A stretch of 64,000 nt of DNA from Aureispira anguillae (GTDB taxonomy: Bacteria; Bacteroidota; Bacteroidia; Chitinophagales; Saprospiraceae). A program made the position numbers and the translations under genes. Below, one piece after another: positions 1-64,000 of this stretch. Where the stretch lies: positions 4,025,716 through 4,089,715 of the forward strand of contig NZ_AP026867.1 of assembly GCF_026000115.1 (NCBI RefSeq), given 5' to 3'. The notes under the pieces are model-generated. The model ran no database searches, was not told where the DNA came from, and worked only from the letters and a program-made list of their open reading frames with translations. Numbering within the stretch: position 1 is the first letter of the stretch; each line of letters begins with the position of its first letter.

Positions 1-3
1 TAA

Positions 4-612
4 TTAATTAAAATCGCTAGGGTTTAATCCAGCCAAACTCATAAAGGCAATGCCCATTAATCCTGTGATGATAAATGCAATTCCCAAACCTCTCAAAGCA
101 GGAGGTACATCTGCAGTACGCAATTTCTCACGAATAGATGCAATTGCTACAATAGCTAGGAACCATCCAACACCAGAACCCAATCCAAAAGATACAGACT
201 CTCCAAAACCATATTCTCTAGAGACCATAAACAAAGACCCCCCAAGGATGGCACAGTTTACCGTAATTAGAGGAAGGAAAATCCCCAATGAATTGTAGAG
301 TGCTGGAGAAACTTTCTCAATGATCATTTCTACTAATTGTACCATAGATGCAATTACAGCAATGAACAAGATTAGACGCAAAAAGGTTAAGTTAACTCCT
401 GGTATGATCGCTCCATCAGACAACAGGTAAGTATTAATTGCCCAGTTGATTGGCATCGTAATGCCCAATACAAAGATGACAGCCAATCCTAAACCCACAG
501 CAGTTTTTACAGTTTTTGATACAGCAAGATAAGAACACATTCCTAAGAAATATGCTAAAATCATGTTATCAATAAAGGCAGCTTTGATAAAGATATTTAA
601 TGTATCGCCCAT
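4..612 (-). CDS. nqrE: Na+-translocating NADH:quinone reductase subunit E
   Basis: NqrE is one of the two small, mutually related membrane subunits of the Na+-NQR respiratory complex, which couples NADH oxidation and quinone reduction to Na+ export across the inner membrane. The 202-residue protein has six hydrophobic segments and the family length; [10 protein letters not shown]-type cysteines (here VNCAILGG near residue 118, and a Cys near residue 26) are the conserved Cys region shared with NqrD. It is the last nqr gene inside the window; nqrF should lie just beyond base 1. The order A-B-C-D-E on one strand with short gaps makes this assignment secure. Confidence 0.95.
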
Positions 613-664
613 TTTATCGTTAGATTTATAATAATTTACAAGAAAAATTGGTTGAAAGCTAGTA

Positions 665-1318
665 TTAAGATTTGTCTACTAAGCTAGGATCAACGGCACG
701 CTGTATCCAGATAAAGATACCAATTACGAATAAAGAAGATGCTGGCAAAACCATCAAGTTATTGGCAACATACCATTCTGGAGATAAGATTTCCCATCCC
801 ATAAAAGTACCTTTGCCCAATAGCTCACGAACGACAGCCATGGCTACCAAAATCCATCCATATCCCAAACCGTTTCCAACTCCATCCAAGAACGATTGCC
901 AAGGGTTGTTGCCCATTGCAAACGCCTCTAGACGTCCCATTACAATACAGTTGGTAATAATCAAACCAATAAATACAGAAAGTTCTACATAAGCAGTATA
1001 AGCAAATGCTCCTAATACGATTTCTACAATTTGTACCAAACCTGCAATTACAAGCAATTGTACAATCATACGAATAGAACTAGGAATAGAATTTCTAAGC
1101 AAAGAAATAATTAAACTAGAAGATGCACATACAAAAATAAGTGCCACTGCCATAACCAAAGATTTGGATACCGAGCCTGTTACTGCCAAAGCAGAACAAA
1201 TTCCCAAAACTTGAATGGTAATAGGATTATTACTGTGAAGCGGATCTTTCAAAAGCATACGCTCTTCTTTTCCAAGTAATCCTCCTTGTTTTTTTGAATC
1301 AACTATAGTATCAGCCAT
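665..1318 (-). CDS. nqrD: Na+-translocating NADH:quinone reductase subunit D
   Basis: Integral membrane subunit of Na+-NQR, paralogous to NqrE and carrying part of the ion/electron path in the membrane core. The 217-residue product has six hydrophobic stretches and the family segments [16 protein letters not shown] near residue 40 and [19 protein letters not shown] in the middle, which match NqrD rather than NqrE. It lies 52 bp upstream of nqrE and 55 bp downstream of nqrC in the same operon. The N-terminal 15 residues are polar and typical for this subunit. Confidence 0.95.
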
Positions 1319-1373
1319 TGTGCTACAATTATTTATAGTTTATAATTTTTTATTGAATTGCAAGATGCAATTT

Positions 1374-2135
1374 CTATTTTTTATTGTTGTGAAGTGTTTC
1401 GAAGTAAGTTTCGTACTTGCTCATTCCTTTGTCAAACATAACCGTTACCCCATCACTAGTAATGGTAGCTCCAGAAATCCCTGTTACAAAGTGTTCTCCT
1501 TTTTTAGGACGCTTCAACACAGTCAAAGCTACATTAGAACCTTCAAAAACTTTTTTACCAATAAACTGAGCTTTGAATTTCTCACTGTCTTTGATTTCCG
1601 CACCCAAACCTGGTGTTTCGTTTTTGTGATCAAAATAAACTCCTGCAATGGTATTCAAATCAGCTTCCAAAGCAATATAAGCCCAAATCTTGTCCCATAG
1701 TCCATTCCCACGGATAGCAACAACATAAGTCTTTTTGCCATTCTCATTAGAATATTCATAAACAGGATACAAACGATCTTCAGGTTTTCTCTTTTCTTCA
1801 TTGCCCAAGTCTAACTCAGCCAATTCTTTGTATTTTTTTGCACCACCTGTTGCTGTTGCATTAATTTTATCCAAGTCGTCCTTAGTAAATACCTGACCAG
1901 ATTCTGTTACAGCAACCATTTCTACTTTTCCATAAGCTTTTTCTACAGAACTAGGATCGCCTAAAACAATTGTAGAATCAGGAATACAACTTAAAATTGC
2001 GACTTTTTTAGCTTCCGCTCTATTAGCTTCAAAAATTGGATTGAGACTAGTATATAAAAGCGATAAGATTAAAGCGGTTACGGATGTAATCATTAATACA
2101 TACACGTAAACATTCATTTCTTTTTTCTCTCCCAT
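1374..2135 (-). CDS. nqrC: Na+-translocating NADH:quinone reductase subunit C
   Basis: NqrC is the periplasmic, single-anchor subunit carrying a covalently bound FMN. The 253-residue protein has an N-terminal membrane helix (about residues 8-28) and, near the C-terminus, SGATITSDGV, the phosphoester FMN-attachment motif in which a Thr is modified by the flavin transferase ApbE. The family segment TPGLGAEI precedes it. nqrC is separated from nqrB by only 2 bp, so they are probably translationally coupled. An apbE gene is not in this window. Confidence 0.95.
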   Translation of the reverse strand: MGEKKEMNVYVYVLMITSVTALILSLLYTSLNPIFEANRAEAKKVAILSCIPDSTIVLGDPSSVEKAYGKVEMVAVTESGQVFTKDDLDKINATATGGAKKYKELAELDLGNEEKRKPEDRLYPVYEYSNENGKKTYVVAIRGNGLWDKIWAYIALEADLNTIAGVYFDHKNETPGLGAEIKDSEKFKAQFIGKKVFEGSNVALTVLKRPKKGEHFVTGISGATITSDGVTVMFDKGMSKYETYFETLHNNKK

Positions 2136-2137
2136 TT

Positions 2138-3391
2138 TTATTTAGCTTTAGCTCTTTTTAAACGTCTATTAATATTTGCATCTACTACATAGAAATCAAT
2201 GGTTGGCGCGAATACATTCATCAATAAAATAGCCAACATCCATCCCTCTGCGTAAGCAGGATTCATTACACGAATAACCATACCGAATACCCCAATTAGG
2301 AATCCATAGATCCACTTACCAGTATTCGTTCCACAAGCAGTAACTGGATCGGTTGCCATAAAGGCCAAAGCGAACATCAAACCACCCATTAGAAAATGAT
2401 TGTACCAAGGTACATCCATATAAGCATTAAAGCCCCAAACGTTAAATAACATACCTGTTAGGGCAACACCCAATGTCATTGAAAACATAATTCTCCAACT
2501 AGCAACACGTGTTAATAACAAGATACCAATACCTGCTAAAATTGCCAATTTAGAAGTTTCTCCAACACAACCAGGAATACCTCCTACAAACATAGCTCCT
2601 GTAGAATATACTTCTGTTACAGCCTCCCAGCCTCCAGTTCTTGCCAATACCAATGGCGTTGCACCAGTAAAGGATTCTAAGAGTGGTTGTCCATTAAGGA
2701 ACGTTGTCCATCCAAAGCTTTCAAACAAACCATTAAACATAGTATGCAAGAAACTATATTCTGTTACACCAGCATTAAAATCAATAGCAGCTACCCAAGG
2801 GGCATCACCTGAGATTTCAGTAGGATAAGCAAAGAAAATAAATGCACGTGCCATCAAAGCAATGTTAACCACGTTCATTCCTGTTCCTCCAAATGCCTCT
2901 TTTGCCAACAATACAGCAAAAATAATCGCCAAAGATAACATCCACAACGGAATGTCTGGCGGCATAATCAAAGGAATCAATGCTCCTGTTACCAAGTACC
3001 CTTCCTCAATTGGATGTCCTTTTTGTGAAGCAAAATAAAATTCAATTCCTAGCCCCACTAAGTTAGATACTATAAAAAGGGGTAAGATAGACATTAGTCC
3101 GATAACTAGCTTTAGATGTACAGCATCCAAAACACCAGTATGCTCACCTAGCGCCAAAAAATGTTGATGACCAATATTGTATGCACCTAGTACATAGCAC
3201 AATTGCAATGCAATCACTACGTGAATCATCAAACGCTTTAGGTCCATAGGACCCTTAATATGAGTGCCTCCATGAGTCACCTCGTTAGGTTTGAAAAAGA
3301 GTGTAAAAAGCCCGTCATAAAGACCATGTGCAAATTTTTTGTCTTTGCTTGGCTCTATCTTTTTCCAAAATTCTACATCAAAAAGTCCCAT
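2138..3391 (-). CDS. nqrB: Na+-translocating NADH:quinone reductase subunit B
   Basis: Large membrane subunit of Na+-NQR; it carries a covalent FMN and riboflavin and forms much of the Na+ pathway. The 417-residue length is normal. SFTGATPLVL near residue 238 is the FMN-Thr attachment site, and GTGMNVVNIALMARAFIFF is the conserved membrane segment preceding it. The protein has about ten hydrophobic helices and the C-terminal FAPTIDFYVV motif. It follows nqrA by 63 bp in the operon. Confidence 0.96.
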   Translation of the reverse strand: MGLFDVEFWKKIEPSKDKKFAHGLYDGLFTLFFKPNEVTHGGTHIKGPMDLKRLMIHVVIALQLCYVLGAYNIGHQHFLALGEHTGVLDAVHLKLVIGLMSILPLFIVSNLVGLGIEFYFASQKGHPIEEGYLVTGALIPLIMPPDIPLWMLSLAIIFAVLLAKEAFGGTGMNVVNIALMARAFIFFAYPTEISGDAPWVAAIDFNAGVTEYSFLHTMFNGLFESFGWTTFLNGQPLLESFTGATPLVLARTGGWEAVTEVYSTGAMFVGGIPGCVGETSKLAILAGIGILLLTRVASWRIMFSMTLGVALTGMLFNVWGFNAYMDVPWYNHFLMGGLMFALAFMATDPVTACGTNTGKWIYGFLIGVFGMVIRVMNPAYAEGWMLAILLMNVFAPTIDFYVVDANINRRLKRAKAK

Positions 3392-3454
3392 AAGGTTACT
3401 TTATTATTAGTATTTATTTCTACTAGATTAATATTATTATTATATACTGATTGA

Positions 3455-5068
3455 TTAGCCTTGCTCTCTTAGCAACTCTAAACCTTCTCGAAGTGTTTTT
3501 TGAACAGGATGCTTAGAAGTACATACATATTCACACAAAGCAACATCTTCTTCTCCCAATTCTAAGATTCCCAAACCTTCCATTTTTTCGAAATCATTTG
3601 CCTGAATTGCTCTCAACAAATATTGTGGATAAATATCCATTGGTAAAACACTTTCGTATTCACCAGAAACAACAAATGCTCTATGCTCTCCATTTTGTTG
3701 CGTATCTGCTTTATAAACAGAACTAGGAACAAAACCTCCAGGGAAAGTACGATTTTGAGTAGGATGCCCCGTTCTTGGAATCAACCAACCAAACAATTCA
3801 TAATAGTCTCCTTCTTCAATGGTCATCAGTTGATCATCAAAAAAGCCTAAATAGCCATTCGGTTCAATTTCTTTTCCTGTTAATGGATCACCAGAAATTA
3901 AACGAATTGCTTTTCTATTAATAGAAACAGGTTTCCCTTCTTTATCTGTAGTAGTAATTTGTTCGGTAAATGGAACATCAGCAACCATTTTCTCGATGCA
4001 AAGCCCTTGATGCGCTCTTACATAACGAGGATTTGGCATTTCATCTCCAGTCAATGCAATTACACGCTCTGTATCAAAAATACCTTTGGTAAACAAAGTT
4101 CCTAATACTAAAACGCCATGTACATCCAAGTGCCAAACTGTTTCGCCAGTATTAACAGGACTTACATGGTGAATATGCACTCCTACGTTTCCAGCAGGAT
4201 GTGGACCATTAAACCAGTGCTTTTGTACTCCCGTAGCATTTGTAAAGGCAGCAGCAGGAGCTTTATCTCCTCTTGCATCTAAACCTAAGTGCAATCCTCC
4301 GTTCGTCAATTTAGCTAAGACATCCAACCCTTTTTGAAATTCAGCTTCTTTTCCAGCTACTGTTAAATCAAAACTTGGAGCCAAAGGAGCTGTATCAAAA
4401 GTAGTTACAAAAATTGCCTTAGGCATAATAGTATGCTCTGCAACAATGTCAAATGGACGTTGACGAATAAATGGCCAAGCACCAGAATCCAACAAGAATG
4501 CAACCAAGTCTTCACGACTTACGGTGTCCAAGTTAGGTAGCTCATACTGACGGTATTCAATTTCTTTGTCCGCCAAAATTACAACTTCATTGATAGAACG
4601 CTTGTCTCCTCTTTGGATTTTAAGCATTTCACCACTCACTGGAGCTGCATATTTAATTTCTGGACGTTTTTTGTCATAAAAAACAGTATCTCCAGCTTTC
4701 ACTGAGTCACCTTCTGCAAGAACCACTTTAGGAATTGGCATCATGCCAATAAAATCTTTGGGTTTTAATGCATAAGTTGAAGAATGCACAGATACTATTC
4801 CATGCTCTAGTGATGCAGCCCCCAAAAGATTAATGTCAAAACCTTTTTTTAGGTTGACATAATGGTCGTTTTGAGAAACATAACTAGGGGAACCTCCACC
4901 TCGGTTGAGTATACTTGGCAAGTCATTAGGTAAGACGCCGTATTTCTCTGGATTTTCACCGTGATGTTTTGCAGCAATTTTCACCAAACCTTCTGCAACT
5001 GTTGCGATTACAACAATAAACATCAAAATAAAAATTATACCAAAGATAAGACCTGTTGAGAGTGTCAT
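3455..5068 (-). CDS. nqrA: Na+-translocating NADH:quinone reductase subunit A with an N-terminal membrane anchor
   Basis: NqrA is normally a soluble cytoplasmic subunit of about 445 residues that begins directly with its KRGLD-type motif and takes part in quinone binding. Here the equivalent motif (LKKGFDINLLG) begins only some 70 residues into the protein. It is preceded by a strongly hydrophobic helix (about residues 5-25, GLIFGIIFILMFIVVI) and a polar linker, so this form is predicted to be tethered to the membrane. I place the start at the ATG at 5068. An upstream in-frame ATG at 5140 overlaps the -7 promoter hexamer and would add an implausible aromatic-rich stretch. First gene of the nqr operon. 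Confidence 0.9.
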   Translation of the reverse strand: MTLSTGLIFGIIFILMFIVVIATVAEGLVKIAAKHHGENPEKYGVLPNDLPSILNRGGGSPSYVSQNDHYVNLKKGFDINLLGAASLEHGIVSVHSSTYALKPKDFIGMMPIPKVVLAEGDSVKAGDTVFYDKKRPEIKYAAPVSGEMLKIQRGDKRSINEVVILADKEIEYRQYELPNLDTVSREDLVAFLLDSGAWPFIRQRPFDIVAEHTIMPKAIFVTTFDTAPLAPSFDLTVAGKEAEFQKGLDVLAKLTNGGLHLGLDARGDKAPAAAFTNATGVQKHWFNGPHPAGNVGVHIHHVSPVNTGETVWHLDVHGVLVLGTLFTKGIFDTERVIALTGDEMPNPRYVRAHQGLCIEKMVADVPFTEQITTTDKEGKPVSINRKAIRLISGDPLTGKEIEPNGYLGFFDDQLMTIEEGDYYELFGWLIPRTGHPTQNRTFPGGFVPSSVYKADTQQNGEHRAFVVSGEYESVLPMDIYPQYLLRAIQANDFEKMEGLGILELGEEDVALCEYVCTSKHPVQKTLREGLELLREQG

Positions 5069-5137
5069 ATAGCTTGTATATAAATTAATATAATGTAAAT
5101 AAATTAATAAGAGCTGATAAAGGTACCAGCTATGCTG

Positions 5138-5145
5138 CAAATATA
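5138..5145 (-). promoter_or_regulatory. candidate -7 element of the nqr operon promoter
   Basis: Read on the minus strand this is TATATTTG, an exact match to the Bacteroidota -7 consensus TAnnTTTG, about 70 bases upstream of the chosen nqrA start. No good -33 TTTG is seen at the expected distance, so the call rests on the -7 box alone. Confidence 0.5.
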
Positions 5146-5198
5146 AAATTTCGTTTTGTTTTCTTATGCCTATTTTATCGTTTTGTTAACACTCCTTA

Positions 5199-5221
5199 TT
5201 ATTTAGAGAAATTCTAAATAA
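5199..5221. terminator. intergenic hairpin between metalloprotease gene and nqr promoter
   Basis: Perfect 9-bp arms TTATTTAGA / TCTAAATAA around a five-base loop, just after the stop codon of the minus-strand metalloprotease gene. The AU-rich stem and lack of a long U run make it a moderate terminator. Confidence 0.5.
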
Positions 5222-5233
5222 CAAAGACAAAAG

Positions 5234-7369
5234 TTAACTTTTCCTCTCTCTAATGACCTTTGCACGATTATGTTTTTCAATCGCCCCTTTCTTAAAAATA
5301 AATTCGGCACTAGGTTTGATGATAATTCGTGCTTTTTTATCCAAACGTATTTTTGCTCCTTCCTCTACAATTAGTTTTGAATTGGCTTTAACAATCAACT
5401 TAGCCCGTTGTTTTAAGTGCAAGGTAGCCCCACTTTTTACGGTAAAAACGGTAGGGTGCACAAAATCTCCTGCCTCTGTTTGGACATGTGTATTGGTTGT
5501 TCCACTTTTATCTAAGGTTAGTGTTATACATGGAGCAACTTCCAAGTCTGCTTGGTCATCTCCTGTTATATTAGGCAACTGAATATTTCCAGTCCATCGC
5601 CTATCCTGACACAAACTAGTTTGCCCAAAACGAACTTCAACCTTCATATCATTTGTATGTTCTATTTTAGAAAACTTAAGTGCCAAGCCATTCAACTTAT
5701 AGGGAGCTAACTTTTTTTCTTTTAGATTATACTTTGGATAATTCAGCGGCATGGGATTAGAACTCATATCTAAATAATCGCCTGCTCTAAAAGCAACAGG
5801 GCGGCTATAATTTTGGCATTTTTGGGCATTATAAACACCATAACAACCATAAATATTTACAAATGAATCAGGCTGTACTTCCTCCCGAAAAATAGGCACA
5901 AACCACTCCGTTCTACTAGAGTTATAATTAGGGTCTATTTTGATGATGCCATCCTTGTTTTTATCATAAGGAAATCGATATAGATTGTTGATACCCGAAA
6001 TTGGGTTTTCTTGCATTCTCTTAAAGCTTTTCATTACATTGCCCCAATTGTTCCTAAGATCGGGAAGCTCCTCATACAAGTGATAATCATAATTTCCACC
6101 TGCATGCAATACCTTTATACCATTGGCACGGCTAGATAGAGGGGAAAAAATCACATTTCTGCTGCTTTCTATTGCTTCTACATAGGCATAAATACCTTTG
6201 GCTGATCCTGCAACCGTATCCCCAACTCCTACAACACTCCCTTTCCAAGGATGCTCATCCATGGGATGAAGTTTAGCGTGGTTTTCTAACCATAAATATT
6301 GTCCTCCCGAAAAGGGAATTTGAATGCGCATAGCATCTCCCGTTGTAAAAAAATCACGCAATACAAAGACATTATTCGCCTTTAGATCTTCTGCTGTTTT
6401 TACATCTGCTACCAAGTCCGAAAAACCAGTATACCAACGCTCCCAAGCATTAAAACCTCGGAACATGCTAATAGGAGACATAATTCCCCAGCCTGCACTC
6501 AACAAATAAAAGTAATCTCCAACCACATTATTAACGCCCATAATATGAGGGGCATTAAATAAAACATGGGCAACCTCATGTACAAAAACACCAGAGCGGT
6601 AGGTCATGGTAAACCCTTCCGCTATTCGATAACCATTAATTCTATTTTTGGCTAATACTCCCGTTGCTGCAAAACCTCCTCCTGATCCTGTCCAACCCCT
6701 CATTCCTGGCTTGGGTGCTTCTTTCCAGTTTTTGTTATAACGATGCACAAACACCACAAAATCAAGTATGCCATCTGGCTTATGTAGACTGGTATCTGAA
6801 TTATCAAATTTAAAATTGGGTAAATTCTTGCGTTGATCAAAACGAGATAAATCAACATTAGGATTAATTTTCTGCATGGCTTCAACTGCTCGCCCATTAA
6901 GGTGAGACCAAGAATATCCCCCTGTTGGGTCAATTTCGACTACTGTTGGTTTTCCGTTGGCATCTTTAAAAACGTCTCCGATTAACTTAAATTGACCATT
7001 GGACATTAAAGCAAATTCCTTAGAAAAATTATTGGGTACTTCATCCATATACTTTTCAAAGTCTGCTACCTTATTAAATATATATTGAGGACAGTTTCCT
7101 GTTTCTTTGTCCACAAAGTCAGGCAGTTTATTATTGGAGGTATAATTCCAATCGGGAAGTGGGTAGTTTTTATTCTCAAAATTAGGATTAGATGAACTTT
7201 TGTCTTTATAGGTGACAAACACAAACAATACTCTCAAAGTCCCCTTTGGAGTAAAAACTCCTCCATAGGGCGCATAAGGTGTTTTGGGGAGCTGCTGGGC
7301 TTGAATAAAACTTAACCAACCTAAAAAAAGAAAAAAACTGATCCCTATGCGCTGTAATAATCCTAGCAT
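5234..7369 (-). CDS. secreted M6-like zinc metalloprotease
   Basis: A 711-residue protein with a signal peptide (hydrophobic residues 8-22, cleavage near AQQ). HEVAH at residues 264-268 is a zincin HExxH motif, followed by PHxMG like the immune-inhibitor-A/M6 family, which gives the best functional guess: an extracellular endopeptidase. The last 80 residues form a short repetitive beta pattern (LIVEEGAKIRLDKKARIIIK), similar to the stalk-like ends seen on Bacteroidota secreted proteins. No standard type IX sorting domain is obvious. It stands alone on the minus strand between nqrA and the Rrf2 gene. Confidence 0.75.
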   Translation of the reverse strand: MLGLLQRIGISFFLFLGWLSFIQAQQLPKTPYAPYGGVFTPKGTLRVLFVFVTYKDKSSSNPNFENKNYPLPDWNYTSNNKLPDFVDKETGNCPQYIFNKVADFEKYMDEVPNNFSKEFALMSNGQFKLIGDVFKDANGKPTVVEIDPTGGYSWSHLNGRAVEAMQKINPNVDLSRFDQRKNLPNFKFDNSDTSLHKPDGILDFVVFVHRYNKNWKEAPKPGMRGWTGSGGGFAATGVLAKNRINGYRIAEGFTMTYRSGVFVHEVAHVLFNAPHIMGVNNVVGDYFYLLSAGWGIMSPISMFRGFNAWERWYTGFSDLVADVKTAEDLKANNVFVLRDFFTTGDAMRIQIPFSGGQYLWLENHAKLHPMDEHPWKGSVVGVGDTVAGSAKGIYAYVEAIESSRNVIFSPLSSRANGIKVLHAGGNYDYHLYEELPDLRNNWGNVMKSFKRMQENPISGINNLYRFPYDKNKDGIIKIDPNYNSSRTEWFVPIFREEVQPDSFVNIYGCYGVYNAQKCQNYSRPVAFRAGDYLDMSSNPMPLNYPKYNLKEKKLAPYKLNGLALKFSKIEHTNDMKVEVRFGQTSLCQDRRWTGNIQLPNITGDDQADLEVAPCITLTLDKSGTTNTHVQTEAGDFVHPTVFTVKSGATLHLKQRAKLIVKANSKLIVEEGAKIRLDKKARIIIKPSAEFIFKKGAIEKHNRAKVIRERKS

Positions 7370-7609
7370 TGCTTTTTAATTTAAAAGATGTTGTCTTTTG
7401 ACAATCATGTGGAAATTTTAATTAACGGTCTTAATTATGCCGTTTGGATATTGAACTTTAGAAACTAGATCGCTTCAAAGTTATTGATTTCCTTATATTC
7501 TACAAAACTTGTTGTTGCCTCTCAAAGCCCAGCCCAATCAACCTCTCTCCTCTTTCAACTATTTTTTGAATCTTTTTCCACAAATATGGAATAAAAGACC
7601 TTTTTATCT

Positions 7610-7617
7610 TATATTTG
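7610..7617 (+). promoter_or_regulatory. candidate -7 promoter element of the Rrf2-haemoglobin unit
   Basis: TATATTTG, a perfect TAnnTTTG box, lies 31 bases before the ATG of the Rrf2 regulator. The AT-rich upstream DNA has no clean -33 TTTG. Rrf2 proteins usually autoregulate, so an operator could overlap here, but I see no clear palindrome. Confidence 0.5.
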
Positions 7618-7647
7618 TACTACACTTAATCAATAAACAAGTAGATT

Positions 7648-8073
7648 ATGTTTTCTAAAGCATGTGAATATGGAATAAGAGCATTAATTGTCATTGCTGA
7701 AGCGGGCAAAGAAAGCAAAAAGATAGGAATTAAAGAGATTTGCATATTGGCCAATACGCCAGAGTCGTTTACCGCTAAAATTTTACAAAACCTAGTCAAA
7801 CGATCAATTATTTGTTCTCAAAAAGGTCCTTCTGGGGGATTTTATATTGCCCAACCCCTAGACAATATTTCTATTTATGATATAGTAGAAGCAATAGACG
7901 GGGCTGGTGTGTTTAACAAATGTGGGTTAGGGTTAATGGCTTGTAATGCCCAACGACCTTGTCCCCTTCATAACAAATTTGAAGTGGTTCGGGATGAACT
8001 CAACGCCATGTGCAAAAACAATAGTTTACAAGATTTAGTGGCAGGTTTTCATGAAGAAGTTTTTAAACGATAA
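7648..8073 (+). CDS. Rrf2 family transcriptional regulator, Fe-S/NO-sensor type
   Basis: 141 residues, full length for Rrf2 regulators. The winged HTH occupies residues 1-75 (YGIRALIVIAEAG, then PSGGFYIAQP at the wing). Cysteines at 92, 99 and 105 fit the C-x5-7-C-x5-7-C cluster-ligand arrangement of NsrR/IscR-like members that sense NO or Fe-S status. It is followed 61 bp later by a membrane protein and then a truncated haemoglobin, a context that favours nitrosative-stress regulation (NsrR-like). No isc/suf genes are adjacent. Confidence 0.88.
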   Translation: MFSKACEYGIRALIVIAEAGKESKKIGIKEICILANTPESFTAKILQNLVKRSIICSQKGPSGGFYIAQPLDNISIYDIVEAIDGAGVFNKCGLGLMACNAQRPCPLHNKFEVVRDELNAMCKNNSLQDLVAGFHEEVFKR

Positions 8074-8134
8074 AAATTTAAATCAATAAAAGATAAAAAG
8101 ATCTTTTTTGTTTCTTTTATAAATAACAACATCA

Positions 8135-8575
8135 ATGAAACTAAAAGTAATTGCCCTTCTAATTTTGGGAATTTGGTCAGGAATGGTGCTAGGAATTTCT
8201 TTTTTGGAAGCTCCTCTTAAGTTTCAGGCACCCAATATAACACTTAGTTTGGGCTTAGGGATTGGTCAATTGGTCTTTGCTGCGCTCAACAAATTTGAAT
8301 GCCTCTTTGTGCTATTTTTATTGGTATGGCTCATTTTCCAATACAAGCAGTTGGATAAACTAACGACATTGGTTCTATTGATACCGCTTGTAATCGTAAC
8401 AATACAAAGCCTTTGGTTGCTTCCCCTACTTAGCACACGAATCGACAAAATATTGGCTGGTATTTCAATCGCCAAAAGCAACCATCACTTTTATTATGTT
8501 GTACTTGAAGCAATAAAAGTTGTTTTTTTAATCACGAGTTTCATTAAAATTAACAGTTATGAACGAGATCACTAG
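8135..8575 (+). CDS. four-helix membrane protein (DUF4149-like)
   Basis: 146-residue, very hydrophobic protein with four predicted helices (about residues 4-22, 45-68, 74-93, 122-142). The early SFLEAPLKFQAP motif resembles DUF4149-type small membrane proteins, whose function is not established. Its 3' end overlaps the start of the downstream haemoglobin gene by 17 bp, so both are translated from one message. A role in the same NO/redox response is inferred from context only. Confidence 0.6.
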   Translation: MKLKVIALLILGIWSGMVLGISFLEAPLKFQAPNITLSLGLGIGQLVFAALNKFECLFVLFLLVWLIFQYKQLDKLTTLVLLIPLVIVTIQSLWLLPLLSTRIDKILAGISIAKSNHHFYYVVLEAIKVVFLITSFIKINSYERDH

Positions 8576-8954
8576 CAAAACGGAAGTAAAATTATTTGTA
8601 GATGCCTTTTATGAAAAGGTTCGGCAAGATGCCCTTTTGGGACCTATCTTTGCAGCGCAAATTCCCGATGAAGTTTGGCCAAGCCACTTAACACGAATGT
8701 ATGGTTTTTGGAATACCGTTCTATTTGGACAAAAAGACTATAGAGGCAATCCTTTTTCGAAACATGCCAACCTAGCTATTCACCCTCCACATTTTGAAAG
8801 ATGGCTAAGTTTGTTTGTTGCAACAATAGATGAGTCTTTCACAGGTGAAAAAGCAGCTGAAACCAAAATGCGAGCAGCAAAAATGGCTGCTTTATTTCAA
8901 TCTAAACTCGACTATGTTCGTTCTAAAAAAAATCCATCTTTTCATATACTTTGA
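8559..8954 (+). CDS. group III truncated haemoglobin
   Basis: 131 residues with the 2/2 globin pattern of trHb group III: VDAFYEKVRQDALLGPIF at the A/B helix region, FWNTVLFGQKDYRGNPF in the E region, and HPPHFERWL at 75-83, where His78 is the likely proximal haem ligand. Group III members bind O2 and NO and are linked to NO detoxification or ligand sensing in several bacteria. It overlaps the preceding membrane gene, and an Rrf2 regulator heads the unit, supporting a nitrosative-stress role. Confidence 0.88.
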   Translation: MNEITSKTEVKLFVDAFYEKVRQDALLGPIFAAQIPDEVWPSHLTRMYGFWNTVLFGQKDYRGNPFSKHANLAIHPPHFERWLSLFVATIDESFTGEKAAETKMRAAKMAALFQSKLDYVRSKKNPSFHIL

Positions 8955-9018
8955 GGCTTAGATAGCCTAAGGACATTTCTTTAGCAAAAAACAACCTCTA
9001 TAGTCAACACCAAAATCT

Positions 9019-10428
9019 TTATGTATTTTTATAACCCAAAATCTTAAACATTTCTTGTACAGATTGCTCTTCTCTATACACATAATCTATAAAATGTCCA
9101 TTTTCGTCCCGATCAATGATAACATGCTTTGGTGCAGGGATAAGACAATGTTTGATTCCCCCATAACCACTAATCGCATCTTGATAAGCCCCTGTATGAA
9201 AAAAACCTAAATACAAAGGCTCTTTATCCTCCTTTGGATATTTGGGCAATAAAATTTCTTGGTTAAAATCTTCAGAATTATAATAATCTGAATGATCACA
9301 ACTTATTCCTCCTATGTTGACTCGTTGATACTCATTCTGCCATTTATTAATAGGCAACAAGATAAACTTTTCGTGAATGGACCAAGCGTCTGGAATGGTA
9401 TTCATCAAGCTATTGTTAATGATATACCAAGCCTCTGTATCATTTTGTTGTTTTTGTTCGAGTACTTCAAAAATAATGGCACTAGACTCTCCCACGGTAT
9501 ATTTTCCAAACTCTGTGAATATATTAGGTGTGTCTATCCCTTCTTGTGTGCAAGTCTGCTTGATGGTGCTTACAATTTCATTAATCATGTACTCATAATT
9601 ATATTCAAAGCCCAAATGATTACGAATGGGAAAGCCTCCTCCCAAATTAAAAGCGGTCAAGCTCTCAGATTCTTTTTTTATATCAATATATAAACTTAAT
9701 GCTCGTTGAAATTCTCTCCAATAATAAAGTGTGTCTTTGATTCCTGAATCAACAAAAAAATGGAGCATCTTTAATTCAAATTGTTCACTATCCTTAAGAT
9801 GTTCTCTAAAAAATGCTAACATTTTCTGTGCAGGAATTCCTAATCTAGACGTATAATAGGCAGATTGAGCTTCTTCATTAATAGCCATTCGAACCCCTAT
9901 TTTAATTTTTTTAGAAGGGTTCAACGCCTGTATTCGCTTTAGTTCATCTGCACTATCCAGAATAATTACAGAATTGGTAAATCCAGATTCAACTAATTGA
10001 AGAATTTTTACTAAATAATCATCGGTTTTATAACCATTGTGAAGGATGGTGCGTTCTTTATCTATTTTTCCTTCTAAAAACAATTTTAAGATTAAATCTA
10101 TATCAAAAGAAGACGAAGTCTCTAAATTTACATCGTGTTTTAGTGCTTCACTTAATACATGATAAAAATGATTGCATTTCGTGCAATAACAAAAATGATA
10201 GCTCCCTTGGTAATTATTTTTCTTGATGGCTCGTTTAAACAAATTCCTAGCCTTCTTAATTTGATCTCCTATTTTGGGAAGGTAAATAAATTTAAAAGGC
10301 GTGCCGTATTTGTCTATTAAATATTTCAGTGAAACCCCATGAAAGGTCAAAAATTGATTATTGAGATCAAAGCCTTCTTGTGGAAAGTAATAACTTTGTT
10401 CTATTAAGTCAATATAGGTATTCTTCAT
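9019..10428 (-). CDS. speA: biosynthetic arginine decarboxylase, Bacteroidota type
   Basis: PLP fold-III decarboxylase converting arginine to agmatine in polyamine synthesis. The 469-residue length and the segments GGISCDHSDYY (catalytic cysteine region) and HTGAYQDAISGYGGIKHC match the short Bacteroidota SpeA form rather than the roughly 650-residue proteobacterial enzyme. Lys84 in HFCYCTKCN is the likely Schiff-base lysine. GGGFP near residue 265 is the phosphate-binding glycine loop. Transcribed alone on the minus strand; diaminopimelate decarboxylase is the main alternative but fits the C-terminus less well. Confidence 0.88.
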   Translation of the reverse strand: MKNTYIDLIEQSYYFPQEGFDLNNQFLTFHGVSLKYLIDKYGTPFKFIYLPKIGDQIKKARNLFKRAIKKNNYQGSYHFCYCTKCNHFYHVLSEALKHDVNLETSSSFDIDLILKLFLEGKIDKERTILHNGYKTDDYLVKILQLVESGFTNSVIILDSADELKRIQALNPSKKIKIGVRMAINEEAQSAYYTSRLGIPAQKMLAFFREHLKDSEQFELKMLHFFVDSGIKDTLYYWREFQRALSLYIDIKKESESLTAFNLGGGFPIRNHLGFEYNYEYMINEIVSTIKQTCTQEGIDTPNIFTEFGKYTVGESSAIIFEVLEQKQQNDTEAWYIINNSLMNTIPDAWSIHEKFILLPINKWQNEYQRVNIGGISCDHSDYYNSEDFNQEILLPKYPKEDKEPLYLGFFHTGAYQDAISGYGGIKHCLIPAPKHVIIDRDENGHFIDYVYREEQSVQEMFKILGYKNT

Positions 10429-10919
10429 TTATCTATTAAAAAATTCTTATCCATCGATCAGACGATTCTTCTCAATCAGATCAATTAGACTAAAAATGGT
10501 GGATTACTTTTCTTTTTTGGTTTCAATCGGAGGATGTGTATCAAAAAAATTACATATTATCTATTTAACTATGTTATTAATGAAGTATTTAGTTTTTTTT
10601 TACGAGCGTAAATATAATGAACTGGGCTTTGTTGCAAATAAAAGAAATTTTAATTGAGCTATCAAAGTTTTTTTAATTATCTCCTCCTATTTTGAAATTT
10701 ATTACAACAAGGCTGTTGCCAACAAGACAAATATAGGGAACTAGTTGGCTAAAGTGTCCCAAGCTACCCCTATTTATTAAATTTTACAATCTAGAATAAA
10801 CAGTTCTTAAAAATAAAGTGTTATCATCAAAACTATTACCTTGTCCATTCGCCCAAAAACGAATAAACTTTATCGCACATTAAAAATAAACCTGTATACA
10901 GGATAAAACAGACGACACT
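10429..10919. other. 491-bp intergenic region with a perfect palindrome
   Basis: Divergent spacer between speA and the methyltransferase gene. I see no credible open frame or RNA gene. CCTGTATACAGG at 10891-10902 is a perfect 12-bp palindrome 17 bases before the methyltransferase start, a plausible operator. CAACA-AGGC-TGTTG near 10705 is a small hairpin. The rest is AT-rich DNA without recognisable structure. Confidence 0.5.
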
Positions 10920-11651
10920 ATGAGTACTTGGTTTGCTACTTGGTTTGATTCCAGTTATTATCACTTATTATACCAACACAGAGATGATACAGAAGCTCAT
11001 TTTTTTATGGATAATTTAGTACAACATCTCCAAGTTCCTGAGCAGGCAAAAATCTTGGATTTGGCTTGTGGAAAAGGACGGCATTCTATTTATCTTGCAG
11101 ACAAAAATTTTGATGTGGTAGGTGTTGATTTATCACCAGAAAGTATTGAGTATGCCCGCCAATTTGAGCACAAACATTTGCATTTCGATACCCATGATAT
11201 GCGACAACCTTTAAGCGTAGGACCCTTTGATTATATTTTTAATCTATTTACCAGCTTTGGTTATTTCCCCTCAGAAGAAGAACACCTTCAGACGCTTCAA
11301 GCCATGAAAAATGGGTTAAAATCGCCCAATAGTACACTAGTCATAGACTTTTTTAACGCACATAAGGTAATTCAAAACTTGGTATTATCGGAAGAAAAAA
11401 CACTTTCTGGAATTTCCTTTAAGATCAATAGAAGAGTAGAAAACGGTTATATTCTAAAAGACATTCGCTTTGAAGATCAAGGAAATCAATTTGATTTCCA
11501 AGAACGTGTTCGTGCCTTTACCTTGGCAGACTTTAAGCGTTTGTTTGAGCAGGTAGGACTAAAACTAGTCCAAACTTTTGGAAGTTTTGACCTCAAACCT
11601 TACGATCCAATTCATTCTGACCGCCTTATTCTTATTGCAAAACCATGTTAG
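10920..11651 (+). CDS. class I SAM-dependent methyltransferase
   Basis: 243 residues with the Rossmann methyltransferase signature ILDLACGKGRHS at about residues 41-52 (motif I) and VVGVDLSPESIEYAR (motif II acidic loop). FDYIFNLFTSFGYF follows as motif IV. The substrate is not evident; the family includes many small-molecule methylases. It overlaps the PAP2 phosphatase gene downstream by 7 bp, so the two are probably co-translated. Confidence 0.8.
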   Translation: MSTWFATWFDSSYYHLLYQHRDDTEAHFFMDNLVQHLQVPEQAKILDLACGKGRHSIYLADKNFDVVGVDLSPESIEYARQFEHKHLHFDTHDMRQPLSVGPFDYIFNLFTSFGYFPSEEEHLQTLQAMKNGLKSPNSTLVIDFFNAHKVIQNLVLSEEKTLSGISFKINRRVENGYILKDIRFEDQGNQFDFQERVRAFTLADFKRLFEQVGLKLVQTFGSFDLKPYDPIHSDRLILIAKPC

Positions 11652-12220
11652 AACATCTGATAGAATGGGATCAAGCAGCCTTTGGGTTAATCAATGGCAC
11701 TTGGCACAATGATTTTTTGGATGTAATCCTTCCCTACTGGCGCAACAAAAAGACTTGGATTCCACTTTATGCACTTTTGCTCCTTATTATTGGCAAAGAT
11801 AGAGGTTTTAAAACGGTTTGGGTTTTAATTATCATAGGGCTAACCATTGGTCTTTCAGATCAGGTGAGCAGCCAATGGATCAAAAAAACAATTGAGCGCA
11901 TCCGTCCTTGTAACGATACTAATTTAGGGGCTGTTCGTGAATTGGTACCCTGTGGTGGTGGTTATAGTTTCACTTCGTCACATGCCACCAATCACTTTGC
12001 CTTTGCCATGCAACTTTTTTTGTTGTTTCGTCTAAATTGGCAAAAACGGTATTTTGTCCTTTTATTTTTTTGGGCGGGTTTAATCGCCTATAGCCAAGTT
12101 TATGTAGGCGTACATTATCCATTAGATGTTACAATGGGTGCTATATTGGGCTGTTTTTTAGCTTGGATTGTTTATTGGGCAACAGCTTGGCTAGGCATTA
12201 TCAAAAAAATATGGTCTTAA
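11645..12220 (+). CDS. PAP2 superfamily membrane phosphatase
   Basis: 191-residue integral membrane protein with about six helices and the three-part PAP2 catalytic signature: KKTIERIRP (motif 1), SFTSSHATNHF (motif 2, normally PSGH, here SSHA) and SQVYVGVHYPLDV (motif 3 with the catalytic His and Asp). Such enzymes dephosphorylate undecaprenyl pyrophosphate, phosphatidylglycerophosphate or lipid A. The Ser-Ser-His variant is common in the undecaprenyl-PP phosphatase/LpxE-like group of Bacteroidota. Overlaps the methyltransferase gene. Confidence 0.85.
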   Translation: MLEHLIEWDQAAFGLINGTWHNDFLDVILPYWRNKKTWIPLYALLLLIIGKDRGFKTVWVLIIIGLTIGLSDQVSSQWIKKTIERIRPCNDTNLGAVRELVPCGGGYSFTSSHATNHFAFAMQLFLLFRLNWQKRYFVLLFFWAGLIAYSQVYVGVHYPLDVTMGAILGCFLAWIVYWATAWLGIIKKIWS

Positions 12221-12252
12221 ATTATAACGTTAAAAACTGCAATTAGATATAC

Positions 12253-12774
12253 ATGAAAACAATGCTTCTGATTGGTGGCTTGGGATTGCTCTTTATTTTG
12301 GGTTTTCTAGGGATTCGCTGGATTCGAGTCTTTTTGGCTTCTGATTACCACCACATGCTTAAAGCACTCTATAAAAATACGATCCCACTGGTTCGTCCTC
12401 AACAAATACAACATTGGGAGGATTATATCATTTTAGATACTCGTGCTGCTAATGAATATGCTGTCAGTGCTCTTCCTAATGCAGTTTGGATTAACTATCC
12501 AAATCTCAATGAGGCGGTTATCTCAACGATTCCTAAACATAAAAAGATTCTTCTTTACTGCTCTGTTGGGTATAGAAGTGAACGAATTGGGGAACAACTG
12601 TTGAGCATGGGGTTCTCTCAGGTGTATAATCTTTATGGTGGCATCTTTGAATGGGTCAATCAAGGACAAACTGTTGTTGATTCTTCTGGTCTTAACGTTA
12701 ATAAAGTCCATGGTTACTCCCCTTCTTGGGGCAAATGGATTAAAAATAGTGTTGAAGTAGTTTATACTCCATAA
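12253..12774 (+). CDS. membrane-anchored rhodanese-like protein
   Basis: 173 residues. An N-terminal hydrophobic helix (4-28) anchors a single rhodanese domain with the active-site loop CSVGYRSERIG, in which the Cys is the persulfide carrier. ILDTRAANEYAVSALPNAVWI is typical of the domain's first half. These sulfurtransferases move sulfane sulfur or act in redox signalling; the exact partner is unknown. Same strand as, and close to, the neighbouring genes on both sides. Confidence 0.82.
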   Translation: MKTMLLIGGLGLLFILGFLGIRWIRVFLASDYHHMLKALYKNTIPLVRPQQIQHWEDYIILDTRAANEYAVSALPNAVWINYPNLNEAVISTIPKHKKILLYCSVGYRSERIGEQLLSMGFSQVYNLYGGIFEWVNQGQTVVDSSGLNVNKVHGYSPSWGKWIKNSVEVVYTP

Positions 12775-12835
12775 AACAAAATACATTGCCCGTTGACAAT
12801 AGTTCACTAAACATATACATAAGCATCCAAAACGA

Positions 12836-13447
12836 ATGATAAACAAAAAAAAATCACTAATGGTTTTTGCAAAGAATCCAGTTTTAGGAACAGCAAAAAC
12901 ACGCCTAGCCGCTTCGGTTGGGGATCAAAAAGCCTTAGAAATTTATAAATTCTTATTAGAATATACGGCTCAAATTACGAGTAAAGTCAATTGTGAACGC
13001 CGTGTTTTTTATTCTACTCATACGGATTTAGACGATGAATTTTCCAACGATTTATTTTCCAAAACAGTACAAATCCAAGGAGATTTAGGGCAAAAAATGT
13101 ATGCTGCTTTTGAGCAAATGTTCAAGGAAGGCTATCAACAAGTTATTATTATTGGAAGCGATTGCTATGAGCTATCTACAGAAATTATAAGTCAAGCTTT
13201 TGAAGCGCTCGATCAGCATAATTTTGTCATTGGTCCTGCCAACGATGGGGGCTATTACTTACTGGGTATGCGCCAATTAGAATCGGTTATTTTTAACCAT
13301 AAAAAATGGAGTCAAGAACGTTTGTACCACGATACGCTTATTGATCTAGAAGCATTGGGCTATAGTTATGCAGAGCTTCCCATGTTGAGTGATGTTGATT
13401 ATTTAGAAGACTTGCCCGAAGATGTACGTATGAAATTTGAAATTTAA
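12836..13447 (+). CDS. TIGR04282/DUF2064 glycosyltransferase-like protein
   Basis: 203 residues. The beginning VFAKNPVLGTAKTRLA is the nucleotide-binding start of the TIGR04282 (DUF2064) family, related to GT-A nucleotidyl/glycosyltransferases. IIGSDCYELS and GPANDGGYYLLG supply the metal/substrate-binding signatures. These proteins often accompany arsenosugar or rSAM glycosyl pathways, but no such genes are near, so the substrate is unknown. Confidence 0.82.
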   Translation: MINKKKSLMVFAKNPVLGTAKTRLAASVGDQKALEIYKFLLEYTAQITSKVNCERRVFYSTHTDLDDEFSNDLFSKTVQIQGDLGQKMYAAFEQMFKEGYQQVIIIGSDCYELSTEIISQAFEALDQHNFVIGPANDGGYYLLGMRQLESVIFNHKKWSQERLYHDTLIDLEALGYSYAELPMLSDVDYLEDLPEDVRMKFEI

Positions 13448-13788
13448 TTAAGCACTTGCATTTCATCAAACTAAGCAAGTTAAGGTTTTTTGATTCTATA
13501 TTTTTAGGGATAAATAAAAAAGGTTTGTATCTTAAATTCTATACAGTCATATAGCCTCATTAGGTAATTAGAATGGCTCGTTTATTGCAAAATAGCATTT
13601 TATTTTCATTCCTAATCTCATTAGTCCGTACAAAAATCGTATTCGATTATCCCATAAGTACTGCGCAGTTGATGAGCAAGACAACACAGCTTATCTCTTA
13701 GCATCTTAATTAATTGAATACAAGATACTTTTTTGCATTTTTAATAAAAAACACAAAAAATGCACGGACTATTATAATCTCAAACAAC
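13448..13788. other. intergenic region upstream of the papain-like protease gene
   Basis: No gene seen. A weak hairpin (ACTTGC / GCAAGT) followed by a T run near 13455-13495 may terminate the upstream transcript. The DNA just before 13789 is A-rich, as expected for Bacteroidota translation starts. Confidence 0.4.
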
Positions 13789-15336
13789 ATGGCAATACGT
13801 TTTAGACCCGATAACAATTCTAATTCTAACAACAATGATAACCGTGGAGGTGGCGGAGGTCGTAATAATAGTGCTATCATTATGGCTGTTATCATGTTTG
13901 CGTTTCGATACCCCAAATTTGCAATTCCTATTATCATTATAGGAGTTATTGTTTTTGTAATGAGTGGACCAGGAAACAACACGCAAGAGAATATCTACAG
14001 CATGGGTTGTGACATTAATCAAGAAAAATACGACGAATCCAAAGTCTTTGCAGCACTTTCTCCCATGAGTAGCAAATACAGTCTGCCCAAAGCCGTTTCG
14101 TTGCGCCAATTTGCCCCTAGACCACTCAACCAAGGACAACAGGGCTCTTGTGTAGGTTGGGCAAGTGCCTATGCCGCAAGAACCATTTTGGAGGCAGCAA
14201 CAACAGGAGCCAATCCCAATAGTACAACCTTTAGCCCTTCCTTTTTGTACAACCAAATTGGATTGCGTGGCTGTCAAGGTGCTTATACAGGGGAGGCATT
14301 AGAACACATGAAACAAAAAGGCTTGTTGCAATTTTCTAAATTTCCATACGATCCCAATAGTTGTAACAAACGCCCAACTCAATCACAATTGCAAGAAGCT
14401 ATGCGGTATCGAATTCGAGGCTATAATCGCCTAACTAAAACAGGTCGCAATTACGATGTTGATTTGGAAGCCGTTAAACAAAATATTGCACAAGGTGCTC
14501 CAGTTATCATTGCGGCAAAAGTACCTTATTCCTTTCAGAATATGATGGGAAAAAGAGTTTGGAGACCTACTTCGGCAGAAAAACGCACTGTAAATAGCCA
14601 CGGGGGACATGCCATGTGCTTGATTGGTTATGACGATAATAAACGACAGTTTGAAATTCAAAATAGTTGGGGTACTGAATGGGGAGACAATGGTTTTGTC
14701 TTCATTAGTTACGAAAACTTCAAGCTATTTTGCCGAGAAGCTTATGGCGTATTTCCACACCAAAAAGCAAAAACAGCTTCTGCTACCAATTTTGCCATTG
14801 AATGTGGTCTTTATGATGTACAAAACCGCTCCAATATTACTTTGCGCCATGTTCGAGATAATCTTTTTGAAACTACCGCCCCTGTTGCCAAAGGAACAGA
14901 GTTAAAAATTGAGATTACCAATTCCTTAGAATGTTTTACCTATGTTTTTAGCAAGGAAGTTGACAATGGCAATCGACAAGGAGCTGCCCTAAAAGTTTTC
15001 CCACCTTCCGACAAATATTCTGCATATATGGGAATTGTAGGTACTCGCTTGTTTCCTAGAGATGGAGTTGGTAAATTTTATGCCGATGATGAAGGGAATA
15101 GAGATTTTATGGCCATTGTCTATTCCAAGGATGAACTAAACCCCGATGAAATTCGCAGTAGAATAGATCGAGCAGGCAAAGGGAATTTTTACGACAATGT
15201 GATGGCAGCAGTAGGAAATCGTGCGTTTGACGATTTAAACTATCAAAATAAATCAGGAGCACTCATCTCATTTAAACAAAGCGCAAGTGCCAAACAAGAT
15301 GTTGCCGTTGTAGTAATCGCAATGGACAAACGATAA
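13789..15336 (+). CDS. membrane-anchored papain-like (C1 family) cysteine protease
   Basis: 515 residues from the ATG at 13789; an upstream TTG at 13714 is in frame but unlikely. A short Asn/Gly-rich head is followed by one membrane helix (about 42-58). The catalytic domain has Cys121 in QGQQGSCVGWASAY, His274 in SHGGHAMCLIGYD and Asn292 in QNSWGTEWGDNG, the full papain triad. About 200 C-terminal residues (330 onward) lack a recognised domain and contain a DUF4384-like beta pattern. A cell-surface or periplasmic proteolytic role is likely, with the target unknown. Confidence 0.85.
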   Translation: MAIRFRPDNNSNSNNNDNRGGGGGRNNSAIIMAVIMFAFRYPKFAIPIIIIGVIVFVMSGPGNNTQENIYSMGCDINQEKYDESKVFAALSPMSSKYSLPKAVSLRQFAPRPLNQGQQGSCVGWASAYAARTILEAATTGANPNSTTFSPSFLYNQIGLRGCQGAYTGEALEHMKQKGLLQFSKFPYDPNSCNKRPTQSQLQEAMRYRIRGYNRLTKTGRNYDVDLEAVKQNIAQGAPVIIAAKVPYSFQNMMGKRVWRPTSAEKRTVNSHGGHAMCLIGYDDNKRQFEIQNSWGTEWGDNGFVFISYENFKLFCREAYGVFPHQKAKTASATNFAIECGLYDVQNRSNITLRHVRDNLFETTAPVAKGTELKIEITNSLECFTYVFSKEVDNGNRQGAALKVFPPSDKYSAYMGIVGTRLFPRDGVGKFYADDEGNRDFMAIVYSKDELNPDEIRSRIDRAGKGNFYDNVMAAVGNRAFDDLNYQNKSGALISFKQSASAKQDVAVVVIAMDKR

Positions 15337-15357
15337 TTGACTCATTTAAATCAGAAT

Positions 15358-16152
15358 ATGTCCTTTAAAAATAAAATAATATGGATTACAGGAGCCTCCT
15401 CTGGAATTGGTGAAGCCTTGGCTTATGCCTTAGCAAAACAAGAGGCTACCCTTATTTTATCCAGTCGAAAAATTGAGGCACTCCAAAAAGTACAACAACG
15501 CTGTTTAAAAGATTGCAAAGCAATTTATGTACAAGTATTGGATTTGGAACAACACGATCAAATTCCTAAAATTGTGCAACAAGTAATTCACCAACATGGT
15601 CGCATTGACCTATTAATTAACAATGGTGGAATTTCTCAACGCTCTTTGGCAAAGGATACCATCTTTGAAGTAGATCAACGATTGATGAACATCAACTATT
15701 TGGGAACCGTTGCACTTACCAAGGCATTGCTGCCTACCTTCCTAAAACAACAAGAAGGGCAAATTGTAACCGTTACTAGCTTAACAGGCGTTCTAGGAAC
15801 GCCTTACCGCTCTGCGTATGCTGCTACTAAACATGCTTTGCATGGCTTTTTTGACTCGCTACGAGCTGAATTGGTCAATGACAATATTACGATAACAATC
15901 ATTAGCCCTGGTTTTATCAAAACACAAGTTTCAATCAATGCATTTGTTGGCAATGGCACTGCTCAAGGTAGCATGGATAGCCGACAAAACGAAGGTATGG
16001 ATGTCAATGTATTTGCGCAAAAGATGCTCTCTGCAATTGCCAAGAAGAAAAAGGAAGTTTATATTGGCAAAAAAGAAGTACTCATGGCTTATATCAAGCG
16101 TTATATTCCTTGGCTTTATTATCAGATGATTCCACGTGTAAAAGTTAAATAA
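15358..16152 (+). CDS. short-chain dehydrogenase/reductase
   Basis: 264 residues from ATG 15358, 21 bases after the protease stop. Classical SDR with GASSGIGEAL (cofactor glycine motif), NNGG, the catalytic Ser in TVTSLTGVLG and the Y-x3-K motif YAATKHAL. The basic region SSRKIEAL following beta-2 favours NADP(H). The C-terminal extension (FAQKMLSAIAKKKKEVYIG) resembles the DHRS7-like membrane-associated SDRs. The substrate is not deducible. Confidence 0.85.
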   Translation: MSFKNKIIWITGASSGIGEALAYALAKQEATLILSSRKIEALQKVQQRCLKDCKAIYVQVLDLEQHDQIPKIVQQVIHQHGRIDLLINNGGISQRSLAKDTIFEVDQRLMNINYLGTVALTKALLPTFLKQQEGQIVTVTSLTGVLGTPYRSAYAATKHALHGFFDSLRAELVNDNITITIISPGFIKTQVSINAFVGNGTAQGSMDSRQNEGMDVNVFAQKMLSAIAKKKKEVYIGKKEVLMAYIKRYIPWLYYQMIPRVKVK

Positions 16153-16214
16153 GGCAATCTTAAATCCATCTAAACGCCTTATTATCAAAACACAAGTTTA
16201 TAATAAAAATAATT

Positions 16215-16250
16215 AAAAGTGCTAGCCGATCTCAAAGGCGGCACTTTTTT
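16215..16250 (+). terminator. rho-independent terminator after the SDR gene
   Basis: Stem AAAAGTGC / GCACTTTT with an internal GCC/GGC-capable segment, followed by a run of T residues, 63 bases past the SDR stop codon. Confidence 0.7.
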
Positions 16251-16431
16251 TGTTTTTAGATAATTACACCATTCCCTATTTCGTTAACAGCAAGAATAAC
16301 CAACAACATCAAGCACCAATTGGCTGTAAATCTGACATTTGATGTCTTTTTAAATGGTTCAATTAACTTTTGTAATTGCATATTTGCTCTAATTAGCTTA
16401 TATTATAGGGTTTATTAATCATCTCAAAAAA

Positions 16432-17052
16432 ATGACAATGCGAACCACTCACTATCCCATTTATTCTCTGCTCATTGTTTTAGGTCTATTCAGTTCTTTT
16501 TCTACCCTATCTGCTCAATCCTGGAAAGTTGCCAAAGACAAAAATGGCGTTAAAGTAGAAACTCGTTTTATCGAAGGTTGGAGTATCAAACAATATCGGG
16601 CTACTGTTTATATCAAGACTACCCTAGCCAAAGCGGTAGAAGCCTATAGAGATCCCGTTCAACGCAAAGCATTTATGGCAAGAAGTATTGAAGTGTCCAA
16701 CCTAAAAGAAATCTCTAAAAATGAAATTATTACCTACAATTTAGGCAATGCTCCTTGGCCTGTTGCTGATCGAGATAATATTACCCATTCTATTTTCAAA
16801 TATTCCAACAATCAAGTAAAAGTTACCATGGTTTCTATACCTGATTTTATTCCTGAAAAGTCAGGCATTGTGCGTGTTCCTCGTTCTGAAGGTTTTTGGT
16901 TATTTATAGACCAAGGCAATGGCATTATCAAAGTTGTGCAACAGTCTGTCGCAGATTTAGGAGGAGCCGTCCCCGACTGGTTAGTCAATTCAACCATTGT
17001 AGAAGGTCCTTATGATGTTTTACTAGCCTTAAAAAATATGCTACAAAAATAA
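16432..17052 (+). CDS. secreted START-domain lipid-binding protein
   Basis: 206 residues with an N-terminal signal peptide ending near TLSAQ. The rest is a single START/SRPBCC fold: KDKNGVKVETRFIEGW, the middle NAPWPVADRDN and the terminal helix DVLLALKNML. START domains bind a lipid or sterol in a deep cavity; bacterial members are mostly uncharacterised. Flanked by terminators on both sides, so probably monocistronic. Confidence 0.8.
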   Translation: MTMRTTHYPIYSLLIVLGLFSSFSTLSAQSWKVAKDKNGVKVETRFIEGWSIKQYRATVYIKTTLAKAVEAYRDPVQRKAFMARSIEVSNLKEISKNEIITYNLGNAPWPVADRDNITHSIFKYSNNQVKVTMVSIPDFIPEKSGIVRVPRSEGFWLFIDQGNGIIKVVQQSVADLGGAVPDWLVNSTIVEGPYDVLLALKNMLQK

Positions 17053-17102
17053 AACACTACTACGAATACCAATTCTTCCAAAAAAGATCCTATTAGAAAA
17101 AC

Positions 17103-17138
17103 AAAAAACGCATCTTAAAAATTTAAGATGCGTTTTTT
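17103..17138. terminator. bidirectional terminator between START gene and accD
   Basis: Long perfect hairpin (AAAACGCATCTTAAA with its complement around a short centre) with T runs on both strands, sitting between two convergent genes. Confidence 0.85.
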
Positions 17139-17180
17139 GAATAGTAATAGAAGGTTAACCTCTATCAACAGCTATTGGTT

Positions 17181-18029
17181 TTACTTCTTTAAGATATACA
17201 ATATATCTGCTAATTTTTCTCTCAAGTTCTTTCGTTCAACAATAAAATCCAAGAAACCTGATTCTAATAAAAACTCTGCTCTTTGGAAACCTTCTGGCAA
17301 TTCTTTTAACTTAAGCGTTTCTTTAACAATACGAGGACCTGCAAATGCAATTAAAGCATTCGGCTCAGAGAAGTTAAAGTCTCCCAGCATAGCAAAAGAA
17401 GCAGAAACGCCCCCAGTAGTTGGATCTGTCAAGAAAGACAAATAAGGTATTTTTGCATCGGCCAATTGTGTTAATTTGGCAGAAATTTTAGCCATTTGCA
17501 TCAATGAGAAAGCAGACTCCATCATTCGTGCGCCACCCGATTTAGAAATAATCATAAATGGCGTTTTATGCTCTATACAATAATCAATTGCCCTAGAAAC
17601 TTTTTCTCCCATTACAGACCCCATAGATCCACCAATAAAGCCAAAATCCATTGCAGCAATAACAAAATCCATTTTATGAACTTTGCCTTTTGCAACACGC
17701 ATAGCAGAATCTAAATCGGTTTTTTTGCGAGCCGCTTCCAAACGATCTTGATAAGGTTTAAGATCTGTAAAATTTAAGAAATCATGTGCGATTATATCGC
17801 TATACATTTCTGTGTATTTGTTCTTGTCAAAAATAATATCAAAATATTCTTGCGAACCAATACGTTCATGTTGATTACAAGCAGGACATACGTATAAGTT
17901 TTCAATCAAATCCTTAACTGTCGAGGGGGTCTTACAAGCACCACATTGATGCCAAATACCATCAGGGGTTTCCTTTTTTTGAGAAGTAGATGTTGTTATA
18001 CTATCTTTATCACGTTTATACCATCCCAT
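17181..18029 (-). CDS. accD: acetyl-CoA carboxylase carboxyltransferase subunit beta
   Basis: 282 residues. AccD pairs with AccA to transfer the carboxyl group from biotin to acetyl-CoA, forming malonyl-CoA for fatty-acid synthesis. The N-terminal zinc ribbon uses Cys29, Cys32, Cys48 and Cys51. The crotonase-like core carries SKSGGARMMES and LTDPTTGGVSASFA, the CoA-binding signatures. Length and order are standard. accA is not in the window. Confidence 0.95.
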   Translation of the reverse strand: MGWYKRDKDSITTSTSQKKETPDGIWHQCGACKTPSTVKDLIENLYVCPACNQHERIGSQEYFDIIFDKNKYTEMYSDIIAHDFLNFTDLKPYQDRLEAARKKTDLDSAMRVAKGKVHKMDFVIAAMDFGFIGGSMGSVMGEKVSRAIDYCIEHKTPFMIISKSGGARMMESAFSLMQMAKISAKLTQLADAKIPYLSFLTDPTTGGVSASFAMLGDFNFSEPNALIAFAGPRIVKETLKLKELPEGFQRAEFLLESGFLDFIVERKNLREKLADILYILKK

Positions 18030-18186
18030 ACTTTGGTGTCTTTTAAGTGTGTTAAGAAATTACGCAACAAAATTACAAAAATGTAGCTATTGCACTAATA
18101 TATTCGCTTGTTTTTGGTTTGAGATTTTGCAGCTCATCAATAAGTTCCTCGTTATCAACAAAAAAATAATTTATACCCGTTATTTT

Positions 18187-19503
18187 TTATTGTTCGATTA
18201 CTTTACCATATAAATCATATTCTGTAGCATCAATAATTTCAATCATAGCAAAATCGCCAATTCTTACATAATTATCTGCCGTTTTAATCAAAACCTCGTT
18301 ATCTACCTCTGGCGAATCATACTCGGTACGCCCCACAAAGAACTCTCCTTCCACCCTATCAAACAACACTTTAAATGTTTTTCCAATTTTAGCTAAATTG
18401 TTCTCCCAAGAAATATCAGCCTGCACTTCCATAATTGCAGCAGCACGTTGCTCTTTGACTTCAGCGGGGACATCATCCTCAAAATCATAAGCAGAAGTAT
18501 TTTCTTCATGCGAATACTGAAAGACGCCTACCCTTTCGAACTTCATTTCTCGTACAAATTCTAGCATATCCTGAAACTCTTCCTCTGTTTCTCCAGGGTA
18601 ACCAACCAATAAGGTAGTTCTAAAAGCCATGTCAGGCACTCGTTTTCGTGCCTCCTGAACCAACTCCATCGTTTCTTCCTTTGTAATTTGACGACGCATG
18701 CGCTTTAATACATCATTGTTGGCATGTTGCAAAGGCATATCTATATAATTACAGACCTTTGGCAAAGCTTCAATGGCATCAAATACATCCAATGGAAATT
18801 TGCTCGGATACGCATAATGCAAACGAATCCACTCTATTCCTTCTACCTCACTTAAAGCGTATAACAAGGCTGCTAATTTTCGTTCTTTATAAATATCCAA
18901 GCCATAATAGGTTAACTCTTGCGCAATTAACATAAGCTCTTTCACGCCGTTTTTTGCTAAGTTTTTGGCTTCTGTAACTAGATCCTCAATACTTTTTGAA
19001 ATATGCTTACCACGCATCAATGGAATTGCACAAAAAGAACAAGTACGATTACACCCCTCTGAAATTTTCAAATAAGCATAATGAGGAGGAGTCATTAACA
19101 AACGCTCTCCAATCAAATCGTGTTTATAATCTGCTTCTAACTTTTCTAATAAAGCAGGCAATTCTAAAGTCCCAAAATAAGCATCTACCTCAGGAATTTC
19201 TTCTTCCAAATTATCTTTGTATCGCTGAGACAAACAACCTGTAACGTATAATTTATCAATATCGCCACGAGCACGCACATCTGCATACTGCAAAATTGTG
19301 TTGACAGATTCTTCTTTTGCTAAATCTATAAATCCGCAAGTGTTTACTATCACAATATTGGCATCTTCATCATTGCTATCATGAACCACTTCAAAATCGT
19401 TGGCTTGCAATTGGTGCATCATTACTTCAGAGTCTACCATGTTTTTAGAACATCCTAATGTAATAACATTCACTTTATTTTCCTTATGACTTCTTGTTTT
19501 CAT
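18187..19503 (-). CDS. rimO: ribosomal protein S12 methylthiotransferase
   Basis: 438-residue radical-SAM methylthiotransferase that modifies an aspartate of ribosomal protein S12. Three domains are visible: the MTTase N-terminal domain with Cys18, Cys56 and Cys90 for the auxiliary cluster, the radical-SAM cluster Cys151-x3-Cys155-x2-Cys158 (CNRTCSFC), and a C-terminal TRAM domain (about 375-435). The VITLGCSKNMVDSE start is typical of RimO rather than MiaB. Single gene on the minus strand. Confidence 0.95.
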   Translation of the reverse strand: MKTRSHKENKVNVITLGCSKNMVDSEVMMHQLQANDFEVVHDSNDEDANIVIVNTCGFIDLAKEESVNTILQYADVRARGDIDKLYVTGCLSQRYKDNLEEEIPEVDAYFGTLELPALLEKLEADYKHDLIGERLLMTPPHYAYLKISEGCNRTCSFCAIPLMRGKHISKSIEDLVTEAKNLAKNGVKELMLIAQELTYYGLDIYKERKLAALLYALSEVEGIEWIRLHYAYPSKFPLDVFDAIEALPKVCNYIDMPLQHANNDVLKRMRRQITKEETMELVQEARKRVPDMAFRTTLLVGYPGETEEEFQDMLEFVREMKFERVGVFQYSHEENTSAYDFEDDVPAEVKEQRAAAIMEVQADISWENNLAKIGKTFKVLFDRVEGEFFVGRTEYDSPEVDNEVLIKTADNYVRIGDFAMIEIIDATEYDLYGKVIEQ

Positions 19504-19526
19504 TCTTATATTTTCTTTTAGAAGGA

Positions 19527-19534
19527 CAAAGATA
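19527..19534 (-). promoter_or_regulatory. candidate -7 element of rimO
   Basis: Minus-strand TATCTTTG, an exact TAnnTTTG match, 24 bases upstream of the rimO ATG. No convincing -33 box. Confidence 0.5.
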
Positions 19535-19683
19535 CAATAGCAAGTTGTGGAAATGTATTTTTTTAAAGTTTTTATTTGGTTTTATACCAAAGAGTCCCCT
19601 AAGCAAAACCTAAAACCAATTCCTCTCTTTCTAAGCATTTTCTTTCCAATTTGAATAAATTGATTCAATTTTTTCAGCCTATA

Positions 19684-19716
19684 TTTGTTTTTTTTACATT
19701 AAGTTTCCTATATTCG
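19684..19716 (+). promoter_or_regulatory. tRNA-Ala promoter
   Basis: TTTG at 19684-19687, a 21-base spacer and TATATTCG at 19709-19716 form a near-consensus Bacteroidota promoter ending 19 bases before the tRNA. The tRNA thus keeps its native promoter despite the integration at its 3' end. Confidence 0.7.
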
Positions 19717-19735
19717 CACTGCATTATACCTAAAT

Positions 19736-19812
19736 GGGGGATTAGCTCAGTTGGCTAGAGCGTTTGACTGGCAGTCAAGAGGTCATCGGTTCGACTCCGA
19801 TATTCTCCACCA
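19736..19812 (+). tRNA. tRNA-Ala (anticodon GGC)
   Basis: A 77-base cloverleaf including an encoded CCA. The acceptor GGGGGAT pairs with ATTCTCC, including the G3-U70 wobble that is the alanine identity element. The D arm GCTCAGTTGGCTAGAGC, the anticodon loop CTGGCAG (GGC) and the T arm ATCGG-TTCGACT-CCGAT are all intact. Its 3' 15 bases are the attachment core of the following integrated elements. Confidence 0.97.
19796..19810 (+). repeat. attachment core (att, left end of element A)
   Basis: TCCGATATTCTCCAC, covering the 3' half of the T stem and the acceptor 3' strand of tRNA-Ala. The identical 15-mer recurs at 38660-38674 in front of the second integrase. Confidence 0.88.
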
Positions 19813-19818
19813 ACATAG

Positions 19819-19845
19819 ATAAACACTTGATTCTCAAGTGTTTAT
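19819..19845 (+). terminator. terminator after tRNA-Ala
   Basis: Perfect 12-bp arms ATAAACACTTGA / TCAAGTGTTTAT with a 3-base loop, followed by a T run. It lies inside element A and insulates the tRNA from the integrase gene. Confidence 0.85.
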
Positions 19846-19911
19846 TTTTCGTTTTAGACAATTCAATTTTTGCTTAATACTGTTGTATGAGAGTTTTGAA
19901 AAAAATTCAAC

Positions 19912-20961
19912 ATGATAACAGGAAAAAAAATTCTGCCTAAACTCCACGATTACGGAGGGAATACCAACAAACAATGGTTTATTCATTTTTACGATGACGA
20001 GGGCAAAAGAATCCGCATTTATAAAGGTATTAACCACCTCACTACTGCCAAGCAGCGACACGAAGCCGCTCAGCGCATTATTAAGCAAATACTACAAACT
20101 AGAAAAGGGCTCACCCACCAAAAAATTAAGGCTGCCATTATTGATGCCTTAGAGAATCGAAAACCTACCTGGAGAAAGAAAACGTATCAATGCAAAAAAT
20201 CTAAGATTTTTATCTTCCTGGAGTGGATGGAAAATAAAGATTGGATAGAAAAAAGCATCAAAGACTTTTTTCAATACCTGACCAATAAACATATCAATCC
20301 ATCTACTTACAATGATTATATTCTAAATGTAAGAAATGCCCTACAATGGATCGGAGAAGAAGACCTTATTAAAGACGTTCAGCGACGAAAGAAAAGCCCT
20401 GTACCAGCTGCTTATTTTACCAGGAGCCAAATTGATTATTTATCTAAGGTGATGAAAAATAAAGATCCTCAGTTATGGTTCTTTGTCCAATTTATATACT
20501 ATTGTTTTCTTCGACCTCGTACGGAGCTGCGCCATCTCAAAGTCGGTGACATTATGTTGGAAGATCAAAAAATTGTAGTGCATCCTGATATTGCCAAAAA
20601 TAAAAAGCTCCAGTATATTACTATTCCTGATGCCTTCTTTCCTGTTGTGCAAAAAAAGATTCAAGGTCGGAATCCTAATGAGTATCTTTTTGAAGGGAAA
20701 CAATACCTAAAACCAATGGGTGAAAATACAATGGGCGAACGTCACCGTTTACTACTCAAAGAGCTGAGTTTTGATACCAAACGCTATAAAATGTATTCTT
20801 GGAAACATACGGGCGCTGTGATGGCGGTTAAGGCTGGTGTCCATGTGAAGCAATTGCAAATTCAATTGCGCCATCATTCATTGGATCAGGTGGACGAATA
20901 CTTGAGACAATTGGGCGTTTCTGATTTGGGGGATTTACGGGCTAATTTTCCTGGTATTTAA
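19912..20961 (+). CDS. tyrosine recombinase (integrase of element A)
   Basis: 349 residues, 101 bases from the att core. The N-terminal arm-binding region and SAM-like core-binding domain (about 80-165) are followed by the catalytic domain: RPRTELRHLKVGD (Arg I), NKKLQYITIPD (Lys), SWKHTGAVMAVKAG (H-x2-A box), LRHHSLDQVDEYL (His and catalytic Tyr). Proximity to the tRNA-end repeat and the close relation to the integrase at 38795 show it is the enzyme that inserts the element in tRNA-Ala. The C-terminal 60 residues are nearly identical between the two, consistent with a shared target. Confidence 0.92.
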   Translation: MITGKKILPKLHDYGGNTNKQWFIHFYDDEGKRIRIYKGINHLTTAKQRHEAAQRIIKQILQTRKGLTHQKIKAAIIDALENRKPTWRKKTYQCKKSKIFIFLEWMENKDWIEKSIKDFFQYLTNKHINPSTYNDYILNVRNALQWIGEEDLIKDVQRRKKSPVPAAYFTRSQIDYLSKVMKNKDPQLWFFVQFIYYCFLRPRTELRHLKVGDIMLEDQKIVVHPDIAKNKKLQYITIPDAFFPVVQKKIQGRNPNEYLFEGKQYLKPMGENTMGERHRLLLKELSFDTKRYKMYSWKHTGAVMAVKAGVHVKQLQIQLRHHSLDQVDEYLRQLGVSDLGDLRANFPGI

Positions 20962-20966
20962 AATGA

Positions 20967-21001
20967 ACAAGCTCCAAAGGATAATTTCCTTTGGAGCTTG
21001 T
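20967..21001 (+). terminator. terminator after integrase A
   Basis: Perfect 15-bp arms ACAAGCTCCAAAGGA / TCCTTTGGAGCTTGT and a T run. It also separates the integrase from the convergent minus-strand operon. Confidence 0.9.
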
Positions 21002-21035
21002 TTTTTATATTTCAATACAATAATAGCTCGCCTAA

Positions 21036-21434
21036 TTAGTTACTATACTTTTCGTATAATTCCTTTGCACGCTTCTTAATATTTTCCTGTCGTACTTTAG
21101 CAGTCCCTTTTCGTAGCTTATATTGAAATTGATCCTTTTCTTGGAACAAATAATACTTTGCAGCAGCATAATAAACCCAATCTTCATAATGAATATTATA
21201 ATTATTACAATCTACCTCAAAATCCTTATTTTGAGTAATAGGCTGAAGCTTGCTTCGCACTTCTGCAATACCTAAAACAGTAAATCCCTTACAAATTAGA
21301 ACTAGATCACCAATTGAATAATACTGATTTCGCTTAGTATCACTTAGTACAATTTTTTTCTTTTCAATGAAAGGTAAAAAAGGCTTTTGACCAGTTCCCC
21401 ATTGGATTCCAAGTTTCCAAATTTTCTTTTTCAT
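21036..21434 (-). CDS. hypothetical protein following the R-M operon
   Basis: 132-residue protein not firmly recognised. The beta-rich middle YSIGDLVLICKGFTVLGIAEV resembles EVE/PUA-like modified-base readers, and the basic C-terminus (KKRAKELYEKY) could bind nucleic acid. It begins 62 bp after hsdR on the same strand, so it may be an accessory of the R-M system. The fold assignment is a guess from pattern only. Confidence 0.55.
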   Translation of the reverse strand: MKKKIWKLGIQWGTGQKPFLPFIEKKKIVLSDTKRNQYYSIGDLVLICKGFTVLGIAEVRSKLQPITQNKDFEVDCNNYNIHYEDWVYYAAAKYYLFQEKDQFQYKLRKGTAKVRQENIKKRAKELYEKYSN

Positions 21435-21496
21435 TTAGTTTTATATCTGAATATTTACGCTAATCTTAAGTATCTAAAATCAAAACAACCTGCATT

Positions 21497-24325
21497 CTAA
21501 ACCCCACGAAAAAAGCGCTCTACAAAATCCAAAACCTTATCCAAAACACGCTCTCCCGTTTTTCTGAATTGTAGCAATTTAGGGCGCACCTCCATTGTTT
21601 TGACCACTGCATCCACCAAAGGAACACGACCTGTAAACATATAATTATCAATTAGCTCCTGTAATTTATTGGGCTTGAGCTGCTCCGCTTCGCACAAATT
21701 AGCAAATGCTTGGCGGCGTTCTGTATTCCAAAATTCCTCAAAAGCGGTTGGAATGTCGTTGGTATTGCTAATATTAGGCAAATTCTCCAGGATAAATTTT
21801 TCGATCAATTCCTTTTTGCTGCGCAGTTGAATTTCACCCGACAATAAATCAATAATAGTTTGCTGTTTCTTTCCTCTTTCTGTTCCTTTTGTTTTTTGCA
21901 ATTCAGCCAATAAGCGCAGAATATAAGCCACATTAACATCATCTCGATGAATCAACTCCAATGCAAAATCTACATCATCCAAAATAGACACCTTTTCTTT
22001 TTGGCGTTGTGTCTTTTGATAAATATCTAAGTATTGGCTTTTGTAATCTTCAAACTCTTGTTGCCCCATGTCCAAGTCCTCAAAACTAAAATCTGCCAAA
22101 ATGCTCATGGTGTTTTTGACTCGCATCAATTCCCGAAAAGCTTTGACAAATTCCAATTCTTCGTCCTCACTGGGTAAGTCGTGAACTGAATCAACCGTTG
22201 GAGCAATATCCTTAAGCTGCTCCAGAGCTGCATTGAATTTTTCCACATAGTTTTCATAAGGCTGCATTATAATAACCTCTTTGGCATCCTTATTTGAAAA
22301 CAATTCAATTGCATTATCCGTCGCTTTTTTCAGATTGCGAAAAACAACAATATTACCTTGTGATTTTTTGTCGCCTATAATTCTATTTGTACGAGAATAA
22401 GCTTGTATTAAACCATGATATTTTAAATTTTTATCTACAAATAAGGTGTTGAGCCTTGGGCTGTCAAAACCTGTTAGAAACATATTCACAACCAATAATA
22501 AATCAATCTCTCCATTTTTTACTCGTTGGGAAATGTCTTTGTAATAGTTGTAAAAAAGCTTACTATCTTTAGTATTATAAGAGGTATTAAAATATTGATT
22601 GTAATCTTCTATAAACGCATCTAACTTTTCTCTATGATGCGCCGTTTTATAGGCATTGCTCGGCTCTGCTACTTCTCCATAGGTATAAAAACCGTCTGCA
22701 TCTCTGTCTTTTTCATTTGCTCCATAACTAAAAATAGTCGCCACTTTTAAATCGTGTTGCCCTGCTTCCCTTTTGGCTTTAAATAGCTCATAATAGCTAA
22801 TCAATGTATCTATACTAGACACGCAAAACATGGCTGTAAACTGCCTGTTATGTGTTTTTCGGGCATGGTTAGCTAGGATATAATCCGCAATCTTTTCCAA
22901 GCGCTCAGGCGACTCCAAGAGTTCCTTGGTATCAATGTCCTCAACTTCTATATCAATTTCATTTTTAGAGCCTTCTTTTTCTCGGTATCTACCAACATAC
23001 TCAATGCTAAATTTTAATACATTCTCATCTTTTATGGCATCAACAATGATGTATTTATGCAAACATTTTTCAAAAAGTTCTGCGGTGGTTCGTTTGCCTA
23101 AAGCGTTTTTTATGGCATTTTTAGCAAAGATGGGCGTTCCTGTAAAGCCAAACAATTGGCTATTTTTAAAAAAGTTTTTTATTCTTAAATGCGTTTGCCC
23201 AAATTGGCTGCGGTGGCATTCATCAAAAATAAAAATCAGACGTTTGTTTTTTAGCCCTTCCATTTGGCTCAAATAACGCTGTTTTTCGATGGCATTATTG
23301 AGCTTTTGAATGGTTGTAACAATCAGTTGTGTATCATCTGTGAATTGTGTAACTAACTTTTTGGTATTATCTGTGCCATCCACACTTCCCTTAGAAAAGT
23401 TGTTAAATTCTTTCATCGTCTGATAATCCAAATCTTTACGATCTACGACAAAAATAACTTTGTGAACCTGTGGCAAACGGGTTAAAATTTGACTGGCTTT
23501 AAAAGAGGTTAACGTTTTGCCTGATCCTGTGGTATGCCAAATATAACCATTTTTAGTACTGTCTTTTACTCGTTGTATAATTGCCTCAGTTGCATAGTAT
23601 TGATAAGGTCTTAAGACCATCAATATTTTTAGTCCTTCATTTAGGACAATGTATTGGGTTAGCATTTTAGACAAATGGGCTGGCTCCAAAAAAGCGGCCG
23701 TAAAATCTTCTAAGCGATGGATTCTTTTATTGGCTTCATCTGCCCAATAAAAGGTTTGTTTAAAGGTCTGTTTTTTATTGTTGGCAAAGTATTTTGTATT
23801 GATTCCATTGCTAATGACAAAAATTTGTACGTACAAAAACAAGCCCTCAGATGCGCCATAAGAATGGCGTTGATAACGGTTGATTTGATTGAAGGCTTCT
23901 TTCATTTCTAAGCCTCTACGTTTCAACTCTATTTGTACCAGGGGCAAGCCATTCACCAACAAGGTAACATCATAACGGGTTTTGTATTTTCCCTCCATGC
24001 TAACTTGTTGGGTGACTTGAAACAGGTTTTTGCTCCAATCGTAAGCATCTATAAAACTCAAATACAAGGTATCGCCATTGTCTCGAGCTATGGTCACTTT
24101 ATCCCTTAAAATCTTTGCTCGTTTAAAGACATTGCCTTTGTTTAAGTGGTTCAAGACTCGCTTAAATTCTGTCTCGGATAACTGGACTTGATTAAAGGTT
24201 TCTAGCTGCTTTTTGAGGTTGCTCAATAGGCTGGCTTCGTCTCGTATAGGAGCAATGCTGTAGCTCATGCTCTTGAGTTGGGCTACCAGCTTATCTTCTA
24301 AGATTTGTTCGGGTTGATGTGCCAT
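21497..24325 (-). CDS. hsdR: type I restriction enzyme R subunit
   Basis: 942 residues, the motor/nuclease subunit of a type I system that cleaves unmodified DNA after ATP-driven translocation. The PD-(D/E)xK nuclease is at Asp119 and ELK 133-135; the helicase Walker A TTGSGKT is at 265-271, DECH at 368-371, and FGFTGTPI follows as motif III. The C-terminal part is helical and contacts the methylase. The gene is last of hsdM-hsdS-hsdR; a 15-bp gap separates it from hsdS. It appears intact. Confidence 0.95.
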   Translation of the reverse strand: MAHQPEQILEDKLVAQLKSMSYSIAPIRDEASLLSNLKKQLETFNQVQLSETEFKRVLNHLNKGNVFKRAKILRDKVTIARDNGDTLYLSFIDAYDWSKNLFQVTQQVSMEGKYKTRYDVTLLVNGLPLVQIELKRRGLEMKEAFNQINRYQRHSYGASEGLFLYVQIFVISNGINTKYFANNKKQTFKQTFYWADEANKRIHRLEDFTAAFLEPAHLSKMLTQYIVLNEGLKILMVLRPYQYYATEAIIQRVKDSTKNGYIWHTTGSGKTLTSFKASQILTRLPQVHKVIFVVDRKDLDYQTMKEFNNFSKGSVDGTDNTKKLVTQFTDDTQLIVTTIQKLNNAIEKQRYLSQMEGLKNKRLIFIFDECHRSQFGQTHLRIKNFFKNSQLFGFTGTPIFAKNAIKNALGKRTTAELFEKCLHKYIIVDAIKDENVLKFSIEYVGRYREKEGSKNEIDIEVEDIDTKELLESPERLEKIADYILANHARKTHNRQFTAMFCVSSIDTLISYYELFKAKREAGQHDLKVATIFSYGANEKDRDADGFYTYGEVAEPSNAYKTAHHREKLDAFIEDYNQYFNTSYNTKDSKLFYNYYKDISQRVKNGEIDLLLVVNMFLTGFDSPRLNTLFVDKNLKYHGLIQAYSRTNRIIGDKKSQGNIVVFRNLKKATDNAIELFSNKDAKEVIIMQPYENYVEKFNAALEQLKDIAPTVDSVHDLPSEDEELEFVKAFRELMRVKNTMSILADFSFEDLDMGQQEFEDYKSQYLDIYQKTQRQKEKVSILDDVDFALELIHRDDVNVAYILRLLAELQKTKGTERGKKQQTIIDLLSGEIQLRSKKELIEKFILENLPNISNTNDIPTAFEEFWNTERRQAFANLCEAEQLKPNKLQELIDNYMFTGRVPLVDAVVKTMEVRPKLLQFRKTGERVLDKVLDFVERFFRGV

Positions 24326-24340
24326 GTTCTAGGGTGTTTT

Positions 24341-25594
24341 TTATACAAACATTTGCTGTAATAAGCCTTTTTTGAATTGTTGGGTTTGGGCTAGTTGGGT
24401 TTGGGTTTGTTGTATTTTATCGTCTATGCTGCTTAGGAAATTGGCTATTTTTTGTTGTTCTTTATACACTGGTAGCTTGACTGTTATAGAGTCTAAACTA
24501 GCATTATTTAAAGTTATTCCTTTTGCTGCTTGACTTCCAAAAGATTTAACATTTATGGAACTTAAATAATAATACATATACTGGGTAGATATGCTATTAT
24601 CTTTCCATTTAAAATTACAAATAGCCTCATTTGTAAACATTTTAGATTGAATAATTCCTAATCGACCTAGAGTAAGTTTAAAACTCATAATAAGTGTTCC
24701 TTCTTTTAGCACTTGTTTTCCTTTTATTGCTATATCTGTAATCTTTTTTTTAGTATCAAAAATATATTTCCCTTGCCTCATATCAGCAATTGAGAGCCAT
24801 TTATTTGTTCCCTTCCAATACTTAGAATCCTTAGTCGATGGAGTAAAACCTTTACCTATTATTGCTTTTTTACCTAAACTAGAAACCTCCCAATCCACAA
24901 ACGCTTCCCCATTATCATCCTTAAAGCGGATTTGTTGGCTAAAAATTTGCTGCATCACGCCTTTTTTATAGTCTTCTAAAAGGCTTACTTTTTGGCGGAG
25001 CTGTTCGATTTTTTTGTCTACGGAGGATAGGAAGTTGGCTATTTTTTGTTGTTCTGGGAGCGTGGGAATATTTACTTTTAATTTAGCAAATGTTTGCTGA
25101 CCTAATGTTTTGTTCCTACCCGCTCCTCCAGGAGATGCTAAACCTAATAGATATTTACCTCTTTTTCTTAGAAAAAAATACATAAGAAAATCTAAATCAA
25201 CTTTATTTTTTATAGGTTCATACATTGGGAAACGATGTGAAGCAATCATTCCTAACTCCTTTTCTGTTGTTCTTGCAACTGCATGTTCCCAAGCAAATAC
25301 AATATTAACAATGAACATATTAGGTTGAACCCAAAAGACTCGCTTATTACCTAAAGATTTTCCTGTAACATGTTCCTTATAAAAAATGCCTTTTCCATGT
25401 GAGCGAATTCCAATTTGTTGATAAAGAGTTGTTGCTTCAACATCTACAGGCTTAGAGACCCTATTTATAATTTCTTCTATTAAAATAGATGTCCAACTAT
25501 CAGTAAATTCTAAAAATCGTAATAATGGAAATTTAGTTTTCTTTATTTTTTGCTTAACGGTATTCATTCGTTCTATATTAAAATGGAGTATCAA
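24341..25594 (-). CDS. hsdS: type I restriction specificity subunit
   Basis: 417 residues with two target-recognition domains (about 20-165 and 225-360), each followed by a helical conserved region: EQQKIANFLSSVDKKIEQL and EQQKIANFLSSIDDKIQQT. This defines a bipartite DNA target, whose sequence cannot be read from the protein. The start overlaps hsdM by 17 bp; an internal ATG at 25567 is the alternative. The two helical repeats are encoded by near-identical DNA (24435-24461 and 25029-25055, one mismatch in 27), which can mediate domain exchange. Confidence 0.93.
   Translation of the reverse strand: MILHFNIERMNTVKQKIKKTKFPLLRFLEFTDSWTSILIEEIINRVSKPVDVEATTLYQQIGIRSHGKGIFYKEHVTGKSLGNKRVFWVQPNMFIVNIVFAWEHAVARTTEKELGMIASHRFPMYEPIKNKVDLDFLMYFFLRKRGKYLLGLASPGGAGRNKTLGQQTFAKLKVNIPTLPEQQKIANFLSSVDKKIEQLRQKVSLLEDYKKGVMQQIFSQQIRFKDDNGEAFVDWEVSSLGKKAIIGKGFTPSTKDSKYWKGTNKWLSIADMRQGKYIFDTKKKITDIAIKGKQVLKEGTLIMSFKLTLGRLGIIQSKMFTNEAICNFKWKDNSISTQYMYYYLSSINVKSFGSQAAKGITLNNASLDSITVKLPVYKEQQKIANFLSSIDDKIQQTQTQLAQTQQFKKGLLQQMFV
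24435..24461 (-). repeat. intragenic hsdS repeat, distal copy (partner at 25029-25055)
   Basis: 27-bp direct repeat with one mismatch to 25029-25055, 594 bp apart, both within the conserved helical regions of hsdS. Such repeats are the usual recombination points for swapping or duplicating half-specificity domains. Confidence 0.85.
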
Positions 25595-27167
25595 GGTTTA
25601 ATTCTTTACAAAAAGCGCCAATAATTTCATCTGAATTTTGAATATCTTTATTAAGAGCCTTTATTTTTTTTGATACACTTGATAAATCTACTACCTCTTC
25701 CTCTTCAAACGTATCTACATAGCGAGGAATATTAAGGTTATAATCATTCTCTATAATTTCCGTTATAGGAGCTACATAACTGTACTTATCTTCTATTTTT
25801 CGATTTCTATAAGTTTCTATAATTTTATTAATATCTTCTTGCCTTAGAACATATTGATTAGTTGCTTTTTCATACCCCTGGCTGGCATCAATAAATAAGA
25901 TGTTATCCTTATGCTCCCTATTTTTCTTAAACACTAGAATACAAGTCGGAATATTTGTCCCATAAAAGATATTGGCAGGCAAGCCAATCACCGCATCCAA
26001 GTAATTACAAGACTCAATCAAATAAGTACGAATCAAACCCTCCGCAGCACCACGAAATAAAACCCCATGTGGCAAAACAATTGCCATGGTACCGTCCTCA
26101 TCCAAATGATGAATCATGTGTTGCACAAAGGCAAAATCTGCCTTGGACTTAGGCGCTAGCTTTCCATAAGCGGCAAAACGATCATCATTATTATGCAAAG
26201 GATTTGCCGACCACTTGGCAGAAAAAGGAGGATTGGCCACTATTGCCTCCGCTCTTAAATTAAGGTGTTGGGGCTGCTCGAGGGTATCTTCTTGTTTGAT
26301 GTCAAATTTACTATAATGAACATCGTGCATAATCATATTCATACGAGCCAAATTGTAGGTCGTACGATTCATTTCTTGCCCATAAAAGGTAGAGACTTGT
26401 TTCACTTCCTTAGCCACTCGCAACAACAAAGACCCAGAGCCACAGGTCGGATCATAAACCGATTTTAATTTTGTTTTGCCCGTGGTTACAATCTTAGCCA
26501 AAACCATAGAAACCTGTTGAGGGGTGTAAAATTCCCCTGCCTTTTTTCCTGCACCACTGGCAAACTGACCAATTAAATATTCGTAAGCATCTCCCAAAAC
26601 ATCTGCCTCCGTATCTTCCAATTTAAAATCAATCTTATCCAAATGCACCAACACCTTAGCAACTAAGGTATTTTTATCCTTTTCGGTACGTCCTAGCTTG
26701 GTAGAAGTCAAGTCCAAATCTTCAAACAATTGTTCAAAGTCGTCCTCGCTTCCTGCTCCCATGGTGCTCTGTTCAATACTCCGCAAAATAGCGGTCAAAT
26801 CTTCTAATATAAAATTGCTTTGCGTGGTTGCTTCCTCGTCTTCAGCTTGAGCAGCTCCACGCATGGCGACTTGGTGAAACAATTCACTAGGCTTTAAGAA
26901 AAAGCCCAACGTTTCTACCGCTTCCACTTTGATTGCCTCTAAATATTCTTGTCCTTCTGGGCTATCTTCTTCAATTTTTGTGTATTCTGTTATGTCTTCT
27001 TCAGATAACAAACGATTGGCATACAGATGCATTTTTTCAGACAAATACTTGTAAAAAATAAAGCCCAAAATATAATCTCTAAATTCATCTGCATTCATTT
27101 TGCCTCTTAGGGTATTGGCAATGTTCCAAAGCTGTTGCTCCAACTGTTTTTTGTGTTCTTCTGACAT
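25578..27167 (-). CDS. hsdM: type I restriction DNA adenine methyltransferase M subunit
   Basis: 529 residues. The helical HsdM N-terminal domain (1-150) is followed by the N6-adenine methyltransferase core with DPTCGSGSLL at 239-248 (SAM-binding motif I) and NPPF at 312-315 (catalytic motif IV). It modifies the two half-sites chosen by HsdS and protects the host genome. First gene of the hsdMSR operon, preceded by an operator-like region at 27257-27325. Confidence 0.95.
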   Translation of the reverse strand: MSEEHKKQLEQQLWNIANTLRGKMNADEFRDYILGFIFYKYLSEKMHLYANRLLSEEDITEYTKIEEDSPEGQEYLEAIKVEAVETLGFFLKPSELFHQVAMRGAAQAEDEEATTQSNFILEDLTAILRSIEQSTMGAGSEDDFEQLFEDLDLTSTKLGRTEKDKNTLVAKVLVHLDKIDFKLEDTEADVLGDAYEYLIGQFASGAGKKAGEFYTPQQVSMVLAKIVTTGKTKLKSVYDPTCGSGSLLLRVAKEVKQVSTFYGQEMNRTTYNLARMNMIMHDVHYSKFDIKQEDTLEQPQHLNLRAEAIVANPPFSAKWSANPLHNNDDRFAAYGKLAPKSKADFAFVQHMIHHLDEDGTMAIVLPHGVLFRGAAEGLIRTYLIESCNYLDAVIGLPANIFYGTNIPTCILVFKKNREHKDNILFIDASQGYEKATNQYVLRQEDINKIIETYRNRKIEDKYSYVAPITEIIENDYNLNIPRYVDTFEEEEVVDLSSVSKKIKALNKDIQNSDEIIGAFCKELNLDTPF

Positions 27168-27256
27168 TATTTGTTTTTAGTCCTTAATTCCTCAAAACGT
27201 TTCTTATTTCTATTGCAAGAAATCTAACAAATAAAAATCATATTGTAGTTATTATT

Positions 27257-27325
27257 ATTAAAAAAGTGTGCAAACTTTTTTAATAAAGTTCACACACTTC
27301 TTAAATAAAGCTTACACACTTTCTA
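27257..27325 (-). promoter_or_regulatory. operator-like inverted and tandem repeats upstream of hsdM
   Basis: 27257-27284 is an inverted repeat with perfect 11-bp arms (ATTAAAAAAGT / ACTTTTTTAAT) around GTGCAA. It runs into two 22-bp tandem units (27282-27303 and 27304-27325) matching at 18 of 22 positions and sharing ACACACTT. The location, 90 bp before hsdM and beyond the previous operon's terminator, suggests control of restriction-modification expression. No dedicated C-protein gene is adjacent; one of the element's HTH proteins could act here. Confidence 0.55.
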
Positions 27326-27333
27326 AATAAAAA

Positions 27334-27357
27334 AAGCCACCTCAAATGAGATGGCTT
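27334..27357 (-). terminator. terminator of the conserved element-A block
   Basis: AAGCCA / TGGCTT outer arms, inner CTC / GAG, loop AAAT, followed on the minus strand by a long T run. It separates the phage-like gene block from hsdMSR, showing that the R-M system is an independent transcription unit. Confidence 0.8.
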
Positions 27358-27388
27358 CAAAAAAATACAAATCCAATAAAACTATACA

Positions 27389-27820
27389 CTAACTATCGCT
27401 TTTATGTTCCCCTACTTTATCAAATACAGATTGTTCCTGGTACGCATTTAAAATTCGCTTACGCTGCTTTTTTTCAACCTTCGATAGTTTCCTTGGTTTG
27501 TAATTGGTATTTAGTTGAGGTTGAAAGAAATTTCTTAAATAGATGTATGTCATTGTTGACATATAGATATGAGAGCTGGTCAATATTTCAAAACTAAAAT
27601 CTTTATTAGACTCCTGTACTAGCTTGCCTTGGCTCTGAAATAAGCGCATTATCGTACAATATAAGTTGATACTTCTACCAATGTACAAAACCTCCTTTTC
27701 CCCTTTTTTACGAATTAAAAAAATACCTGCTATGGCTCTAAATCTGCCGAGCTGTTCTTGTTCAATTGGTTCATGGACGGTTATTGTATTTGTCTCTATT
27801 ATTCTAAGTGGCTCATTCAT
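27389..27820 (-). CDS. GIY-YIG-like domain protein (element A copy)
   Basis: 143 residues. AGIFLIRKKGEKEVLYIGRS (about 30-49) is a GIY-YIG-type N-terminal half, and the FFQPQLN segment near 108 corresponds to the family's C-terminal helix. The Glu that normally binds metal in that helix appears to be replaced (TYIYLRNFFQP), so nuclease activity is doubtful. The basic C-terminus (KLSKVEKKQRKR) is kept in the homologue at 57864-58286. Function in the element is unknown; conservation in both elements suggests a core role. Confidence 0.65.
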   Translation of the reverse strand: MNEPLRIIETNTITVHEPIEQEQLGRFRAIAGIFLIRKKGEKEVLYIGRSINLYCTIMRLFQSQGKLVQESNKDFSFEILTSSHIYMSTMTYIYLRNFFQPQLNTNYKPRKLSKVEKKQRKRILNAYQEQSVFDKVGEHKSDS

Positions 27821-27824
27821 TTTA

Positions 27825-28277
27825 TTACAATTTTACGGTTTTTATAAAATCTTGGAGGTTCACTAGTTCGCTATTCGTTGACGTTATTTTGTGCAACTCT
27901 AATTTTTGCTTTCGATTATAGCGAATCAACATATAATCTTTTTGAAGCATAGAAATAAACAGCGCTTCCATTTTAGACCCTCCCAACTGTGCTAAAATTT
28001 GCTTCTTTAATAAATCAGGTGCTTGCTCCAGCTGTGTTGTTAGCATCTCACTAAAAAACGCTCCAGCATCTAAGCAATAAACCTCTTTGGCTTGCGCTGT
28101 AATTACCTGACCAATTAGTTTGCCTTCTGCTACTTTAAACAATAAACTCAGTCCATAAGCAGAAATGTTTTGCTCTTTTGAAACATAAGCTAACAACTCC
28201 CCTGCCTTGCTCATTAAGTCTTGTTCTATGACTGGTGCTTGTGTCTTCAGATGATTTTCTAAAATTGTTCTTACCAT
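27825..28277 (-). CDS. conserved element protein, 150 aa (element A copy)
   Basis: Unrecognised. It is homologous to the 153-residue product at 58290-58751: both start with a short helix containing charged residues, share the GxxxF-type central segment, and end with a similar pattern (MLIRYNRKQKLELHKI versus LLLKYNEEDELDTYKM). No membrane helix. It lies 4 bp before the GIY-YIG-like gene; the pair is linked in both elements. In B a packaging-ATPase gene precedes it, here that gene is absent. Confidence 0.7.
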   Translation of the reverse strand: MVRTILENHLKTQAPVIEQDLMSKAGELLAYVSKEQNISAYGLSLLFKVAEGKLIGQVITAQAKEVYCLDAGAFFSEMLTTQLEQAPDLLKKQILAQLGGSKMEALFISMLQKDYMLIRYNRKQKLELHKITSTNSELVNLQDFIKTVKL

Positions 28278-28326
28278 ACTATTTTTGTGATGTGTGATTT
28301 ATAAATGATTGGCGGTTCTAACTCAG

Positions 28327-29337
28327 TTATTCACCATATATAATTTCTCTAATTTCTGCATTACTGTACCCTTTTTCCAGTAGGGCTAATAGTTCAGCAC
28401 TGGGATATTCATCTGCCAAATCAACATTGGCATACTCCCCATCACTCAAGCGGCGATAAGTACCATTTGCATGGCGACCAAATAACCGTCTGCCTGATTG
28501 ATATTCTTTTGTTGTGGTATAATCTACTGCTGGGGCTGGCTGTTCTTCCTCGCTTTGCTCTCCTATTGGTTCCTGGTCCATTAGGTTTTCTGCTGTATTG
28601 GGGGTGATGCTTGGTTTATTTTTTCCTTCTCGTATTAATTTGAAGCGTTGAAAACCTGCCAAACTTAAAGAAGGGAGTAACCACATACCTACTGCTATCA
28701 AAAAAGTTTGCGTAGGACTAGGCGGCTTAATTCCGATTTCTTGTATATAGTTTTTAGTCGCATTAATGAGCGCCTTTTTTGCTTTTGTATCTGAAGCATA
28801 AAACGCCGCTTCTTTGCCACCAATTGCAGCACACAATTGGGCTTTAGAATTATCTAAATAATCCATGACCGCTACCCCCAATGAAGCCAAGGTATCTAAG
28901 TTTTTTTGGCTCTCGCCTGTACTCTCTTCGATCTGCTCTTCTACTGTTCTATCTTCTGGCCCTTCTATACTATTTAACAAAGGGTCTTCCTCTTCTTCTT
29001 CTTCCTCCTCCTCTGCTCTTTTGTCTTCATTCATCATATAATCCCACAAAGGATCTTCCTCTTCTTCTATCGTTTTTTCTTCCGTTTTTTCTGAATTGTC
29101 TGAAACATTGTTTGAAGTTTTTTTTTCGATTGTTTCTGCATTGTTTGAAGCTTGTGTGGAATCCTGTTTTTCTGCTGTTTTTATTTGTTTTTGGGCTGTA
29201 TTCGCTGTTTCTACCTCTGTTTGAGGTATTGTTTGAGGTTCTGTTTGAAACGTTGTTTCAACTCTTGTTTCTTGTGGTTTTTCTTCCCTTATTTCTGACT
29301 GTAATTGTTTCACTAATGAATCCATTTTAAAGCGCAT
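28327..29337 (-). CDS. acidic coiled-coil membrane protein (element A copy)
   Basis: 336 residues. Residues 1-150 are a low-complexity, Glu/Thr-rich, probably extended or coiled region. A helical domain with AAIGGKEAAFYASDTKAKKA (about 168-187) precedes one membrane helix (TFLIAVGMWLLPSLSLAGF). The C-terminal 65 residues contain KEYQSGR, HANGTY and a final EIIYGE. The homologue at 59409-60359 has the same layout and the same C-terminal signatures. Possibly a virion or assembly membrane protein, by analogy with its place next to the packaging ATPase in element B. Confidence 0.7.
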   Translation of the reverse strand: MRFKMDSLVKQLQSEIREEKPQETRVETTFQTEPQTIPQTEVETANTAQKQIKTAEKQDSTQASNNAETIEKKTSNNVSDNSEKTEEKTIEEEEDPLWDYMMNEDKRAEEEEEEEEEDPLLNSIEGPEDRTVEEQIEESTGESQKNLDTLASLGVAVMDYLDNSKAQLCAAIGGKEAAFYASDTKAKKALINATKNYIQEIGIKPPSPTQTFLIAVGMWLLPSLSLAGFQRFKLIREGKNKPSITPNTAENLMDQEPIGEQSEEEQPAPAVDYTTTKEYQSGRRLFGRHANGTYRRLSDGEYANVDLADEYPSAELLALLEKGYSNAEIREIIYGE

Positions 29338-29587
29338 TTATTTGATGGTACAATGATTTTAATTCCGTTAAGCTACTGCTTAGAGAGGCATGTGTAATGA
29401 TTTGCTGAACCCCTTGATCAGGATCAGCACTCAACGAATCTGTATCAACTATTAATTCTCTGCTTAATAGTTCTTGAGCCTGTTCTTGTAGCCCGTTCAT
29501 TTGGGCTTTAATCAGTCTTAGTACAATACTTTTATCAATTAATGGTGGTTGGTCGCTCTTTCCTTGAGCGGTATTCTTTGAAGGCAT
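29327..29587 (-). CDS. small conserved element protein, 86 aa (element A copy)
   Basis: Helical 86-residue protein, homologous to 60356-60601 (shared core IDKSIVLRLIKAQM versus IDKSVVIDLLQQRI and a common C-terminal helix). It overlaps the next gene by 11 bp, and the homologue overlaps in the same way, so the pair is translationally coupled in both elements. No known domain. Its ATG follows a hairpin-plus-T-run directly (29595-29630), which is unusual for a start site. Confidence 0.65.
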   Translation of the reverse strand: MPSKNTAQGKSDQPPLIDKSIVLRLIKAQMNGLQEQAQELLSRELIVDTDSLSADPDQGVQQIITHASLSSSLTELKSLYHQINAL

Positions 29588-29594
29588 AAAAAAA

Positions 29595-29762
29595 ACATTG
29601 ATTGGTGTATGATTTAGATTAGATCAATGTCTTTTATCGTGAAGTGGAATTGTGGATAGGTGGGCTATCTGGGTACTTAAAAAAAAGAGTAGCAAACAGG
29701 AAGTAGTAAAACCACTTTTTAGGGTGCAATTGGATTAGCTTAGGTTTTCCTATCCTGTTTGC
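29595..29762 (-). promoter_or_regulatory. structured leader upstream of the conserved element-A block
   Basis: On the minus strand this stretch holds an inverted repeat GCAAACAGGA / TCCTGTTTGC (29692-29701 and 29753-29762) enclosing smaller hairpins. A second repeat, ACATTGAT / ATCAATGT (29595-29630), is followed by eight T residues and then at once by the ATG of the 86-aa gene. The arrangement looks like an attenuator or a small RNA ending in a terminator. No gene is visible in 29588-29888. Confidence 0.5.
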
Positions 29763-29888
29763 CCGCTCAACTTAGTTCCCTACAACAAATATATTAGGCA
29801 CTCTTCAGATATAAAAGAATTTTTGTCCTAGGGCTTGTATTTTATAGCGTAATCGTAAACAAACATTAATTATACGATCATTTCTTAT

Positions 29889-30233
29889 TTACTTTTTGTT
29901 CTTTTCAACTCTAGATTGTAATTCTAGCAGCTCTATTTGGTATTGATAGATTGACTTTAAGCGCAACAGAGAATCAAAGCTAATCATATAAAAGAAGTTA
30001 AGATTTTTTAATTCTCGCTCTCTTGAAAGGTCTGCAATTAATACATCAATTTCATGTTTATTTCTTGCGGCTCTCCCTGCTAACTTTTCATCCCCTCCCT
30101 TATACCGCTCTAATAATTTTTGTTTGTTCAACTTTTGAGTTTCACGAATTTTCCCTTTTGGGGCTGTCAACAAGCCATCATCCTCTAGCTTATATAATTC
30201 TAATATTCTTTTAATATTTTCACTAAGGCTCAT
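29889..30233 (-). CDS. hypothetical helical protein, 114 aa
   Basis: 114 residues, mostly helical and charged (KKQKLLERYKGGDEK in the middle), with a last helix rich in Leu and Gln that may form a coiled coil. No recognised family. It is located between the primase-helicase and the structured leader, at the position where element B carries several other small genes. Confidence 0.55.
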   Translation of the reverse strand: MSLSENIKRILELYKLEDDGLLTAPKGKIRETQKLNKQKLLERYKGGDEKLAGRAARNKHEIDVLIADLSRERELKNLNFFYMISFDSLLRLKSIYQYQIELLELQSRVEKNKK

Positions 30234-30282
30234 GTTTTTTAAAGTATTTGGTTAAATAGTAAAATATCCCATAAGAGTAGAA

Positions 30283-30369
30283 CTATACAACATAACTAGT
30301 CCCTCCTAAAATCAAGCTCATAACAAGTAACAAAAAACCTGTGCAAATAATTTCATTTTTACCCTTCAT
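30283..30369 (-). CDS. putative 28-aa single-TM peptide
   Basis: Short frame MKGKNEII followed by a hydrophobic stretch CTGFLLLVMSLILGG and a stop. It has a plausible membrane-helix composition and sits in an otherwise empty gap between two same-strand genes. Coding status is uncertain because of its size. Confidence 0.35.
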   Translation of the reverse strand: MKGKNEIICTGFLLLVMSLILGGTSYVV

Positions 30370-30399
30370 TATGTTTTTTTTAAGATAGCTGTAACGCTC

Positions 30400-33300
30400 T
30401 TATTTACTCGATTTCCTTCCCTTTTTACCAGCTATGATTTTATTGTAAAGTTTCATTTGTTTTTTAGCTATTTCTGCCTCCTCTTTTTTCCTCTTTTCGG
30501 CAATCTTATTGGCGTGTGCTTCTTGCTCTGCCCAAATTTCATTTTCTGCTGCATAATCTGTTGAGGCTTTTGGCTCATCTTCTATACTTATATTCAAAAC
30601 ATCATAATCAAATACAAAGGCAGATGTATTTTTTTTGCCAATTCGGGTACTTTTTAGATAGTCCATAAAACTAAAATGTGTTTTGATATAATGGGACAAA
30701 GATGATTTGGTCAACCCATCTTTGCTAAATTGCCGTTTATGATGCTCTCTATATAAAGGAAAAGATTTGGATAGAGATAAATACAATAGGCGCTTAGGTC
30801 TTTCAAATCGTTTGCCTTTCCAGTCGAACCGCTCCTCAATTTTGTAATCTACTTGCTCTATCAATAAATTAGTACTTGCCAAATATTCGATAATATCCCA
30901 AAAAGTTGTTGTTTCTGTTTCGCTGTGAATTTGGTCGTTTTGGTATAGAATATTTGTGATGCAATTTTTATAAACTTCTTCCATACTGAAGGGAAAAGCT
31001 ACCTTTTCCTTGAGCAAATCAAATACCGTTAAAATAGAAGCATAATTTTCTATCAATCGAGTGTCTGCCTTGACCGCTTTTTTTAATTTAGAAAAGGTAA
31101 GATTGTATTGCTGCCCATAGTTATCTTGGATATGTGGTCTTAATACGCTTAATTTTGCCGTTATATTTATCAATTCCCCATTCTTGCGCATTGCCTTCAA
31201 TTCGTCTGCCAAATCTGATTCTTCCTGTGTATACTCTGTTTGTGAAAATGCCAAATTAATAACACGAGTAAACAAAGCATTATCTGAAGTGGGCAGCTCT
31301 TGACCCACAAACATACAAGCCGAATAAACCTCACTAACCAAACTCTTTGTTCCTGTCTTTTGTCCTTTCTCCCGCCCTATTCCATCATAAATGGATTTTA
31401 GCCCCTGGATGAATCTCGAATCTATCGAGTTAAAATATTCCTCACAAAACACCAGGGCATTTCTAGCCAATACCAAACGATTGTAAAAACCAACCTGTGT
31501 ACCACTATTTAAATTAAAACCATCCTTGGCAATGCCGAACATATAAGATAGATTTTTTCCCATAAAAGACTTGCCTGTTCCTGGTTGACCAAATAAATTG
31601 AGTAAAGGAAAATTTACATAATCATGAATCACATCTCTAAACAAAGCAGCCACATAAAAACAAAGGGCTATTTGTCCTTTGCTTCCATGTACTTTGCAAA
31701 AAAGTGTTGACCAATCTTTGAATGTGATTTTTGAATCTTGATAAGCAAAGTTTTTTTCATCTTTAAACAGTTGACTGGAATCTTTGTAAATTTCGCTAAA
31801 GGCTGGCAAAAAATAACGCTTATCTTGATAGCTTAAAATACCATAGTTATTGGCAGGAATAAAGCCTTTATCTATCGTATAAATACCATTTCCAAAGGTG
31901 TAAAAATTATCTCTATGATAACCTAGTACGTCTATTTCATAGCAAGTTTTCATTTCATCATAAATCTTGCCTTTGATGCGGTTGTACTGCGCTATATTGC
32001 CTGTAAAAAAATAATTACCTTCTGCCTCTACCGCTAATCTAAACTTATCTAAGCTCACCAAAACCGCTGCCTCTACATCTAAAACAACCTTTTGATTGTA
32101 TTTATTTAACAACTCAAATAGGCGCTTAGGATTGTCTTTTGATTTTAAATGAAATAAAGGCTTAACCACAAAGTTAGATACACAAGTATAACCACCTTTT
32201 GCATTAGAGCACCAGTATTGATTCCCATCTTCATACATGCCATATTTAAACAAGTCCGCCCGTTGTTTTGAACTTAGACTTTTTTGTTCGCTTTCAAAGT
32301 TCAAAGCCCCCATTTTATCCCGTAACTGGATGCTTAACACACTTTGTTTTATATCCAATAGTTTGGATACATCACGAATGTAACAATCTCTTACTAGCTC
32401 ATTTTTTATCTTAGCAATCAATTCAACTGCTAACTCGCTGATTCGCTGAATCGCAAAATTATCACGGTCTGAGTTTTGAAGCTCATGCTCCAAATACCAA
32501 TTGATTGCATCGGTTTTATTTGTCTTGCAATAAATGGTGAAGCCCTCCGCTCCTATCTCTCTAATGTAACTATCAGGATCTTGTTTTTCGGGCAAAGCGA
32601 TTATATCAACATGAAGCCCTAACTCAATCAATGTGGGTAAATTTTTTATCGCTGCCTCTATTCCTGCTTTGTCTCCATCGTACAATAAAACAACACGCTC
32701 AGCATAGCGATTGATTAATTTAGCCTGCTGCTTGCTCAATGATGTTCCCCCAGTGGCTACTGCTCCTAAGAACCCACCATCATACAAACTTAGCACGTCC
32801 CAATAGCCCTCCACCAAATACATGGTTTTTGTTTTCTTGATGGCTGAAAGCTGTTGAGCCAAACCATACAAAAGCTGCTCTTTGTGGTAAACTTCGCTTT
32901 TAGGACTGTTTAAATACTTGATTTGGTCATCATTCATCGCTCGACCTGCAAAGCCTACTATTGCTTTGCTTGGGTTGTGTATCGGGAACAACACTCTATT
33001 TCTATAGGCATCAAAAAAACCTTTTTTTCCTTGCTTAATAATGCCTAGTTCCTTTAATATACGGTTGTCTAATTTCAAGTTTTTTGTAAAATGCCAGGCT
33101 TCAGGCGTTTGACAAATTCCAAATGTTTTGACGGTTGATCCCTGTAAACTTCTTTTATCAAATTGAATCTCCCCTTTTAGCTCCTCAGCTCCATGATGAT
33201 GGTTATAATAAGCAGCTGCCAGCAAACGATTGTACAATAAATATTGCTCTTTTTTCTGTTGACGTTTCTTCAGTTGCTCCAGCTGCTCCTCACTTACATT

Positions 33301-33591
33301 CTCGGCATATTCAACCGCTAAATGATGTATTTTTGCTGCGTATTCTACTGCCTCTAAAAAATCAACTTGCTTGTATTCCATCACAAAACTAATCGGTGTA
33401 TACGTTTTGCCACAGCTCCCAAAACAAGTTGCTATATTTTTTGATTTTGAGATTGAAAAAGAAGGTGTTTTTTCTTGGTGGAATGGGCAGCAAAGTTTTG
33501 CTTTGCTGCCTTCTTTCCAATCCGTAAGAGATGAAACAATGGTTTCTATCTCAAACTTTGATTTTAGTTGCTCAATATTTGTAATATACAT
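30400..33591 (-). CDS. DnaG-type primase fused to a P-loop helicase (element A)
   Basis: 1063 residues. A CHC2-type zinc finger uses Cys34/35, His38, Cys56 and Cys60. The TOPRIM region is at about 255-340 (MYLVEGYWDVLSL, VVLLYDGDKAG). A long linker leads to a C-terminal ATPase domain with Walker A LFGQPGTGKS and a Walker-B-like ALVFCEEYF, ending in winged-helix-like sequence. This primase-helicase arrangement is typical of phages and plasmid-like elements that start their own replication. The right window edge carries the C-terminal third of a clear homologue. The nearby iterons could be the matching origin. Confidence 0.85.
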   Translation of the reverse strand: MYITNIEQLKSKFEIETIVSSLTDWKEGSKAKLCCPFHQEKTPSFSISKSKNIATCFGSCGKTYTPISFVMEYKQVDFLEAVEYAAKIHHLAVEYAENVSEEQLEQLKKRQQKKEQYLLYNRLLAAAYYNHHHGAEELKGEIQFDKRSLQGSTVKTFGICQTPEAWHFTKNLKLDNRILKELGIIKQGKKGFFDAYRNRVLFPIHNPSKAIVGFAGRAMNDDQIKYLNSPKSEVYHKEQLLYGLAQQLSAIKKTKTMYLVEGYWDVLSLYDGGFLGAVATGGTSLSKQQAKLINRYAERVVLLYDGDKAGIEAAIKNLPTLIELGLHVDIIALPEKQDPDSYIREIGAEGFTIYCKTNKTDAINWYLEHELQNSDRDNFAIQRISELAVELIAKIKNELVRDCYIRDVSKLLDIKQSVLSIQLRDKMGALNFESEQKSLSSKQRADLFKYGMYEDGNQYWCSNAKGGYTCVSNFVVKPLFHLKSKDNPKRLFELLNKYNQKVVLDVEAAVLVSLDKFRLAVEAEGNYFFTGNIAQYNRIKGKIYDEMKTCYEIDVLGYHRDNFYTFGNGIYTIDKGFIPANNYGILSYQDKRYFLPAFSEIYKDSSQLFKDEKNFAYQDSKITFKDWSTLFCKVHGSKGQIALCFYVAALFRDVIHDYVNFPLLNLFGQPGTGKSFMGKNLSYMFGIAKDGFNLNSGTQVGFYNRLVLARNALVFCEEYFNSIDSRFIQGLKSIYDGIGREKGQKTGTKSLVSEVYSACMFVGQELPTSDNALFTRVINLAFSQTEYTQEESDLADELKAMRKNGELINITAKLSVLRPHIQDNYGQQYNLTFSKLKKAVKADTRLIENYASILTVFDLLKEKVAFPFSMEEVYKNCITNILYQNDQIHSETETTTFWDIIEYLASTNLLIEQVDYKIEERFDWKGKRFERPKRLLYLSLSKSFPLYREHHKRQFSKDGLTKSSLSHYIKTHFSFMDYLKSTRIGKKNTSAFVFDYDVLNISIEDEPKASTDYAAENEIWAEQEAHANKIAEKRKKEEAEIAKKQMKLYNKIIAGKKGRKSSK

Positions 33592-33613
33592 CTTGTGTTT
33601 TTATAGGGTTGGT

Positions 33614-34795
33614 TTATGCTTTTTTACTCGTGCGTCCTGTGTATTTTTTTCCGTTCCGTTCTTCCCAAGCTGTAATTTTACATTGCTCGGTACAATACGT
33701 ATGATTCCATGAATTATGGATAAACCCCTTTTTACATACAGGACATTTTCTTGTATATTTCACTTCCTTTTCTACTGTCGTACGGCTGCCGTTTTTTTCG
33801 ATTGTTGGCTGCTCCTGGTAATCTATAAATCCTATCTTTTTTTGGTTGAGTACGGGTGCCACTCCTCCCCGTCTAACGGCTGCCGTTACGGCTGGCGTTA
33901 CTACTGCCGTTGTTGCCGTTGGCTCCTCATTTTCAACGGCTGCCGTTTCTTCCAAGCCTAAGCGCTCTTTTCGGCAATTATCATAGTACCACCAACTAAA
34001 ACACAAGCACAATAAGAGCAAGGTTTCAAAGCCTAAAACCGTATATTCTAACTGCTGCCGTAACGTCTGACGTTCTTTCAAAACGGCTGCAATCAGCCCA
34101 GCTGTGGCGGTGTCTGCCTCCGCAGTCAATCCCTCATTGGCTGCTGCTAAATTGCGCAACTCTTCTCGTTGCTGAGCAATCAAATCATTGATGCTTTTGT
34201 TGTGTTCATCAATCGAGCGTTGGTCTTCGTGTCTAAGCTTTCCATAATAAAGCCGTGTGGCTCTCAACGTATCTCGTTCCTGTTCTATCGCTGCAATCTG
34301 CTGTTGATAATCTGCTTTAATACTCGCATCACTTTTTAAAATTGGCTCAACCTCTGTTGGCTCTGGTAGCATTAAGTCCGCTACAAAAGAAGCCCCACCA
34401 TAAGAGATTCCAATACTAATGCCGACAAAAACGACCGATACCGCAAAAGAAAAGTGCTCAAATTCTCGATATTGAAAAGCAGATTTTAGCACATCATCTA
34501 AGGCAATACGTTTAATAATTTCAATAACCAGGACAACTACTAATAACAAAGGGATTCTTAACAGTATCGGAACATTGCCAAAGTAATGGTACAACATCAA
34601 CCCAGCTGTTATTAAACTGGCAATTTGAACCGCAAACGCTAAAGCCATCAACGACAAATTGACCAACCAAAAGCGTTTGGAAAAGGTCGTATGCTTGAAC
34701 TTTTTATCTAGCGTAGCCTCCATACTTTCGGAGGCTATCAAAGAACTTATTCCTTTACGAGCTAAGGAATAAGGATTTTTTATAAAATTTTTCAT
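33614..34795 (-). CDS. multi-TM coiled-coil protein with C-terminal zinc-ribbon
   Basis: 393 residues. Three or four membrane helices lie at about 45-70, 72-95, 115-140 and 255-275; between the third and fourth is a coiled-coil (about 165-245). The cytoplasmic tail has an Ala/Thr/Val-rich run (residues 285-305) encoded by repeated ACGGCTGCCGT-type DNA. It ends in a probable zinc ribbon CPVCKKGF-x9-CTEQC. The overall shape recalls DUF4407-like proteins of Bacteroidota mobile elements. Function unknown. Confidence 0.6.
   Translation of the reverse strand: MKNFIKNPYSLARKGISSLIASESMEATLDKKFKHTTFSKRFWLVNLSLMALAFAVQIASLITAGLMLYHYFGNVPILLRIPLLLVVVLVIEIIKRIALDDVLKSAFQYREFEHFSFAVSVVFVGISIGISYGGASFVADLMLPEPTEVEPILKSDASIKADYQQQIAAIEQERDTLRATRLYYGKLRHEDQRSIDEHNKSINDLIAQQREELRNLAAANEGLTAEADTATAGLIAAVLKERQTLRQQLEYTVLGFETLLLLCLCFSWWYYDNCRKERLGLEETAAVENEEPTATTAVVTPAVTAAVRRGGVAPVLNQKKIGFIDYQEQPTIEKNGSRTTVEKEVKYTRKCPVCKKGFIHNSWNHTYCTEQCKITAWEERNGKKYTGRTSKKA
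33782..33947. repeat. recurrent palindrome (A)ACGGCTGCCGT(T) inside the coding sequence
   Basis: The odd palindrome AACGGC-T-GCCGTT or its 11-bp core occurs at 33782-33792, 33874-33888 (15 bp perfect) and 33935-33947, with several decayed versions nearby, all in the part that encodes the Ala/Thr/Val-rich linker. Confidence 0.6.
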
Positions 34796-34817
34796 AGTTT
34801 TGTATTGCTTTATTTTT

Positions 34818-34863
34818 CTGCCGTAAGGCAGGAGATTAGGCTCCTAAGTTGGCGCTTAGGAGC
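34818..34863 (+). terminator. two adjacent hairpins, plus-strand terminator
   Basis: CTGCC-GTAA-GGCAG is followed by GCTCCTAAG / CTTAGGAGC with a 6-base loop at 34840-34863 and then seven T residues on the plus strand. Both flanking genes are on the minus strand, so this would stop antisense transcription, or the hairpins act as RNA structures in the minus-strand message. Confidence 0.55.
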
Positions 34864-34868
34864 TTTTT

Positions 34869-35132
34869 TTATTTTAATCCTTTATATTCTTCAACTGTTA
34901 TCTTTGAAATGCCTAAGCCATAGTTATCAATCAATTCCGCTGCGTCCATTTCCAAGGCCTTGGCAAACTTTAACGTCAATTCATAAGTAGCATTATTGGG
35001 CGCATTGCGAATGTGTGTGAGCATCTTCTTTGTGATTCCTATTCGTTTGTGCAAATTGCGGTATACACTAACCGCCAATTCATCCAAAAACTGGCAAAAA
35101 AGTTGCTGCATTGTTAATTGGTCTTTTTTCAT
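34869..35132 (-). CDS. small HTH (Cro/XRE-like) regulator
   Basis: 87 residues. The segment ITKKMLTHIRNAPNNATYELTLKFAKAL fits a helix-turn-helix, and a short helical tail with Asp/Glu follows. It is divergent from the two plus-strand regulators and first in the direction of the primase-helicase operon, the usual place for a lytic/lysogenic control gene. No clear relatives by eye. Confidence 0.6.
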   Translation of the reverse strand: MKKDQLTMQQLFCQFLDELAVSVYRNLHKRIGITKKMLTHIRNAPNNATYELTLKFAKALEMDAAELIDNYGLGISKITVEEYKGLK

Positions 35133-35584
35133 ATTTGTTTAGTTATGGGCAAAGCTTCGCCAAGCCACCCTATAAAAAAAGTAGCTTGTTGAAGACTTGC
35201 AATTAAATAATTATGGAATTTTTGTTGAACGTAAGGACTCGAACCTTATACTAACTATATCAACCCCTTGTTATAGTATTGTAGCTACAGCCGTGCAGCC
35301 GTTCATCCGCTGTAATTCTTCCCACAGAATCACTTCACGATAAATAAGACATTGTATATTTTAGCCTAAAGCAAAAAGTTAGTACCTTGCTTAGCTAAAT
35401 ATTAAGAACTTTTTCTGTCAACATTCTTTGCTCATTCCACTAAGTAGTTATGTTGACGCTATAAATGTATAAGCTTTTTTACCGATTTGCAACTTTTTGA
35501 ACCAAAAAGTTATCTTTTTTAATATTTTACAACTTTTTAACCAAAAAAGAAAAAGCACTATCCCAAAAGAAAAAAAACCAGTAA
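35133..35584. other. divergent control region with a tRNA-like T arm
   Basis: Intergenic region between divergently transcribed HTH genes. It contains the first leader repeat (35301-35457). On the minus strand near 35222-35306 is a perfect T-arm-like hairpin TAAGG-TTCGAGT-CCTTA flanked by partial acceptor-like complementarity (TGAACG / CGTTCA). No canonical anticodon arm exists between them, so I do not call a tRNA. Confidence 0.5.
35301..35457 (+). repeat. 157-bp leader repeat, copy 1
   Basis: Near-identical to 36013-36170 (about five substitutions in the first 140 bases plus a one-base indel near the 3' end). It ends with the inverted repeat GTCAACAT / ATGTTGAC (35417-35424 and 35450-35457). 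It precedes the HTH gene at 35585 by 127 bases. Likely a shared promoter/operator or leader RNA. Confidence 0.85.
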
Positions 35585-35995
35585 ATGACTATACACCAAA
35601 GATTTAAAGAACTTTTATTTGCTTTAAATACAAACGGATCGCAATTTTCAAAAAAAATAAATGTTTCCTCTACTTCTATCAATAAGATAATCCAAGGAAA
35701 TGGTCTTCCTAGCTCAAAAATTATAATTCCACTGATAGAAAACTATCCAGAGGTTAACATATACTGGTTACTTGTAGGAGAAGGGGAAATGTTTAGAGAA
35801 GGAACAGCTAAAAATAAACAAGCTGAAGGCAAAACAGATATTAACTCTACTACTGATAATATCCAAATTCAAAAGTTAACTACTGAGATTAAATACCTCA
35901 AAAAAGAAATAAAAGTATTAGAAGCTTCTAATACTACCTTGAGTAATCAAATCAAAGATAAGGATATGATTATTTCATTGTTGCAAAAAAAATAA
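35585..35995 (+). CDS. XRE-family HTH regulator with C-terminal coiled coil (paralogue 1)
   Basis: 136 residues. The N-terminal HTH (about 5-60) has FSKKINVSSTSINKIIQGNGLPSS, followed by NIYWLLVGEGEM, a common phage-repressor-like ending of the HTH domain in Bacteroidota. The C-terminal half is a Lys/Glu-rich coiled coil ending in a short IISLLQKK. It is paralogous to the next gene, sharing the GLPSSKI / AMPSSKI and WLLLGEEEM-type motifs. Confidence 0.8.
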   Translation: MTIHQRFKELLFALNTNGSQFSKKINVSSTSINKIIQGNGLPSSKIIIPLIENYPEVNIYWLLVGEGEMFREGTAKNKQAEGKTDINSTTDNIQIQKLTTEIKYLKKEIKVLEASNTTLSNQIKDKDMIISLLQKK

Positions 35996-36012
35996 CTGCC
36001 TAGCCCCCAACT

Positions 36013-36170
36013 GTTCATTCGTTGTAATTCTTCCCACAGAATCACTCCACGATAAATAAGACATTGTATATTTTAGCCTAAAGCAAAAAGTTAGTACCTT
36101 GCTTAGCTAAATATTAAGAACTTTTTCTATCAACATTCTTTGCTCTTTCCACTAAGTTTTTAATGTTGAC
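36013..36170 (+). repeat. 157-bp leader repeat, copy 2
   Basis: Second copy of 35301-35457, preceding the second HTH gene by 92 bases. The terminal inverted repeat is conserved (TCAACAT / ATGTTGA) despite the nearby indel. The DNA is roughly 96 percent identical while the two downstream proteins match at only about a third of positions, by eye. Confidence 0.85.
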
Positions 36171-36262
36171 AATACAAATTAAAACCTTTTTAGTCTTTAA
36201 AACAACAAAAAGGCAATAAAAGTATTAAAATATTTTGTTAATTTTTTTAAGATTTTCTATAA

Positions 36263-36799
36263 ATGTCTACATCTGACCGCTTTAAGCTTTTTCTATTTAA
36301 TCAAGAAAAATATGTAAAAGACCTTGCTGAAGAGTTAGGAGTCACTCAATCTGCATTAAATAGAGTCGTTCGAGGTGAAGCAATGCCTAGTTCTAAGATA
36401 TTAGTACCACTTGCAAAAATGGGTGTTAATATCAATTGGCTGCTATTAGGTGAAGAAGAAATGCTTCGTGAGAAGTTCTATCTCGAGAAACATGATAGCC
36501 CAATCTTAAGAAATGAAAAAGTCCCCTATCAAGAACCCATCAACAGAGCCCATCCGCTTAAAGAAGCTATCACAATATTGCAAAATGAAAAGAAAGACCT
36601 GGAGCACCAAGCAACAGAATCCGACTTAAAATATATGGTAGAGCTCCAAGTCAGCAAATCTTTTAAAGAAATGCACGATCTATTAAAAGAACAAGTAGCT
36701 ACTTATGAAAAGTTACTGGAGCAAAAGGATAGATCTCTACAGGATAAAGATAAAATCATTGAATTACTCGAGCAGAAACACAAGGATAACAAAGTGTAA
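36263..36799 (+). CDS. XRE-family HTH regulator with C-terminal coiled coil (paralogue 2)
   Basis: 178 residues. The HTH is at about 5-60 (DLAEELGVTQSALNRVVRGE), then INWLLLGEEEM. The longer C-terminal part (100-175) is a heptad-rich coiled coil, ending IIELLEQKHKDNK. It arose with the preceding gene by duplication of a leader-plus-gene unit. A repressor controlling the divergent replication operon is the natural guess, with the two paralogues possibly binding the same inverted repeats. Confidence 0.8.
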   Translation: MSTSDRFKLFLFNQEKYVKDLAEELGVTQSALNRVVRGEAMPSSKILVPLAKMGVNINWLLLGEEEMLREKFYLEKHDSPILRNEKVPYQEPINRAHPLKEAITILQNEKKDLEHQATESDLKYMVELQVSKSFKEMHDLLKEQVATYEKLLEQKDRSLQDKDKIIELLEQKHKDNKV

Positions 36800-36915
36800 G
36801 TTTTCTACAATCATAAAAACAAGTAGAATAAAATAATTTTGTGACTTTTGAGTTTTTAGCATTTTTTACCTTTTCTATCTTTTTTTTAAATTGAAAAGCT
36901 TAAATCCATATTATT

Positions 36916-37248
36916 TTTCCAACAAGCCCATTTTTTAACACAAATACATAATAACCAATAACTTACGTTTTCCAACAGGTGTTTTTTTGTTGGAAAAAGG
37001 GGCTATTTTGTTGGAAAAAGGGGTCATTTTGTTGGAAAACCAAACTTATATCCAAAATTGAGTTTTTACAAAGTCCTTTTCTGTTTCCAACAAAACCGCC
37101 CTTTTTCCAACACGTTTCCAACACGCTCCAACACTTTTTTTTAACTATTTTTAATTATATTTTTATATTACTAACTAATAACTAACTACTTAACTAAATT
37201 ACCTCTGTATTAGTAAGAGCATTTTTGGCGTTTGTTGGATGTTGGAAA
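36916..37248. repeat. iteron array TGTTGGAAA / TTTCCAACA, candidate origin
   Basis: Nine perfect copies of the 9-mer occur in a gene-free stretch. The reverse orientation is at 36916, 36969, 37084, 37104 and 37115. The forward orientation is at 36988, 37009 and 37030, with an exact 21-bp period, and at 37240. Degenerate copies lie at 37125 and 37233. The area between 37134 and 37200 is extremely AT-rich. Helically phased iterons beside an AT-rich segment are the standard layout of a replication origin or a dense operator. Confidence 0.75.
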
Positions 37249-37344
37249 CAAAAAACGGTATTTTTGGCAGAAGTTTTTTTTGAAGACACTACTCTATTTT
37301 TATTAGTTCGTTATTTTCATTTTGTGACATAGTTAAAATAAACC

Positions 37345-38058
37345 TTAATCCTTAATACATCGAATGCAACAAACATACTTATCATCATTGGCAATATTTT
37401 TATACACATCATTATGTATTAATAATGCTGTTGAAGAAAAAGTTTTATAAACAGGTCTTATGTCAGGAGCACTAGGAGTCAAATAATAACTATAAAAACT
37501 TGTCGTCCATAAGTTTTCAACAACAGGGCCTTTCAAATTAAATTTAGATGTATTAGTCCCCCTACCATTCCAACCTGTTGTTGACATAAAAACAGGTGGC
37601 AACCCACAAGCTCTACCAAAGAATGGATAATCAATTGTATCTTGTGGATTCATCCCTAGATTAATTTCAAGTATGCCCCATTCACTAACACTGGGCAAAT
37701 GCCATCCATTGGGGCAAGCATATTGTGCTGAGGCAAAATTATACCAATACTTATTTTCGTATACAGTATCTAAACCTGGTATTACCATTGACCTCCCCAT
37801 AGAATCACTTAGTACATATTGCAATGTATCAGGAGTATTATAAGCCAAATGTTCAGCCATCCATGTTTGATTACATACTGTTACTGTCTCATAAGTTGTA
37901 CTATCCCTTGTATCCATAAATGCTCCTAACACAGGTTGACATCTAAAATTTTGATCAATTGGATTATACGCCTCACAAGGATCTGGATTATAGCAACTAT
38001 AAAAAGAGCAAAGTACAAGAACAGGAACAAAGTATAGTATTTTCTTAATTGATAACAT
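37345..38058 (-). CDS. FISUMP-domain lipoprotein
   Basis: 237 residues from ATG 38058. A signal sequence ends in the lipobox-like CSFYSC, so the mature protein is probably lipid-anchored. The remainder matches the Fibrobacter succinogenes major paralogous domain: VCNQTWMAEHLAYN, YNFASAQYACPNGWHLPS and a terminal cysteine-rich CCIRCI. Such proteins are surface lipoproteins of unknown function. As cargo near the right end of element A it could alter the host surface (lysogenic-conversion type), which is inference. Confidence 0.8.
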   Translation of the reverse strand: MLSIKKILYFVPVLVLCSFYSCYNPDPCEAYNPIDQNFRCQPVLGAFMDTRDSTTYETVTVCNQTWMAEHLAYNTPDTLQYVLSDSMGRSMVIPGLDTVYENKYWYNFASAQYACPNGWHLPSVSEWGILEINLGMNPQDTIDYPFFGRACGLPPVFMSTTGWNGRGTNTSKFNLKGPVVENLWTTSFYSYYLTPSAPDIRPVYKTFSSTALLIHNDVYKNIANDDKYVCCIRCIKD

Positions 38059-38137
38059 GAGTTTTATTTTATAAGGATTTAAAAATCTCACAAAAGTAAA
38101 GATTAGCTCTAGTTTATTAAAAGATTCTCTTCTAATA

Positions 38138-38179
38138 GTAAAAAGGCTACTAAAACTAATATTTTAGCAACCTTTTTAC
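38138..38179 (-). terminator. hairpin after the small basic protein gene
   Basis: Arms GTAAAAAGG / CCTTTTTAC, with an inner CTAAAA / TTTTAG pairing, directly follow the stop codon of the minus-strand gene at 38182. Good terminator candidate. Confidence 0.7.
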
Positions 38180-38181
38180 CT

Positions 38182-38412
38182 TTACTTCCATTGAGTTTTT
38201 CTAAAGCTTTTCCAATTTCGTTGGTATTTACTTTCTGTTGAGTTCACAACTTCCCATCCATGGGGAAAACACCAGGAGCATCCCAAACGATTGCCATAAA
38301 GCACCCTTGAAATTTTTGTTCCTGAAATTTTCTTTGGAAAGTCAATCAATCCATAATCCTCAATTAAGCCAAAGGTTTTTCGTAGTCCACTACGATGTTT
38401 ATTTACTTTCAT
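38182..38412 (-). CDS. small basic protein next to the attachment site
   Basis: 76 residues, strongly basic, with the compact motif LGCSWCFPHGWEVVNST near the C-terminus (C-x2-C) and a tail KYQRNWKSFRKTQWK. I recall similar small proteins in Bacteroidota but no known function. It is located between the lipoprotein and the right attachment core and has a strong palindrome immediately before its ATG. A recombination directionality factor is one possibility based on position and size; nothing in the sequence proves it. Confidence 0.6.
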   Translation of the reverse strand: MKVNKHRSGLRKTFGLIEDYGLIDFPKKISGTKISRVLYGNRLGCSWCFPHGWEVVNSTESKYQRNWKSFRKTQWK

Positions 38413-38416
38413 TTTT

Positions 38417-38441
38417 CACTGTATTTTGTGTTAATACAGTG
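38417..38441 (-). promoter_or_regulatory. perfect inverted repeat before the small basic gene
   Basis: CACTGTATT-N7-AATACAGTG ends five bases before the ATG of the 76-aa gene. It can be an operator or a hairpin covering the start codon. Confidence 0.65.
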
Positions 38442-38659
38442 TGCCTTTATAAAAGTGAGCTAAATAAACCATCTGTTAATAATGTTTAATTATACAGTGA
38501 CAAAATATATTTTTATCTTCTCCCTTATACAATCGTATATCGTTAAAAATCGTTCATTTTCACTACAGAATTCTCTTACAAAAGTCAGAGCAGACAAAGG
38601 CTGTCTAAAAATATATGTATAACACTAACAAACAAGAGTTAAGGTCTAAAAAAGTATTA

Positions 38660-38674
38660 TCCGATATTCTCCAC
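38660..38674 (+). repeat. attachment core at the element A / element B junction
   Basis: Exact copy of the 15-bp tRNA-Ala 3' core (TCCGATATTCTCCAC), without any other tRNA sequence upstream. It is the right end of element A and the left end of element B, whose integrase starts 120 bases later. Confidence 0.88.
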
Positions 38675-38794
38675 AATTTATCTTATTTAGTTTATAGCCA
38701 GCCAACTATAAATTACTAAGATATACCATTTGTTTCCATCAATGTATCATTGTTGTCTCGTTTTGTATGCTTGAATACAGAAAAGTTTAAAACA

Positions 38795-39847
38795 ATGAAT
38801 AAAAAAATTTTGCCGCCCAGAATATATACAGGCAATAATTCCTTATCCGCTCGATGGTTTGTCTCCTATGTGGATAAGAAGGGAAAAAAGAGGAAAAAAT
38901 ACGGTAATATCAACCAATTTACTTCCATCCACGAAAGACAAAAAGCTGCACAAAGAATCGTTAAAATACTTCAATTAGATCACTTAAAACAATCCCACAA
39001 CGAGCTTGCAGCTAAGATTTACAAGAACTTAGACGATTTAAAATCTACCTGGCGCAAAAAGACCTATCAATGTAAAAGATCTCAGATTGGTATCTTTTTA
39101 AAGTTTATGGAGCAAAGGGAATGGAATGCTGAGAATGTAAGTTGCTTCTTTCTTGAGTTTCTAACCAAAGAGAAAAGATTAACGCCATCTACTTATAATG
39201 GTTATATTATGTGTCTTAATCAGGCGCTCAAATGTTGTGATATGCAACACCTCATCAGCCCTTTCCAACCTAGAAAAAAGTCCCCTACTCCTGCTTCTTA
39301 TTTTACAATGAGTCAACGCAGTTTTTTAATCAATATCCTGCAAAAGGAAAATACGGACCTATGGTTTTTCGTCCAATTTATTTATTACTGCTTCCTACGT
39401 CCTAGGTCAGAACTTCGATTACTAAAGGTTGGGGATATTATTTTAGAAGATAAAAAGATACTTGTACCTGCGACCATTGCCAAAAATAAAAAGCAGCAAT
39501 ATATTGCGATTCCTGATGCCTTCTTCCCTATTGTAGAACGAAAAGTAAGGGGACGAAATCCCAATCACTATTTGTTTCCAGGGAATAGTCCTGAGTCTCC
39601 TACTGGTACCAATCGGTACGGGGAGCAGCATCGTCTTATCCTAAAACGATTGGGCTTTGATACCAAACGTTATAAAATGTATTCTTGGAAACATACGGGA
39701 GCGGTTGCTGCTGTTAAGGCTGGAATTCATATCAAGCAACTCCAAATTCAGCTTCGCCATCATTCACTGGATCAGGTGGATGCTTACTTGAGGCAATTGG
39801 GGGTTTCTGATTTGGGGGATCTGCAAAAAGGTTTTCCTAAGTTATAG
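38795..39847 (+). CDS. tyrosine recombinase (integrase of element B)
   Basis: 350 residues from ATG 38795, which aligns with the start of the element A integrase; an in-frame ATG at 38750 is less likely. Catalytic domain: RPRSELRLLKVGD, NKKQQYIAIPD, SWKHTGAVAAVKAG and LRHHSLDQVDAYL. The N-terminal and core-binding parts differ more from the first integrase than the catalytic part. Both insert at the same tRNA end. Confidence 0.92.
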   Translation: MNKKILPPRIYTGNNSLSARWFVSYVDKKGKKRKKYGNINQFTSIHERQKAAQRIVKILQLDHLKQSHNELAAKIYKNLDDLKSTWRKKTYQCKRSQIGIFLKFMEQREWNAENVSCFFLEFLTKEKRLTPSTYNGYIMCLNQALKCCDMQHLISPFQPRKKSPTPASYFTMSQRSFLINILQKENTDLWFFVQFIYYCFLRPRSELRLLKVGDIILEDKKILVPATIAKNKKQQYIAIPDAFFPIVERKVRGRNPNHYLFPGNSPESPTGTNRYGEQHRLILKRLGFDTKRYKMYSWKHTGAVAAVKAGIHIKQLQIQLRHHSLDQVDAYLRQLGVSDLGDLQKGFPKL

Positions 39848-39856
39848 GAAGATAAG

Positions 39857-39879
39857 AGGAGCTTCGTTTTGGGGCTCCT
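39857..39879 (+). terminator. weak hairpin after integrase B
   Basis: AGGAGC / GCTCCT arms 10 bases past the stop, without a clear T run. Placed like the strong terminator after integrase A. Confidence 0.35.
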
Positions 39880-39887
39880 TATACGAT

Positions 39888-40391
39888 CTACTCCATATTA
39901 GCTATCTTCTCTAATATTAAGTCAACATCTTCTTTCTCGCAAAGACCAAATTTGTAGTACTTATAATTTCCTTGCTGAATATCATCCCAATTGGGAAGCT
40001 CTTTCAGTATATCTGGTATTCCATTTTCAAATTCAATAATGCAAAAAGTATGATGACCTGACTCAATCATATTTAATGGTATTCGTCCATTCCAAATCGC
40101 AAATTTCACAGTTGCTAAAACATCAAGGCTTTTTGTCTGCTCATCAAAGCAAATTAGATAAGTATATGTTTTAGGTATCTCTACATCACAATAACCATAA
40201 CCTGTATATACTATTATCTCATTTCCAGTCAAAGTCCAATTATAATACTTATGGAGCAAATCTTGATTAAAATCCGTTTCACTCCCCAAACGGGCTCCAA
40301 TTTCTTCCTTTTTGGGTAATAAGCTTACAGGAATCGTTCCTATTATAGGTAATATCCTATCTTCTCTTGGGCAATTAGTTTCTTTCAACAT
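39888..40391 (-). CDS. hypothetical protein of the cassette zone
   Basis: 167 residues, no recognised domain. It has a beta-rich centre (NEIIVYTGYGYCDVEIPKTY) and an acidic C-terminus ending DLILEKIANME. Small acidic proteins of this kind in such zones are often immunity proteins, but no family is evident. It is separated by 3 bp from the zinc-ribbon gene upstream, so the two form a bicistron. Confidence 0.55.
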   Translation of the reverse strand: MLKETNCPREDRILPIIGTIPVSLLPKKEEIGARLGSETDFNQDLLHKYYNWTLTGNEIIVYTGYGYCDVEIPKTYTYLICFDEQTKSLDVLATVKFAIWNGRIPLNMIESGHHTFCIIEFENGIPDILKELPNWDDIQQGNYKYYKFGLCEKEDVDLILEKIANME

Positions 40392-40394
40392 TTA

Positions 40395-40823
40395 TTATTT
40401 TGATTCATAGTTATTATCTACTAAGCTCTTTCTCAGTTTAACTATGCATTTTAGAACCTCCTTTCGATTTTTTCGATCCTTAATCCATTGAGGTAGACGA
40501 CTCACCAAACTTCTATTAATATTAGGAGTTCTCGTTCTTAAATCTGCTTCAACATATCTTTCAAGAAAAGTTAAATGTTCTAAGTTTATCGCCCATAAAA
40601 TATTTCCGCAACAAGCGATTTTTAGAAAATTTTCTACTTCTACTGTTATAGAATTTAGTCCAGAACAAGGATCCATTAATTTAAATTTTTTATTATACCC
40701 ACAATGAGTACAGATCAGTTTTAAATCATTAAAATCAATAGGTTTTGAACAGTTCGGACAGCCTACAATCCTATAATTGTAAAAATTACTCAATAGTTTC
40801 CCATTATCTATAAACTCTTTCAT
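40395..40823 (-). CDS. zinc-ribbon protein
   Basis: 142 residues with an N-terminal zinc ribbon (VGCPNCSKPI and LICTHCGYN, C-x2-C twice). A helical C-terminal domain contains NLEHLTFLERYVEAD and SLVSRLPQWIKDRKNR, which I recognise from a widespread TFIIB-zinc-ribbon-like family of unknown function. Often found in variable, defence- or immunity-rich regions. Bicistronic with the gene at 39888. Confidence 0.65.
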   Translation of the reverse strand: MKEFIDNGKLLSNFYNYRIVGCPNCSKPIDFNDLKLICTHCGYNKKFKLMDPCSGLNSITVEVENFLKIACCGNILWAINLEHLTFLERYVEADLRTRTPNINRSLVSRLPQWIKDRKNRKEVLKCIVKLRKSLVDNNYESK

Positions 40824-40910
40824 TATCTTTTAATTTGTTATCTCAATTCTATTGCAACCAAGCTTCATCTTAATAAGGTTGTTTGATCAACTGTACTGGA
40901 GGGCTCAGTG

Positions 40911-40972
40911 TAACAACACGATAAAATTAGTGGGATCCCACGGACCCACTTAATTTTGATCGCTAATTGTTA
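40911..40972. repeat. intergenic hairpin of the cassette zone (type 1)
   Basis: Arms AAAATTAGTGGG (40923-40934) and CCCACTTAATTTT (40945-40957) with outer TAACAA / TTGTTA pairing, forming a long stem. It resembles the fold of an integron attC site, but the canonical RYYYAAC/GTTRRRY cores are not seen. Confidence 0.6.
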
Positions 40973-40987
40973 TCATCCGTTTAGTAT

Positions 40988-41779
40988 TTAAGAATACCAA
41001 ACATCACAATTTAATTTTTTTGCTAGCGTTCTTGCGTCACTTTTTTCAATATATGTGGCAGTTAGATTAATTTCCTCTATATTTTCAAGGTTTTCAAAAT
41101 ATTTAGGAATAGAGTCAATTGGATTATTGCTTAAATTTAGAGATTTTAAAGATTTTAGATTTCCCAAAAAACTAGGAACTTCTTCAATACTATTGCCTTT
41201 TAAATTTAGTTCCTCCAGAGAGTTTAGTTTTTCTAACTCATGAGGTATATTCTTTAATAGATTAAAATCCAAGTAAAGAGTTTTTAGTTTTTTTAGAGCT
41301 CCAATTTTTGGGCTCAGATAAGTAATTCTATTGTGACTTAAGCTAAGATGTTCGAGGGTTGATAGTTCAGAAATTTCGTTTGAGATACTTTTTAGTGAAT
41401 TGGTTTCAAGATTTAGATATTTTAGATTTTTCATTTCGAAAAAATCCTTTGGAATTTCTTTTAAACTATTATTGTGATAGGTGAAGGCTGATAATTTATT
41501 AAGCTTCTTAATATTTTGAGGGAGGTAATAACCCATCTCTTTTAATTTTTCTTTAGGTATGCTAAAGAGTTCTAGATATTCTAAGTTAATAATATGTTCC
41601 AGTCTATTAGGAATGGAAAGCTCACCTAAGTTTAGCAATTCTGTTAACTCAGTCCAAGGAGCAATTAATGCTCCTAAATCTATGTTTGAACTTCCCGAAA
41701 TCTGTACTGCAATTTCAATATTTTCTCTAACTCCTGATTCTATAAGTCGATTTAGTTTGTTAAGAATTGGATTTTTCAT
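40988..41779 (-). CDS. leucine-rich repeat protein
   Basis: 263 residues. After a helical head of about 45 residues there are about seven LRRs of the bacterial small type (for example LKYLNLETNSLKSIS, LEELNLKGNSIEEVP and LKSLNLSNNPIDSIP). No signal peptide, TM helix or enzymatic domain, so a cytoplasmic protein-binding role is likely. It sits alone in the cassette zone between two palindromic intergenic repeats. Confidence 0.8.
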   Translation of the reverse strand: MKNPILNKLNRLIESGVRENIEIAVQISGSSNIDLGALIAPWTELTELLNLGELSIPNRLEHIINLEYLELFSIPKEKLKEMGYYLPQNIKKLNKLSAFTYHNNSLKEIPKDFFEMKNLKYLNLETNSLKSISNEISELSTLEHLSLSHNRITYLSPKIGALKKLKTLYLDFNLLKNIPHELEKLNSLEELNLKGNSIEEVPSFLGNLKSLKSLNLSNNPIDSIPKYFENLENIEEINLTATYIEKSDARTLAKKLNCDVWYS

Positions 41780-41859
41780 TGAAAATTTATTGATGCCAAC
41801 GGTTTGTATAATAAGTATAGCTTTCCGATAGGCGGCTATGAATTTTTATACAGTGTTAC

Positions 41860-42357
41860 CTACTTTTTTAATTCTTCAATTTGATGTTTCATTTTACCAG
41901 TTCCAATCATAATATCGTGATGATTTATGATTAAAATCCATTCATACTTCTTTGAAACAATTAATATTTCGTCAGTATATCCAGATTCCCAGAAAATTTT
42001 CTCAAACGCATTAATTGTTCCTTCATAAATCCAAAATTTAGACTGTTCATTTACAGTTTCATCAAGTAAAAACCAAACTTGTTCTGAAGATTTTATTATT
42101 GACTCTAAATCAAGAGTCTCATAATTTACAGAAATTGATGAATAGTCATCTATCAATGATTCCCATATCCATCTTGAGTTTTTAATTGTAGAAAATCTTG
42201 TCCAAATTTTAGATTCAATTCCTTTCCATTCCCTTATGTTTACTTCCAAAAATTCATCTTTAGAAATATTCAGTTGGTCACAGATTTTTTTTATCTCGAC
42301 ACGTAAATTTGTCCAAGTTGTTTTCCTCTTAGATTTTATGTGTCTATTTTTAGTCAT
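41860..42357 (-). CDS. DUF6756-like hypothetical protein
   Basis: 165 residues, Trp-rich. The late segment ILIVSKKYEWILIINHHDIMIGTG reminds me of DUF6756 proteins, which occur in toxin-immunity neighbourhoods; this recall is not certain. No membrane helix. Followed downstream by the large AAAATC/GATTTT palindromic repeat. Confidence 0.5.
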   Translation of the reverse strand: MTKNRHIKSKRKTTWTNLRVEIKKICDQLNISKDEFLEVNIREWKGIESKIWTRFSTIKNSRWIWESLIDDYSSISVNYETLDLESIIKSSEQVWFLLDETVNEQSKFWIYEGTINAFEKIFWESGYTDEILIVSKKYEWILIINHHDIMIGTGKMKHQIEELKK

Positions 42358-42420
42358 TCTAATTATACAAAACTGTGCGGAATACCATGGATACGTATCT
42401 AATTTACTCCGTCCCAGAGA

Positions 42421-42478
42421 AAAATCGTAGATTTTGCTAGTATTTTCTTTAGTGCACTAGCAAAATCTATGATTTTGC
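42421..42478. repeat. intergenic palindromic repeat of the cassette zone (type 2)
   Basis: 42421-42440 and 42457-42476 are inverted copies (20 bp, one mismatch) of a unit that is itself palindromic (GCAAAATC-TAT-GATTTTGC). A related GCAAAATCATAGACTTTGC is found at about 46439-46457 after the last cassette gene. Confidence 0.7.
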
Positions 42479-42554
42479 GGCGTTAGTCATGCCACGAAGT
42501 TTAGGATACCCGACGGAAACCTAGCATGGTCTGTATACATTGTTGTAGACTGTT

Positions 42555-43310
42555 TTAAGTTAGGATATTCCAAAAGTCTAAATAGTGAAATAGTTTTTTT
42601 GAATTAATAATTTTTATATGTTTCACACAATCATATATCAATTCAGAATCTTTGTCACTAGGATTTATTTTAATTTGATTAATTCCTCCTTCTTTGGGGA
42701 GAGCTAGTTTGACTTTTCGAAATAGATAACCAACATGATCTGCTAAATATAAAATAGGTTCGTCCTTTCCTTTTGAGCCAATTATTTTTTCAATATTATT
42801 TAATGTATTTCCATCATGTTCAAATCCGTGATAAAGCCTTATGTAAGTATCTTTATCTGAGTAGAGCCTAACTTTAGGAGAAAAAGAAGGCAGATATTTA
42901 ATTCGCTCATTTATGCAGTGAAGGTAGAAGTAAAACGCACTAGCTCTGTAATTACTTTTCTTGAAAGGAACAGTTATTTCATCATTTTCCATATACGTAT
43001 TTAATCTAGAATCTGTTAACCATTCTTTTACAAATGGGAATGAGAACCAGTGCAACTCATACTTCAAAATTATGGTTGTCATTAATTGCATTAATAACTT
43101 AGAGTCTGCTTTGTTTTTATAAGCTTTATGTGCATGAAACCCTTTTTTTCCAACTTTTTCTAGAATCAACTCAAAATCAGTTTTGATGGATGGTAATTTA
43201 GATAAGTCATCAATGTAGATACCATTAAAATATATGACTAGGTTTTGATTTTGTTGTTTATTTGCCTCGATTTCTATTTCGTCTGTAAATAATAATGAAT
43301 TGAATGACAT
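42555..43310 (-). CDS. hypothetical protein of the cassette zone, 251 aa
   Basis: Not recognised. 251 residues, alpha/beta, with conserved-looking KGKDEPILYLADHVGYLFRK near residue 200, which weakly recalls DUF3800-type proteins. No TM helix. Its 3' end is followed by CAGTCTACAACAATGTATACAGACCATG, a sequence that recurs after other cassette genes here. Confidence 0.5.
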   Translation of the reverse strand: MSFNSLLFTDEIEIEANKQQNQNLVIYFNGIYIDDLSKLPSIKTDFELILEKVGKKGFHAHKAYKNKADSKLLMQLMTTIILKYELHWFSFPFVKEWLTDSRLNTYMENDEITVPFKKSNYRASAFYFYLHCINERIKYLPSFSPKVRLYSDKDTYIRLYHGFEHDGNTLNNIEKIIGSKGKDEPILYLADHVGYLFRKVKLALPKEGGINQIKINPSDKDSELIYDCVKHIKIINSKKLFHYLDFWNILT

Positions 43311-43624
43311 GTTTTAGTTTTTAGTAATCTAATTTGCATATCTGTTGAACTCATTAATACTGATTATTAGTTCCTCCTTATATAATATTAGTTCTAAATA
43401 TGAGCAAATAAACTTCGATAAGAGATTGTCTACAACTAGTAAATATACACAATGACGTATATATCTTCTATATTTTGCTCCTTTAGTAACTCTTTATTAC
43501 GTATAACCAATATTATTAATGATGAATAAGGTTCATTGCCAATAAATATAAGCATAGTTCCCTTAATTCATTAGCATTTGAAGCAAAATATTCAAACCTA
43601 TATGCTATAGTTCTACACTTGTTT
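43311..43624. other. gene-free AT-rich spacer in the cassette zone
   Basis: No open frame of interest. Contains fragments similar to other spacers here: TTGTCTACAACTAGTAAATA near 43427 and TTAGTTCTAAATATGAGC near 43387 (compare TTAGTTCTAAATATGGGA near 44031). These look like decayed copies of a cassette-boundary sequence. Confidence 0.5.
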
Positions 43625-43927
43625 TTATTTAAGATAGGGAAGAGGTTTTAGAGGTGGGAGGTTATTTTCTTCTCTCCTTTCTACCCACCAAAAAGAGTCT
43701 TTCCCATAATAAAAATGATATGCCCAATAAACAGGTGATTCCCGATATATCGGATCACCTTCTCCTTTTACAGATCCTACCTTTAACCAAACCTTATTTA
43801 TTCTTCCAACTGCCTCTTTTGATAAAATCCCATGTTCTAGCATCATCTTTTCAACAATTTCTTTCAAATATTGAATTGACTCACCATCTGTATCAAATGT
43901 AAAGTCCTCCTCTTTGATGTTCATCAT
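43625..43927 (-). CDS. small acidic hypothetical protein, 100 aa
   Basis: 100 residues, unrecognised. An acidic start (NIKEEDFTFDTDGES) is followed by helical and Trp/Tyr-rich segments (VYWAYHFYYGKDSFWWVE). Size and composition are those of many polymorphic-toxin immunity proteins, without a family match. Isolated between long spacers on both sides. Confidence 0.5.
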   Translation of the reverse strand: MMNIKEEDFTFDTDGESIQYLKEIVEKMMLEHGILSKEAVGRINKVWLKVGSVKGEGDPIYRESPVYWAYHFYYGKDSFWWVERREENNLPPLKPLPYLK

Positions 43928-44074
43928 TTATTTTTCAGCTTTTAGGTTTTGATTACATAGAACGTACCACAAGATGTGCGAACCGAAACATGCTAATTCC
44001 TAGAACAAGGCAAAAGACAAGGCTTTAGTTTTAGTTCTAAATATGGGATAGATATAGCTCTTATTGACCGTTGC

Positions 44075-44584
44075 TTATTTTTCTTCTTTTAAGATACTAT
44101 TTAGTTTAGTCATTACATACTGTTCAGTAGAAATTCCAAGCTTTTTAAATAGTTTTAATTTTAGATAGATTGATATAGGAATAAGGATCATAATCATCAA
44201 ATAAATTAACCTGAGTAAGCTTGTTTCTTTTTCAACACCCATACTTTCAGGATTTACTAAGCCATAAAGGATAATAGGAGTAAATAGAATACTTAACATA
44301 ACGAAAAACGTTAGTATATTTTTGGTTGCTGACTGTATATTTATTTTAGATATTACAATTGTACTGTTTTTGTTTTTGGACAAGCTTATACTTCCTTCAT
44401 ATTTGCTAAGAACAAGTGGGAAGTTCCATTCATAAGTTTCTCTAGACTTGAATTTAAAGCTATTCAAACTTTTTTTTTCTGAAATTAAGTTTTTATCACT
44501 TTTTAAGATTCCCCACAATTGCTCAGATACAATATTTATAGGGGAATCGATTTGGCATATAGTTTCTTCAGGAGTTAAATTCAT
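44075..44584 (-). CDS. hypothetical protein with two TM helices
   Basis: 169 residues. A soluble N-terminal half (1-85) is followed by two hydrophobic helices (about 90-112 and 126-144) and a short cytoplasmic tail. No recognised domain. It lies 43 bp downstream of the PLD-like gene on the same strand and could be co-transcribed with it. Confidence 0.5.
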   Translation of the reverse strand: MNLTPEETICQIDSPINIVSEQLWGILKSDKNLISEKKSLNSFKFKSRETYEWNFPLVLSKYEGSISLSKNKNSTIVISKINIQSATKNILTFFVMLSILFTPIILYGLVNPESMGVEKETSLLRLIYLMIMILIPISIYLKLKLFKKLGISTEQYVMTKLNSILKEEK

Positions 44585-44627
44585 TTCTTGAAAATGTATT
44601 TTATTTTTAACTACTTTTTATATGGCT

Positions 44628-45509
44628 CTACACGCATTGTTGTACAGCGTTATTTATTAATCTTTTATAAGACTTTAATAAGTTAACTAGAACTGGTTTT
44701 AGAATCTCAAATTCATGATGACTCCAGTTATTATAGTCATAATTTTCAAAAATATTTAAATCTAACTTGAGTCGTTTCATTTGATGACCAAAGTTGATGT
44801 TAAACCCAAGCTGTTTGTTTAACTCATTTTCTCTTCCTCTAAGGAAATCATAAATAGCCCTTTTTTTCTTATATGGATAGTTGATTCTTAAGTCTATCCG
44901 ATAGTAACAACCTTTAGGCTCAAAGATTAAATCAAAATTAGGGAAAAAGTCACTTAGAAAAAGGATTGGACCAAATTTATTTTTACGATTACTAATTTCT
45001 TCATATCCTAGATCAGTAAAAAAGGCTACTAGAGAATCAATAAAGTTTAAATCTGAATTTCCTTTTTGATGGCTAATTTTACCTGTAGATATGCTCTTTT
45101 GGGTTATAGGATTATGGATATATACATCAATGAATTTTATTATTTCTTCGTATTTATCTTTTTGAGTAATTAGATATCCAATATCAATTGATGAACTGTC
45201 AGAGTACTGATGAAGGTTCATTGACGTGACAACTGCATTTTGCTCATTTAAATAAATTTTACAGTGGAGGTTTTCAACTTCAATTGGCTCAATTCCAATT
45301 TGACGAATTTCGGCTACATTATTTTCAATATTTTTTCTAATGTACCATTTTATTTTTATACCTCGCTGTTGAGCTTTATTGATTCGTTGTGTTAGTTTTT
45401 TCCAAGCTGTAAATTTATTATATGGTGAAACTATAATTAATTCTTCTTTTGCTTGATCTATTAATGTCATAATTTTCCCAGAAATCTCAGCAGGTTGAAT
45501 TAACTCCAT
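44628..45509 (-). CDS. phospholipase-D-like domain protein
   Basis: 293 residues. The N-terminal domain has one HKD half-motif, His82-x-Lys84 with Asn98 (LHCKIYLNEQ and TSMNLHQ), typical of PLD-family proteins that act as nucleases or phosphodiesterases in pairs. The C-terminal 130 residues form an unassigned domain with basic patches. An effector of a defence or toxin system is plausible. The last codons (NAVQQCV) coincide with the repeated cassette-end sequence TGTACAACAATGCGTGTA. Confidence 0.65.
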   Translation of the reverse strand: MELIQPAEISGKIMTLIDQAKEELIIVSPYNKFTAWKKLTQRINKAQQRGIKIKWYIRKNIENNVAEIRQIGIEPIEVENLHCKIYLNEQNAVVTSMNLHQYSDSSSIDIGYLITQKDKYEEIIKFIDVYIHNPITQKSISTGKISHQKGNSDLNFIDSLVAFFTDLGYEEISNRKNKFGPILFLSDFFPNFDLIFEPKGCYYRIDLRINYPYKKKRAIYDFLRGRENELNKQLGFNINFGHQMKRLKLDLNIFENYDYNNWSHHEFEILKPVLVNLLKSYKRLINNAVQQCV

Positions 45510-45753
45510 TCTTTTTAAATTATTTTAGTGTTTAAAATTTTCTACGTTAATCTTGGGATTAAATTTAATAATATTTTTATATTTCATTGAGATCTGTTCC
45601 CCTTAAGAATGGTAAATACTGTACAACAAATCAGTATAAACAATGGCATATATATTCTTATATATCCTAGTAATTCTTTGTTGCAGACAATTTTCAGTGT
45701 ACTCACTTCTCCTTTTTTCACCAAAACTTTATGTTATAAAAAAAAGATAAAAT

Positions 45754-46365
45754 ATGACAGTTGAAGATGCTACAAAATTAGTACTAAATAAAGCGAATAA
45801 AAGATGGAGTAAAATTACTGGCGTTGACTATATTCTTGATAAAAACTCTCCAATTATTGAAAAAGAAACCTTATGGTACATTCCTTTTATAGAAAAAGAT
45901 ATAGCTAAAAGAGAACCATGGGTTGGTGCATTTCAGGGATATATTATTGAAAAAAATTCAGGTGAGATGTTTCAACCAGGAAGTGCTTATTCTCTGGACG
46001 AATGGATCTGGGGATTTGAATTAGGCTTTCGAAATAATAAAATTGACTTTACTATTTCTTCTATTAAAGATTTCACTAAAACTTCTAGACTTATTACTGA
46101 ATTAGGAATACAATATGTCATTCCTGAATATGAAAGTGGGACAACTTGGATGATTCCTAAACATTATACTAAAGAAGAAATAACAACTCGTCTTAAACAA
46201 TTGCCCTGCACATTTGAAAATCAAAACCTGACTATTAGATTAGATATTATTAAAGAAATCCTAAAAAGTAGTGCCCTAGAATTTTCAATTAAAAACACAA
46301 CTTGCTCCTATAAAAAAGAAATACATGGAGAATTAATTGATAAAAATGGTCTAATAAAAAAATAA
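45754..46365 (+). CDS. Imm35/YrhB-like immunity protein
   Basis: 203 residues. The first 90 residues fit the YrhB/immunity protein 35 fold: WVGAFQGYIIEKNSGEMFQPGS and then the ELGFR segment. The rest contains a second alpha/beta part (IQYVIPEYESGTTWMIPKHY). Imm35 proteins neutralise toxins secreted by neighbours. The only plus-strand gene of the zone, again followed by the TGTCTACAAACAATGTATA-type repeat. Confidence 0.6.
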   Translation: MTVEDATKLVLNKANKRWSKITGVDYILDKNSPIIEKETLWYIPFIEKDIAKREPWVGAFQGYIIEKNSGEMFQPGSAYSLDEWIWGFELGFRNNKIDFTISSIKDFTKTSRLITELGIQYVIPEYESGTTWMIPKHYTKEEITTRLKQLPCTFENQNLTIRLDIIKEILKSSALEFSIKNTTCSYKKEIHGELIDKNGLIKK

Positions 46366-46594
46366 CTGTCTACAAACAATGTATATAATCCATTTGGACC
46401 ACTATGTAATACCTAAAATTGGGCTCACATCTCACTCTGCAAAATCATAGACTTTGCTCTGCTGTAACTCCTACTTTTCGTATTTTACTTTTCCCGTACG
46501 GTATTATATACTCACGGTTCCTCATTTCAAGATAACTATATTAAACTATCCACAGTAAAAAACATAAATATCACATCTACCAAAATACAAAAAC
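46366..46594. other. cassette boundary spacer
   Basis: Begins with CTGTCTACAAACAATGTATA directly after the stop codon and contains GCAAAATCATAGACTTTGC, the relative of the palindrome at 42421-42478. It marks the border between accessory zone and phage block. Confidence 0.55.
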
Positions 46595-47212
46595 TCATAA
46601 ATTTTCAAAAATTTGAAAGGTATACCCCTGAATCAAAGCCGCCCGATCCGTCCCATTAACAGACCTACGAGCATAATAATAATCCTGCTCTTGAGCATTG
46701 ATATAATCCCCCAGCGCTTTACGAGTAAAAGAACCTTGAATCATGCCATATACTAAAATGCGAGCTGCATATTTAGGATTCAAAGCTAAATCAGGATGAC
46801 CAACCAGGTCAATACCTAAGAACCTAGACATTTTTGCATAATTACGCTTCCAAGTCAACTGTACAAAACCACGCCCATAATACCCCGTATACCAGTACGC
46901 ATTTTGATCCTGGTAAACTTCTGTTTGGCTCGGTTTTGCTCTACGCTCCCGAATCGGTCTAAAATTGCTCTCATGACGAGCTGTTGCTAGAATATAGACA
47001 AGCTTATTTTTGTCCTTGTCCCCATAACGATCAAAAGCTCTGATAATTTGCGCTATGGAATCCTTTTGAGTTTGGTCCAGTCTTCCAAAGGCTTTTTCAC
47101 AGGCATTTTGATAACGGGCAACCTTGCGCTCAAAAAGGAGTTTCACCACTAATAAGAATAGAATAAAACACCCTAGCCCTGCTCCCAGCCATTTTAAATT
47201 TTCTTTGTTCAT
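46595..47212 (-). CDS. membrane-anchored GH19-type murein hydrolase
   Basis: 205 residues. One N-terminal membrane helix (about 9-26) carries a GH19 chitinase/lysozyme-like catalytic domain: ILATARHESNF with Glu81 as the probable acid, GYYGRGFVQLTW at 110-121, and NPKYAARILVYGM. Phage GH19 enzymes cut peptidoglycan. Membrane anchoring suggests a virion-membrane entry enzyme or a lysis enzyme. It overlaps the amidase fragment gene by 4 bp and is last of the block. Confidence 0.85.
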   Translation of the reverse strand: MNKENLKWLGAGLGCFILFLLVVKLLFERKVARYQNACEKAFGRLDQTQKDSIAQIIRAFDRYGDKDKNKLVYILATARHESNFRPIRERRAKPSQTEVYQDQNAYWYTGYYGRGFVQLTWKRNYAKMSRFLGIDLVGHPDLALNPKYAARILVYGMIQGSFTRKALGDYINAQEQDYYYARRSVNGTDRAALIQGYTFQIFENL

Positions 47213-47508
47213 GCCAATTGAAATTGATGGAGGTGTTTGTATAGATTTGATCCTGGGCAGCTCGTGGCTTTATAGTCTCTGTGACCTGTAACCGCTAATT
47301 CTTGAGGTAGCTGCTTACGCAAATGAGCAATCAGTTTCTTCAAGCTCTTCAATTGGGCTGGGCTGGGTTCTTGCTTGGTAAAATTACCACTCAAGCAAAT
47401 ATTGATGCTGGGAGTGTTGTTATTTTCTACGCCATAAGAAATTGTTGTTAGCGAATTGCATAAGACAATCATTCCATTTACGTTGGCTCTGGAACCAAAA
47501 TAAGACAA
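47209..47508 (-). pseudogene. N-acetylmuramoyl-L-alanine amidase, C-terminal half only
   Basis: About 99 residues corresponding to the second half of a PGRP-type amidase: YGVENNNTPSINICLSGNF and the terminal zinc-ligand motif TGHRDYKATSCPGSNLY. The first half with the N-terminal zinc histidine is missing, and the best start codon is a TTG. A TM-encoding frame overlaps its 5' end. Either a truncated, inactive gene, a pure substrate-binding remnant, or one half of a frameshifted product. Confidence 0.6.
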
Positions 47509-47566
47509 GAAGCACCAATAGCAGTAACCCTGCGAAGCCCATTTTTTGTTTATCTAGGCTAACCAT
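47420..47566 (-). CDS. small single-TM protein overlapping the amidase fragment
   Basis: 48 residues from an ATG that overlaps the end of the upstream gene by 8 bp: a short cytoplasmic start, a helix FAGLLLLVLLVLFWF and a basic tail ending RRK. It overlaps the amidase frame by 89 bp in another reading frame. It may be an independent small lysis or virion protein, or supply a membrane anchor to the amidase part by frameshift. Confidence 0.5.
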   Translation of the reverse strand: MVSLDKQKMGFAGLLLLVLLVLFWFQSQRKWNDCLMQFANNNFLWRRK

Positions 47567-47879
47567 TGCTAAAATCTACTATTTTACGAGCCAGCTCCTT
47601 CCCTGCTTTATCTTGAATTGAAAGCACAATAGTTTTGCCTTTGGTCACTGCTTCAAAAACATAACCCTGGAGTACTTGCCGACGAATCCCACCCAGCTTA
47701 ACAACAGTAGCAAAATCCAGATCTTTGTAGGACATTTTAAAATGGACCTCTTGAGTGGTCTGATCTATTTTAGTGATGGTGATAGTGGCTTTGTTGCGTT
47801 TGTTTTGCCATTTATAAATAGTCAATCCGCCCAAGGTTAAGACAAACAATACAACAAGAATTTTAGTTTTAGTTTTCAT
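47559..47879 (-). CDS. single-TM hypothetical protein of the phage block
   Basis: 106 residues. An N-terminal hydrophobic helix (6-22) leads into a basic, beta-rich domain (VHFKMSYKDLDFATVVKLGG). Unrecognised. It belongs to the chain of small membrane proteins between the lysis genes and the capsid candidate, as expected for proteins of an internal virion membrane. Confidence 0.6.
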   Translation of the reverse strand: MKTKTKILVVLFVLTLGGLTIYKWQNKRNKATITITKIDQTTQEVHFKMSYKDLDFATVVKLGGIRRQVLQGYVFEAVTKGKTIVLSIQDKAGKELARKIVDFSNG

Positions 47880-47951
47880 CCTTTTAAGCTTTGTTGTTAA
47901 GCACTATGATTTGATTCGTTGTCGATCCATCCATTATAGGCTAATGTTTCT

Positions 47952-48149
47952 TCACGATTCTTTTTCCAATTCTACCTTTTTTAATGGCTCAGACTTTCCT
48001 AGAGCAACACCAATCGCTGCACCAGAGGTTGGCAAGATCAATAAGGTAAACAGCCAATACTTCCAGCCCATCTTGTGTTTTATACCATACATAAAAATGG
48101 CTATGGTCATTAGGCTTGCTCCCAATAAACCTGCTTCTTCTTTGTTCAT
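47952..48149 (-). CDS. two-TM small protein, holin-like in size
   Basis: 65 residues with two hydrophobic helices (about 6-22 and 31-50) and a charged, short C-terminus. Size and topology fit a class II holin or a small virion membrane protein; there is no sequence match. It begins 2 bp after the end of the previous small TM gene. Confidence 0.55.
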   Translation of the reverse strand: MNKEEAGLLGASLMTIAIFMYGIKHKMGWKYWLFTLLILPTSGAAIGVALGKSEPLKKVELEKES

Positions 48150-48151
48150 CT

Positions 48152-48349
48152 CTATTTTTTTGTTGGCTTAGCCGTCCCTTGTTTATACAACCATCTTAGG
48201 GCTAGTACGACCAAGACCAGGATTAAAAAAGGCTGGAGGGTTTTAAATAGCTCGCTTGTAAAAGTAGGATCTTCCTCTTTGCTGCTTGATGACCACCACC
48301 AAAAACCTGTGGCACTGGCTCCTACTATAAATGGGATTAATAAGGGCAT
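48152..48349 (-). CDS. small membrane protein
   Basis: 65 residues with an N-terminal helix (PLLIPFIVGASATGFWWW), a polar linker (SSKEEDPTF) and a second hydrophobic helix (about 38-54) followed by a basic tail. Unrecognised; part of the tightly packed membrane-protein series (2-8 bp gaps on both sides). Confidence 0.55.
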   Translation of the reverse strand: MPLLIPFIVGASATGFWWWSSSSKEEDPTFTSELFKTLQPFLILVLVVLALRWLYKQGTAKPTKK

Positions 48350-48357
48350 ATCTATTG

Positions 48358-48762
48358 CTATTTTGCGAGTTCTATAATAAGCTGGTTAATTGAAATAGCG
48401 GTTTTACCCGTCCATTTGAGCAGCATAATTTCTGTCTTGGTACCAAAGATCCCGTCCTCTACCAAAAGCGGAATTACTTGAGGTGGATTGCTCTTATGCT
48501 TTCCATTGAGCAGTCGTTGTAATTCTTTGACTGCTTCCCCTCGATCTCCTTGTTTTAGCACTCTGGTCTTATCCACTGTGTTTGAGTTTGCCGTTGTGCT
48601 GGGTGGCGTATTGCCTCCTTGCCCTACTCCATTACTAGGGCTTACTTCATCCTTCTGGAAAAATGGCAACCACTTTTCACGGGTGAAGTAGCCTACTAGT
48701 AAGAGCGCAAACAGAGCCACTGCCATCATTGGCTTTTTATATTTTTTGGCTGTTGCTTTCAT
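48358..48762 (-). CDS. membrane-anchored peptidoglycan-binding protein
   Basis: 134 residues. An N-terminal TM helix (13-29), a Ser/Thr/Asn-rich linker, and a PG_binding_1 domain (LKQGDRGEAVKELQRLLNG; DGIFGTKTEIMLLKW). It should hold a particle or enzyme at the cell wall; together with the adjacent GH19 enzyme it makes an entry or lysis set. Confidence 0.8.
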   Translation of the reverse strand: MKATAKKYKKPMMAVALFALLLVGYFTREKWLPFFQKDEVSPSNGVGQGGNTPPSTTANSNTVDKTRVLKQGDRGEAVKELQRLLNGKHKSNPPQVIPLLVEDGIFGTKTEIMLLKWTGKTAISINQLIIELAK

Positions 48763-48766
48763 TTTT

Positions 48767-49048
48767 TTATGCTTGTGGTCCTCCTAAATTATTATCGCCT
48801 GCCATGCTCATTTGCTGGAGGGAGGTCGTGCTATCCGTTGCTGCATTTTTATTCGGAATGGGATCCCCTCCTAAATCCGTTCCATTGGTGCTAGGTTTGT
48901 CCAATTTTGCTTGCAAGGCTTTGTTCTTTTTCATGTAATAGAAGTTGATTCCTCCCAATACCAGTACCAATAAAATCAAAGCGCCCAACCACATTTTTGT
49001 TTGGTTTGCTTTTTTGTTCTTTGGTTTTGTTGCCGTTTCTTCAGCCAT
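48767..49048 (-). CDS. single-TM hypothetical protein
   Basis: 93 residues. A basic cytoplasmic start, one helix (19-38, LGALILLVLVLGGINFYYM), and a Gly/Asn/Thr-rich tail. Unrecognised small membrane protein of the phage block. Confidence 0.55.
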   Translation of the reverse strand: MAEETATKPKNKKANQTKMWLGALILLVLVLGGINFYYMKKNKALQAKLDKPSTNGTDLGGDPIPNKNAATDSTTSLQQMSMAGDNNLGGPQA

Positions 49049-49097
49049 GATTTTTAGTTTTTATAGTTATTTGAATTCTTCTGTTAACATTTAAACA

Positions 49098-49541
49098 CTA
49101 GGGTATTTGTAAGGTATTTAAGCGGTTAATAACGATGTAATGGGGATCGTTGCCAATCACATTCCAGCAGGCTACCCAAGCTCCTTCCAATACCTTTCTC
49201 AAGGTTTCTCCATAGACTTTTAAATAGCCTTCGGCTACTGCTCTGAGTTGTACATCTTGCAAATTCATCAAGGTTTTAAGGGCTTTACACCTTCCTGATG
49301 TCCAATTTACTTTGTAGGCGGTATGTATTTCCTTTACCAGGGCGGAAGGGTCCCAGTCTATGTTTCCTGAATCGGTACTTACCGTAATGGGTTGGATATT
49401 CGGGTTGGCATCACTAGGATCTTTGCTGTCTTCCTTTCCCGATAACCGCCCAAAAACAAATATGACCACGATTACAGCCAATATACCACCTCCTATCCAT
49501 AGGTATTTTTCGTCAATCTGTGCTTTTTTTATTGTTGCCAT
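49098..49541 (-). CDS. single-TM protein with a helical outer domain
   Basis: 147 residues. A TM helix (14-32), a polar linker, and a helical domain (70-147) with ALVKEIHTAYKVNWTSGRC and YLKVYGETLRKVLEG. The pattern vaguely resembles annexin-like repeats sometimes seen in Bacteroidota element proteins, but no firm family. Candidate virion membrane protein. Confidence 0.55.
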   Translation of the reverse strand: MATIKKAQIDEKYLWIGGGILAVIVVIFVFGRLSGKEDSKDPSDANPNIQPITVSTDSGNIDWDPSALVKEIHTAYKVNWTSGRCKALKTLMNLQDVQLRAVAEGYLKVYGETLRKVLEGAWVACWNVIGNDPHYIVINRLNTLQIP

Positions 49542-49569
49542 TGGTTTTATTTAGTCTTGTTTGATAAGC

Positions 49570-50667
49570 TTATTTTCTCATTTTTTGACCTTTAGAATCT
49601 GTTGAACCTTCCATAAAATAAAATGGATTATCACTTGTATTCTTTTCATCTTTTCCTGACTCAGGATTGACATAACTGAAATACCAACGATCAGGATTCT
49701 TATCTGATCTCATCGATTTAAAAACAGAAAATCTTGTTACTTCATCCAGACGATCAATTTCTCTTACCCAATCCTCCACAAACTCATACATACCTGTAGC
49801 ACAATAAGCGGCTCTAGCATCTGGATGATCTTTCCATACCACTTGTTGAGTATTATGACGATTGATAAAAACATCTGCAAGATCAGCATCCTGAACCCAA
49901 TGTCTATTAAACCCTTTATAAAAATCTAGCTCTGATCGTGGTGCCCAAGATCTCCAAACATTATCTGTTTTTGGAGTATTAGAAACTGTTGTACCTACCA
50001 ATAGATTCAATCCGATTTCTCTACACCACCAAGGAGCTGAACTATCTCTTGAGTGCGTCAAATTCAAACCTTCCCAACCTCGATCTAATATATTTTTCAA
50101 TTCAGCCCGATAGAGCTTGCCTTTGGGTTCAAATGTTCCATAAATTGGAAAGGCTAAATAACGTCGATCTGGATAACTTGTATAGTCGATATAAGCTAGT
50201 TTACTAAACATTTCATAGATACATTGTTGTGCATCTGAATGTGTTTCTATCATTGGTCTTCCTATATCATATAGTGAGCGAATAGCATCCATTCTTGCCC
50301 CTCCCTCTTTTTGCCACTCACTAGCCGTTATTGCAATATGCTCCAAAACCTTGGGATGTTTATAATAAATTGGTTTATCTGGACGGCTCCCTAGTTCTCC
50401 TGGTGTTGGAGCAGTTACACCTCCCCCATTAGTTATACTTGCTAATATAGTTGGGGGCACTTGAAAATGTGTATCGGTTACCTGTCTCCCACTAGCACCA
50501 CTAGGCTTCTTATCCGTTGGGTTCTTTTCTTGATCCTGATCCTTACCTTTGGGCTTAAGCATAAAAAACACACCAATTCCCCCTCCTACCAATAGAACCA
50601 ATAAAAGTACAATCAATAAAGTCGATGGTCCTCTTCTAACTCTTGGGTTTGCTGCTGTTGTTTCCAT
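49570..50667 (-). CDS. large single-TM protein of the virion block
   Basis: 365 residues. N-terminal TM helix (17-36, STLLIVLLLVLLVGGGIGVF), charged linker, then a domain of about 270 residues rich in Trp and Tyr (for example SSAPWWCREIGLNLL and VWRSWAPRSELDFYKGF). No known family. It is the largest membrane protein between capsid candidate and lysis genes, so a spike, vertex or membrane-tube component is conceivable. Overlaps the preceding gene by 32 bp. Confidence 0.6.
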   Translation of the reverse strand: METTAANPRVRRGPSTLLIVLLLVLLVGGGIGVFFMLKPKGKDQDQEKNPTDKKPSGASGRQVTDTHFQVPPTILASITNGGGVTAPTPGELGSRPDKPIYYKHPKVLEHIAITASEWQKEGGARMDAIRSLYDIGRPMIETHSDAQQCIYEMFSKLAYIDYTSYPDRRYLAFPIYGTFEPKGKLYRAELKNILDRGWEGLNLTHSRDSSAPWWCREIGLNLLVGTTVSNTPKTDNVWRSWAPRSELDFYKGFNRHWVQDADLADVFINRHNTQQVVWKDHPDARAAYCATGMYEFVEDWVREIDRLDEVTRFSVFKSMRSDKNPDRWYFSYVNPESGKDEKNTSDNPFYFMEGSTDSKGQKMRK

Positions 50668-51049
50668 TGCTTGTATAGATTATTAGAACCACCAACAATA
50701 ATACTAAGGCGATACCTCCTCCGATCACCAGAGGGCTTATCCCTTTGGGTTTTGTATTATTATTGTTGTTTTGTCCTATTTGATTTGTATTTGTTGTTGT
50801 TCCTTGAGCTCCCCCATTTGCTACATTGCCAATTGAATCTGTCAAGTTTGCTCCTGAGCTAATAATTGCAGCAAAACCATCCAATATATCCCCCCAATTG
50901 GTGTTGTTTTTATTCGTGTTAACATTCGTATTGGTGTTGGTGCTACCACTTGTCTGCGAATCTGGTGGGCTACTCGCTCCCAAAGATTGATTATTGCTCT
51001 CATCTCTGAGATCAAATTGACTGTTGATTAAATCCTCTTGCTCATCCAT
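50636..51049 (-). CDS. Asn-rich protein with C-terminal TM helix
   Basis: 137 residues. An acidic N-terminus, a long Asn/Thr/Gly low-complexity stretch, and a C-terminal TM helix (about 107-125, LVIGGGIALVLLLVVLIIY). Tail-anchored topology with a flexible extramembrane part. Unrecognised; its end overlaps the next gene by 32 bp. Confidence 0.55.
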   Translation of the reverse strand: MDEQEDLINSQFDLRDESNNQSLGASSPPDSQTSGSTNTNTNVNTNKNNTNWGDILDGFAAIISSGANLTDSIGNVANGGAQGTTTNTNQIGQNNNNNTKPKGISPLVIGGGIALVLLLVVLIIYTSNGNNSSKPKS

Positions 51050-51094
51050 GCCTTCGCTATTTTTTGGTTAGAAAATTAGTTGCTAATCCCTCAA

Positions 51095-51454
51095 TTAATC
51101 TGAGGGTTTTGCGGTCTTTACCAAATTGTACGCTAGGGCTAATAAGACTAGCACGGATGCTCCATAAACAGACAATAGGGCTATATCAAAAAACTTGCAG
51201 ATCTTACAACGATCCATTGCTGGAGTACTTGTAGACGCTGAATCGGGCTTTGCTACTGTTGCTCCTGGCTTTGTCCCATCTGGGCTTGTATTTGTAGGCG
51301 TATTGTTACCAGAGGGCAACGGGTCGGGAACACTTGTTGTTGCTGTTGTCGTCGTTGCAGTATTTTCTTTTGAATCTGCACTCGCTACCCCTGAAGTACT
51401 CAGGTTGCTGCCTGCTACAGGCAGTAATTTGATTTCAAATTGACTCTTATCCAC
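51095..51454 (-). CDS. Ser/Thr-rich protein with C-terminal TM helix
   Basis: 119 residues. Residues 15-75 are a low-complexity Thr/Ser/Pro linker, followed by RCKICKFF (C-x2-C) and a TM helix (about 92-110). Similar tail-anchored topology to its two neighbours, which suggests a family of virion-membrane proteins diverging in the extramembrane part. It overlaps the upstream gene by 8 bp. Confidence 0.55.
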   Translation of the reverse strand: MDKSQFEIKLLPVAGSNLSTSGVASADSKENTATTTTATTSVPDPLPSGNNTPTNTSPDGTKPGATVAKPDSASTSTPAMDRCKICKFFDIALLSVYGASVLVLLALAYNLVKTAKPSD

Positions 51455-51722
51455 GGTTTTTTAGTTTTAGTGTTATTAGATAAATAATAAGTAGAAACAG
51501 CCCCAAACCTACGGATGAACCTACAGCGATTATCAATCGGCGCTCTCTGTCTTGAAGGGCATTTTGCTCCGCTTCTCGTTTTTCATTTTCTCGCCCCCTT
51601 GCAATTCCTATCACCATTGCTGCTACATCTCTACTGCTCATCCCATGATTCCCAATATTAATGTCCGATAGAATGTCTCCGATTTGTATATTTTCGAAAT
51701 TGAATCCTGCTGCTGCTGCCAT
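51447..51722 (-). CDS. small protein with C-terminal TM helix
   Basis: 91 residues. An alpha-helical, charged middle (ARGRENEKREAEQNALQDRERR) and a C-terminal TM helix (about 67-85). First gene after the strong terminator that follows the capsid candidate. Unrecognised. Confidence 0.55.
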   Translation of the reverse strand: MAAAAGFNFENIQIGDILSDINIGNHGMSSRDVAAMVIGIARGRENEKREAEQNALQDRERRLIIAVGSSVGLGLFLLIIYLITLKLKNRG

Positions 51723-51746
51723 TTTTCATTCGTTTAGGGTAAAATA

Positions 51747-51779
51747 AAACGCCAATACGCCCATAGCGCATTGGCGTTT
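51747..51779. terminator. strong terminator after the capsid candidate gene
   Basis: Arms AAACGCCAAT / ATTGGCGTTT with an additional CGC / GCG pairing and T runs on both sides, 27 bases after the minus-strand gene at 51806. Isolated transcription of the candidate capsid gene is a feature of many phages. Confidence 0.85.
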
Positions 51780-51805
51780 TTAAGTTTTTTTTGGCTTAGT
51801 TGATG

Positions 51806-52531
51806 CTATCCTTTTGGATAAAAACAAGTGTATAAAGTCAGGTTTACATTTTCTCCATTTGGTACAGGAATCTCCAAATAGTTCTTTCCATTTAAGGTTA
51901 GATCTATATCATTCTCCTTCAAAAAGCGTTCATCCATTGTGCGAATATTGGTATTATCATCATCCGCTGAAGCTTTGGGATAGTACAACTTTTTGTCTTG
52001 CTTGCACTCCCCTACATGAGAATAGGTTTTGAATCGAGGCGTAAGCGCAAATACATCTGCACTACTTGCTTCAAAGTGCAATTTCTTGATTTTTACAAAA
52101 CCATAATTTGCTAAATTCCCCAATACTTTTACTGTCTCAGGTCCAAAGGTGCCTCCGATAGTCATGTCCTTAACGGGCTCTGCTCCATCAAAAATGCCCA
52201 AGTTGTTCCCTGCCAAACCCAAACGAACAACACTCCCTGCTACGGCAGATTGCAAGGTCAAACTGATTTGATTGTTTTCCGTTTCCTGGGTGATTCCTGA
52301 TGCCATTGGTTTAACCATTGGTCCTGTTGGGCTTGCTGTATAGACATCTGAAATACTCATGCTGTTATCTACTGCTGCCGTTCCTTTTTGCAAGGCTTCT
52401 TTTACGGTATCAGTCAACTTCCATTTGGGCTGCCCTACTACGGGTTCAAATGAGCGCTTTCCATTCACTTCTACCCAAGGGGATTCTAAGTAGTACTCTG
52501 TTCCTACTGGAAATAAAACTCTAATTTTCAT
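51806..52531 (-). CDS. major capsid protein candidate
   Basis: 241 residues without TM helix, coiled coil or low-complexity sequence. The pattern is beta-rich with Gly/Asn turns (QISLTLQSAVAGSVVRLGLA, NYLEIPVPNGENVNLTLYT). Size fits the small double-jelly-roll capsids such as PM2 P2 (about 270 residues). It is preceded by a good promoter and two small TM genes and followed by the strongest terminator in the block, consistent with high late expression. No recognisable family, so this is an inference from size, composition and context. Confidence 0.5.
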   Translation of the reverse strand: MKIRVLFPVGTEYYLESPWVEVNGKRSFEPVVGQPKWKLTDTVKEALQKGTAAVDNSMSISDVYTASPTGPMVKPMASGITQETENNQISLTLQSAVAGSVVRLGLAGNNLGIFDGAEPVKDMTIGGTFGPETVKVLGNLANYGFVKIKKLHFEASSADVFALTPRFKTYSHVGECKQDKKLYYPKASADDDNTNIRTMDERFLKENDIDLTLNGKNYLEIPVPNGENVNLTLYTCFYPKG

Positions 52532-52859
52532 GATTAGGTTTGTTTTTAATTTTAAAAAAATCAGTTGCTTTTTTGTATATTTTTTTGACCTTTAAGCTAA
52601 CCTTATCCAGCCAATAAAGAATGGTCTTCAGATTCGCTAAGAACAAAAACATCAGCGATAAAAACATCATTAAGGTTTTGAATGCTTCATTGATAATCAA
52701 TGATAGATAGACCAGCTCCAGTTCATAGGCTTGTTCTTGTAAACCAAACTTTCTTAACTGTTGTAGTAGGCTATCCAATTCTGCTCCATCTCCGATATAA
52801 ATACCCAAGCTAAAGCAACTCAACAGCCAACTCAGCAATATTTTTAGGGCTTCTTTCAT
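52521..52859 (-). CDS. membrane protein upstream of the capsid candidate
   Basis: 112 residues. A hydrophobic start (ALKILLSWLLSCFSLGIYIG), a second strong helix (about 58-80) and a basic C-terminus. The 3' end overlaps the capsid candidate by 11 bp, so the genes are coupled. Unrecognised. Confidence 0.6.
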   Translation of the reverse strand: MKEALKILLSWLLSCFSLGIYIGDGAELDSLLQQLRKFGLQEQAYELELVYLSLIINEAFKTLMMFLSLMFLFLANLKTILYWLDKVSLKVKKIYKKATDFFKIKNKPNHEN

Positions 52860-52993
52860 GACTTTGGCTTTAGTACCTTGAAGTAAATGGCCATTAATAA
52901 CAAAAACATTGTCCCTGTCATTGCTAGACTCAATGGGTCTACAAAAAAGCGAACTCGTATGTCATGTTCTGATTCATCTGGTATCAATCCCAT
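52856..52993 (-). CDS. 45-aa single-TM protein
   Basis: Short gene starting at ATG 52993: acidic head (MGLIPDESEHDIRVRFFVD), TM helix (about 24-38) and a basic tail. Its stop codon overlaps the next gene's start (ATGA type), a strong sign that it is real. First gene after the predicted promoter. Confidence 0.6.
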   Translation of the reverse strand: MGLIPDESEHDIRVRFFVDPLSLAMTGTMFLLLMAIYFKVLKPKS

Positions 52994-52999
52994 TCTTAA

Positions 53000-53240
53000 A
53001 TTGTTTTAAGGTTTAGCTTTTTCTTCTAGTTACAAAGATCGCCTAGTTTTGCCCCTCCATCCAAATTATCGGGTTGATCCTTCGTTCAAAAGCATGGAGA
53101 TACGCTCGGATATATGCAGAAATCTAGCAGGCTTTTTTTGACCTTTATCGCTTTATTGATCGCTACTCTAGCCACTCACTAAAAGTGCAATCTCCGTGCA
53201 TATCTCCAACTCTTCATTTATACTGCCTTCTCTAAACAAA
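53000..53240. other. gene-free region upstream of the capsid operon
   Basis: No gene. GGAGATA / TATCTCC at about 53096 and 53203 is a spaced inverted repeat. The promoter candidate at 53033-53065 lies at its left end. Confidence 0.4.
53033..53065 (-). promoter_or_regulatory. promoter candidate of the capsid operon
   Basis: On the minus strand TTTG (53062-53065), a 21-base spacer and GATCTTTG (53033-53040, one mismatch to TAnnTTTG), located 40 bases upstream of the 45-aa gene. Confidence 0.6.
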
Positions 53241-53244
53241 AAAA

Positions 53245-53270
53245 CGCCCTAATCTTCTAAGATTAGAGCG
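53245..53270 (-). terminator. terminator hairpin (first of two similar copies)
   Basis: CGCCCTAATC...GATTAGAGCG hairpin after the PemK-like gene region, with a T run on the minus strand. A near copy is at 54380-54405. Confidence 0.7.
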
Positions 53271-53362
53271 CTCTGTTTGGTTGATTTTTTATATTGACAG
53301 GGAATAGTTATAAATCGTGGGGCACAAAAAAGCCCTCTATTGAGTGATAGAAGGCAAAGGTA

Positions 53363-53680
53363 TTAATCTACTAAATCTTCAAGTTCATCCATAAGTGGGC
53401 AATAACCTATTATGCCATGAATCATATAATTTTTGATTTCCACTGTTCGTTCAGCATTGATAAAACTATCTTTTAGAAGACTCATTTGTTGACCAGCTTC
53501 AGAATCCTTTTCAACCCAAATGCCCTTGTGGGTTCCTCGTTTGTCGGTACCTGTTATCATACAAGTAAAGGAAGCATCAGGAAATACTTCTATAATTACT
53601 ACTGGTCGTCCTTTGGTTGCTCTCGAATCTTCAAAAGGGAAGGATGCAAAAACGACATCTCCTGGTTCATATTTTGGCAT
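53363..53680 (-). CDS. PemK/MazF-like protein
   Basis: 105 residues. The opening GDVVFASFPFEDSRATKGRP is the MazF/PemK SH3-like barrel start, including the Arg-x-Pro of the family. MazF toxins are endoribonucleases. No cognate small antitoxin gene is adjacent: the upstream neighbour is a 181-aa membrane protein. It could be a solitary phage host-takeover factor or have a degenerate activity. It overlaps the upstream stop by one base. Confidence 0.75.
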   Translation of the reverse strand: MPKYEPGDVVFASFPFEDSRATKGRPVVIIEVFPDASFTCMITGTDKRGTHKGIWVEKDSEAGQQMSLLKDSFINAERTVEIKNYMIHGIIGYCPLMDELEDLVD

Positions 53681-54225
53681 TAGCGCTTTATGAATTTTAT
53701 CTGTCCTAAAGCGATTGCCTTTGCATAGTCATCATCACCATCCTCCAAGAGTTCCTCTAATCCCCCATTCAGTTTAGCTGCTTCTGAAATTTGCGCTGAG
53801 CTAAGATTTTTTGGTAAAATATAGAGCTTTTCGCTTAAGGTTTTATTCATAGCATTCAGCTCTTTTGCAGCATAATACATCGGTCCAAAAAAAATAACGA
53901 TTACAAAGGGCATCTTTTTAGATGGGTCCATCTTCCGACCCTTTAGAGCATTTTCAGTCCTGTCGTACTCTTTTTTTAGAAAATCATAATCCTTTTCTGT
54001 ATTGATGACCATCCCCTTTAATCCTCTATGCATTCTTTTTATTTCATACAAACCATAAATTCCCAAGAGTGTAAGCCCTATCCACAAAAAAGGCGTAACA
54101 ACCAATAATACAAACATACTCAAAAGGTTTTTACCTACTCCTGAATAAATACTTGCCACCCCCTGAATGGTATTGAGAATTCCCCAGAAGTGATTATTAT
54201 TGTAATTGGTTATGGTTAAACTCAT
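53680..54225 (-). CDS. two-TM hypothetical protein
   Basis: 181 residues with hydrophobic helices at about 34-58 and 108-122 and charged linkers. Immediately upstream of the PemK-like gene and possibly co-translated with it. No recognised family; an antitoxin role is not supported by sequence. Confidence 0.5.
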   Translation of the reverse strand: MSLTITNYNNNHFWGILNTIQGVASIYSGVGKNLLSMFVLLVVTPFLWIGLTLLGIYGLYEIKRMHRGLKGMVINTEKDYDFLKKEYDRTENALKGRKMDPSKKMPFVIVIFFGPMYYAAKELNAMNKTLSEKLYILPKNLSSAQISEAAKLNGGLEELLEDGDDDYAKAIALGQIKFIKR

Positions 54226-54379
54226 ACGCTCCTAAATAATTATTATGGACTCAAACTATGTTTCAAAAAAATTGCATTGCATTACAAAGAAACGAAAAAA
54301 AACGCTAAAAAGTTGTTAATACTTGTTAATATCTAATCACTATCTAGCCTATTGATTAATAGAATCATAGCAATTAAAA

Positions 54380-54405
54380 CGCCCTAATCCAATAAGATTA
54401 GAGCG
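54380..54405 (-). terminator. terminator hairpin (second similar copy)
   Basis: CGCCCTAATC...GATTAGAGCG, nearly the same stem as 53245-53270, after the coiled-coil gene. The two mark the ends of a 1.1-kb segment carrying the PemK-like gene. Confidence 0.65.
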
Positions 54406-54440
54406 CTCTACGTTTTTTTCTTGGTTTTCTAAAGTTGTTC

Positions 54441-54830
54441 TTATAAACTTTCCAAAACATTTTCTATTTGTTCCAGTAAATATTTTACATCTTGCTTCTT
54501 TGCTTTTTGATCTTCTCCCAAAGAAAACAGGTATTCTCGTTCTAGTTTAGAAAATAAGCTAATACAGGCTTTTTTGTTCGCTCTAATTAGTTGAATATTC
54601 TTTACTAAAGTAGAATTGAGTGCTTGAGATTCGGTCCGTTGTACATAAAGTTCAAAATCCGTTTTTTTAGCCTTATAATGTCGGCGAAATTGTTCTTTTT
54701 CTGTGCGTAATTTTAGGATTTGACGCTCTATAGATTCTAGTTGCTCTCTCAGTACTTTACAGGTTTGTTGGCTGAGGGTTAATTCTTTTCTTAGACGTAG
54801 GTTCAGGGATTCCAATTTCTTTCTCTTCAT
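54441..54830 (-). CDS. coiled-coil protein
   Basis: 129 residues from ATG 54830; the open frame extends upstream but without support. Almost entirely charged helix (LRKELTLSQQTCKVLREQLES, then KTDFELYVQRTESQALNS), so a dimeric coiled coil. Unrecognised. Scaffold or regulatory functions are possible in a phage block. Confidence 0.5.
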   Translation of the reverse strand: MKRKKLESLNLRLRKELTLSQQTCKVLREQLESIERQILKLRTEKEQFRRHYKAKKTDFELYVQRTESQALNSTLVKNIQLIRANKKACISLFSKLEREYLFSLGEDQKAKKQDVKYLLEQIENVLESL

Positions 54831-55026
54831 TTTTCGAGGTTTAGTATAAATAAAATATACTGCTTGCGGTCTACCATAAAAACTAAAAAGTTTTCCTATA
54901 TAAATTAAACCTATTCTACTAATAATCAAACTAAAGCAATCAATCTTAACTTAGTTTTAAGAAAAACAGGTTGTTTTAGAACCATTAATAAACAGCAACA
55001 AACGAGGAGATATCCCCCTATTTAAA

Positions 55027-55569
55027 TCAAGAAAAATCAATTTCTTCTAAAATCCTGAGTAGGTGCTCATCCTCAAAATAATGCTCTAGCCATTCTTTTT
55101 TGTTCATTTCAAAATAGAGTATTTGGTTTTCTTCTTTTTTTAACTTAAAGCACAAACGATGAGCAACTGCTTGGCTCACTTGATTCGTAGTTAAACAGTT
55201 AATACGAACTCTGGTAATTTTTGTATTTATAAACGTCTTTGAAATTAAGAATTGACAAGCTTGGGTTGCATAACCTTTTCCCCTATAATCGGAACCTAGC
55301 CAATAGGCTAACTCTACACATTGAGTTAGCATTCGACCGCTATGCAATGTAATTAATCCTACCAAGGTATTAGATGCCCAAATTTCGTAAATATGCACAC
55401 CCAAATAAAAGTCTAGGTGTGCATTCTTTTGAATATATGCTTCTGCTTCTTGATCCCTCTTTATTTTTTTTAAATATGGCATCCAATTTTCTAGTTCTAA
55501 ACGACTTTGTTGAACTAAGCCTAACCATTTTGAGGCATTATGGGGTTTTGCTTTTTGGAGGTAGAGCAT
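55027..55569 (-). CDS. GNAT (RimJ/RimL-like) acetyltransferase
   Basis: 180 residues. The acetyl-CoA-binding motif DYRGKGYATQACQFL and the RimJ/RimL layout (LENWMPYL at the start, VELAYWLGSDY before motif A) are present. Phage-encoded GNATs may acetylate host proteins or tRNA; the target is unknown. It is followed by the coiled-coil gene and lies 17 bp after the gene at 55587. Confidence 0.8.
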   Translation of the reverse strand: MLYLQKAKPHNASKWLGLVQQSRLELENWMPYLKKIKRDQEAEAYIQKNAHLDFYLGVHIYEIWASNTLVGLITLHSGRMLTQCVELAYWLGSDYRGKGYATQACQFLISKTFINTKITRVRINCLTTNQVSQAVAHRLCFKLKKEENQILYFEMNKKEWLEHYFEDEHLLRILEEIDFS

Positions 55570-55586
55570 GCAGCCAAAATATTTTT

Positions 55587-56000
55587 TTATTCATAAAAAC
55601 GAGGCTTAACTTTCTCGACAAATGACCAATGGAAAAATTTCCCCATTCTAAAAACAGGAGTGCAATCATCACTATTTGGAGTATTCACCACAATTTCATT
55701 TTCAGCAAACAGCTTGTACCACATTCCGCTATCTCTATCAATTTCTGTTCTAAAAGCATCTAAATGTTCATCCGTCATAGTATACCCTTCAGATTGCATC
55801 CTTCTATTCATATAGAAAAATATACTATTAGTGAATTTTATTGTAAACTTAGGGCTTTCTTCCGATTGCCTTGCTAGAATTTCTTCAAACTCTCTTCTAT
55901 TATTATCTAATTCTAACGTTTCTAGTCTCCTTTTTTCTTGATTGATTTTATACCCTGCACCTGCACCACCAAGCAGAGCTAAACCGATTCTTTGTAACAT
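55587..56000 (-). CDS. hypothetical protein, 137 aa
   Basis: Short hydrophobic start (LQRIGLALLGGAGAGY), then a charged helix and an alpha/beta domain ending KFFHWSFVEKVKPRFYE. Not recognised. Could be membrane-associated. It is 10 bp downstream of the 395-aa gene. Confidence 0.5.
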   Translation of the reverse strand: MLQRIGLALLGGAGAGYKINQEKRRLETLELDNNRREFEEILARQSEESPKFTIKFTNSIFFYMNRRMQSEGYTMTDEHLDAFRTEIDRDSGMWYKLFAENEIVVNTPNSDDCTPVFRMGKFFHWSFVEKVKPRFYE

Positions 56001-56010
56001 ATATTTCTCT

Positions 56011-57198
56011 TTAAAAAAGTTTGCTAATTTTATTATTTATAATTTCCATTTCATTCATTAGATTCTGGGCTAATTCTAAATTAAAATTATTTAACGCCTG
56101 ACCTAATTCCTGATCCTTAGCATAATACTCTACTGCTAAAGGCTTTAATTTTGCCCAATCTTTTCGTGTTTTTATTAAAACATCTTCTAAAGCCCTTAAT
56201 TCTTTTTCTAGAGTAGATTGATTTTTTTCAACAAAAGCTTTCCATTTATTCAAATGCTCAGCTAGATTTTCAATGTTAGTTTCAATTATACTAGGATTAA
56301 TCCATTTCCCCTTCTCTATATTTGCATGGAATAGCTCAACATCCTTCAATGCCTTAGTATAAATATTCTCTTCTTGTGCCTTAACACCTTCCTGATCTGA
56401 AGAATCTCCCGCTTTAGCAGCTTTACGCTTTTCAAAAAAGGTACTCCACTTTTGATAAATCTTCTGCCAAGTTTTGCCTTGCTTTTCTGTAATTAATTGC
56501 TCTGCTTGAGGCACAATATCGGTCGCCCAAGAAGCACACAAATGTTTGAGTCGTTTTAAAACTTGATTTTGCTTGACTAACAAAGGCATTTTGTCCTCTT
56601 CTGTCGTTGCAGCAACAATCGCTTTTTTAATTTTCTCTATTGCCAAGTGATATTTTTGCAAATCTGCCCCGATTGACTTTAATAAATTAAGCCCCGATTC
56701 ATCCTCTTGATCTGCATCTACAACAGTAGAACTTTCTACCTCATTTAAATCAGCTACTACCTCCAAATAAGCTTTTGGTTTAAACGATTTAAATACCTTT
56801 TTTAGAGGTTTTAATAGCGTATCCTGAGTTAATTTCCCCTTTTCTGGACAAAGAGCAATTTGTACATCCGAGCCTACTTTTACTAACTTACAAGTACCAT
56901 ACGAATAGGCTTTTAAATCCATCGTCTTACTTGCTTTCACCTCTTTTTCCCAACTTGTCTTTTGTCCCAAAAACAATAAAGGTTGCTCTTCACTTGTTGA
57001 TCCTCCATTCCAACTTAAATGTTCTCCGCTAACTAAAACATAATCACAGGTACCATTAGCTTTAGGGTCTTTTAATACCTCCATTACCTTTTTCTTGAAC
57101 AAGGATTGATAGCTACCATATTTGGTATTATTGACAGCATCAAGTTTTCCTAATTTTGCTTTCATATATTGCTGAATTTGTTGAATAATATTATTCAA
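56011..57198 (-). CDS. large helical protein, 395 aa
   Basis: The N-terminal domain (1-150) is alpha/beta with SYQSLFKKKVMEVLKDPKA, GTCDYVLVSGEHLSWNGG and DVQIALCPEKG. The remaining 240 residues are long charged helices, probably coiled. Unrecognised. It precedes the GNAT and coiled-coil genes; a packaging, scaffold or injection role is possible only from size and place. Confidence 0.5.
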   Translation of the reverse strand: MNNIIQQIQQYMKAKLGKLDAVNNTKYGSYQSLFKKKVMEVLKDPKANGTCDYVLVSGEHLSWNGGSTSEEQPLLFLGQKTSWEKEVKASKTMDLKAYSYGTCKLVKVGSDVQIALCPEKGKLTQDTLLKPLKKVFKSFKPKAYLEVVADLNEVESSTVVDADQEDESGLNLLKSIGADLQKYHLAIEKIKKAIVAATTEEDKMPLLVKQNQVLKRLKHLCASWATDIVPQAEQLITEKQGKTWQKIYQKWSTFFEKRKAAKAGDSSDQEGVKAQEENIYTKALKDVELFHANIEKGKWINPSIIETNIENLAEHLNKWKAFVEKNQSTLEKELRALEDVLIKTRKDWAKLKPLAVEYYAKDQELGQALNNFNLELAQNLMNEMEIINNKISKLF

Positions 57199-57239
57199 TA
57201 TATATATATTTAACTAAAAAATTAAACAATATTATTATT

Positions 57240-57839
57240 TTAATATTTCTTCTGTCTCCACAATCGAATTCCCAACTTCACCTCATGTCGATTCTGCAAC
57301 ACATCGTAATGATAGCCCAATGCCCAACCCTTATTACTCATAAACTGCATTCCTACTGTTACACTAGAAAAACCCTGGAGATCTACCCCCACTCCAGTAT
57401 TAAAAAATAAACTGTGCGCTGGTTGAGGAATAGGTTTTGTAATCGTCACCGTTTTGGTAATTTTCTTGGGGATCTTCAATTGGTAATCCAACTCATAATC
57501 CAACAATTCTCCCTGCACCATTGACTTATAATAAAGCGTTAAGTTGTCATCTTCTATACTGTCCTGGTAAACTTGAGCCCTATCGTGCTGGCTGGGATCG
57601 ACTTGAGCGGTAGGAACGATTTGCTTTGTGCTATCAATGTAAATAATGTATGGCGCTGGAGGCGCTTGTCGTGGCATTTGTACGATAATGGGGGCAGGCA
57701 TTTGCGTATCCAATACAATGGTCGTATCAGGATGCTGTTCTTGGTTTGAATTAGCCTTCCCTGCTCCCCTGCATTGTTGCAACCAAATGCTATAAACCAT
57801 TAATCCTATAATGAGGATAAATTGAATTTTGTTTTGCAT
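57240..57839 (-). CDS. signal/TM protein with beta-rich C-terminus
   Basis: 199 residues from ATG 57839; a GTG further upstream would overlap the preceding stop. N-terminal hydrophobic helix (about 5-20), a Pro/Gln-rich linker, then LTLYYKSMVQGELLDYELDY and a C-terminal part resembling a small beta-barrel (FFNTGVGVDLQGFSSVTVG). The layout resembles phage proteins bridging inner and outer membranes (spanin-like) in Bacteroidota, but no family is certain. Confidence 0.55.
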   Translation of the reverse strand: MQNKIQFILIIGLMVYSIWLQQCRGAGKANSNQEQHPDTTIVLDTQMPAPIIVQMPRQAPPAPYIIYIDSTKQIVPTAQVDPSQHDRAQVYQDSIEDDNLTLYYKSMVQGELLDYELDYQLKIPKKITKTVTITKPIPQPAHSLFFNTGVGVDLQGFSSVTVGMQFMSNKGWALGYHYDVLQNRHEVKLGIRLWRQKKY

Positions 57840-57863
57840 ATTAAAATGTTGATACCACAACAC

Positions 57864-58286
57864 TCATTCTTTTGCCTTTTCTTCATCACTTTTATGATCC
57901 CCTGTTGATGACTCAAAAAAAGAATGTTGTCGATAATAGGTTAATAATCGTTGTTTTTGCTGGCGCTCATTGCGGTTTAACTTTGGAGGCAGGTACAGGG
58001 TATTTTTACTCGGTTGCAAATGATTGCGAAGGATCTGAGTCACCTTTTTGGCTCGATACAAACTACACAGCAGCAATTCAAAACTGGCTTGTTTGATTTC
58101 GTACTCCTCCAAAGGACCATCTTTATTAAAATAGCGACAACAACAATCATAAATATCCCTAGCCCAGCCCACATAAAGTACCTGGTCTTTTTCCCGAATG
58201 ACAAAAACACCCACTTGCCCCCGATAACGCCCCAGCTTTGTTTTTGGCATTGGCTTTAATAATTCTATGTCAGCCCCTCCTATCAT
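57864..58286 (-). CDS. GIY-YIG-like domain protein (element B copy)
   Basis: 140 residues, homologous to 27389-27820. VGVFVIREKDQVLYVGWARD is the GIY-YIG-like half. The C-terminal helix VTQILRNHLQPSKN again lacks the catalytic Glu at the expected place, so the change is shared by both elements and ancestral. Basic tail KLNRNERQQKQRLL. Confidence 0.65.
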   Translation of the reverse strand: MIGGADIELLKPMPKTKLGRYRGQVGVFVIREKDQVLYVGWARDIYDCCCRYFNKDGPLEEYEIKQASFELLLCSLYRAKKVTQILRNHLQPSKNTLYLPPKLNRNERQQKQRLLTYYRQHSFFESSTGDHKSDEEKAKE

Positions 58287-58289
58287 CTA

Positions 58290-58751
58290 CTACAATTCGA
58301 TATTGGCAATAAATTCCTCCCAATCCAATAGCGTTTGCTCCCCTTCTTCCATCTTGTAGGTATCCAATTCATCCTCCTCATTATACTTCAGTAATAACCA
58401 ACAGTCCTCCAATAGATTTAATACAATGGTATTCACTGAATCCCCCGCCATCATTTTCTTCACCCAACCCTTTGCCATTTTAGGAACCCCTTTTAGGCTT
58501 TCTTCAAAGGTTTCTATTATTAATCCCGTCATATCAATCGTCCGCAGGGCTATATCCTCCCAATGAACGATTGCCTTTACCTCCTTGCCTGATCGTCGAA
58601 TATGGATGCTCATATCAAAGGGTGGTAAGGCTTCTTGTGCAGAGGTTTCATCCATCAAGGCTTCAAAATTATTCAACACTACTTTTGCCACTTTAGGCGC
58701 TTCTTTCTTCAATTGCTTTTCTAACTGACTTTTTACTAGATTTTCTATCAT
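58290..58751 (-). CDS. conserved element protein, 153 aa (element B copy)
   Basis: Homologue of 27825-28277, unrecognised: FDMSIHIRRSGKEVKAIVHWED followed by a long helix and the ending LLLKYNEEDELDTYKM. It lies 3 bp after the packaging-ATPase gene and 3 bp before the GIY-YIG-like gene, in the same order as in element A except for the ATPase. Confidence 0.7.
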   Translation of the reverse strand: MIENLVKSQLEKQLKKEAPKVAKVVLNNFEALMDETSAQEALPPFDMSIHIRRSGKEVKAIVHWEDIALRTIDMTGLIIETFEESLKGVPKMAKGWVKKMMAGDSVNTIVLNLLEDCWLLLKYNEEDELDTYKMEEGEQTLLDWEEFIANIEL

Positions 58752-58753
58752 GA

Positions 58754-59416
58754 CTATTTGCTTTTATAAGCGGTGTACGTTAATCGTTTTTGGTAAACAT
58801 CTAGGGTGTAATAAGAATATTGGGGGGCATCTTGTAGGACTTGCCAAGCTTCCATTAGCGCATCAAAACAGGGAATCACATCTCGTTTGCCAATGGGGGG
58901 TGGGTTGATCGTTCTAAATAGGCGAACATGGGTTAATAAGCCCCAAGCTTGACGAGGAAAATATTGAGGATCGTGGGAGGCTAATGCCAACCAAACATCG
59001 GAGTGTTTGCATCGGGAGATCACGGCTCGTTCTACCTGTGTCAGATTACTATTTAGAACTGCTGTAGCATCGTCTATCATCAAAAAAGCGTGTTTGACAT
59101 TGGTATTCATCGCTGCTACTTGAACATAAAATAGCTGTAAGATCTTATTCTCAAAAACCGTTGCTATCTTCACACACTTATTTCGAAATAGCTTCATAAA
59201 ATTCGTGGCAAACAACAGCTTTTTCCCTTTATAACTGAAGTAGAGTTTCCCCTTCTGCTCAGAAAGTTCTATGGCTTCATAGCCTTGCCAATCGGAGGCT
59301 CGTCCAAAATTATAGACAATTTTGGTTCGTTGTATTTCCCTAGCAAATTCTTCTAAATTATACGTTTTCCCAGCGTGCATTTGCCCGAAAGTCGCTAGGA
59401 CAAATGGCTTAGGCAT
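58754..59416 (-). CDS. genome-packaging ATPase candidate (A32/P9-like)
   Basis: 220 residues, no TM helix. Walker A at residues 11-18 (GQMHAGKT); Walker B ending in Asp115-Asp116 (FLMIDDA); a following sensor-like HSDVWLALASHDPQ. The size matches the FtsK-HerA-like packaging ATPases of membrane-containing tailless phages (PRD1 P9 has 227 residues). Inovirus Zot proteins are alternatives but are longer and carry a TM helix. It overlaps the preceding gene by 8 bp. Element A has no copy at this place. Confidence 0.75.
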   Translation of the reverse strand: MPKPFVLATFGQMHAGKTYNLEEFAREIQRTKIVYNFGRASDWQGYEAIELSEQKGKLYFSYKGKKLLFATNFMKLFRNKCVKIATVFENKILQLFYVQVAAMNTNVKHAFLMIDDATAVLNSNLTQVERAVISRCKHSDVWLALASHDPQYFPRQAWGLLTHVRLFRTINPPPIGKRDVIPCFDALMEAWQVLQDAPQYSYYTLDVYQKRLTYTAYKSK

Positions 59417-60359
59417 AGATAATATTTTTTATTTCGCTACTCTTTTTTCCTTCATCTATTAATTTCTGCACTTCTGGTGAGGGATAATCCTCTGCATATT
59501 TTACCTCTGTATATTCCCCTTCTGTATTATATAAATAGGAGCCATTGGCGTGAACCTTAAAGCGGGTTCGCCCCTTTTGATACTCTTTGGTTGAACGATA
59601 GTCGGTTTGTGCTTGAGGGACTGTGCTCGCCGCTGCCTTTTCTGGCAAAACTCGATTCTCCAAATCGGGCTGGGTGTACTTTCTAAAGGCTGCTAAACCC
59701 AAAGAAGGTCCTATCATCATTGCCAAGGCCAATAAAAACGCCTGGGTTGGTGTGGGGGCTTTCAGCTCCTTGCTCTTTAGCAGTTCTTGAGTCGCTTCAA
59801 AAAACATTTTTTTCACCTTCTTATCCGCTGCATATTCTGACTTCTGACCTCCTCCTATTGCCACACATAAATTGACCTTCATTTCATCCAAAAAGTCCAG
59901 TCCTGTTTTGCCCCATTCCTCCAACTTATTTTTATAGTCCTGGCTCAGCTCTTTTTTGGACTGAATTAGCGGCTCCTTTATTTGGTCCTGCTCTGCCATT
60001 TTGCCTAAAGGGTCTGAGTCCATTTCTTCCTTGGCAACAGCGGGTTCGGTTGCTGTTTTTTCAGCATTTTCCAGTTTTTCTATTCCTTTTTCTGGAATTT
60101 TTTCAACATTTTCCAGCGTTTTTTCCGAGGCTTCTTCTATTTCTTCCACCTCCCTTTCTAGCAGGGTTTCCAGTTTTTTTTCTGTTTTTTCTAATTCTTT
60201 TTCAGCATTTTTTTCTAGCCTTTCCTCCTTTGGTTCCAAATCGTTTTGCATTGCTTCCCCCTGCTCCTTCCCTAGTGCTTCTAGGGGATCAAAATCGCTG
60301 ATTGCCTCGGTTACCATTTCCGTTTCTTTTCCAGGGGATTGGTTCTCTTGCTCCATCAT
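59409..60359 (-). CDS. acidic coiled-coil membrane protein (element B copy)
   Basis: 316 residues, homologous to 28327-29337. An acidic Glu/Lys coiled-coil half (1-135), CVAIGGGQKSEYAADKKVKK (about 165-185), a TM helix (about 206-225, QAFLLALAMMIGPSLGLAAF) and a C-terminal domain with KEYQKGR, HANGSY and a final IIYA. The conserved C-terminus suggests a specific partner; gene adjacency points to the packaging ATPase or virion membrane. Confidence 0.7.
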   Translation of the reverse strand: MMEQENQSPGKETEMVTEAISDFDPLEALGKEQGEAMQNDLEPKEERLEKNAEKELEKTEKKLETLLEREVEEIEEASEKTLENVEKIPEKGIEKLENAEKTATEPAVAKEEMDSDPLGKMAEQDQIKEPLIQSKKELSQDYKNKLEEWGKTGLDFLDEMKVNLCVAIGGGQKSEYAADKKVKKMFFEATQELLKSKELKAPTPTQAFLLALAMMIGPSLGLAAFRKYTQPDLENRVLPEKAAASTVPQAQTDYRSTKEYQKGRTRFKVHANGSYLYNTEGEYTEVKYAEDYPSPEVQKLIDEGKKSSEIKNIIYA

Positions 60360-60601
60360 AATGATTCTATGGTTTTAATGATTAATTTTAGTTCGTTGAT
60401 CGTGCCATAAATATGATGCTGAACCATCAAATTGATTCGAATTTCAAGCTCATTTGTCGCCGCTTTTGCCTCTTGGATTACGCTCCTATGCTCTACTTGT
60501 TTTAAGGCCTTAATTCGCTGCTGTAATAAGTCAATTACAACAGATTTATCAATCGATTGATTCGGCTTATATTCATCGCTTCTATACTCTCCTTTTGCCA
60601 T
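60356..60601 (-). CDS. small conserved element protein, 81 aa (element B copy)
   Basis: 81 helical residues, homologous to 29327-29587 (shared core IDKSVVIDLLQQRI). Its 3' end overlaps the next gene by 4 bp (ATGA), as in element A. Confidence 0.65.
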   Translation of the reverse strand: MAKGEYRSDEYKPNQSIDKSVVIDLLQQRIKALKQVEHRSVIQEAKAATNELEIRINLMVQHHIYGTINELKLIIKTIESL

Positions 60602-60604
60602 ACC

Positions 60605-60868
60605 TTAATTGGATTTTATGATTCGTCTATTTTGTTGTTTACTCCTTCTAGCAAGCCGTCTTCTTTTCCTTCTTTTTGCTTTTTGCTTGCGGTAATAACC
60701 TTGGCATTTTGCCGTTCTTTTTGGACCTTGGGGAGGATTAGAGATTGGAATGGTGGGGCTCAGGATTGAAGGCAATTCGAGGGCTTGTCTTTCCTCCAAT
60801 GGCAAAAGCCTCATTCCTAGCAAAACACTAAGAATGAGGGCAAATAGTAGATATATGGTATAGAGCAT
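60605..60868 (-). CDS. single-TM protein with very basic tail
   Basis: 87 residues. An N-terminal TM helix (3-19) is followed by a Pro-rich piece and a tail of mostly Arg/Lys (KRRKRRRLARRSKQQNRR). This is a membrane-to-DNA topology like that of small virion proteins that line the inner membrane face near packaged DNA. Unrecognised otherwise. Confidence 0.6.
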   Translation of the reverse strand: MLYTIYLLFALILSVLLGMRLLPLEERQALELPSILSPTIPISNPPQGPKRTAKCQGYYRKQKAKRRKRRRLARRSKQQNRRIIKSN

Positions 60869-60985
60869 GATTCCCGACTTTTAGTGTTAAACAATCGTAA
60901 TTCTGCAAAATTACGCCACCAATAAGTCATAAGAAAGTGAGGCTTTTAATTCAGGGCTATTTAGTATGGAGATATGAACGAAAGT

Positions 60986-61321
60986 CTACTTTTCATCGCT
61001 TGCTGCTTCCAAATAATAGATCTTTTTTCCTTGTTCTTTGGCATAGTCAATTTCTCGTCCTGTGCTAAAACCAATGTAACCGCCAACATTCACCACATAA
61101 ATACTGTCGCTCATATCGATCTTATCAAAATGAAGGCGATCCAAGTTTTCCTTTACTTCAGGAGAAAACTTTGCCGCTTGTTCCTCCTCGCTCAAAAAAT
61201 GCCCCCAAACTCCCATTGAGATCACTATTTTTCCCTGGAGGGTTAGGCGCTCATTTACCTGATGAAATGTGGTTTTAAATCGGCTCGATCCACATAAGGT
61301 TATTACTTCTCGTTTTTGCAT
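60986..61321 (-). CDS. nucleoside 2-deoxyribosyltransferase-like (DUF4406) protein
   Basis: 111 residues. TLCGSSRFKTTFHQVNE starts the Rossmann-like fold, and SDSIYVVNVGGYIGFSTGREIDYAKEQGKKI is the family ending. Such proteins are common in phages and may work in nucleotide salvage or modification. Enzyme activity cannot be confirmed here. Confidence 0.75.
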   Translation of the reverse strand: MQKREVITLCGSSRFKTTFHQVNERLTLQGKIVISMGVWGHFLSEEEQAAKFSPEVKENLDRLHFDKIDMSDSIYVVNVGGYIGFSTGREIDYAKEQGKKIYYLEAASDEK

Positions 61322-61351
61322 GCTTGCTTCTATTATTTTTATTCGCTAATT

Positions 61352-61852
61352 TTACATCATATTGGACACTAAGATAGCATATACCTTCATCAGTTCTTCA
61401 GGATCAGGAACTCCTTTCTCGGTTAAGACTTCCACCATCTTCCCATTCGTGGAATAAGCTACCAATAAAAAACCATGCTTAGGAGGTAATTTCCTCTGGA
61501 GTAATTTTGCCACCTTTTTAACTTCCTCCTGATCCATTTCTTCATAGCCTTCTCCTAGCGCCTGTTCAACGTCTATTTCTTTTTGCCCAAATTTAAGCGT
61601 AATGGTTGCCATTGCCTTGATGTTCGCATTCGTTAAGGTAGGCTTTATGGCTTCAAATATCTGCTCACAATTTGCGCCATACAATGCCATTCTAACTACA
61701 TCAAATTCTAAGGTAATGCTATCCCAAACCACATAACCTAACTGCTCGTTTTGAACTACTAACTCTAGTTCTTGGGCTAATTCTTTGGCGGGAGCAATAT
61801 GTTTGTTTTCATAAGGAAACGATATAATTACGCCCTGTTCTTCCTTTTCCAT
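61352..61852 (-). CDS. hypothetical protein, 166 aa
   Basis: Unrecognised alpha/beta protein (LGYVVWDSITLEFDVVRMAL, later KHGFLLVAYSTNGKMVEVL). No membrane helix. Part of the early block between primase-helicase and membrane proteins. Confidence 0.55.
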   Translation of the reverse strand: MEKEEQGVIISFPYENKHIAPAKELAQELELVVQNEQLGYVVWDSITLEFDVVRMALYGANCEQIFEAIKPTLTNANIKAMATITLKFGQKEIDVEQALGEGYEEMDQEEVKKVAKLLQRKLPPKHGFLLVAYSTNGKMVEVLTEKGVPDPEELMKVYAILVSNMM

Positions 61853-61889
61853 AAGTTCTTCCTTTTTTATCCTTTGATTATGAATATTT

Positions 61890-62486
61890 TTATTGCTCTG
61901 CTCCTACTGAAGCAGCTCGTTCTAGTGGATTTATGGGATAGCGAAATTGAGTCCAATGCACCAATTTTAAACTCAATTCATTTTGCTTGGAATCCAAGGG
62001 TAAAAAATAGTCCAACAAAGCCTCCATCGAAGCAAAGCCATCATTTCTAGCCAATTCCTCCAATACAAAATTATTGTTGAGCGGCAGCCAATACTCCTTG
62101 TCATTGGATAGGGCTACGCTATAAGCGCCCCCTGCTTCAACGGGCTTGCTCAGCTTAACATATTGGATCGCAATCACCCTTCTAGCTGGACAAAACTCAA
62201 CCGCTGTAGATTTTGTTTTCATCAACAAAAATTCTATTTCATCCCCTACTTTTATGGGACTTTTTTGGCTTCTTAAACTGTGGTACTTGGGTGGAAAGCG
62301 GCGAAAACGATCCGCTACAGAATTCATAAATGGTTGGATCTGCTGCGCTCTTACCATGTTATTGTGCCATTCTTTGATCTCCTTTTTCTCTTGAGGTCCT
62401 TTGGCATAAATGTACAGCCCTGCTAATATCTTTTCCGCAAAGCCTGTTGCTTCCCCCTTAATTGTTTTTTCAAATTTTAGTTTCAT
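61890..62486 (-). CDS. ASCH/PUA-like domain protein
   Basis: 198 residues. The centre IKVGDEIEFLLMKTKSTAVE with ARRVIAIQYVKL, and the later ARNDGFASMEALLDYF, are the usual ASCH-like pattern (strand, strand, then DGF-SxEEF helix). ASCH domains bind or process nucleic acids. Common in phages. Confidence 0.65.
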   Translation of the reverse strand: MKLKFEKTIKGEATGFAEKILAGLYIYAKGPQEKKEIKEWHNNMVRAQQIQPFMNSVADRFRRFPPKYHSLRSQKSPIKVGDEIEFLLMKTKSTAVEFCPARRVIAIQYVKLSKPVEAGGAYSVALSNDKEYWLPLNNNFVLEELARNDGFASMEALLDYFLPLDSKQNELSLKLVHWTQFRYPINPLERAASVGAEQ

Positions 62487-62543
62487 GTTTACGACTTGTT
62501 TTGATGATAAAATAATAATTGAGGGGGCTGTATCTTTTGGGGC

Positions 62544-62858
62544 TTATTCTGGAGCTTTAATTTTTAAATGGTGTTCTTCTGTTATTGCTTCTAGTTCCTT
62601 TTTTGCTTTTTCCAATTCATCTATTAAAGTATTGATCTTATATAAGGTATTGTATTTGCCCTCTGGGCTTCCAAACTCGCCATGCAACAACGCTCGATTG
62701 TTACAATCGCTTATTGTTATTTGACAATCGTAAGAACTTCCCTTTTTATTGACATCTCCATACATACGGATTCGGATATAAGCTCCTCCATCATTTTCTG
62801 GACAGTTTAATAAGGCGATGGAATTGTAGTTTATTTTTTTTGTTTTTCGCTTGCTCAT
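62544..62858 (-). CDS. hypothetical protein, 104 aa
   Basis: 104 residues; a basic start, then a beta-rich core (GGAYIRIRMYGDVNKKG) and a long C-terminal helix. Unrecognised small early-block protein. Confidence 0.55.
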   Translation of the reverse strand: MSKRKTKKINYNSIALLNCPENDGGAYIRIRMYGDVNKKGSSYDCQITISDCNNRALLHGEFGSPEGKYNTLYKINTLIDELEKAKKELEAITEEHHLKIKAPE

Positions 62859-62885
62859 TGCTCTTGATTTATGGTCCTTACTTGT

Positions 62886-63119
62886 CTAGCCTACCTCTCC
62901 TTTTCTATTATAGGGTTGATTGATCTTTAATCCTTTTCTGTAATAATCTCCTCTTTTAAATTCCCAGCGCACTCCAGCACTTTTACCCTCTGTTATTAAG
63001 AGCGAATGGATTTCATCCAACCGCCTTATTACACTTGGATCAATAAAACGACTGTCTTTTAGTTGATCTTTGAGCGTTTGCCACTCCTCCAAAAGTGCTT
63101 GTCTTTTTTCTTTGTTCAT
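62886..63119 (-). CDS. hypothetical protein, 77 aa
   Basis: 77 residues; two helices (ALLEEWQTLKDQLKDSRF and VIRRLDEIHSLLI), then a basic strand. Its start overlaps the stop of the primase-helicase gene by 4 bp, so it is coupled to it. Unrecognised. Confidence 0.55.
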   Translation of the reverse strand: MNKEKRQALLEEWQTLKDQLKDSRFIDPSVIRRLDEIHSLLITEGKSAGVRWEFKRGDYYRKGLKINQPYNRKGEVG

Positions 63120-64000
63120 GATCTTCTACCTTTTTGTTTTTTAAATTGATTCACCTGCTGACTGGCTGCCGCCCATTCCTGCTCACTTAGGGAAATTGTT
63201 TTTGCGGGCTCTGGTTCCTCCATCAGATTTAGACCCAATTTCTCGTAATCAAAGACAAAGGCAGATGTATTTTTCTTCCCAAAACGAACCGCTTTTTTAG
63301 CCGCTATAAACGTATGATGGGATCTTAGGTAATGTAGTAAAGAGGTTCTATTTAAGCCCTGCTTACCATACTGGCTGTGGTGTTTTTCTCGGTACAAAGG
63401 ATAAGCCTTACTAAAAGAGATATACAGCAATAGCTTTGAGGGATGTTCCTTTGAGCCCTGTTTGATTAGATAATCCTCTCCATGTTTGAGGTATTGAGAA
63501 ACCGCCAAATATTCAACCAAAGACCAAAAGACCGACACCTCATTTTCATTGCTGATTTGTCGATTTTGCTCAAATAGATTGTCGGCGCAATTGTGAAATA
63601 TGGCATCTCTACTGAAGGGAAATTCTAGGCTATCTTTTAAGGATTCATACACCGCTAATAAGATGCTGTTGTTTTCTATCATTCGAGAAGAAACCCCTTC
63701 CGACTGGCAATGATTTCTCAGCTCAGCAAAAAGCTGGTTGTAGTTATCCAAAAAACGTTCTTCTATAATTGGGCGCAAGGTGCTCAGCTCTGCCGTGATC
63801 CCCGACAAGCTCCCTCGCAACGACTTTAATTGCTCCGCTAGATTCTTCTCTGCTTGGCTGTATTTTGTCTTCGAAAAAGACAAGGTGATACAACGGGTAA
63901 ACAGCGCCACATCTGCGGTTGGTAATTCTTGTCCAACCAATACTGCCGTGGAATAGATCTTTGTCTTTAAATTCTTAGTCGTTGACTTTTGACCTCGTTC
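63116..64000 (-). CDS. primase-helicase of element B, C-terminal part (cut by window edge)
   Basis: The frame is open to the window edge, so this is a partial gene of at least 294 residues. It aligns with the C-terminal third of the element A primase-helicase: VGQELPTADVALFTRCITLSF versus the same segment in A, then SLRGSLSGITAELSTLRP and the ending FGKKNTSAFVFDYEKLG. The Walker A and zinc finger would lie outside. An apparent TTG start at 63940 is not real. Confidence 0.85.
   Translation of the reverse strand, partial: ERGQKSTTKNLKTKIYSTAVLVGQELPTADVALFTRCITLSFSKTKYSQAEKNLAEQLKSLRGSLSGITAELSTLRPIIEERFLDNYNQLFAELRNHCQSEGVSSRMIENNSILLAVYESLKDSLEFPFSRDAIFHNCADNLFEQNRQISNENEVSVFWSLVEYLAVSQYLKHGEDYLIKQGSKEHPSKLLLYISFSKAYPLYREKHHSQYGKQGLNRTSLLHYLRSHHTFIAAKKAVRFGKKNTSAFVFDYEKLGLNLMEEPEPAKTISLSEQEWAAASQQVNQFKKQKGRRS

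Follow-up and report, generated by a model that had tools for sequence, protein, structure and literature searches.

Capsid-less integrative elements of Aureispira as candidate satellites of tailless phages

Two integrated elements, here called A and B, lie side by side behind a tRNA-Ala gene in the chromosome of Aureispira anguillae. B carries phage genes, and A has replication and integration genes in common with it. What kind of element is A, and by which particles, if any, could it move? An earlier note on the window (the whole stretch of DNA analysed, 64,000 nucleotides) had proposed that A is a satellite of a tailless phage of the B kind. We examined this proposal by sequence comparison, gene trees and structure prediction.

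RESULTS

Two elements integrated at one attachment site

The 7.79-Mb genome contains exactly three copies of the attachment core CGATATTCTCCAC, all of them in forward orientation, and a reversed-pattern control gave no copy. The first (19798-19810) lies in the 3' end of a tRNA-Ala(ggc) gene detected with ARAGORN and Rfam (19736-19812, + strand), the second (38662-38674, +) belongs to both elements, where A ends and B begins, and the third is found past the window end, at 87988 in window numbering (C1:4113703). This count bore out the earlier claim that A and B have the same core. From the three positions, A spans 19798-38674 (18.9 kb) and B extends from 38662 to about 88000 (49.3 kb, 24 kb of it outside the window). 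It is doubtful that the whole 49-kb interval represents a single phage, since a relic A-like integrase and further cargo are present from about 73 kb (window numbering) onward.

A has genes in common with B and lacks the packaging ATPase

The earlier note listed six gene families common to A and B, and all six pairs proved to be homologous. By blastp, the tyrosine integrase of A (F1, 19912-20961, +; Pfam PF00589, E 4e-10) is 57% identical to that of B (38750-39847, +; E 3e-141), and the DnaG-type primase-helicase (F17, 30400-33591, -; recognized by Pfam, PHROG and NCBIfam) is 47% identical (E 0) to its B counterpart (63116-64000, -), which is cut by the window end and measures 1048 aa in L002:8832-11978. 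Similar results were obtained for an acidic 336-aa protein with one hydrophobic segment (F4, 28327-29337, -) and the 316-aa protein of B (59409-60359, -; 37% over 208 residues, E 2e-39), for the GIY-YIG-fold proteins of 143 and 140 aa (F2, 27389-27820, - in A; 57864-58286, - in B; 38%, E 2e-26), and for the proteins of 150 and 153 aa (F3, 27825-28277, -; 58290-58751, -; 19%, E 3e-12). For the 86-aa protein of A (F6, 29327-29587, -) and the 81-aa protein of B (60356-60601, -), blastp was silent, and the sole support is a profile of the 86-aa family that finds the 81-aa protein at E 1.3e-5. Moreover, two pairs not in that list were recovered, namely HTH proteins of 87 and 96 aa (F7, 34869-35132, - in A, also recognized by PHROG; E 4e-7) and repressors (F5; A has two repressor-like proteins, at 35585-35995 and 36263-36799, +; E about 1e-21).

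The packaging ATPase had been described as missing in A exactly between its conserved neighbours. Indeed, F4 and F3 of A are separated by 49 bp (28278-28326), as against 657 bp holding the ATPase in B. The distance was 47-49 bp in 5/5 A-type elements and 657-718 bp with the ATPase inside in 10/10 phage loci. We then searched the six-frame translations of A and its five relatives with profiles of 32 families built from phage members. No match below E 0.01 was obtained for 23 of the 32 families (capsid, membrane, ATPase, lysis and others), the lowest value of the ATPase profile being E 0.026. These searches, together with PADLOC, confirmed that A lacks the capsid, membrane and lysis block and carries a type I restriction-modification (R-M) operon instead, and they revealed no capsid or packaging gene under another name. 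Terminase was likewise absent from Pfam and PHROG scans of the A backbone proteins (for PHROG, those other than repressors and cargo).

The R-M operon (21497-27167, -) comprises HsdR (21497-24325, also identified by Pfam), HsdS (24341-25594) and HsdM (25578-27167). It lies on the same strand as the backbone and is preceded by a 221-bp gap and a terminator-like hairpin (27333-27358, -), which makes an independent transcription unit plausible; the hairpin, which separates backbone and cargo, is a consensus match only, and 18 such hairpins were observed versus 11.0 +/- 3.4 in shuffles.

The remaining backbone of A includes a 393-aa membrane protein (F10, 33614-34795, -), a 114-aa protein present in three of the A-types (F38, 29889-30233, -; A1, A3 and A4, A1 being A itself) and a stem-loop AAACAGGA...TCCTGTTT (29693-29767, -) that is a candidate cis-acting signal or RNA. 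F3, F4 and F10 gave no informative match in Pfam or NCBIfam. The family profile of F2 matches UvrC (1yd6, E 5e-8), and we considered this protein as a packaging nuclease; this role was discarded, as inspection of an alignment by eye showed another residue in A1-A4, B and P1 at the position of the catalytic Glu of UvrC. Finally, a cluster of TGTTGGA iterons (36915-37250, 11 copies in 500 bp) is the likely replication origin of A. Similar clusters (7-11 per 500 bp) occur in 6/6 A-types and in B and Q, with a maximum of 2 in Markov sequences (20 for each).

A belongs to a maintained family of six elements

A could be a domesticated or decaying prophage, i.e., a B-like phage that has lost its virion genes and is kept by the host for its R-M cargo. 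The presence of its genes and site in B would fit this reading, as would the true relics close by, since integrase pieces and phage fragments occur both inside and beyond the B interval. However, the integrase, primase and 336-aa genes of A are open frames devoid of internal stops, in agreement with the earlier statement that replication and integration genes seem intact. Moreover, six primases that are 77-100% identical to that of A were found in 2/9 genomes of the genus, representing two species, and all six lie within att-delimited elements of 13.6-18.9 kb. Integrase and repressors are present in 6/6 elements, and the nine backbone families are complete in five.

The exception is A6, which lacks F3 and F4 and carries an additional, broken integrase, a condition that favours decay; its primase reading frame runs for 1044 codons, and the stops (codons 1045, 1051 and 1060) fall right at its end. 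A decayed prophage should show broken or lost backbone genes and relaxed selection, neither of which was seen in A1-A5. Indeed, dN/dS was 0.08-0.35 in every comparison of A1-A4 with A5 for which dS was computable, and the replication, integration and F2/F4 genes are thus under purifying selection. Since the backbones of A1-A4 are 91-99% identical at the DNA level, the independent evidence amounts to two species.

In trees, A-type proteins formed groups of their own for primase (100/100; 6 rows versus 3 phages), F10 (100/100; 6 versus 4) and F4 (100/99; 5 versus 18). A single A-type group, which may nonetheless exist, was not recovered for integrase or repressors, and one origin was not borne out for F2, whose tree forces two changes across supported branches. 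Taken together, the trees and dN/dS values show that the A-types are a recurrent, maintained lineage, in two species, rather than the result of sporadic decay. The domesticated remnant is therefore weakened by a capsid-less architecture common to six elements of two species, by the groups restricted to A-types and by purifying selection; the cargo also changes while the backbone stays. We consider this explanation unlikely.

The cargo slot adjoins the integrase and holds type I R-M, an SMEK-STAND NTPase, a KAP NTPase, PIN/HNH genes, type I M and S, or type III R-M. Such cargo is defence-like in 5/6 elements; for A4 the match is confined to HNH and PIN domains. This raises the possibility of an interference island, for which PLE is the model, whose common genes would serve mainly to block phage, with transfer as a side effect. 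The stem-loop and F38 are compatible with it, being restricted to A-types and lacking a counterpart in the phage regions examined. Nevertheless, the defence cargo is generic, not evidently directed at these phages, and the mobility genes are kept, and we regard an interference island as very improbable. In A2, beyond the nine backbone genes, the non-overlapping ORFs of 50 aa or more are limited to a single cargo gene of 1303 aa and three ORFs of less than 70 aa, which leaves little space for a hidden capsid gene.

B and related prophages are predicted to be tailless

The protein encoded between the F3 and F4 counterparts of B (F16, 58754-59416, -) was modelled with AlphaFold, and as for the capsid candidate below, only the best of five models was good (pLDDT 76, versus 53-61 for the remaining four). 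With this model, the 15 best Foldseek matches in the PDB were all STIV/STIV2 B204 (E 3e-9, TM 0.64-0.73). The predicted fold thus corresponds to a B204/A32-type packaging ATPase, B204 being the motor of a tailless virus. The best model of F8 (51806-52531, -) had a pLDDT of 77 (other four, 53-66) and a pTM of 0.75. Its first 28 PDB matches were viral coat proteins, all of them weak: no E value reached 1e-3, the best being 3e-3, and TM did not exceed 0.42 among the first 20. One unnamed match in a viral model library fell below 1e-3. The model weakly suggests that F8 is the jelly-roll major capsid protein of B.

Next to F8 lie small membrane proteins of the virion block (47559-51722, -, including the 365-aa F14 at 49570-50667), which had no informative PHROG match, and lysis genes recognized by Pfam and PHROG (46595-47508, -; a GH19-like endolysin and an amidase). 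At least one hydrophobic segment was found in 13/16 tested B proteins (virion block and neighbours). PHROG scans that covered 33/63 ORFs of the B interval as well as 9 proteins of P1 detected neither terminase nor portal. The weak labels returned were tail fibre for a P1 endolysin (E 3e-4), minor head/DNA pilot for F19 in P1 (E 1e-5) and in B (E 6e-3), head maturation protease for a protein of 162 aa (E 3e-3), minor tail for the 316-aa protein (E 0.05) and head-and-packaging endolysin for 48358-48762 (E 3e-3). Judged from these genes, B-type phages appear to be tailless, and they probably contain a membrane.

Tblastn against 50,697 phage records gave no match for the ATPase, F14 and F8 (E up to 0.1) or for F4 and F10 (E up to 0.01). 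Scans of viral contigs with the ATPase (single sequence and profile), F4, F8 and F10 yielded no loci, one stretch having passed tblastn in one scan. The primase matched 611 of the phage records, the best being the tailed Cellulophaga phage Ingeline; the primase is thus uninformative on particle type.

A-types and prophages adjoin each other

The tandem orders are A1|B, A2|P1|A3|P2|A4 and A6|P3, so that a prophage with ATPase and capsid genes adjoins 5/6 A-types, at a common tRNA-Ala or ssrA site. Both genomes with A-types (G000 and G003) contain such prophages, with 9 ATPase copies each. Several observations count against a satellite: A5 has no phage alongside, two genomes (G002 and G008) have phages and no A-type, and tandem arrays can arise from a common integration site alone.

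An alternative is that A is an autonomous integrative element with a phage-derived replicon that moves free of virions (by transformation, vesicles or predation contact), with F2-F4 in another role, e.g., membrane-linked replication. A's own integrase, primase-helicase and iteron cluster are consistent with this idea, and so is the failure of the A-types to form one group in the F2 tree. In contrast, the retained F4-F3-F2 block flanks the packaging ATPase in all ten phage loci, and ATPase/capsid prophages both adjoin five of the six elements and reside in both genomes. Autonomy is about as improbable as the decaying prophage.

We also searched the non-coding DNA of six satellites and five phages for a common packaging sequence and found only attachment cores and short words (20, 8, 5 and 4 words of 10, 11, 12 and 13 nt, respectively, the longer ones being pieces of the attachment core); all counts exceed a mononucleotide shuffle (mean 0), a weak control. 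As a side observation, one of the ten-mers led to CRISPR arrays in P1/P2. Their 14 spacers had no convincing match outside the arrays in the sequences examined, the best being 18/19 nt in both A6 integrase copies (E 0.02) and a T-rich 15/15 nt at three loci (E 0.015).

DISCUSSION

We think it likely that the A-types are self-integrating, self-replicating satellites whose packaging relies on integrated tailless phages, either B-type or from its sister subgroups. The earlier proposal is supported as regards the satellite itself, and the helper need not be of the B kind: A2-A4 and A6 adjoin another phage subgroup (P1, P2 and P3) with a different replication gene. No single phage is obvious as partner, since F2 of A1-A4 groups with B/Q/S and relatives of F10 occur in other phages and are absent from B. 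A rule by which a satellite has half the size of its helper was dropped, as sizes vary.

Dependence on helper particles is what we infer from gene content. A carries F4 (a membrane protein), F3 and F2, a module whose phage counterparts lie on either side of the packaging ATPase. Upon induction, a satellite would excise and copy itself from its own origin; the B204-type ATPase of the helper would then pull its DNA into helper-made capsids, the satellite's F4/F3/F2 would serve as packaging-vertex adaptors, and helper enzymes would lyse the host cell. The defence systems in the cargo slot may pay for the ride.

P4-type satellites have their own integrase and primase-helicase and no capsid or lysis genes, obtain particles from a helper prophage and carry a defence hotspot, which was reportedly described by Rousset et al. 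A resembles them in replication, missing genes and defence cargo, with a helper that is putative. P4 itself has a tailed helper, encodes a capsid-size factor and is marked by alpha, psu, sid and delta, whereas the candidate helper of A is a tailless phage carrying a B204-type ATPase, no sizing gene was recognized in A, and A's backbone is common to its helper family. The only sequence similarity seen to P4-like elements is a general one in the primase. PICIs, cfPICIs and PICMIs act on tailed phages, and PICIs redirect packaging via the small terminase subunit, while in the scanned proteins of A no terminase was seen and F4/F3/F2 are suspected of redirecting packaging. Like A, as proposed, they are described as small bacterial elements using phage particles, PICMIs being presented as lacking capsid-remodelling genes (PMC10803314).

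Non-tailed helpers are described for RS1, a satellite of filamentous CTXphi that promotes expression of itself and its helper, and for archaeal-virus satellites, whose helpers are fuselloviruses; unlike the helpers proposed here, these are not icosahedral (PMC11389934). Charybdis comprises marine elements discussed as possible virus satellites; it is described as having a jelly-roll-like capsid candidate of its own, no known replication gene and a suggested tailed helper (PMC12324425), whereas in A the replication gene is present and a capsid candidate is missing. The open-licence literature that we searched mentions satellites of archaeal viruses and of filamentous phages, and none of an icosahedral tailless phage. 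B resembles STIV/PRD1-type viruses in the packaging ATPase fold and in the many virion-block proteins with a hydrophobic segment; it differs in that its capsid candidate is one weakly matched jelly roll, with no clear double jelly roll.

A bolder proposal, whose chances we see as evenly balanced, is that the A-types are the first satellite family of icosahedral, membrane-containing, tailless dsDNA phages, in which an own packaging-vertex module (F4/F3/F2) devoid of the ATPase would let a borrowed B204-type motor admit their DNA, perhaps marked by the stem-loop, to helper capsids, spreading exchangeable defence systems across the genus.

Most known phage satellites have tailed helpers, and a few live on filamentous phages or archaeal viruses. 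The phages described here form a temperate, apparently tailless group, represented by nine ATPase copies per genome in two genomes, with key proteins that matched no phage record searched. If tailless phages are also parasitized, it becomes possible to test how the FtsK/HerA-type (B204) packaging pathway is hijacked, and satellites and phages jointly name a few genes that possibly decide on DNA entry into membrane-lined capsids. The A-types would also add a carrier of defence genes.

A and B lie in tandem at one attachment core

In the 7.79-Mb genome that contains the window (C1:4025716-4089715), the core CGATATTCTCCAC has exactly three copies, which lie at 19798, 38662 and 87988 (window numbering). 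The first copy lies at the 3' end of tRNA-Ala-ggc. The candidate satellite A spans the first to the second copy (18.9 kb), and the adjoining phage-like element B starts at the second and runs out of the window. The proposal that both elements use the same attachment core was thus borne out, with CGATATTCTCCAC at both ends of A and at the start of B. Pieces of a third, broken phage lie beyond the third copy; these fragments past the last core (L003:14210-18138) comprise an integrase piece, the N-terminus of the capsid candidate, families F15 and F9 and the amidase family F21. In the part of the B interval that lies outside the window, we also observed a relic A-like integrase and, after it, a further type I restriction-modification (R-M) set (L002:18881-19051; L003:2497-13704). 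The same stretch holds two genes that we take to be DUF262-like and one presumably encoding a NACHT/pentapeptide-like protein, and is probably a broken further satellite or a cargo island.

A shares a backbone with B and lacks most phage families

Eight homologous gene pairs were found between A and B. They include all six collinear families claimed in the earlier note, namely, the integrase, the primase-helicase, the 336/316-aa membrane protein F4, the 150/153-aa protein F3, the GIY-YIG-fold protein F2 and the 86/81-aa protein F6 (the last by profile only), together with two pairs not listed there, an HTH protein and the repressors. Distant relatives of A's type I R-M genes were also found in the far part of B's interval. 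It had also been claimed that the packaging ATPase is missing from A between its conserved neighbours; indeed, F4 and F3 are separated by 49 bp in A, where B encodes a 220-aa ATPase. This gap measured 47 to 49 bp in five of five satellites versus 657 to 718 bp in ten of ten phage loci.

We then profiled 32 families from their phage members and searched the A-type elements (A1, which is A itself, to A6) in six frames at an E cut-off of 0.01. Nine families were present (integrase, F2, F3, F4, repressor, F6, HTH, the 393-aa membrane protein F10 and primase); the other 23 gave no match in this search, in which F3 and F4 were also absent from A6. Counting non-overlapping ORFs of at least 50 aa, A2 is made up of the nine backbone genes, a single cargo gene of 1303 aa and three ORFs shorter than 70 aa.

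Structural models of the B ATPase and capsid candidate

The best model of the B ATPase reached a pLDDT of 76 (the other four, 53 to 61) and a pTM of 0.66. Its best 15 PDB matches (E between 3e-9 and 4e-8, TM 0.64 to 0.73) were all to B204, the packaging NTPase of Sulfolobus turreted icosahedral viruses. For the 241-aa capsid candidate F8 (best model pLDDT 77, pTM 0.75; others 53 to 66), the first 28 PDB matches were viral coat proteins, which we take to be jelly rolls; these matches were weak, the best E being 3e-3 (no value reached 1e-3) and TM not exceeding 0.42 among the top 20. Comparison of F8 with a viral model library gave one unnamed match below 1e-3. Of the 16 B proteins examined from the virion block and its neighbourhood, 13 contain at least one hydrophobic segment. 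In PHROG scans, which covered 33 of the 63 B-interval ORFs and nine proteins of the prophage P1, neither a terminase nor a portal was detected; weak head and tail labels were seen.

A-type elements recur beside prophages

Among the nine genomes of the genus, we found six A-type primase loci (77 to 100% identical), confined to the window's own genome (G000, four loci) and G003 (two loci); G002 and G008 carry phages without A-types. In G000, A1 occupies tRNA-Ala-ggc, and A2 (14.2 kb), A3 (16.4 kb) and A4 (14.7 kb) occupy ssrA; in G003, A5 (13.6 kb) lies at tRNA-Ala-tgc and A6 (18.4 kb) at tRNA-Ala-ggc. Five of the six adjoin a complete-looking prophage, A5 being the exception, since A1 adjoins B, six copies of TCCCTCCAGCTCCACT bound the ssrA array A2-P1-A3-P2-A4, and three core copies bound A6 and the prophage P3 (25.9 kb). 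P1 (28.4 kb) and P2 (27.2 kb) both possess the ATPase, a capsid block and lysis genes. In A6, the intact integrase is accompanied by a second, broken copy (L034:5807-6343).

P1 and P2 each contain a CRISPR array with a 36-bp repeat between the capsid block and F9, with nine repeats and eight spacers in P1 (C1:4344180-4344801; L027:19181-19802) and seven repeats and six spacers in P2 (C1:4388544-4389023; L030:3545-4024). The last repeat of each array is degenerate, and all 14 spacers differ. The repeat gave 14 matches and none elsewhere in the genome, and no Cas1 was found in this genome (control positive in 9 of 14). No spacer had a convincing match in the sequences compared; the integrase copies of A6 gave the best one (18 of 19 nt, E 0.02).

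The backbone is under selection and the cargo is exchanged

A domesticated prophage remnant had been named as the alternative to a satellite. Between A1-A4 and A5, dN/dS was 0.08 to 0.35 wherever dS was computable, a comparison that leaves F3, F6 and the A1 integrase outside: 0.30 to 0.35 for F2, 0.27 to 0.28 for F4, 0.16 to 0.18 for F10, 0.08 to 0.10 for the primase, 0.12 to 0.19 for HTH and 0.09 to 0.11 for the integrase (A2-A4). Within A1-A4, values were 0 to 0.27 apart from two F3 pairs, of which one reached 0.81 from four changes and the other had four replacement and zero silent changes; F6 showed zero changes. The A-types are thus probably not a case of simple decay. DNA comparison showed a constant backbone among A1-A4 (91 to 99%) and a replaced cargo slot, occupied by a type I R-M system (A1), a SMEK-STAND NTPase (A2), a KAP NTPase (A3) or PIN/HNH genes (A4); the slot of A5 holds related M and S genes of type I but no R gene, and that of A6 a type III R-M system. 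A tandem 22-bp repeat of 3.4 copies (window 27258-27331) directly precedes the R-M operon in A and may be an operator or promoter region.

Trees were unrooted, with three phage rows for the primase and four for F10 and a long-branch warning, e.g., for the phage region S. Satellite-only groups were recovered for the primase (100/100) and F10 (100/100) with all six elements, for F4 (100/99) with the five that bear it and, with weak support, for F3 (72/95). Satellites were not recovered as one group for F2, integrase and repressors. Since such groups exist for some genes and not for these three, the satellite backbone looks old, yet with parts exchanged with phages.

Candidate cis elements

All six satellites have a TGTTGGA cluster close to their repressor end (7 to 11 per 500 bp, against a maximum of 2 per 500 bp in 20 Markov sequences each). 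It also occurs in B (11) and in phage Q (8), both with the same primase family. Counts were low (1 to 2) in P1, P2, P3 and phage regions S, U1, U2 and V, and T had 4, S, T, U1, U2 and V being stretches rather than delimited elements; S has the primase and lacks the cluster. The cluster looks like the origin used by this primase family. Upstream of F6, the inverted repeat AACAGGA...TCCTGTT was found in six of six satellites and in none of nine other regions, and it folds better than shuffled sequences (z of -3.0 in A1, -5.6 in A5 and -3.7 in A6). In a consensus fold of the wider stretch, both sides changed in 5 of 42 pairs, three of them within this stem (e.g., U-A to C-G and A-U to G-C); the overall covariation term was unfavourable (+3.5 kcal/mol), and four of the six sequences are near-identical. 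Judged from sequence, the stem may mark DNA for packaging, act as an RNA or regulate the F6-F4-F3-F2 block.

Distribution of the ATPase and F4

Of 100 genomes searched, four carry the ATPase, namely G000 (nine copies), G003 (nine), G008 (four, one a fragment) and G002 (two); the remaining 96 gave no match. The ATPase profile matched 1 of 395 genomes in the phylum, the window's own, and four loci in the species collection, all from Saprospiraceae. With the F4 profile, five genomes matched among 298 of the family and the identical five among 396 of the order, including G195 from outside the genus; F4 copies are undercounted because 5 to 7 candidates were scored per genome. Nothing usable matched in viral contigs and phage records. 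In G008 we observed a more distant phage (G008:C6; L066:3353-11311) that matches the ATPase, F2 and F13 weakly and the amidase F23 more clearly; it lies close to genes that are also neighbours of the tRNA-Ala-ggc site.

A likely satellite of tailless phages

In a search of open-licence literature, where subscription papers are mostly absent, we recognised no description of satellites of icosahedral tailless phages. RS1 is a satellite of the filamentous CTXphi and archaeal viruses also have satellites (PMC11389934), Charybdis elements are possible satellites of tailed viruses (PMC12324425), and episomal satellites of tailed phages are described (PMC13230959); PMC11630473 mentions satellites twice, both times in its reference list.

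The satellites have the primase in common with B, the ssrA site with P1 and P2, and F10 with P3 and others. Anatomy, recurrence, selection and tandem layout all support the reading put forward earlier, and we consider it likely that A is a satellite packaged by tailless helper phages. A would excise by its own integrase, and its own primase-helicase would replicate it from the TGTTGGA iterons. A helper ATPase would load its DNA into the capsids of the helper, F4, F3 and F2 of the satellite serving as putative adaptors, and the helper would lyse the cell.
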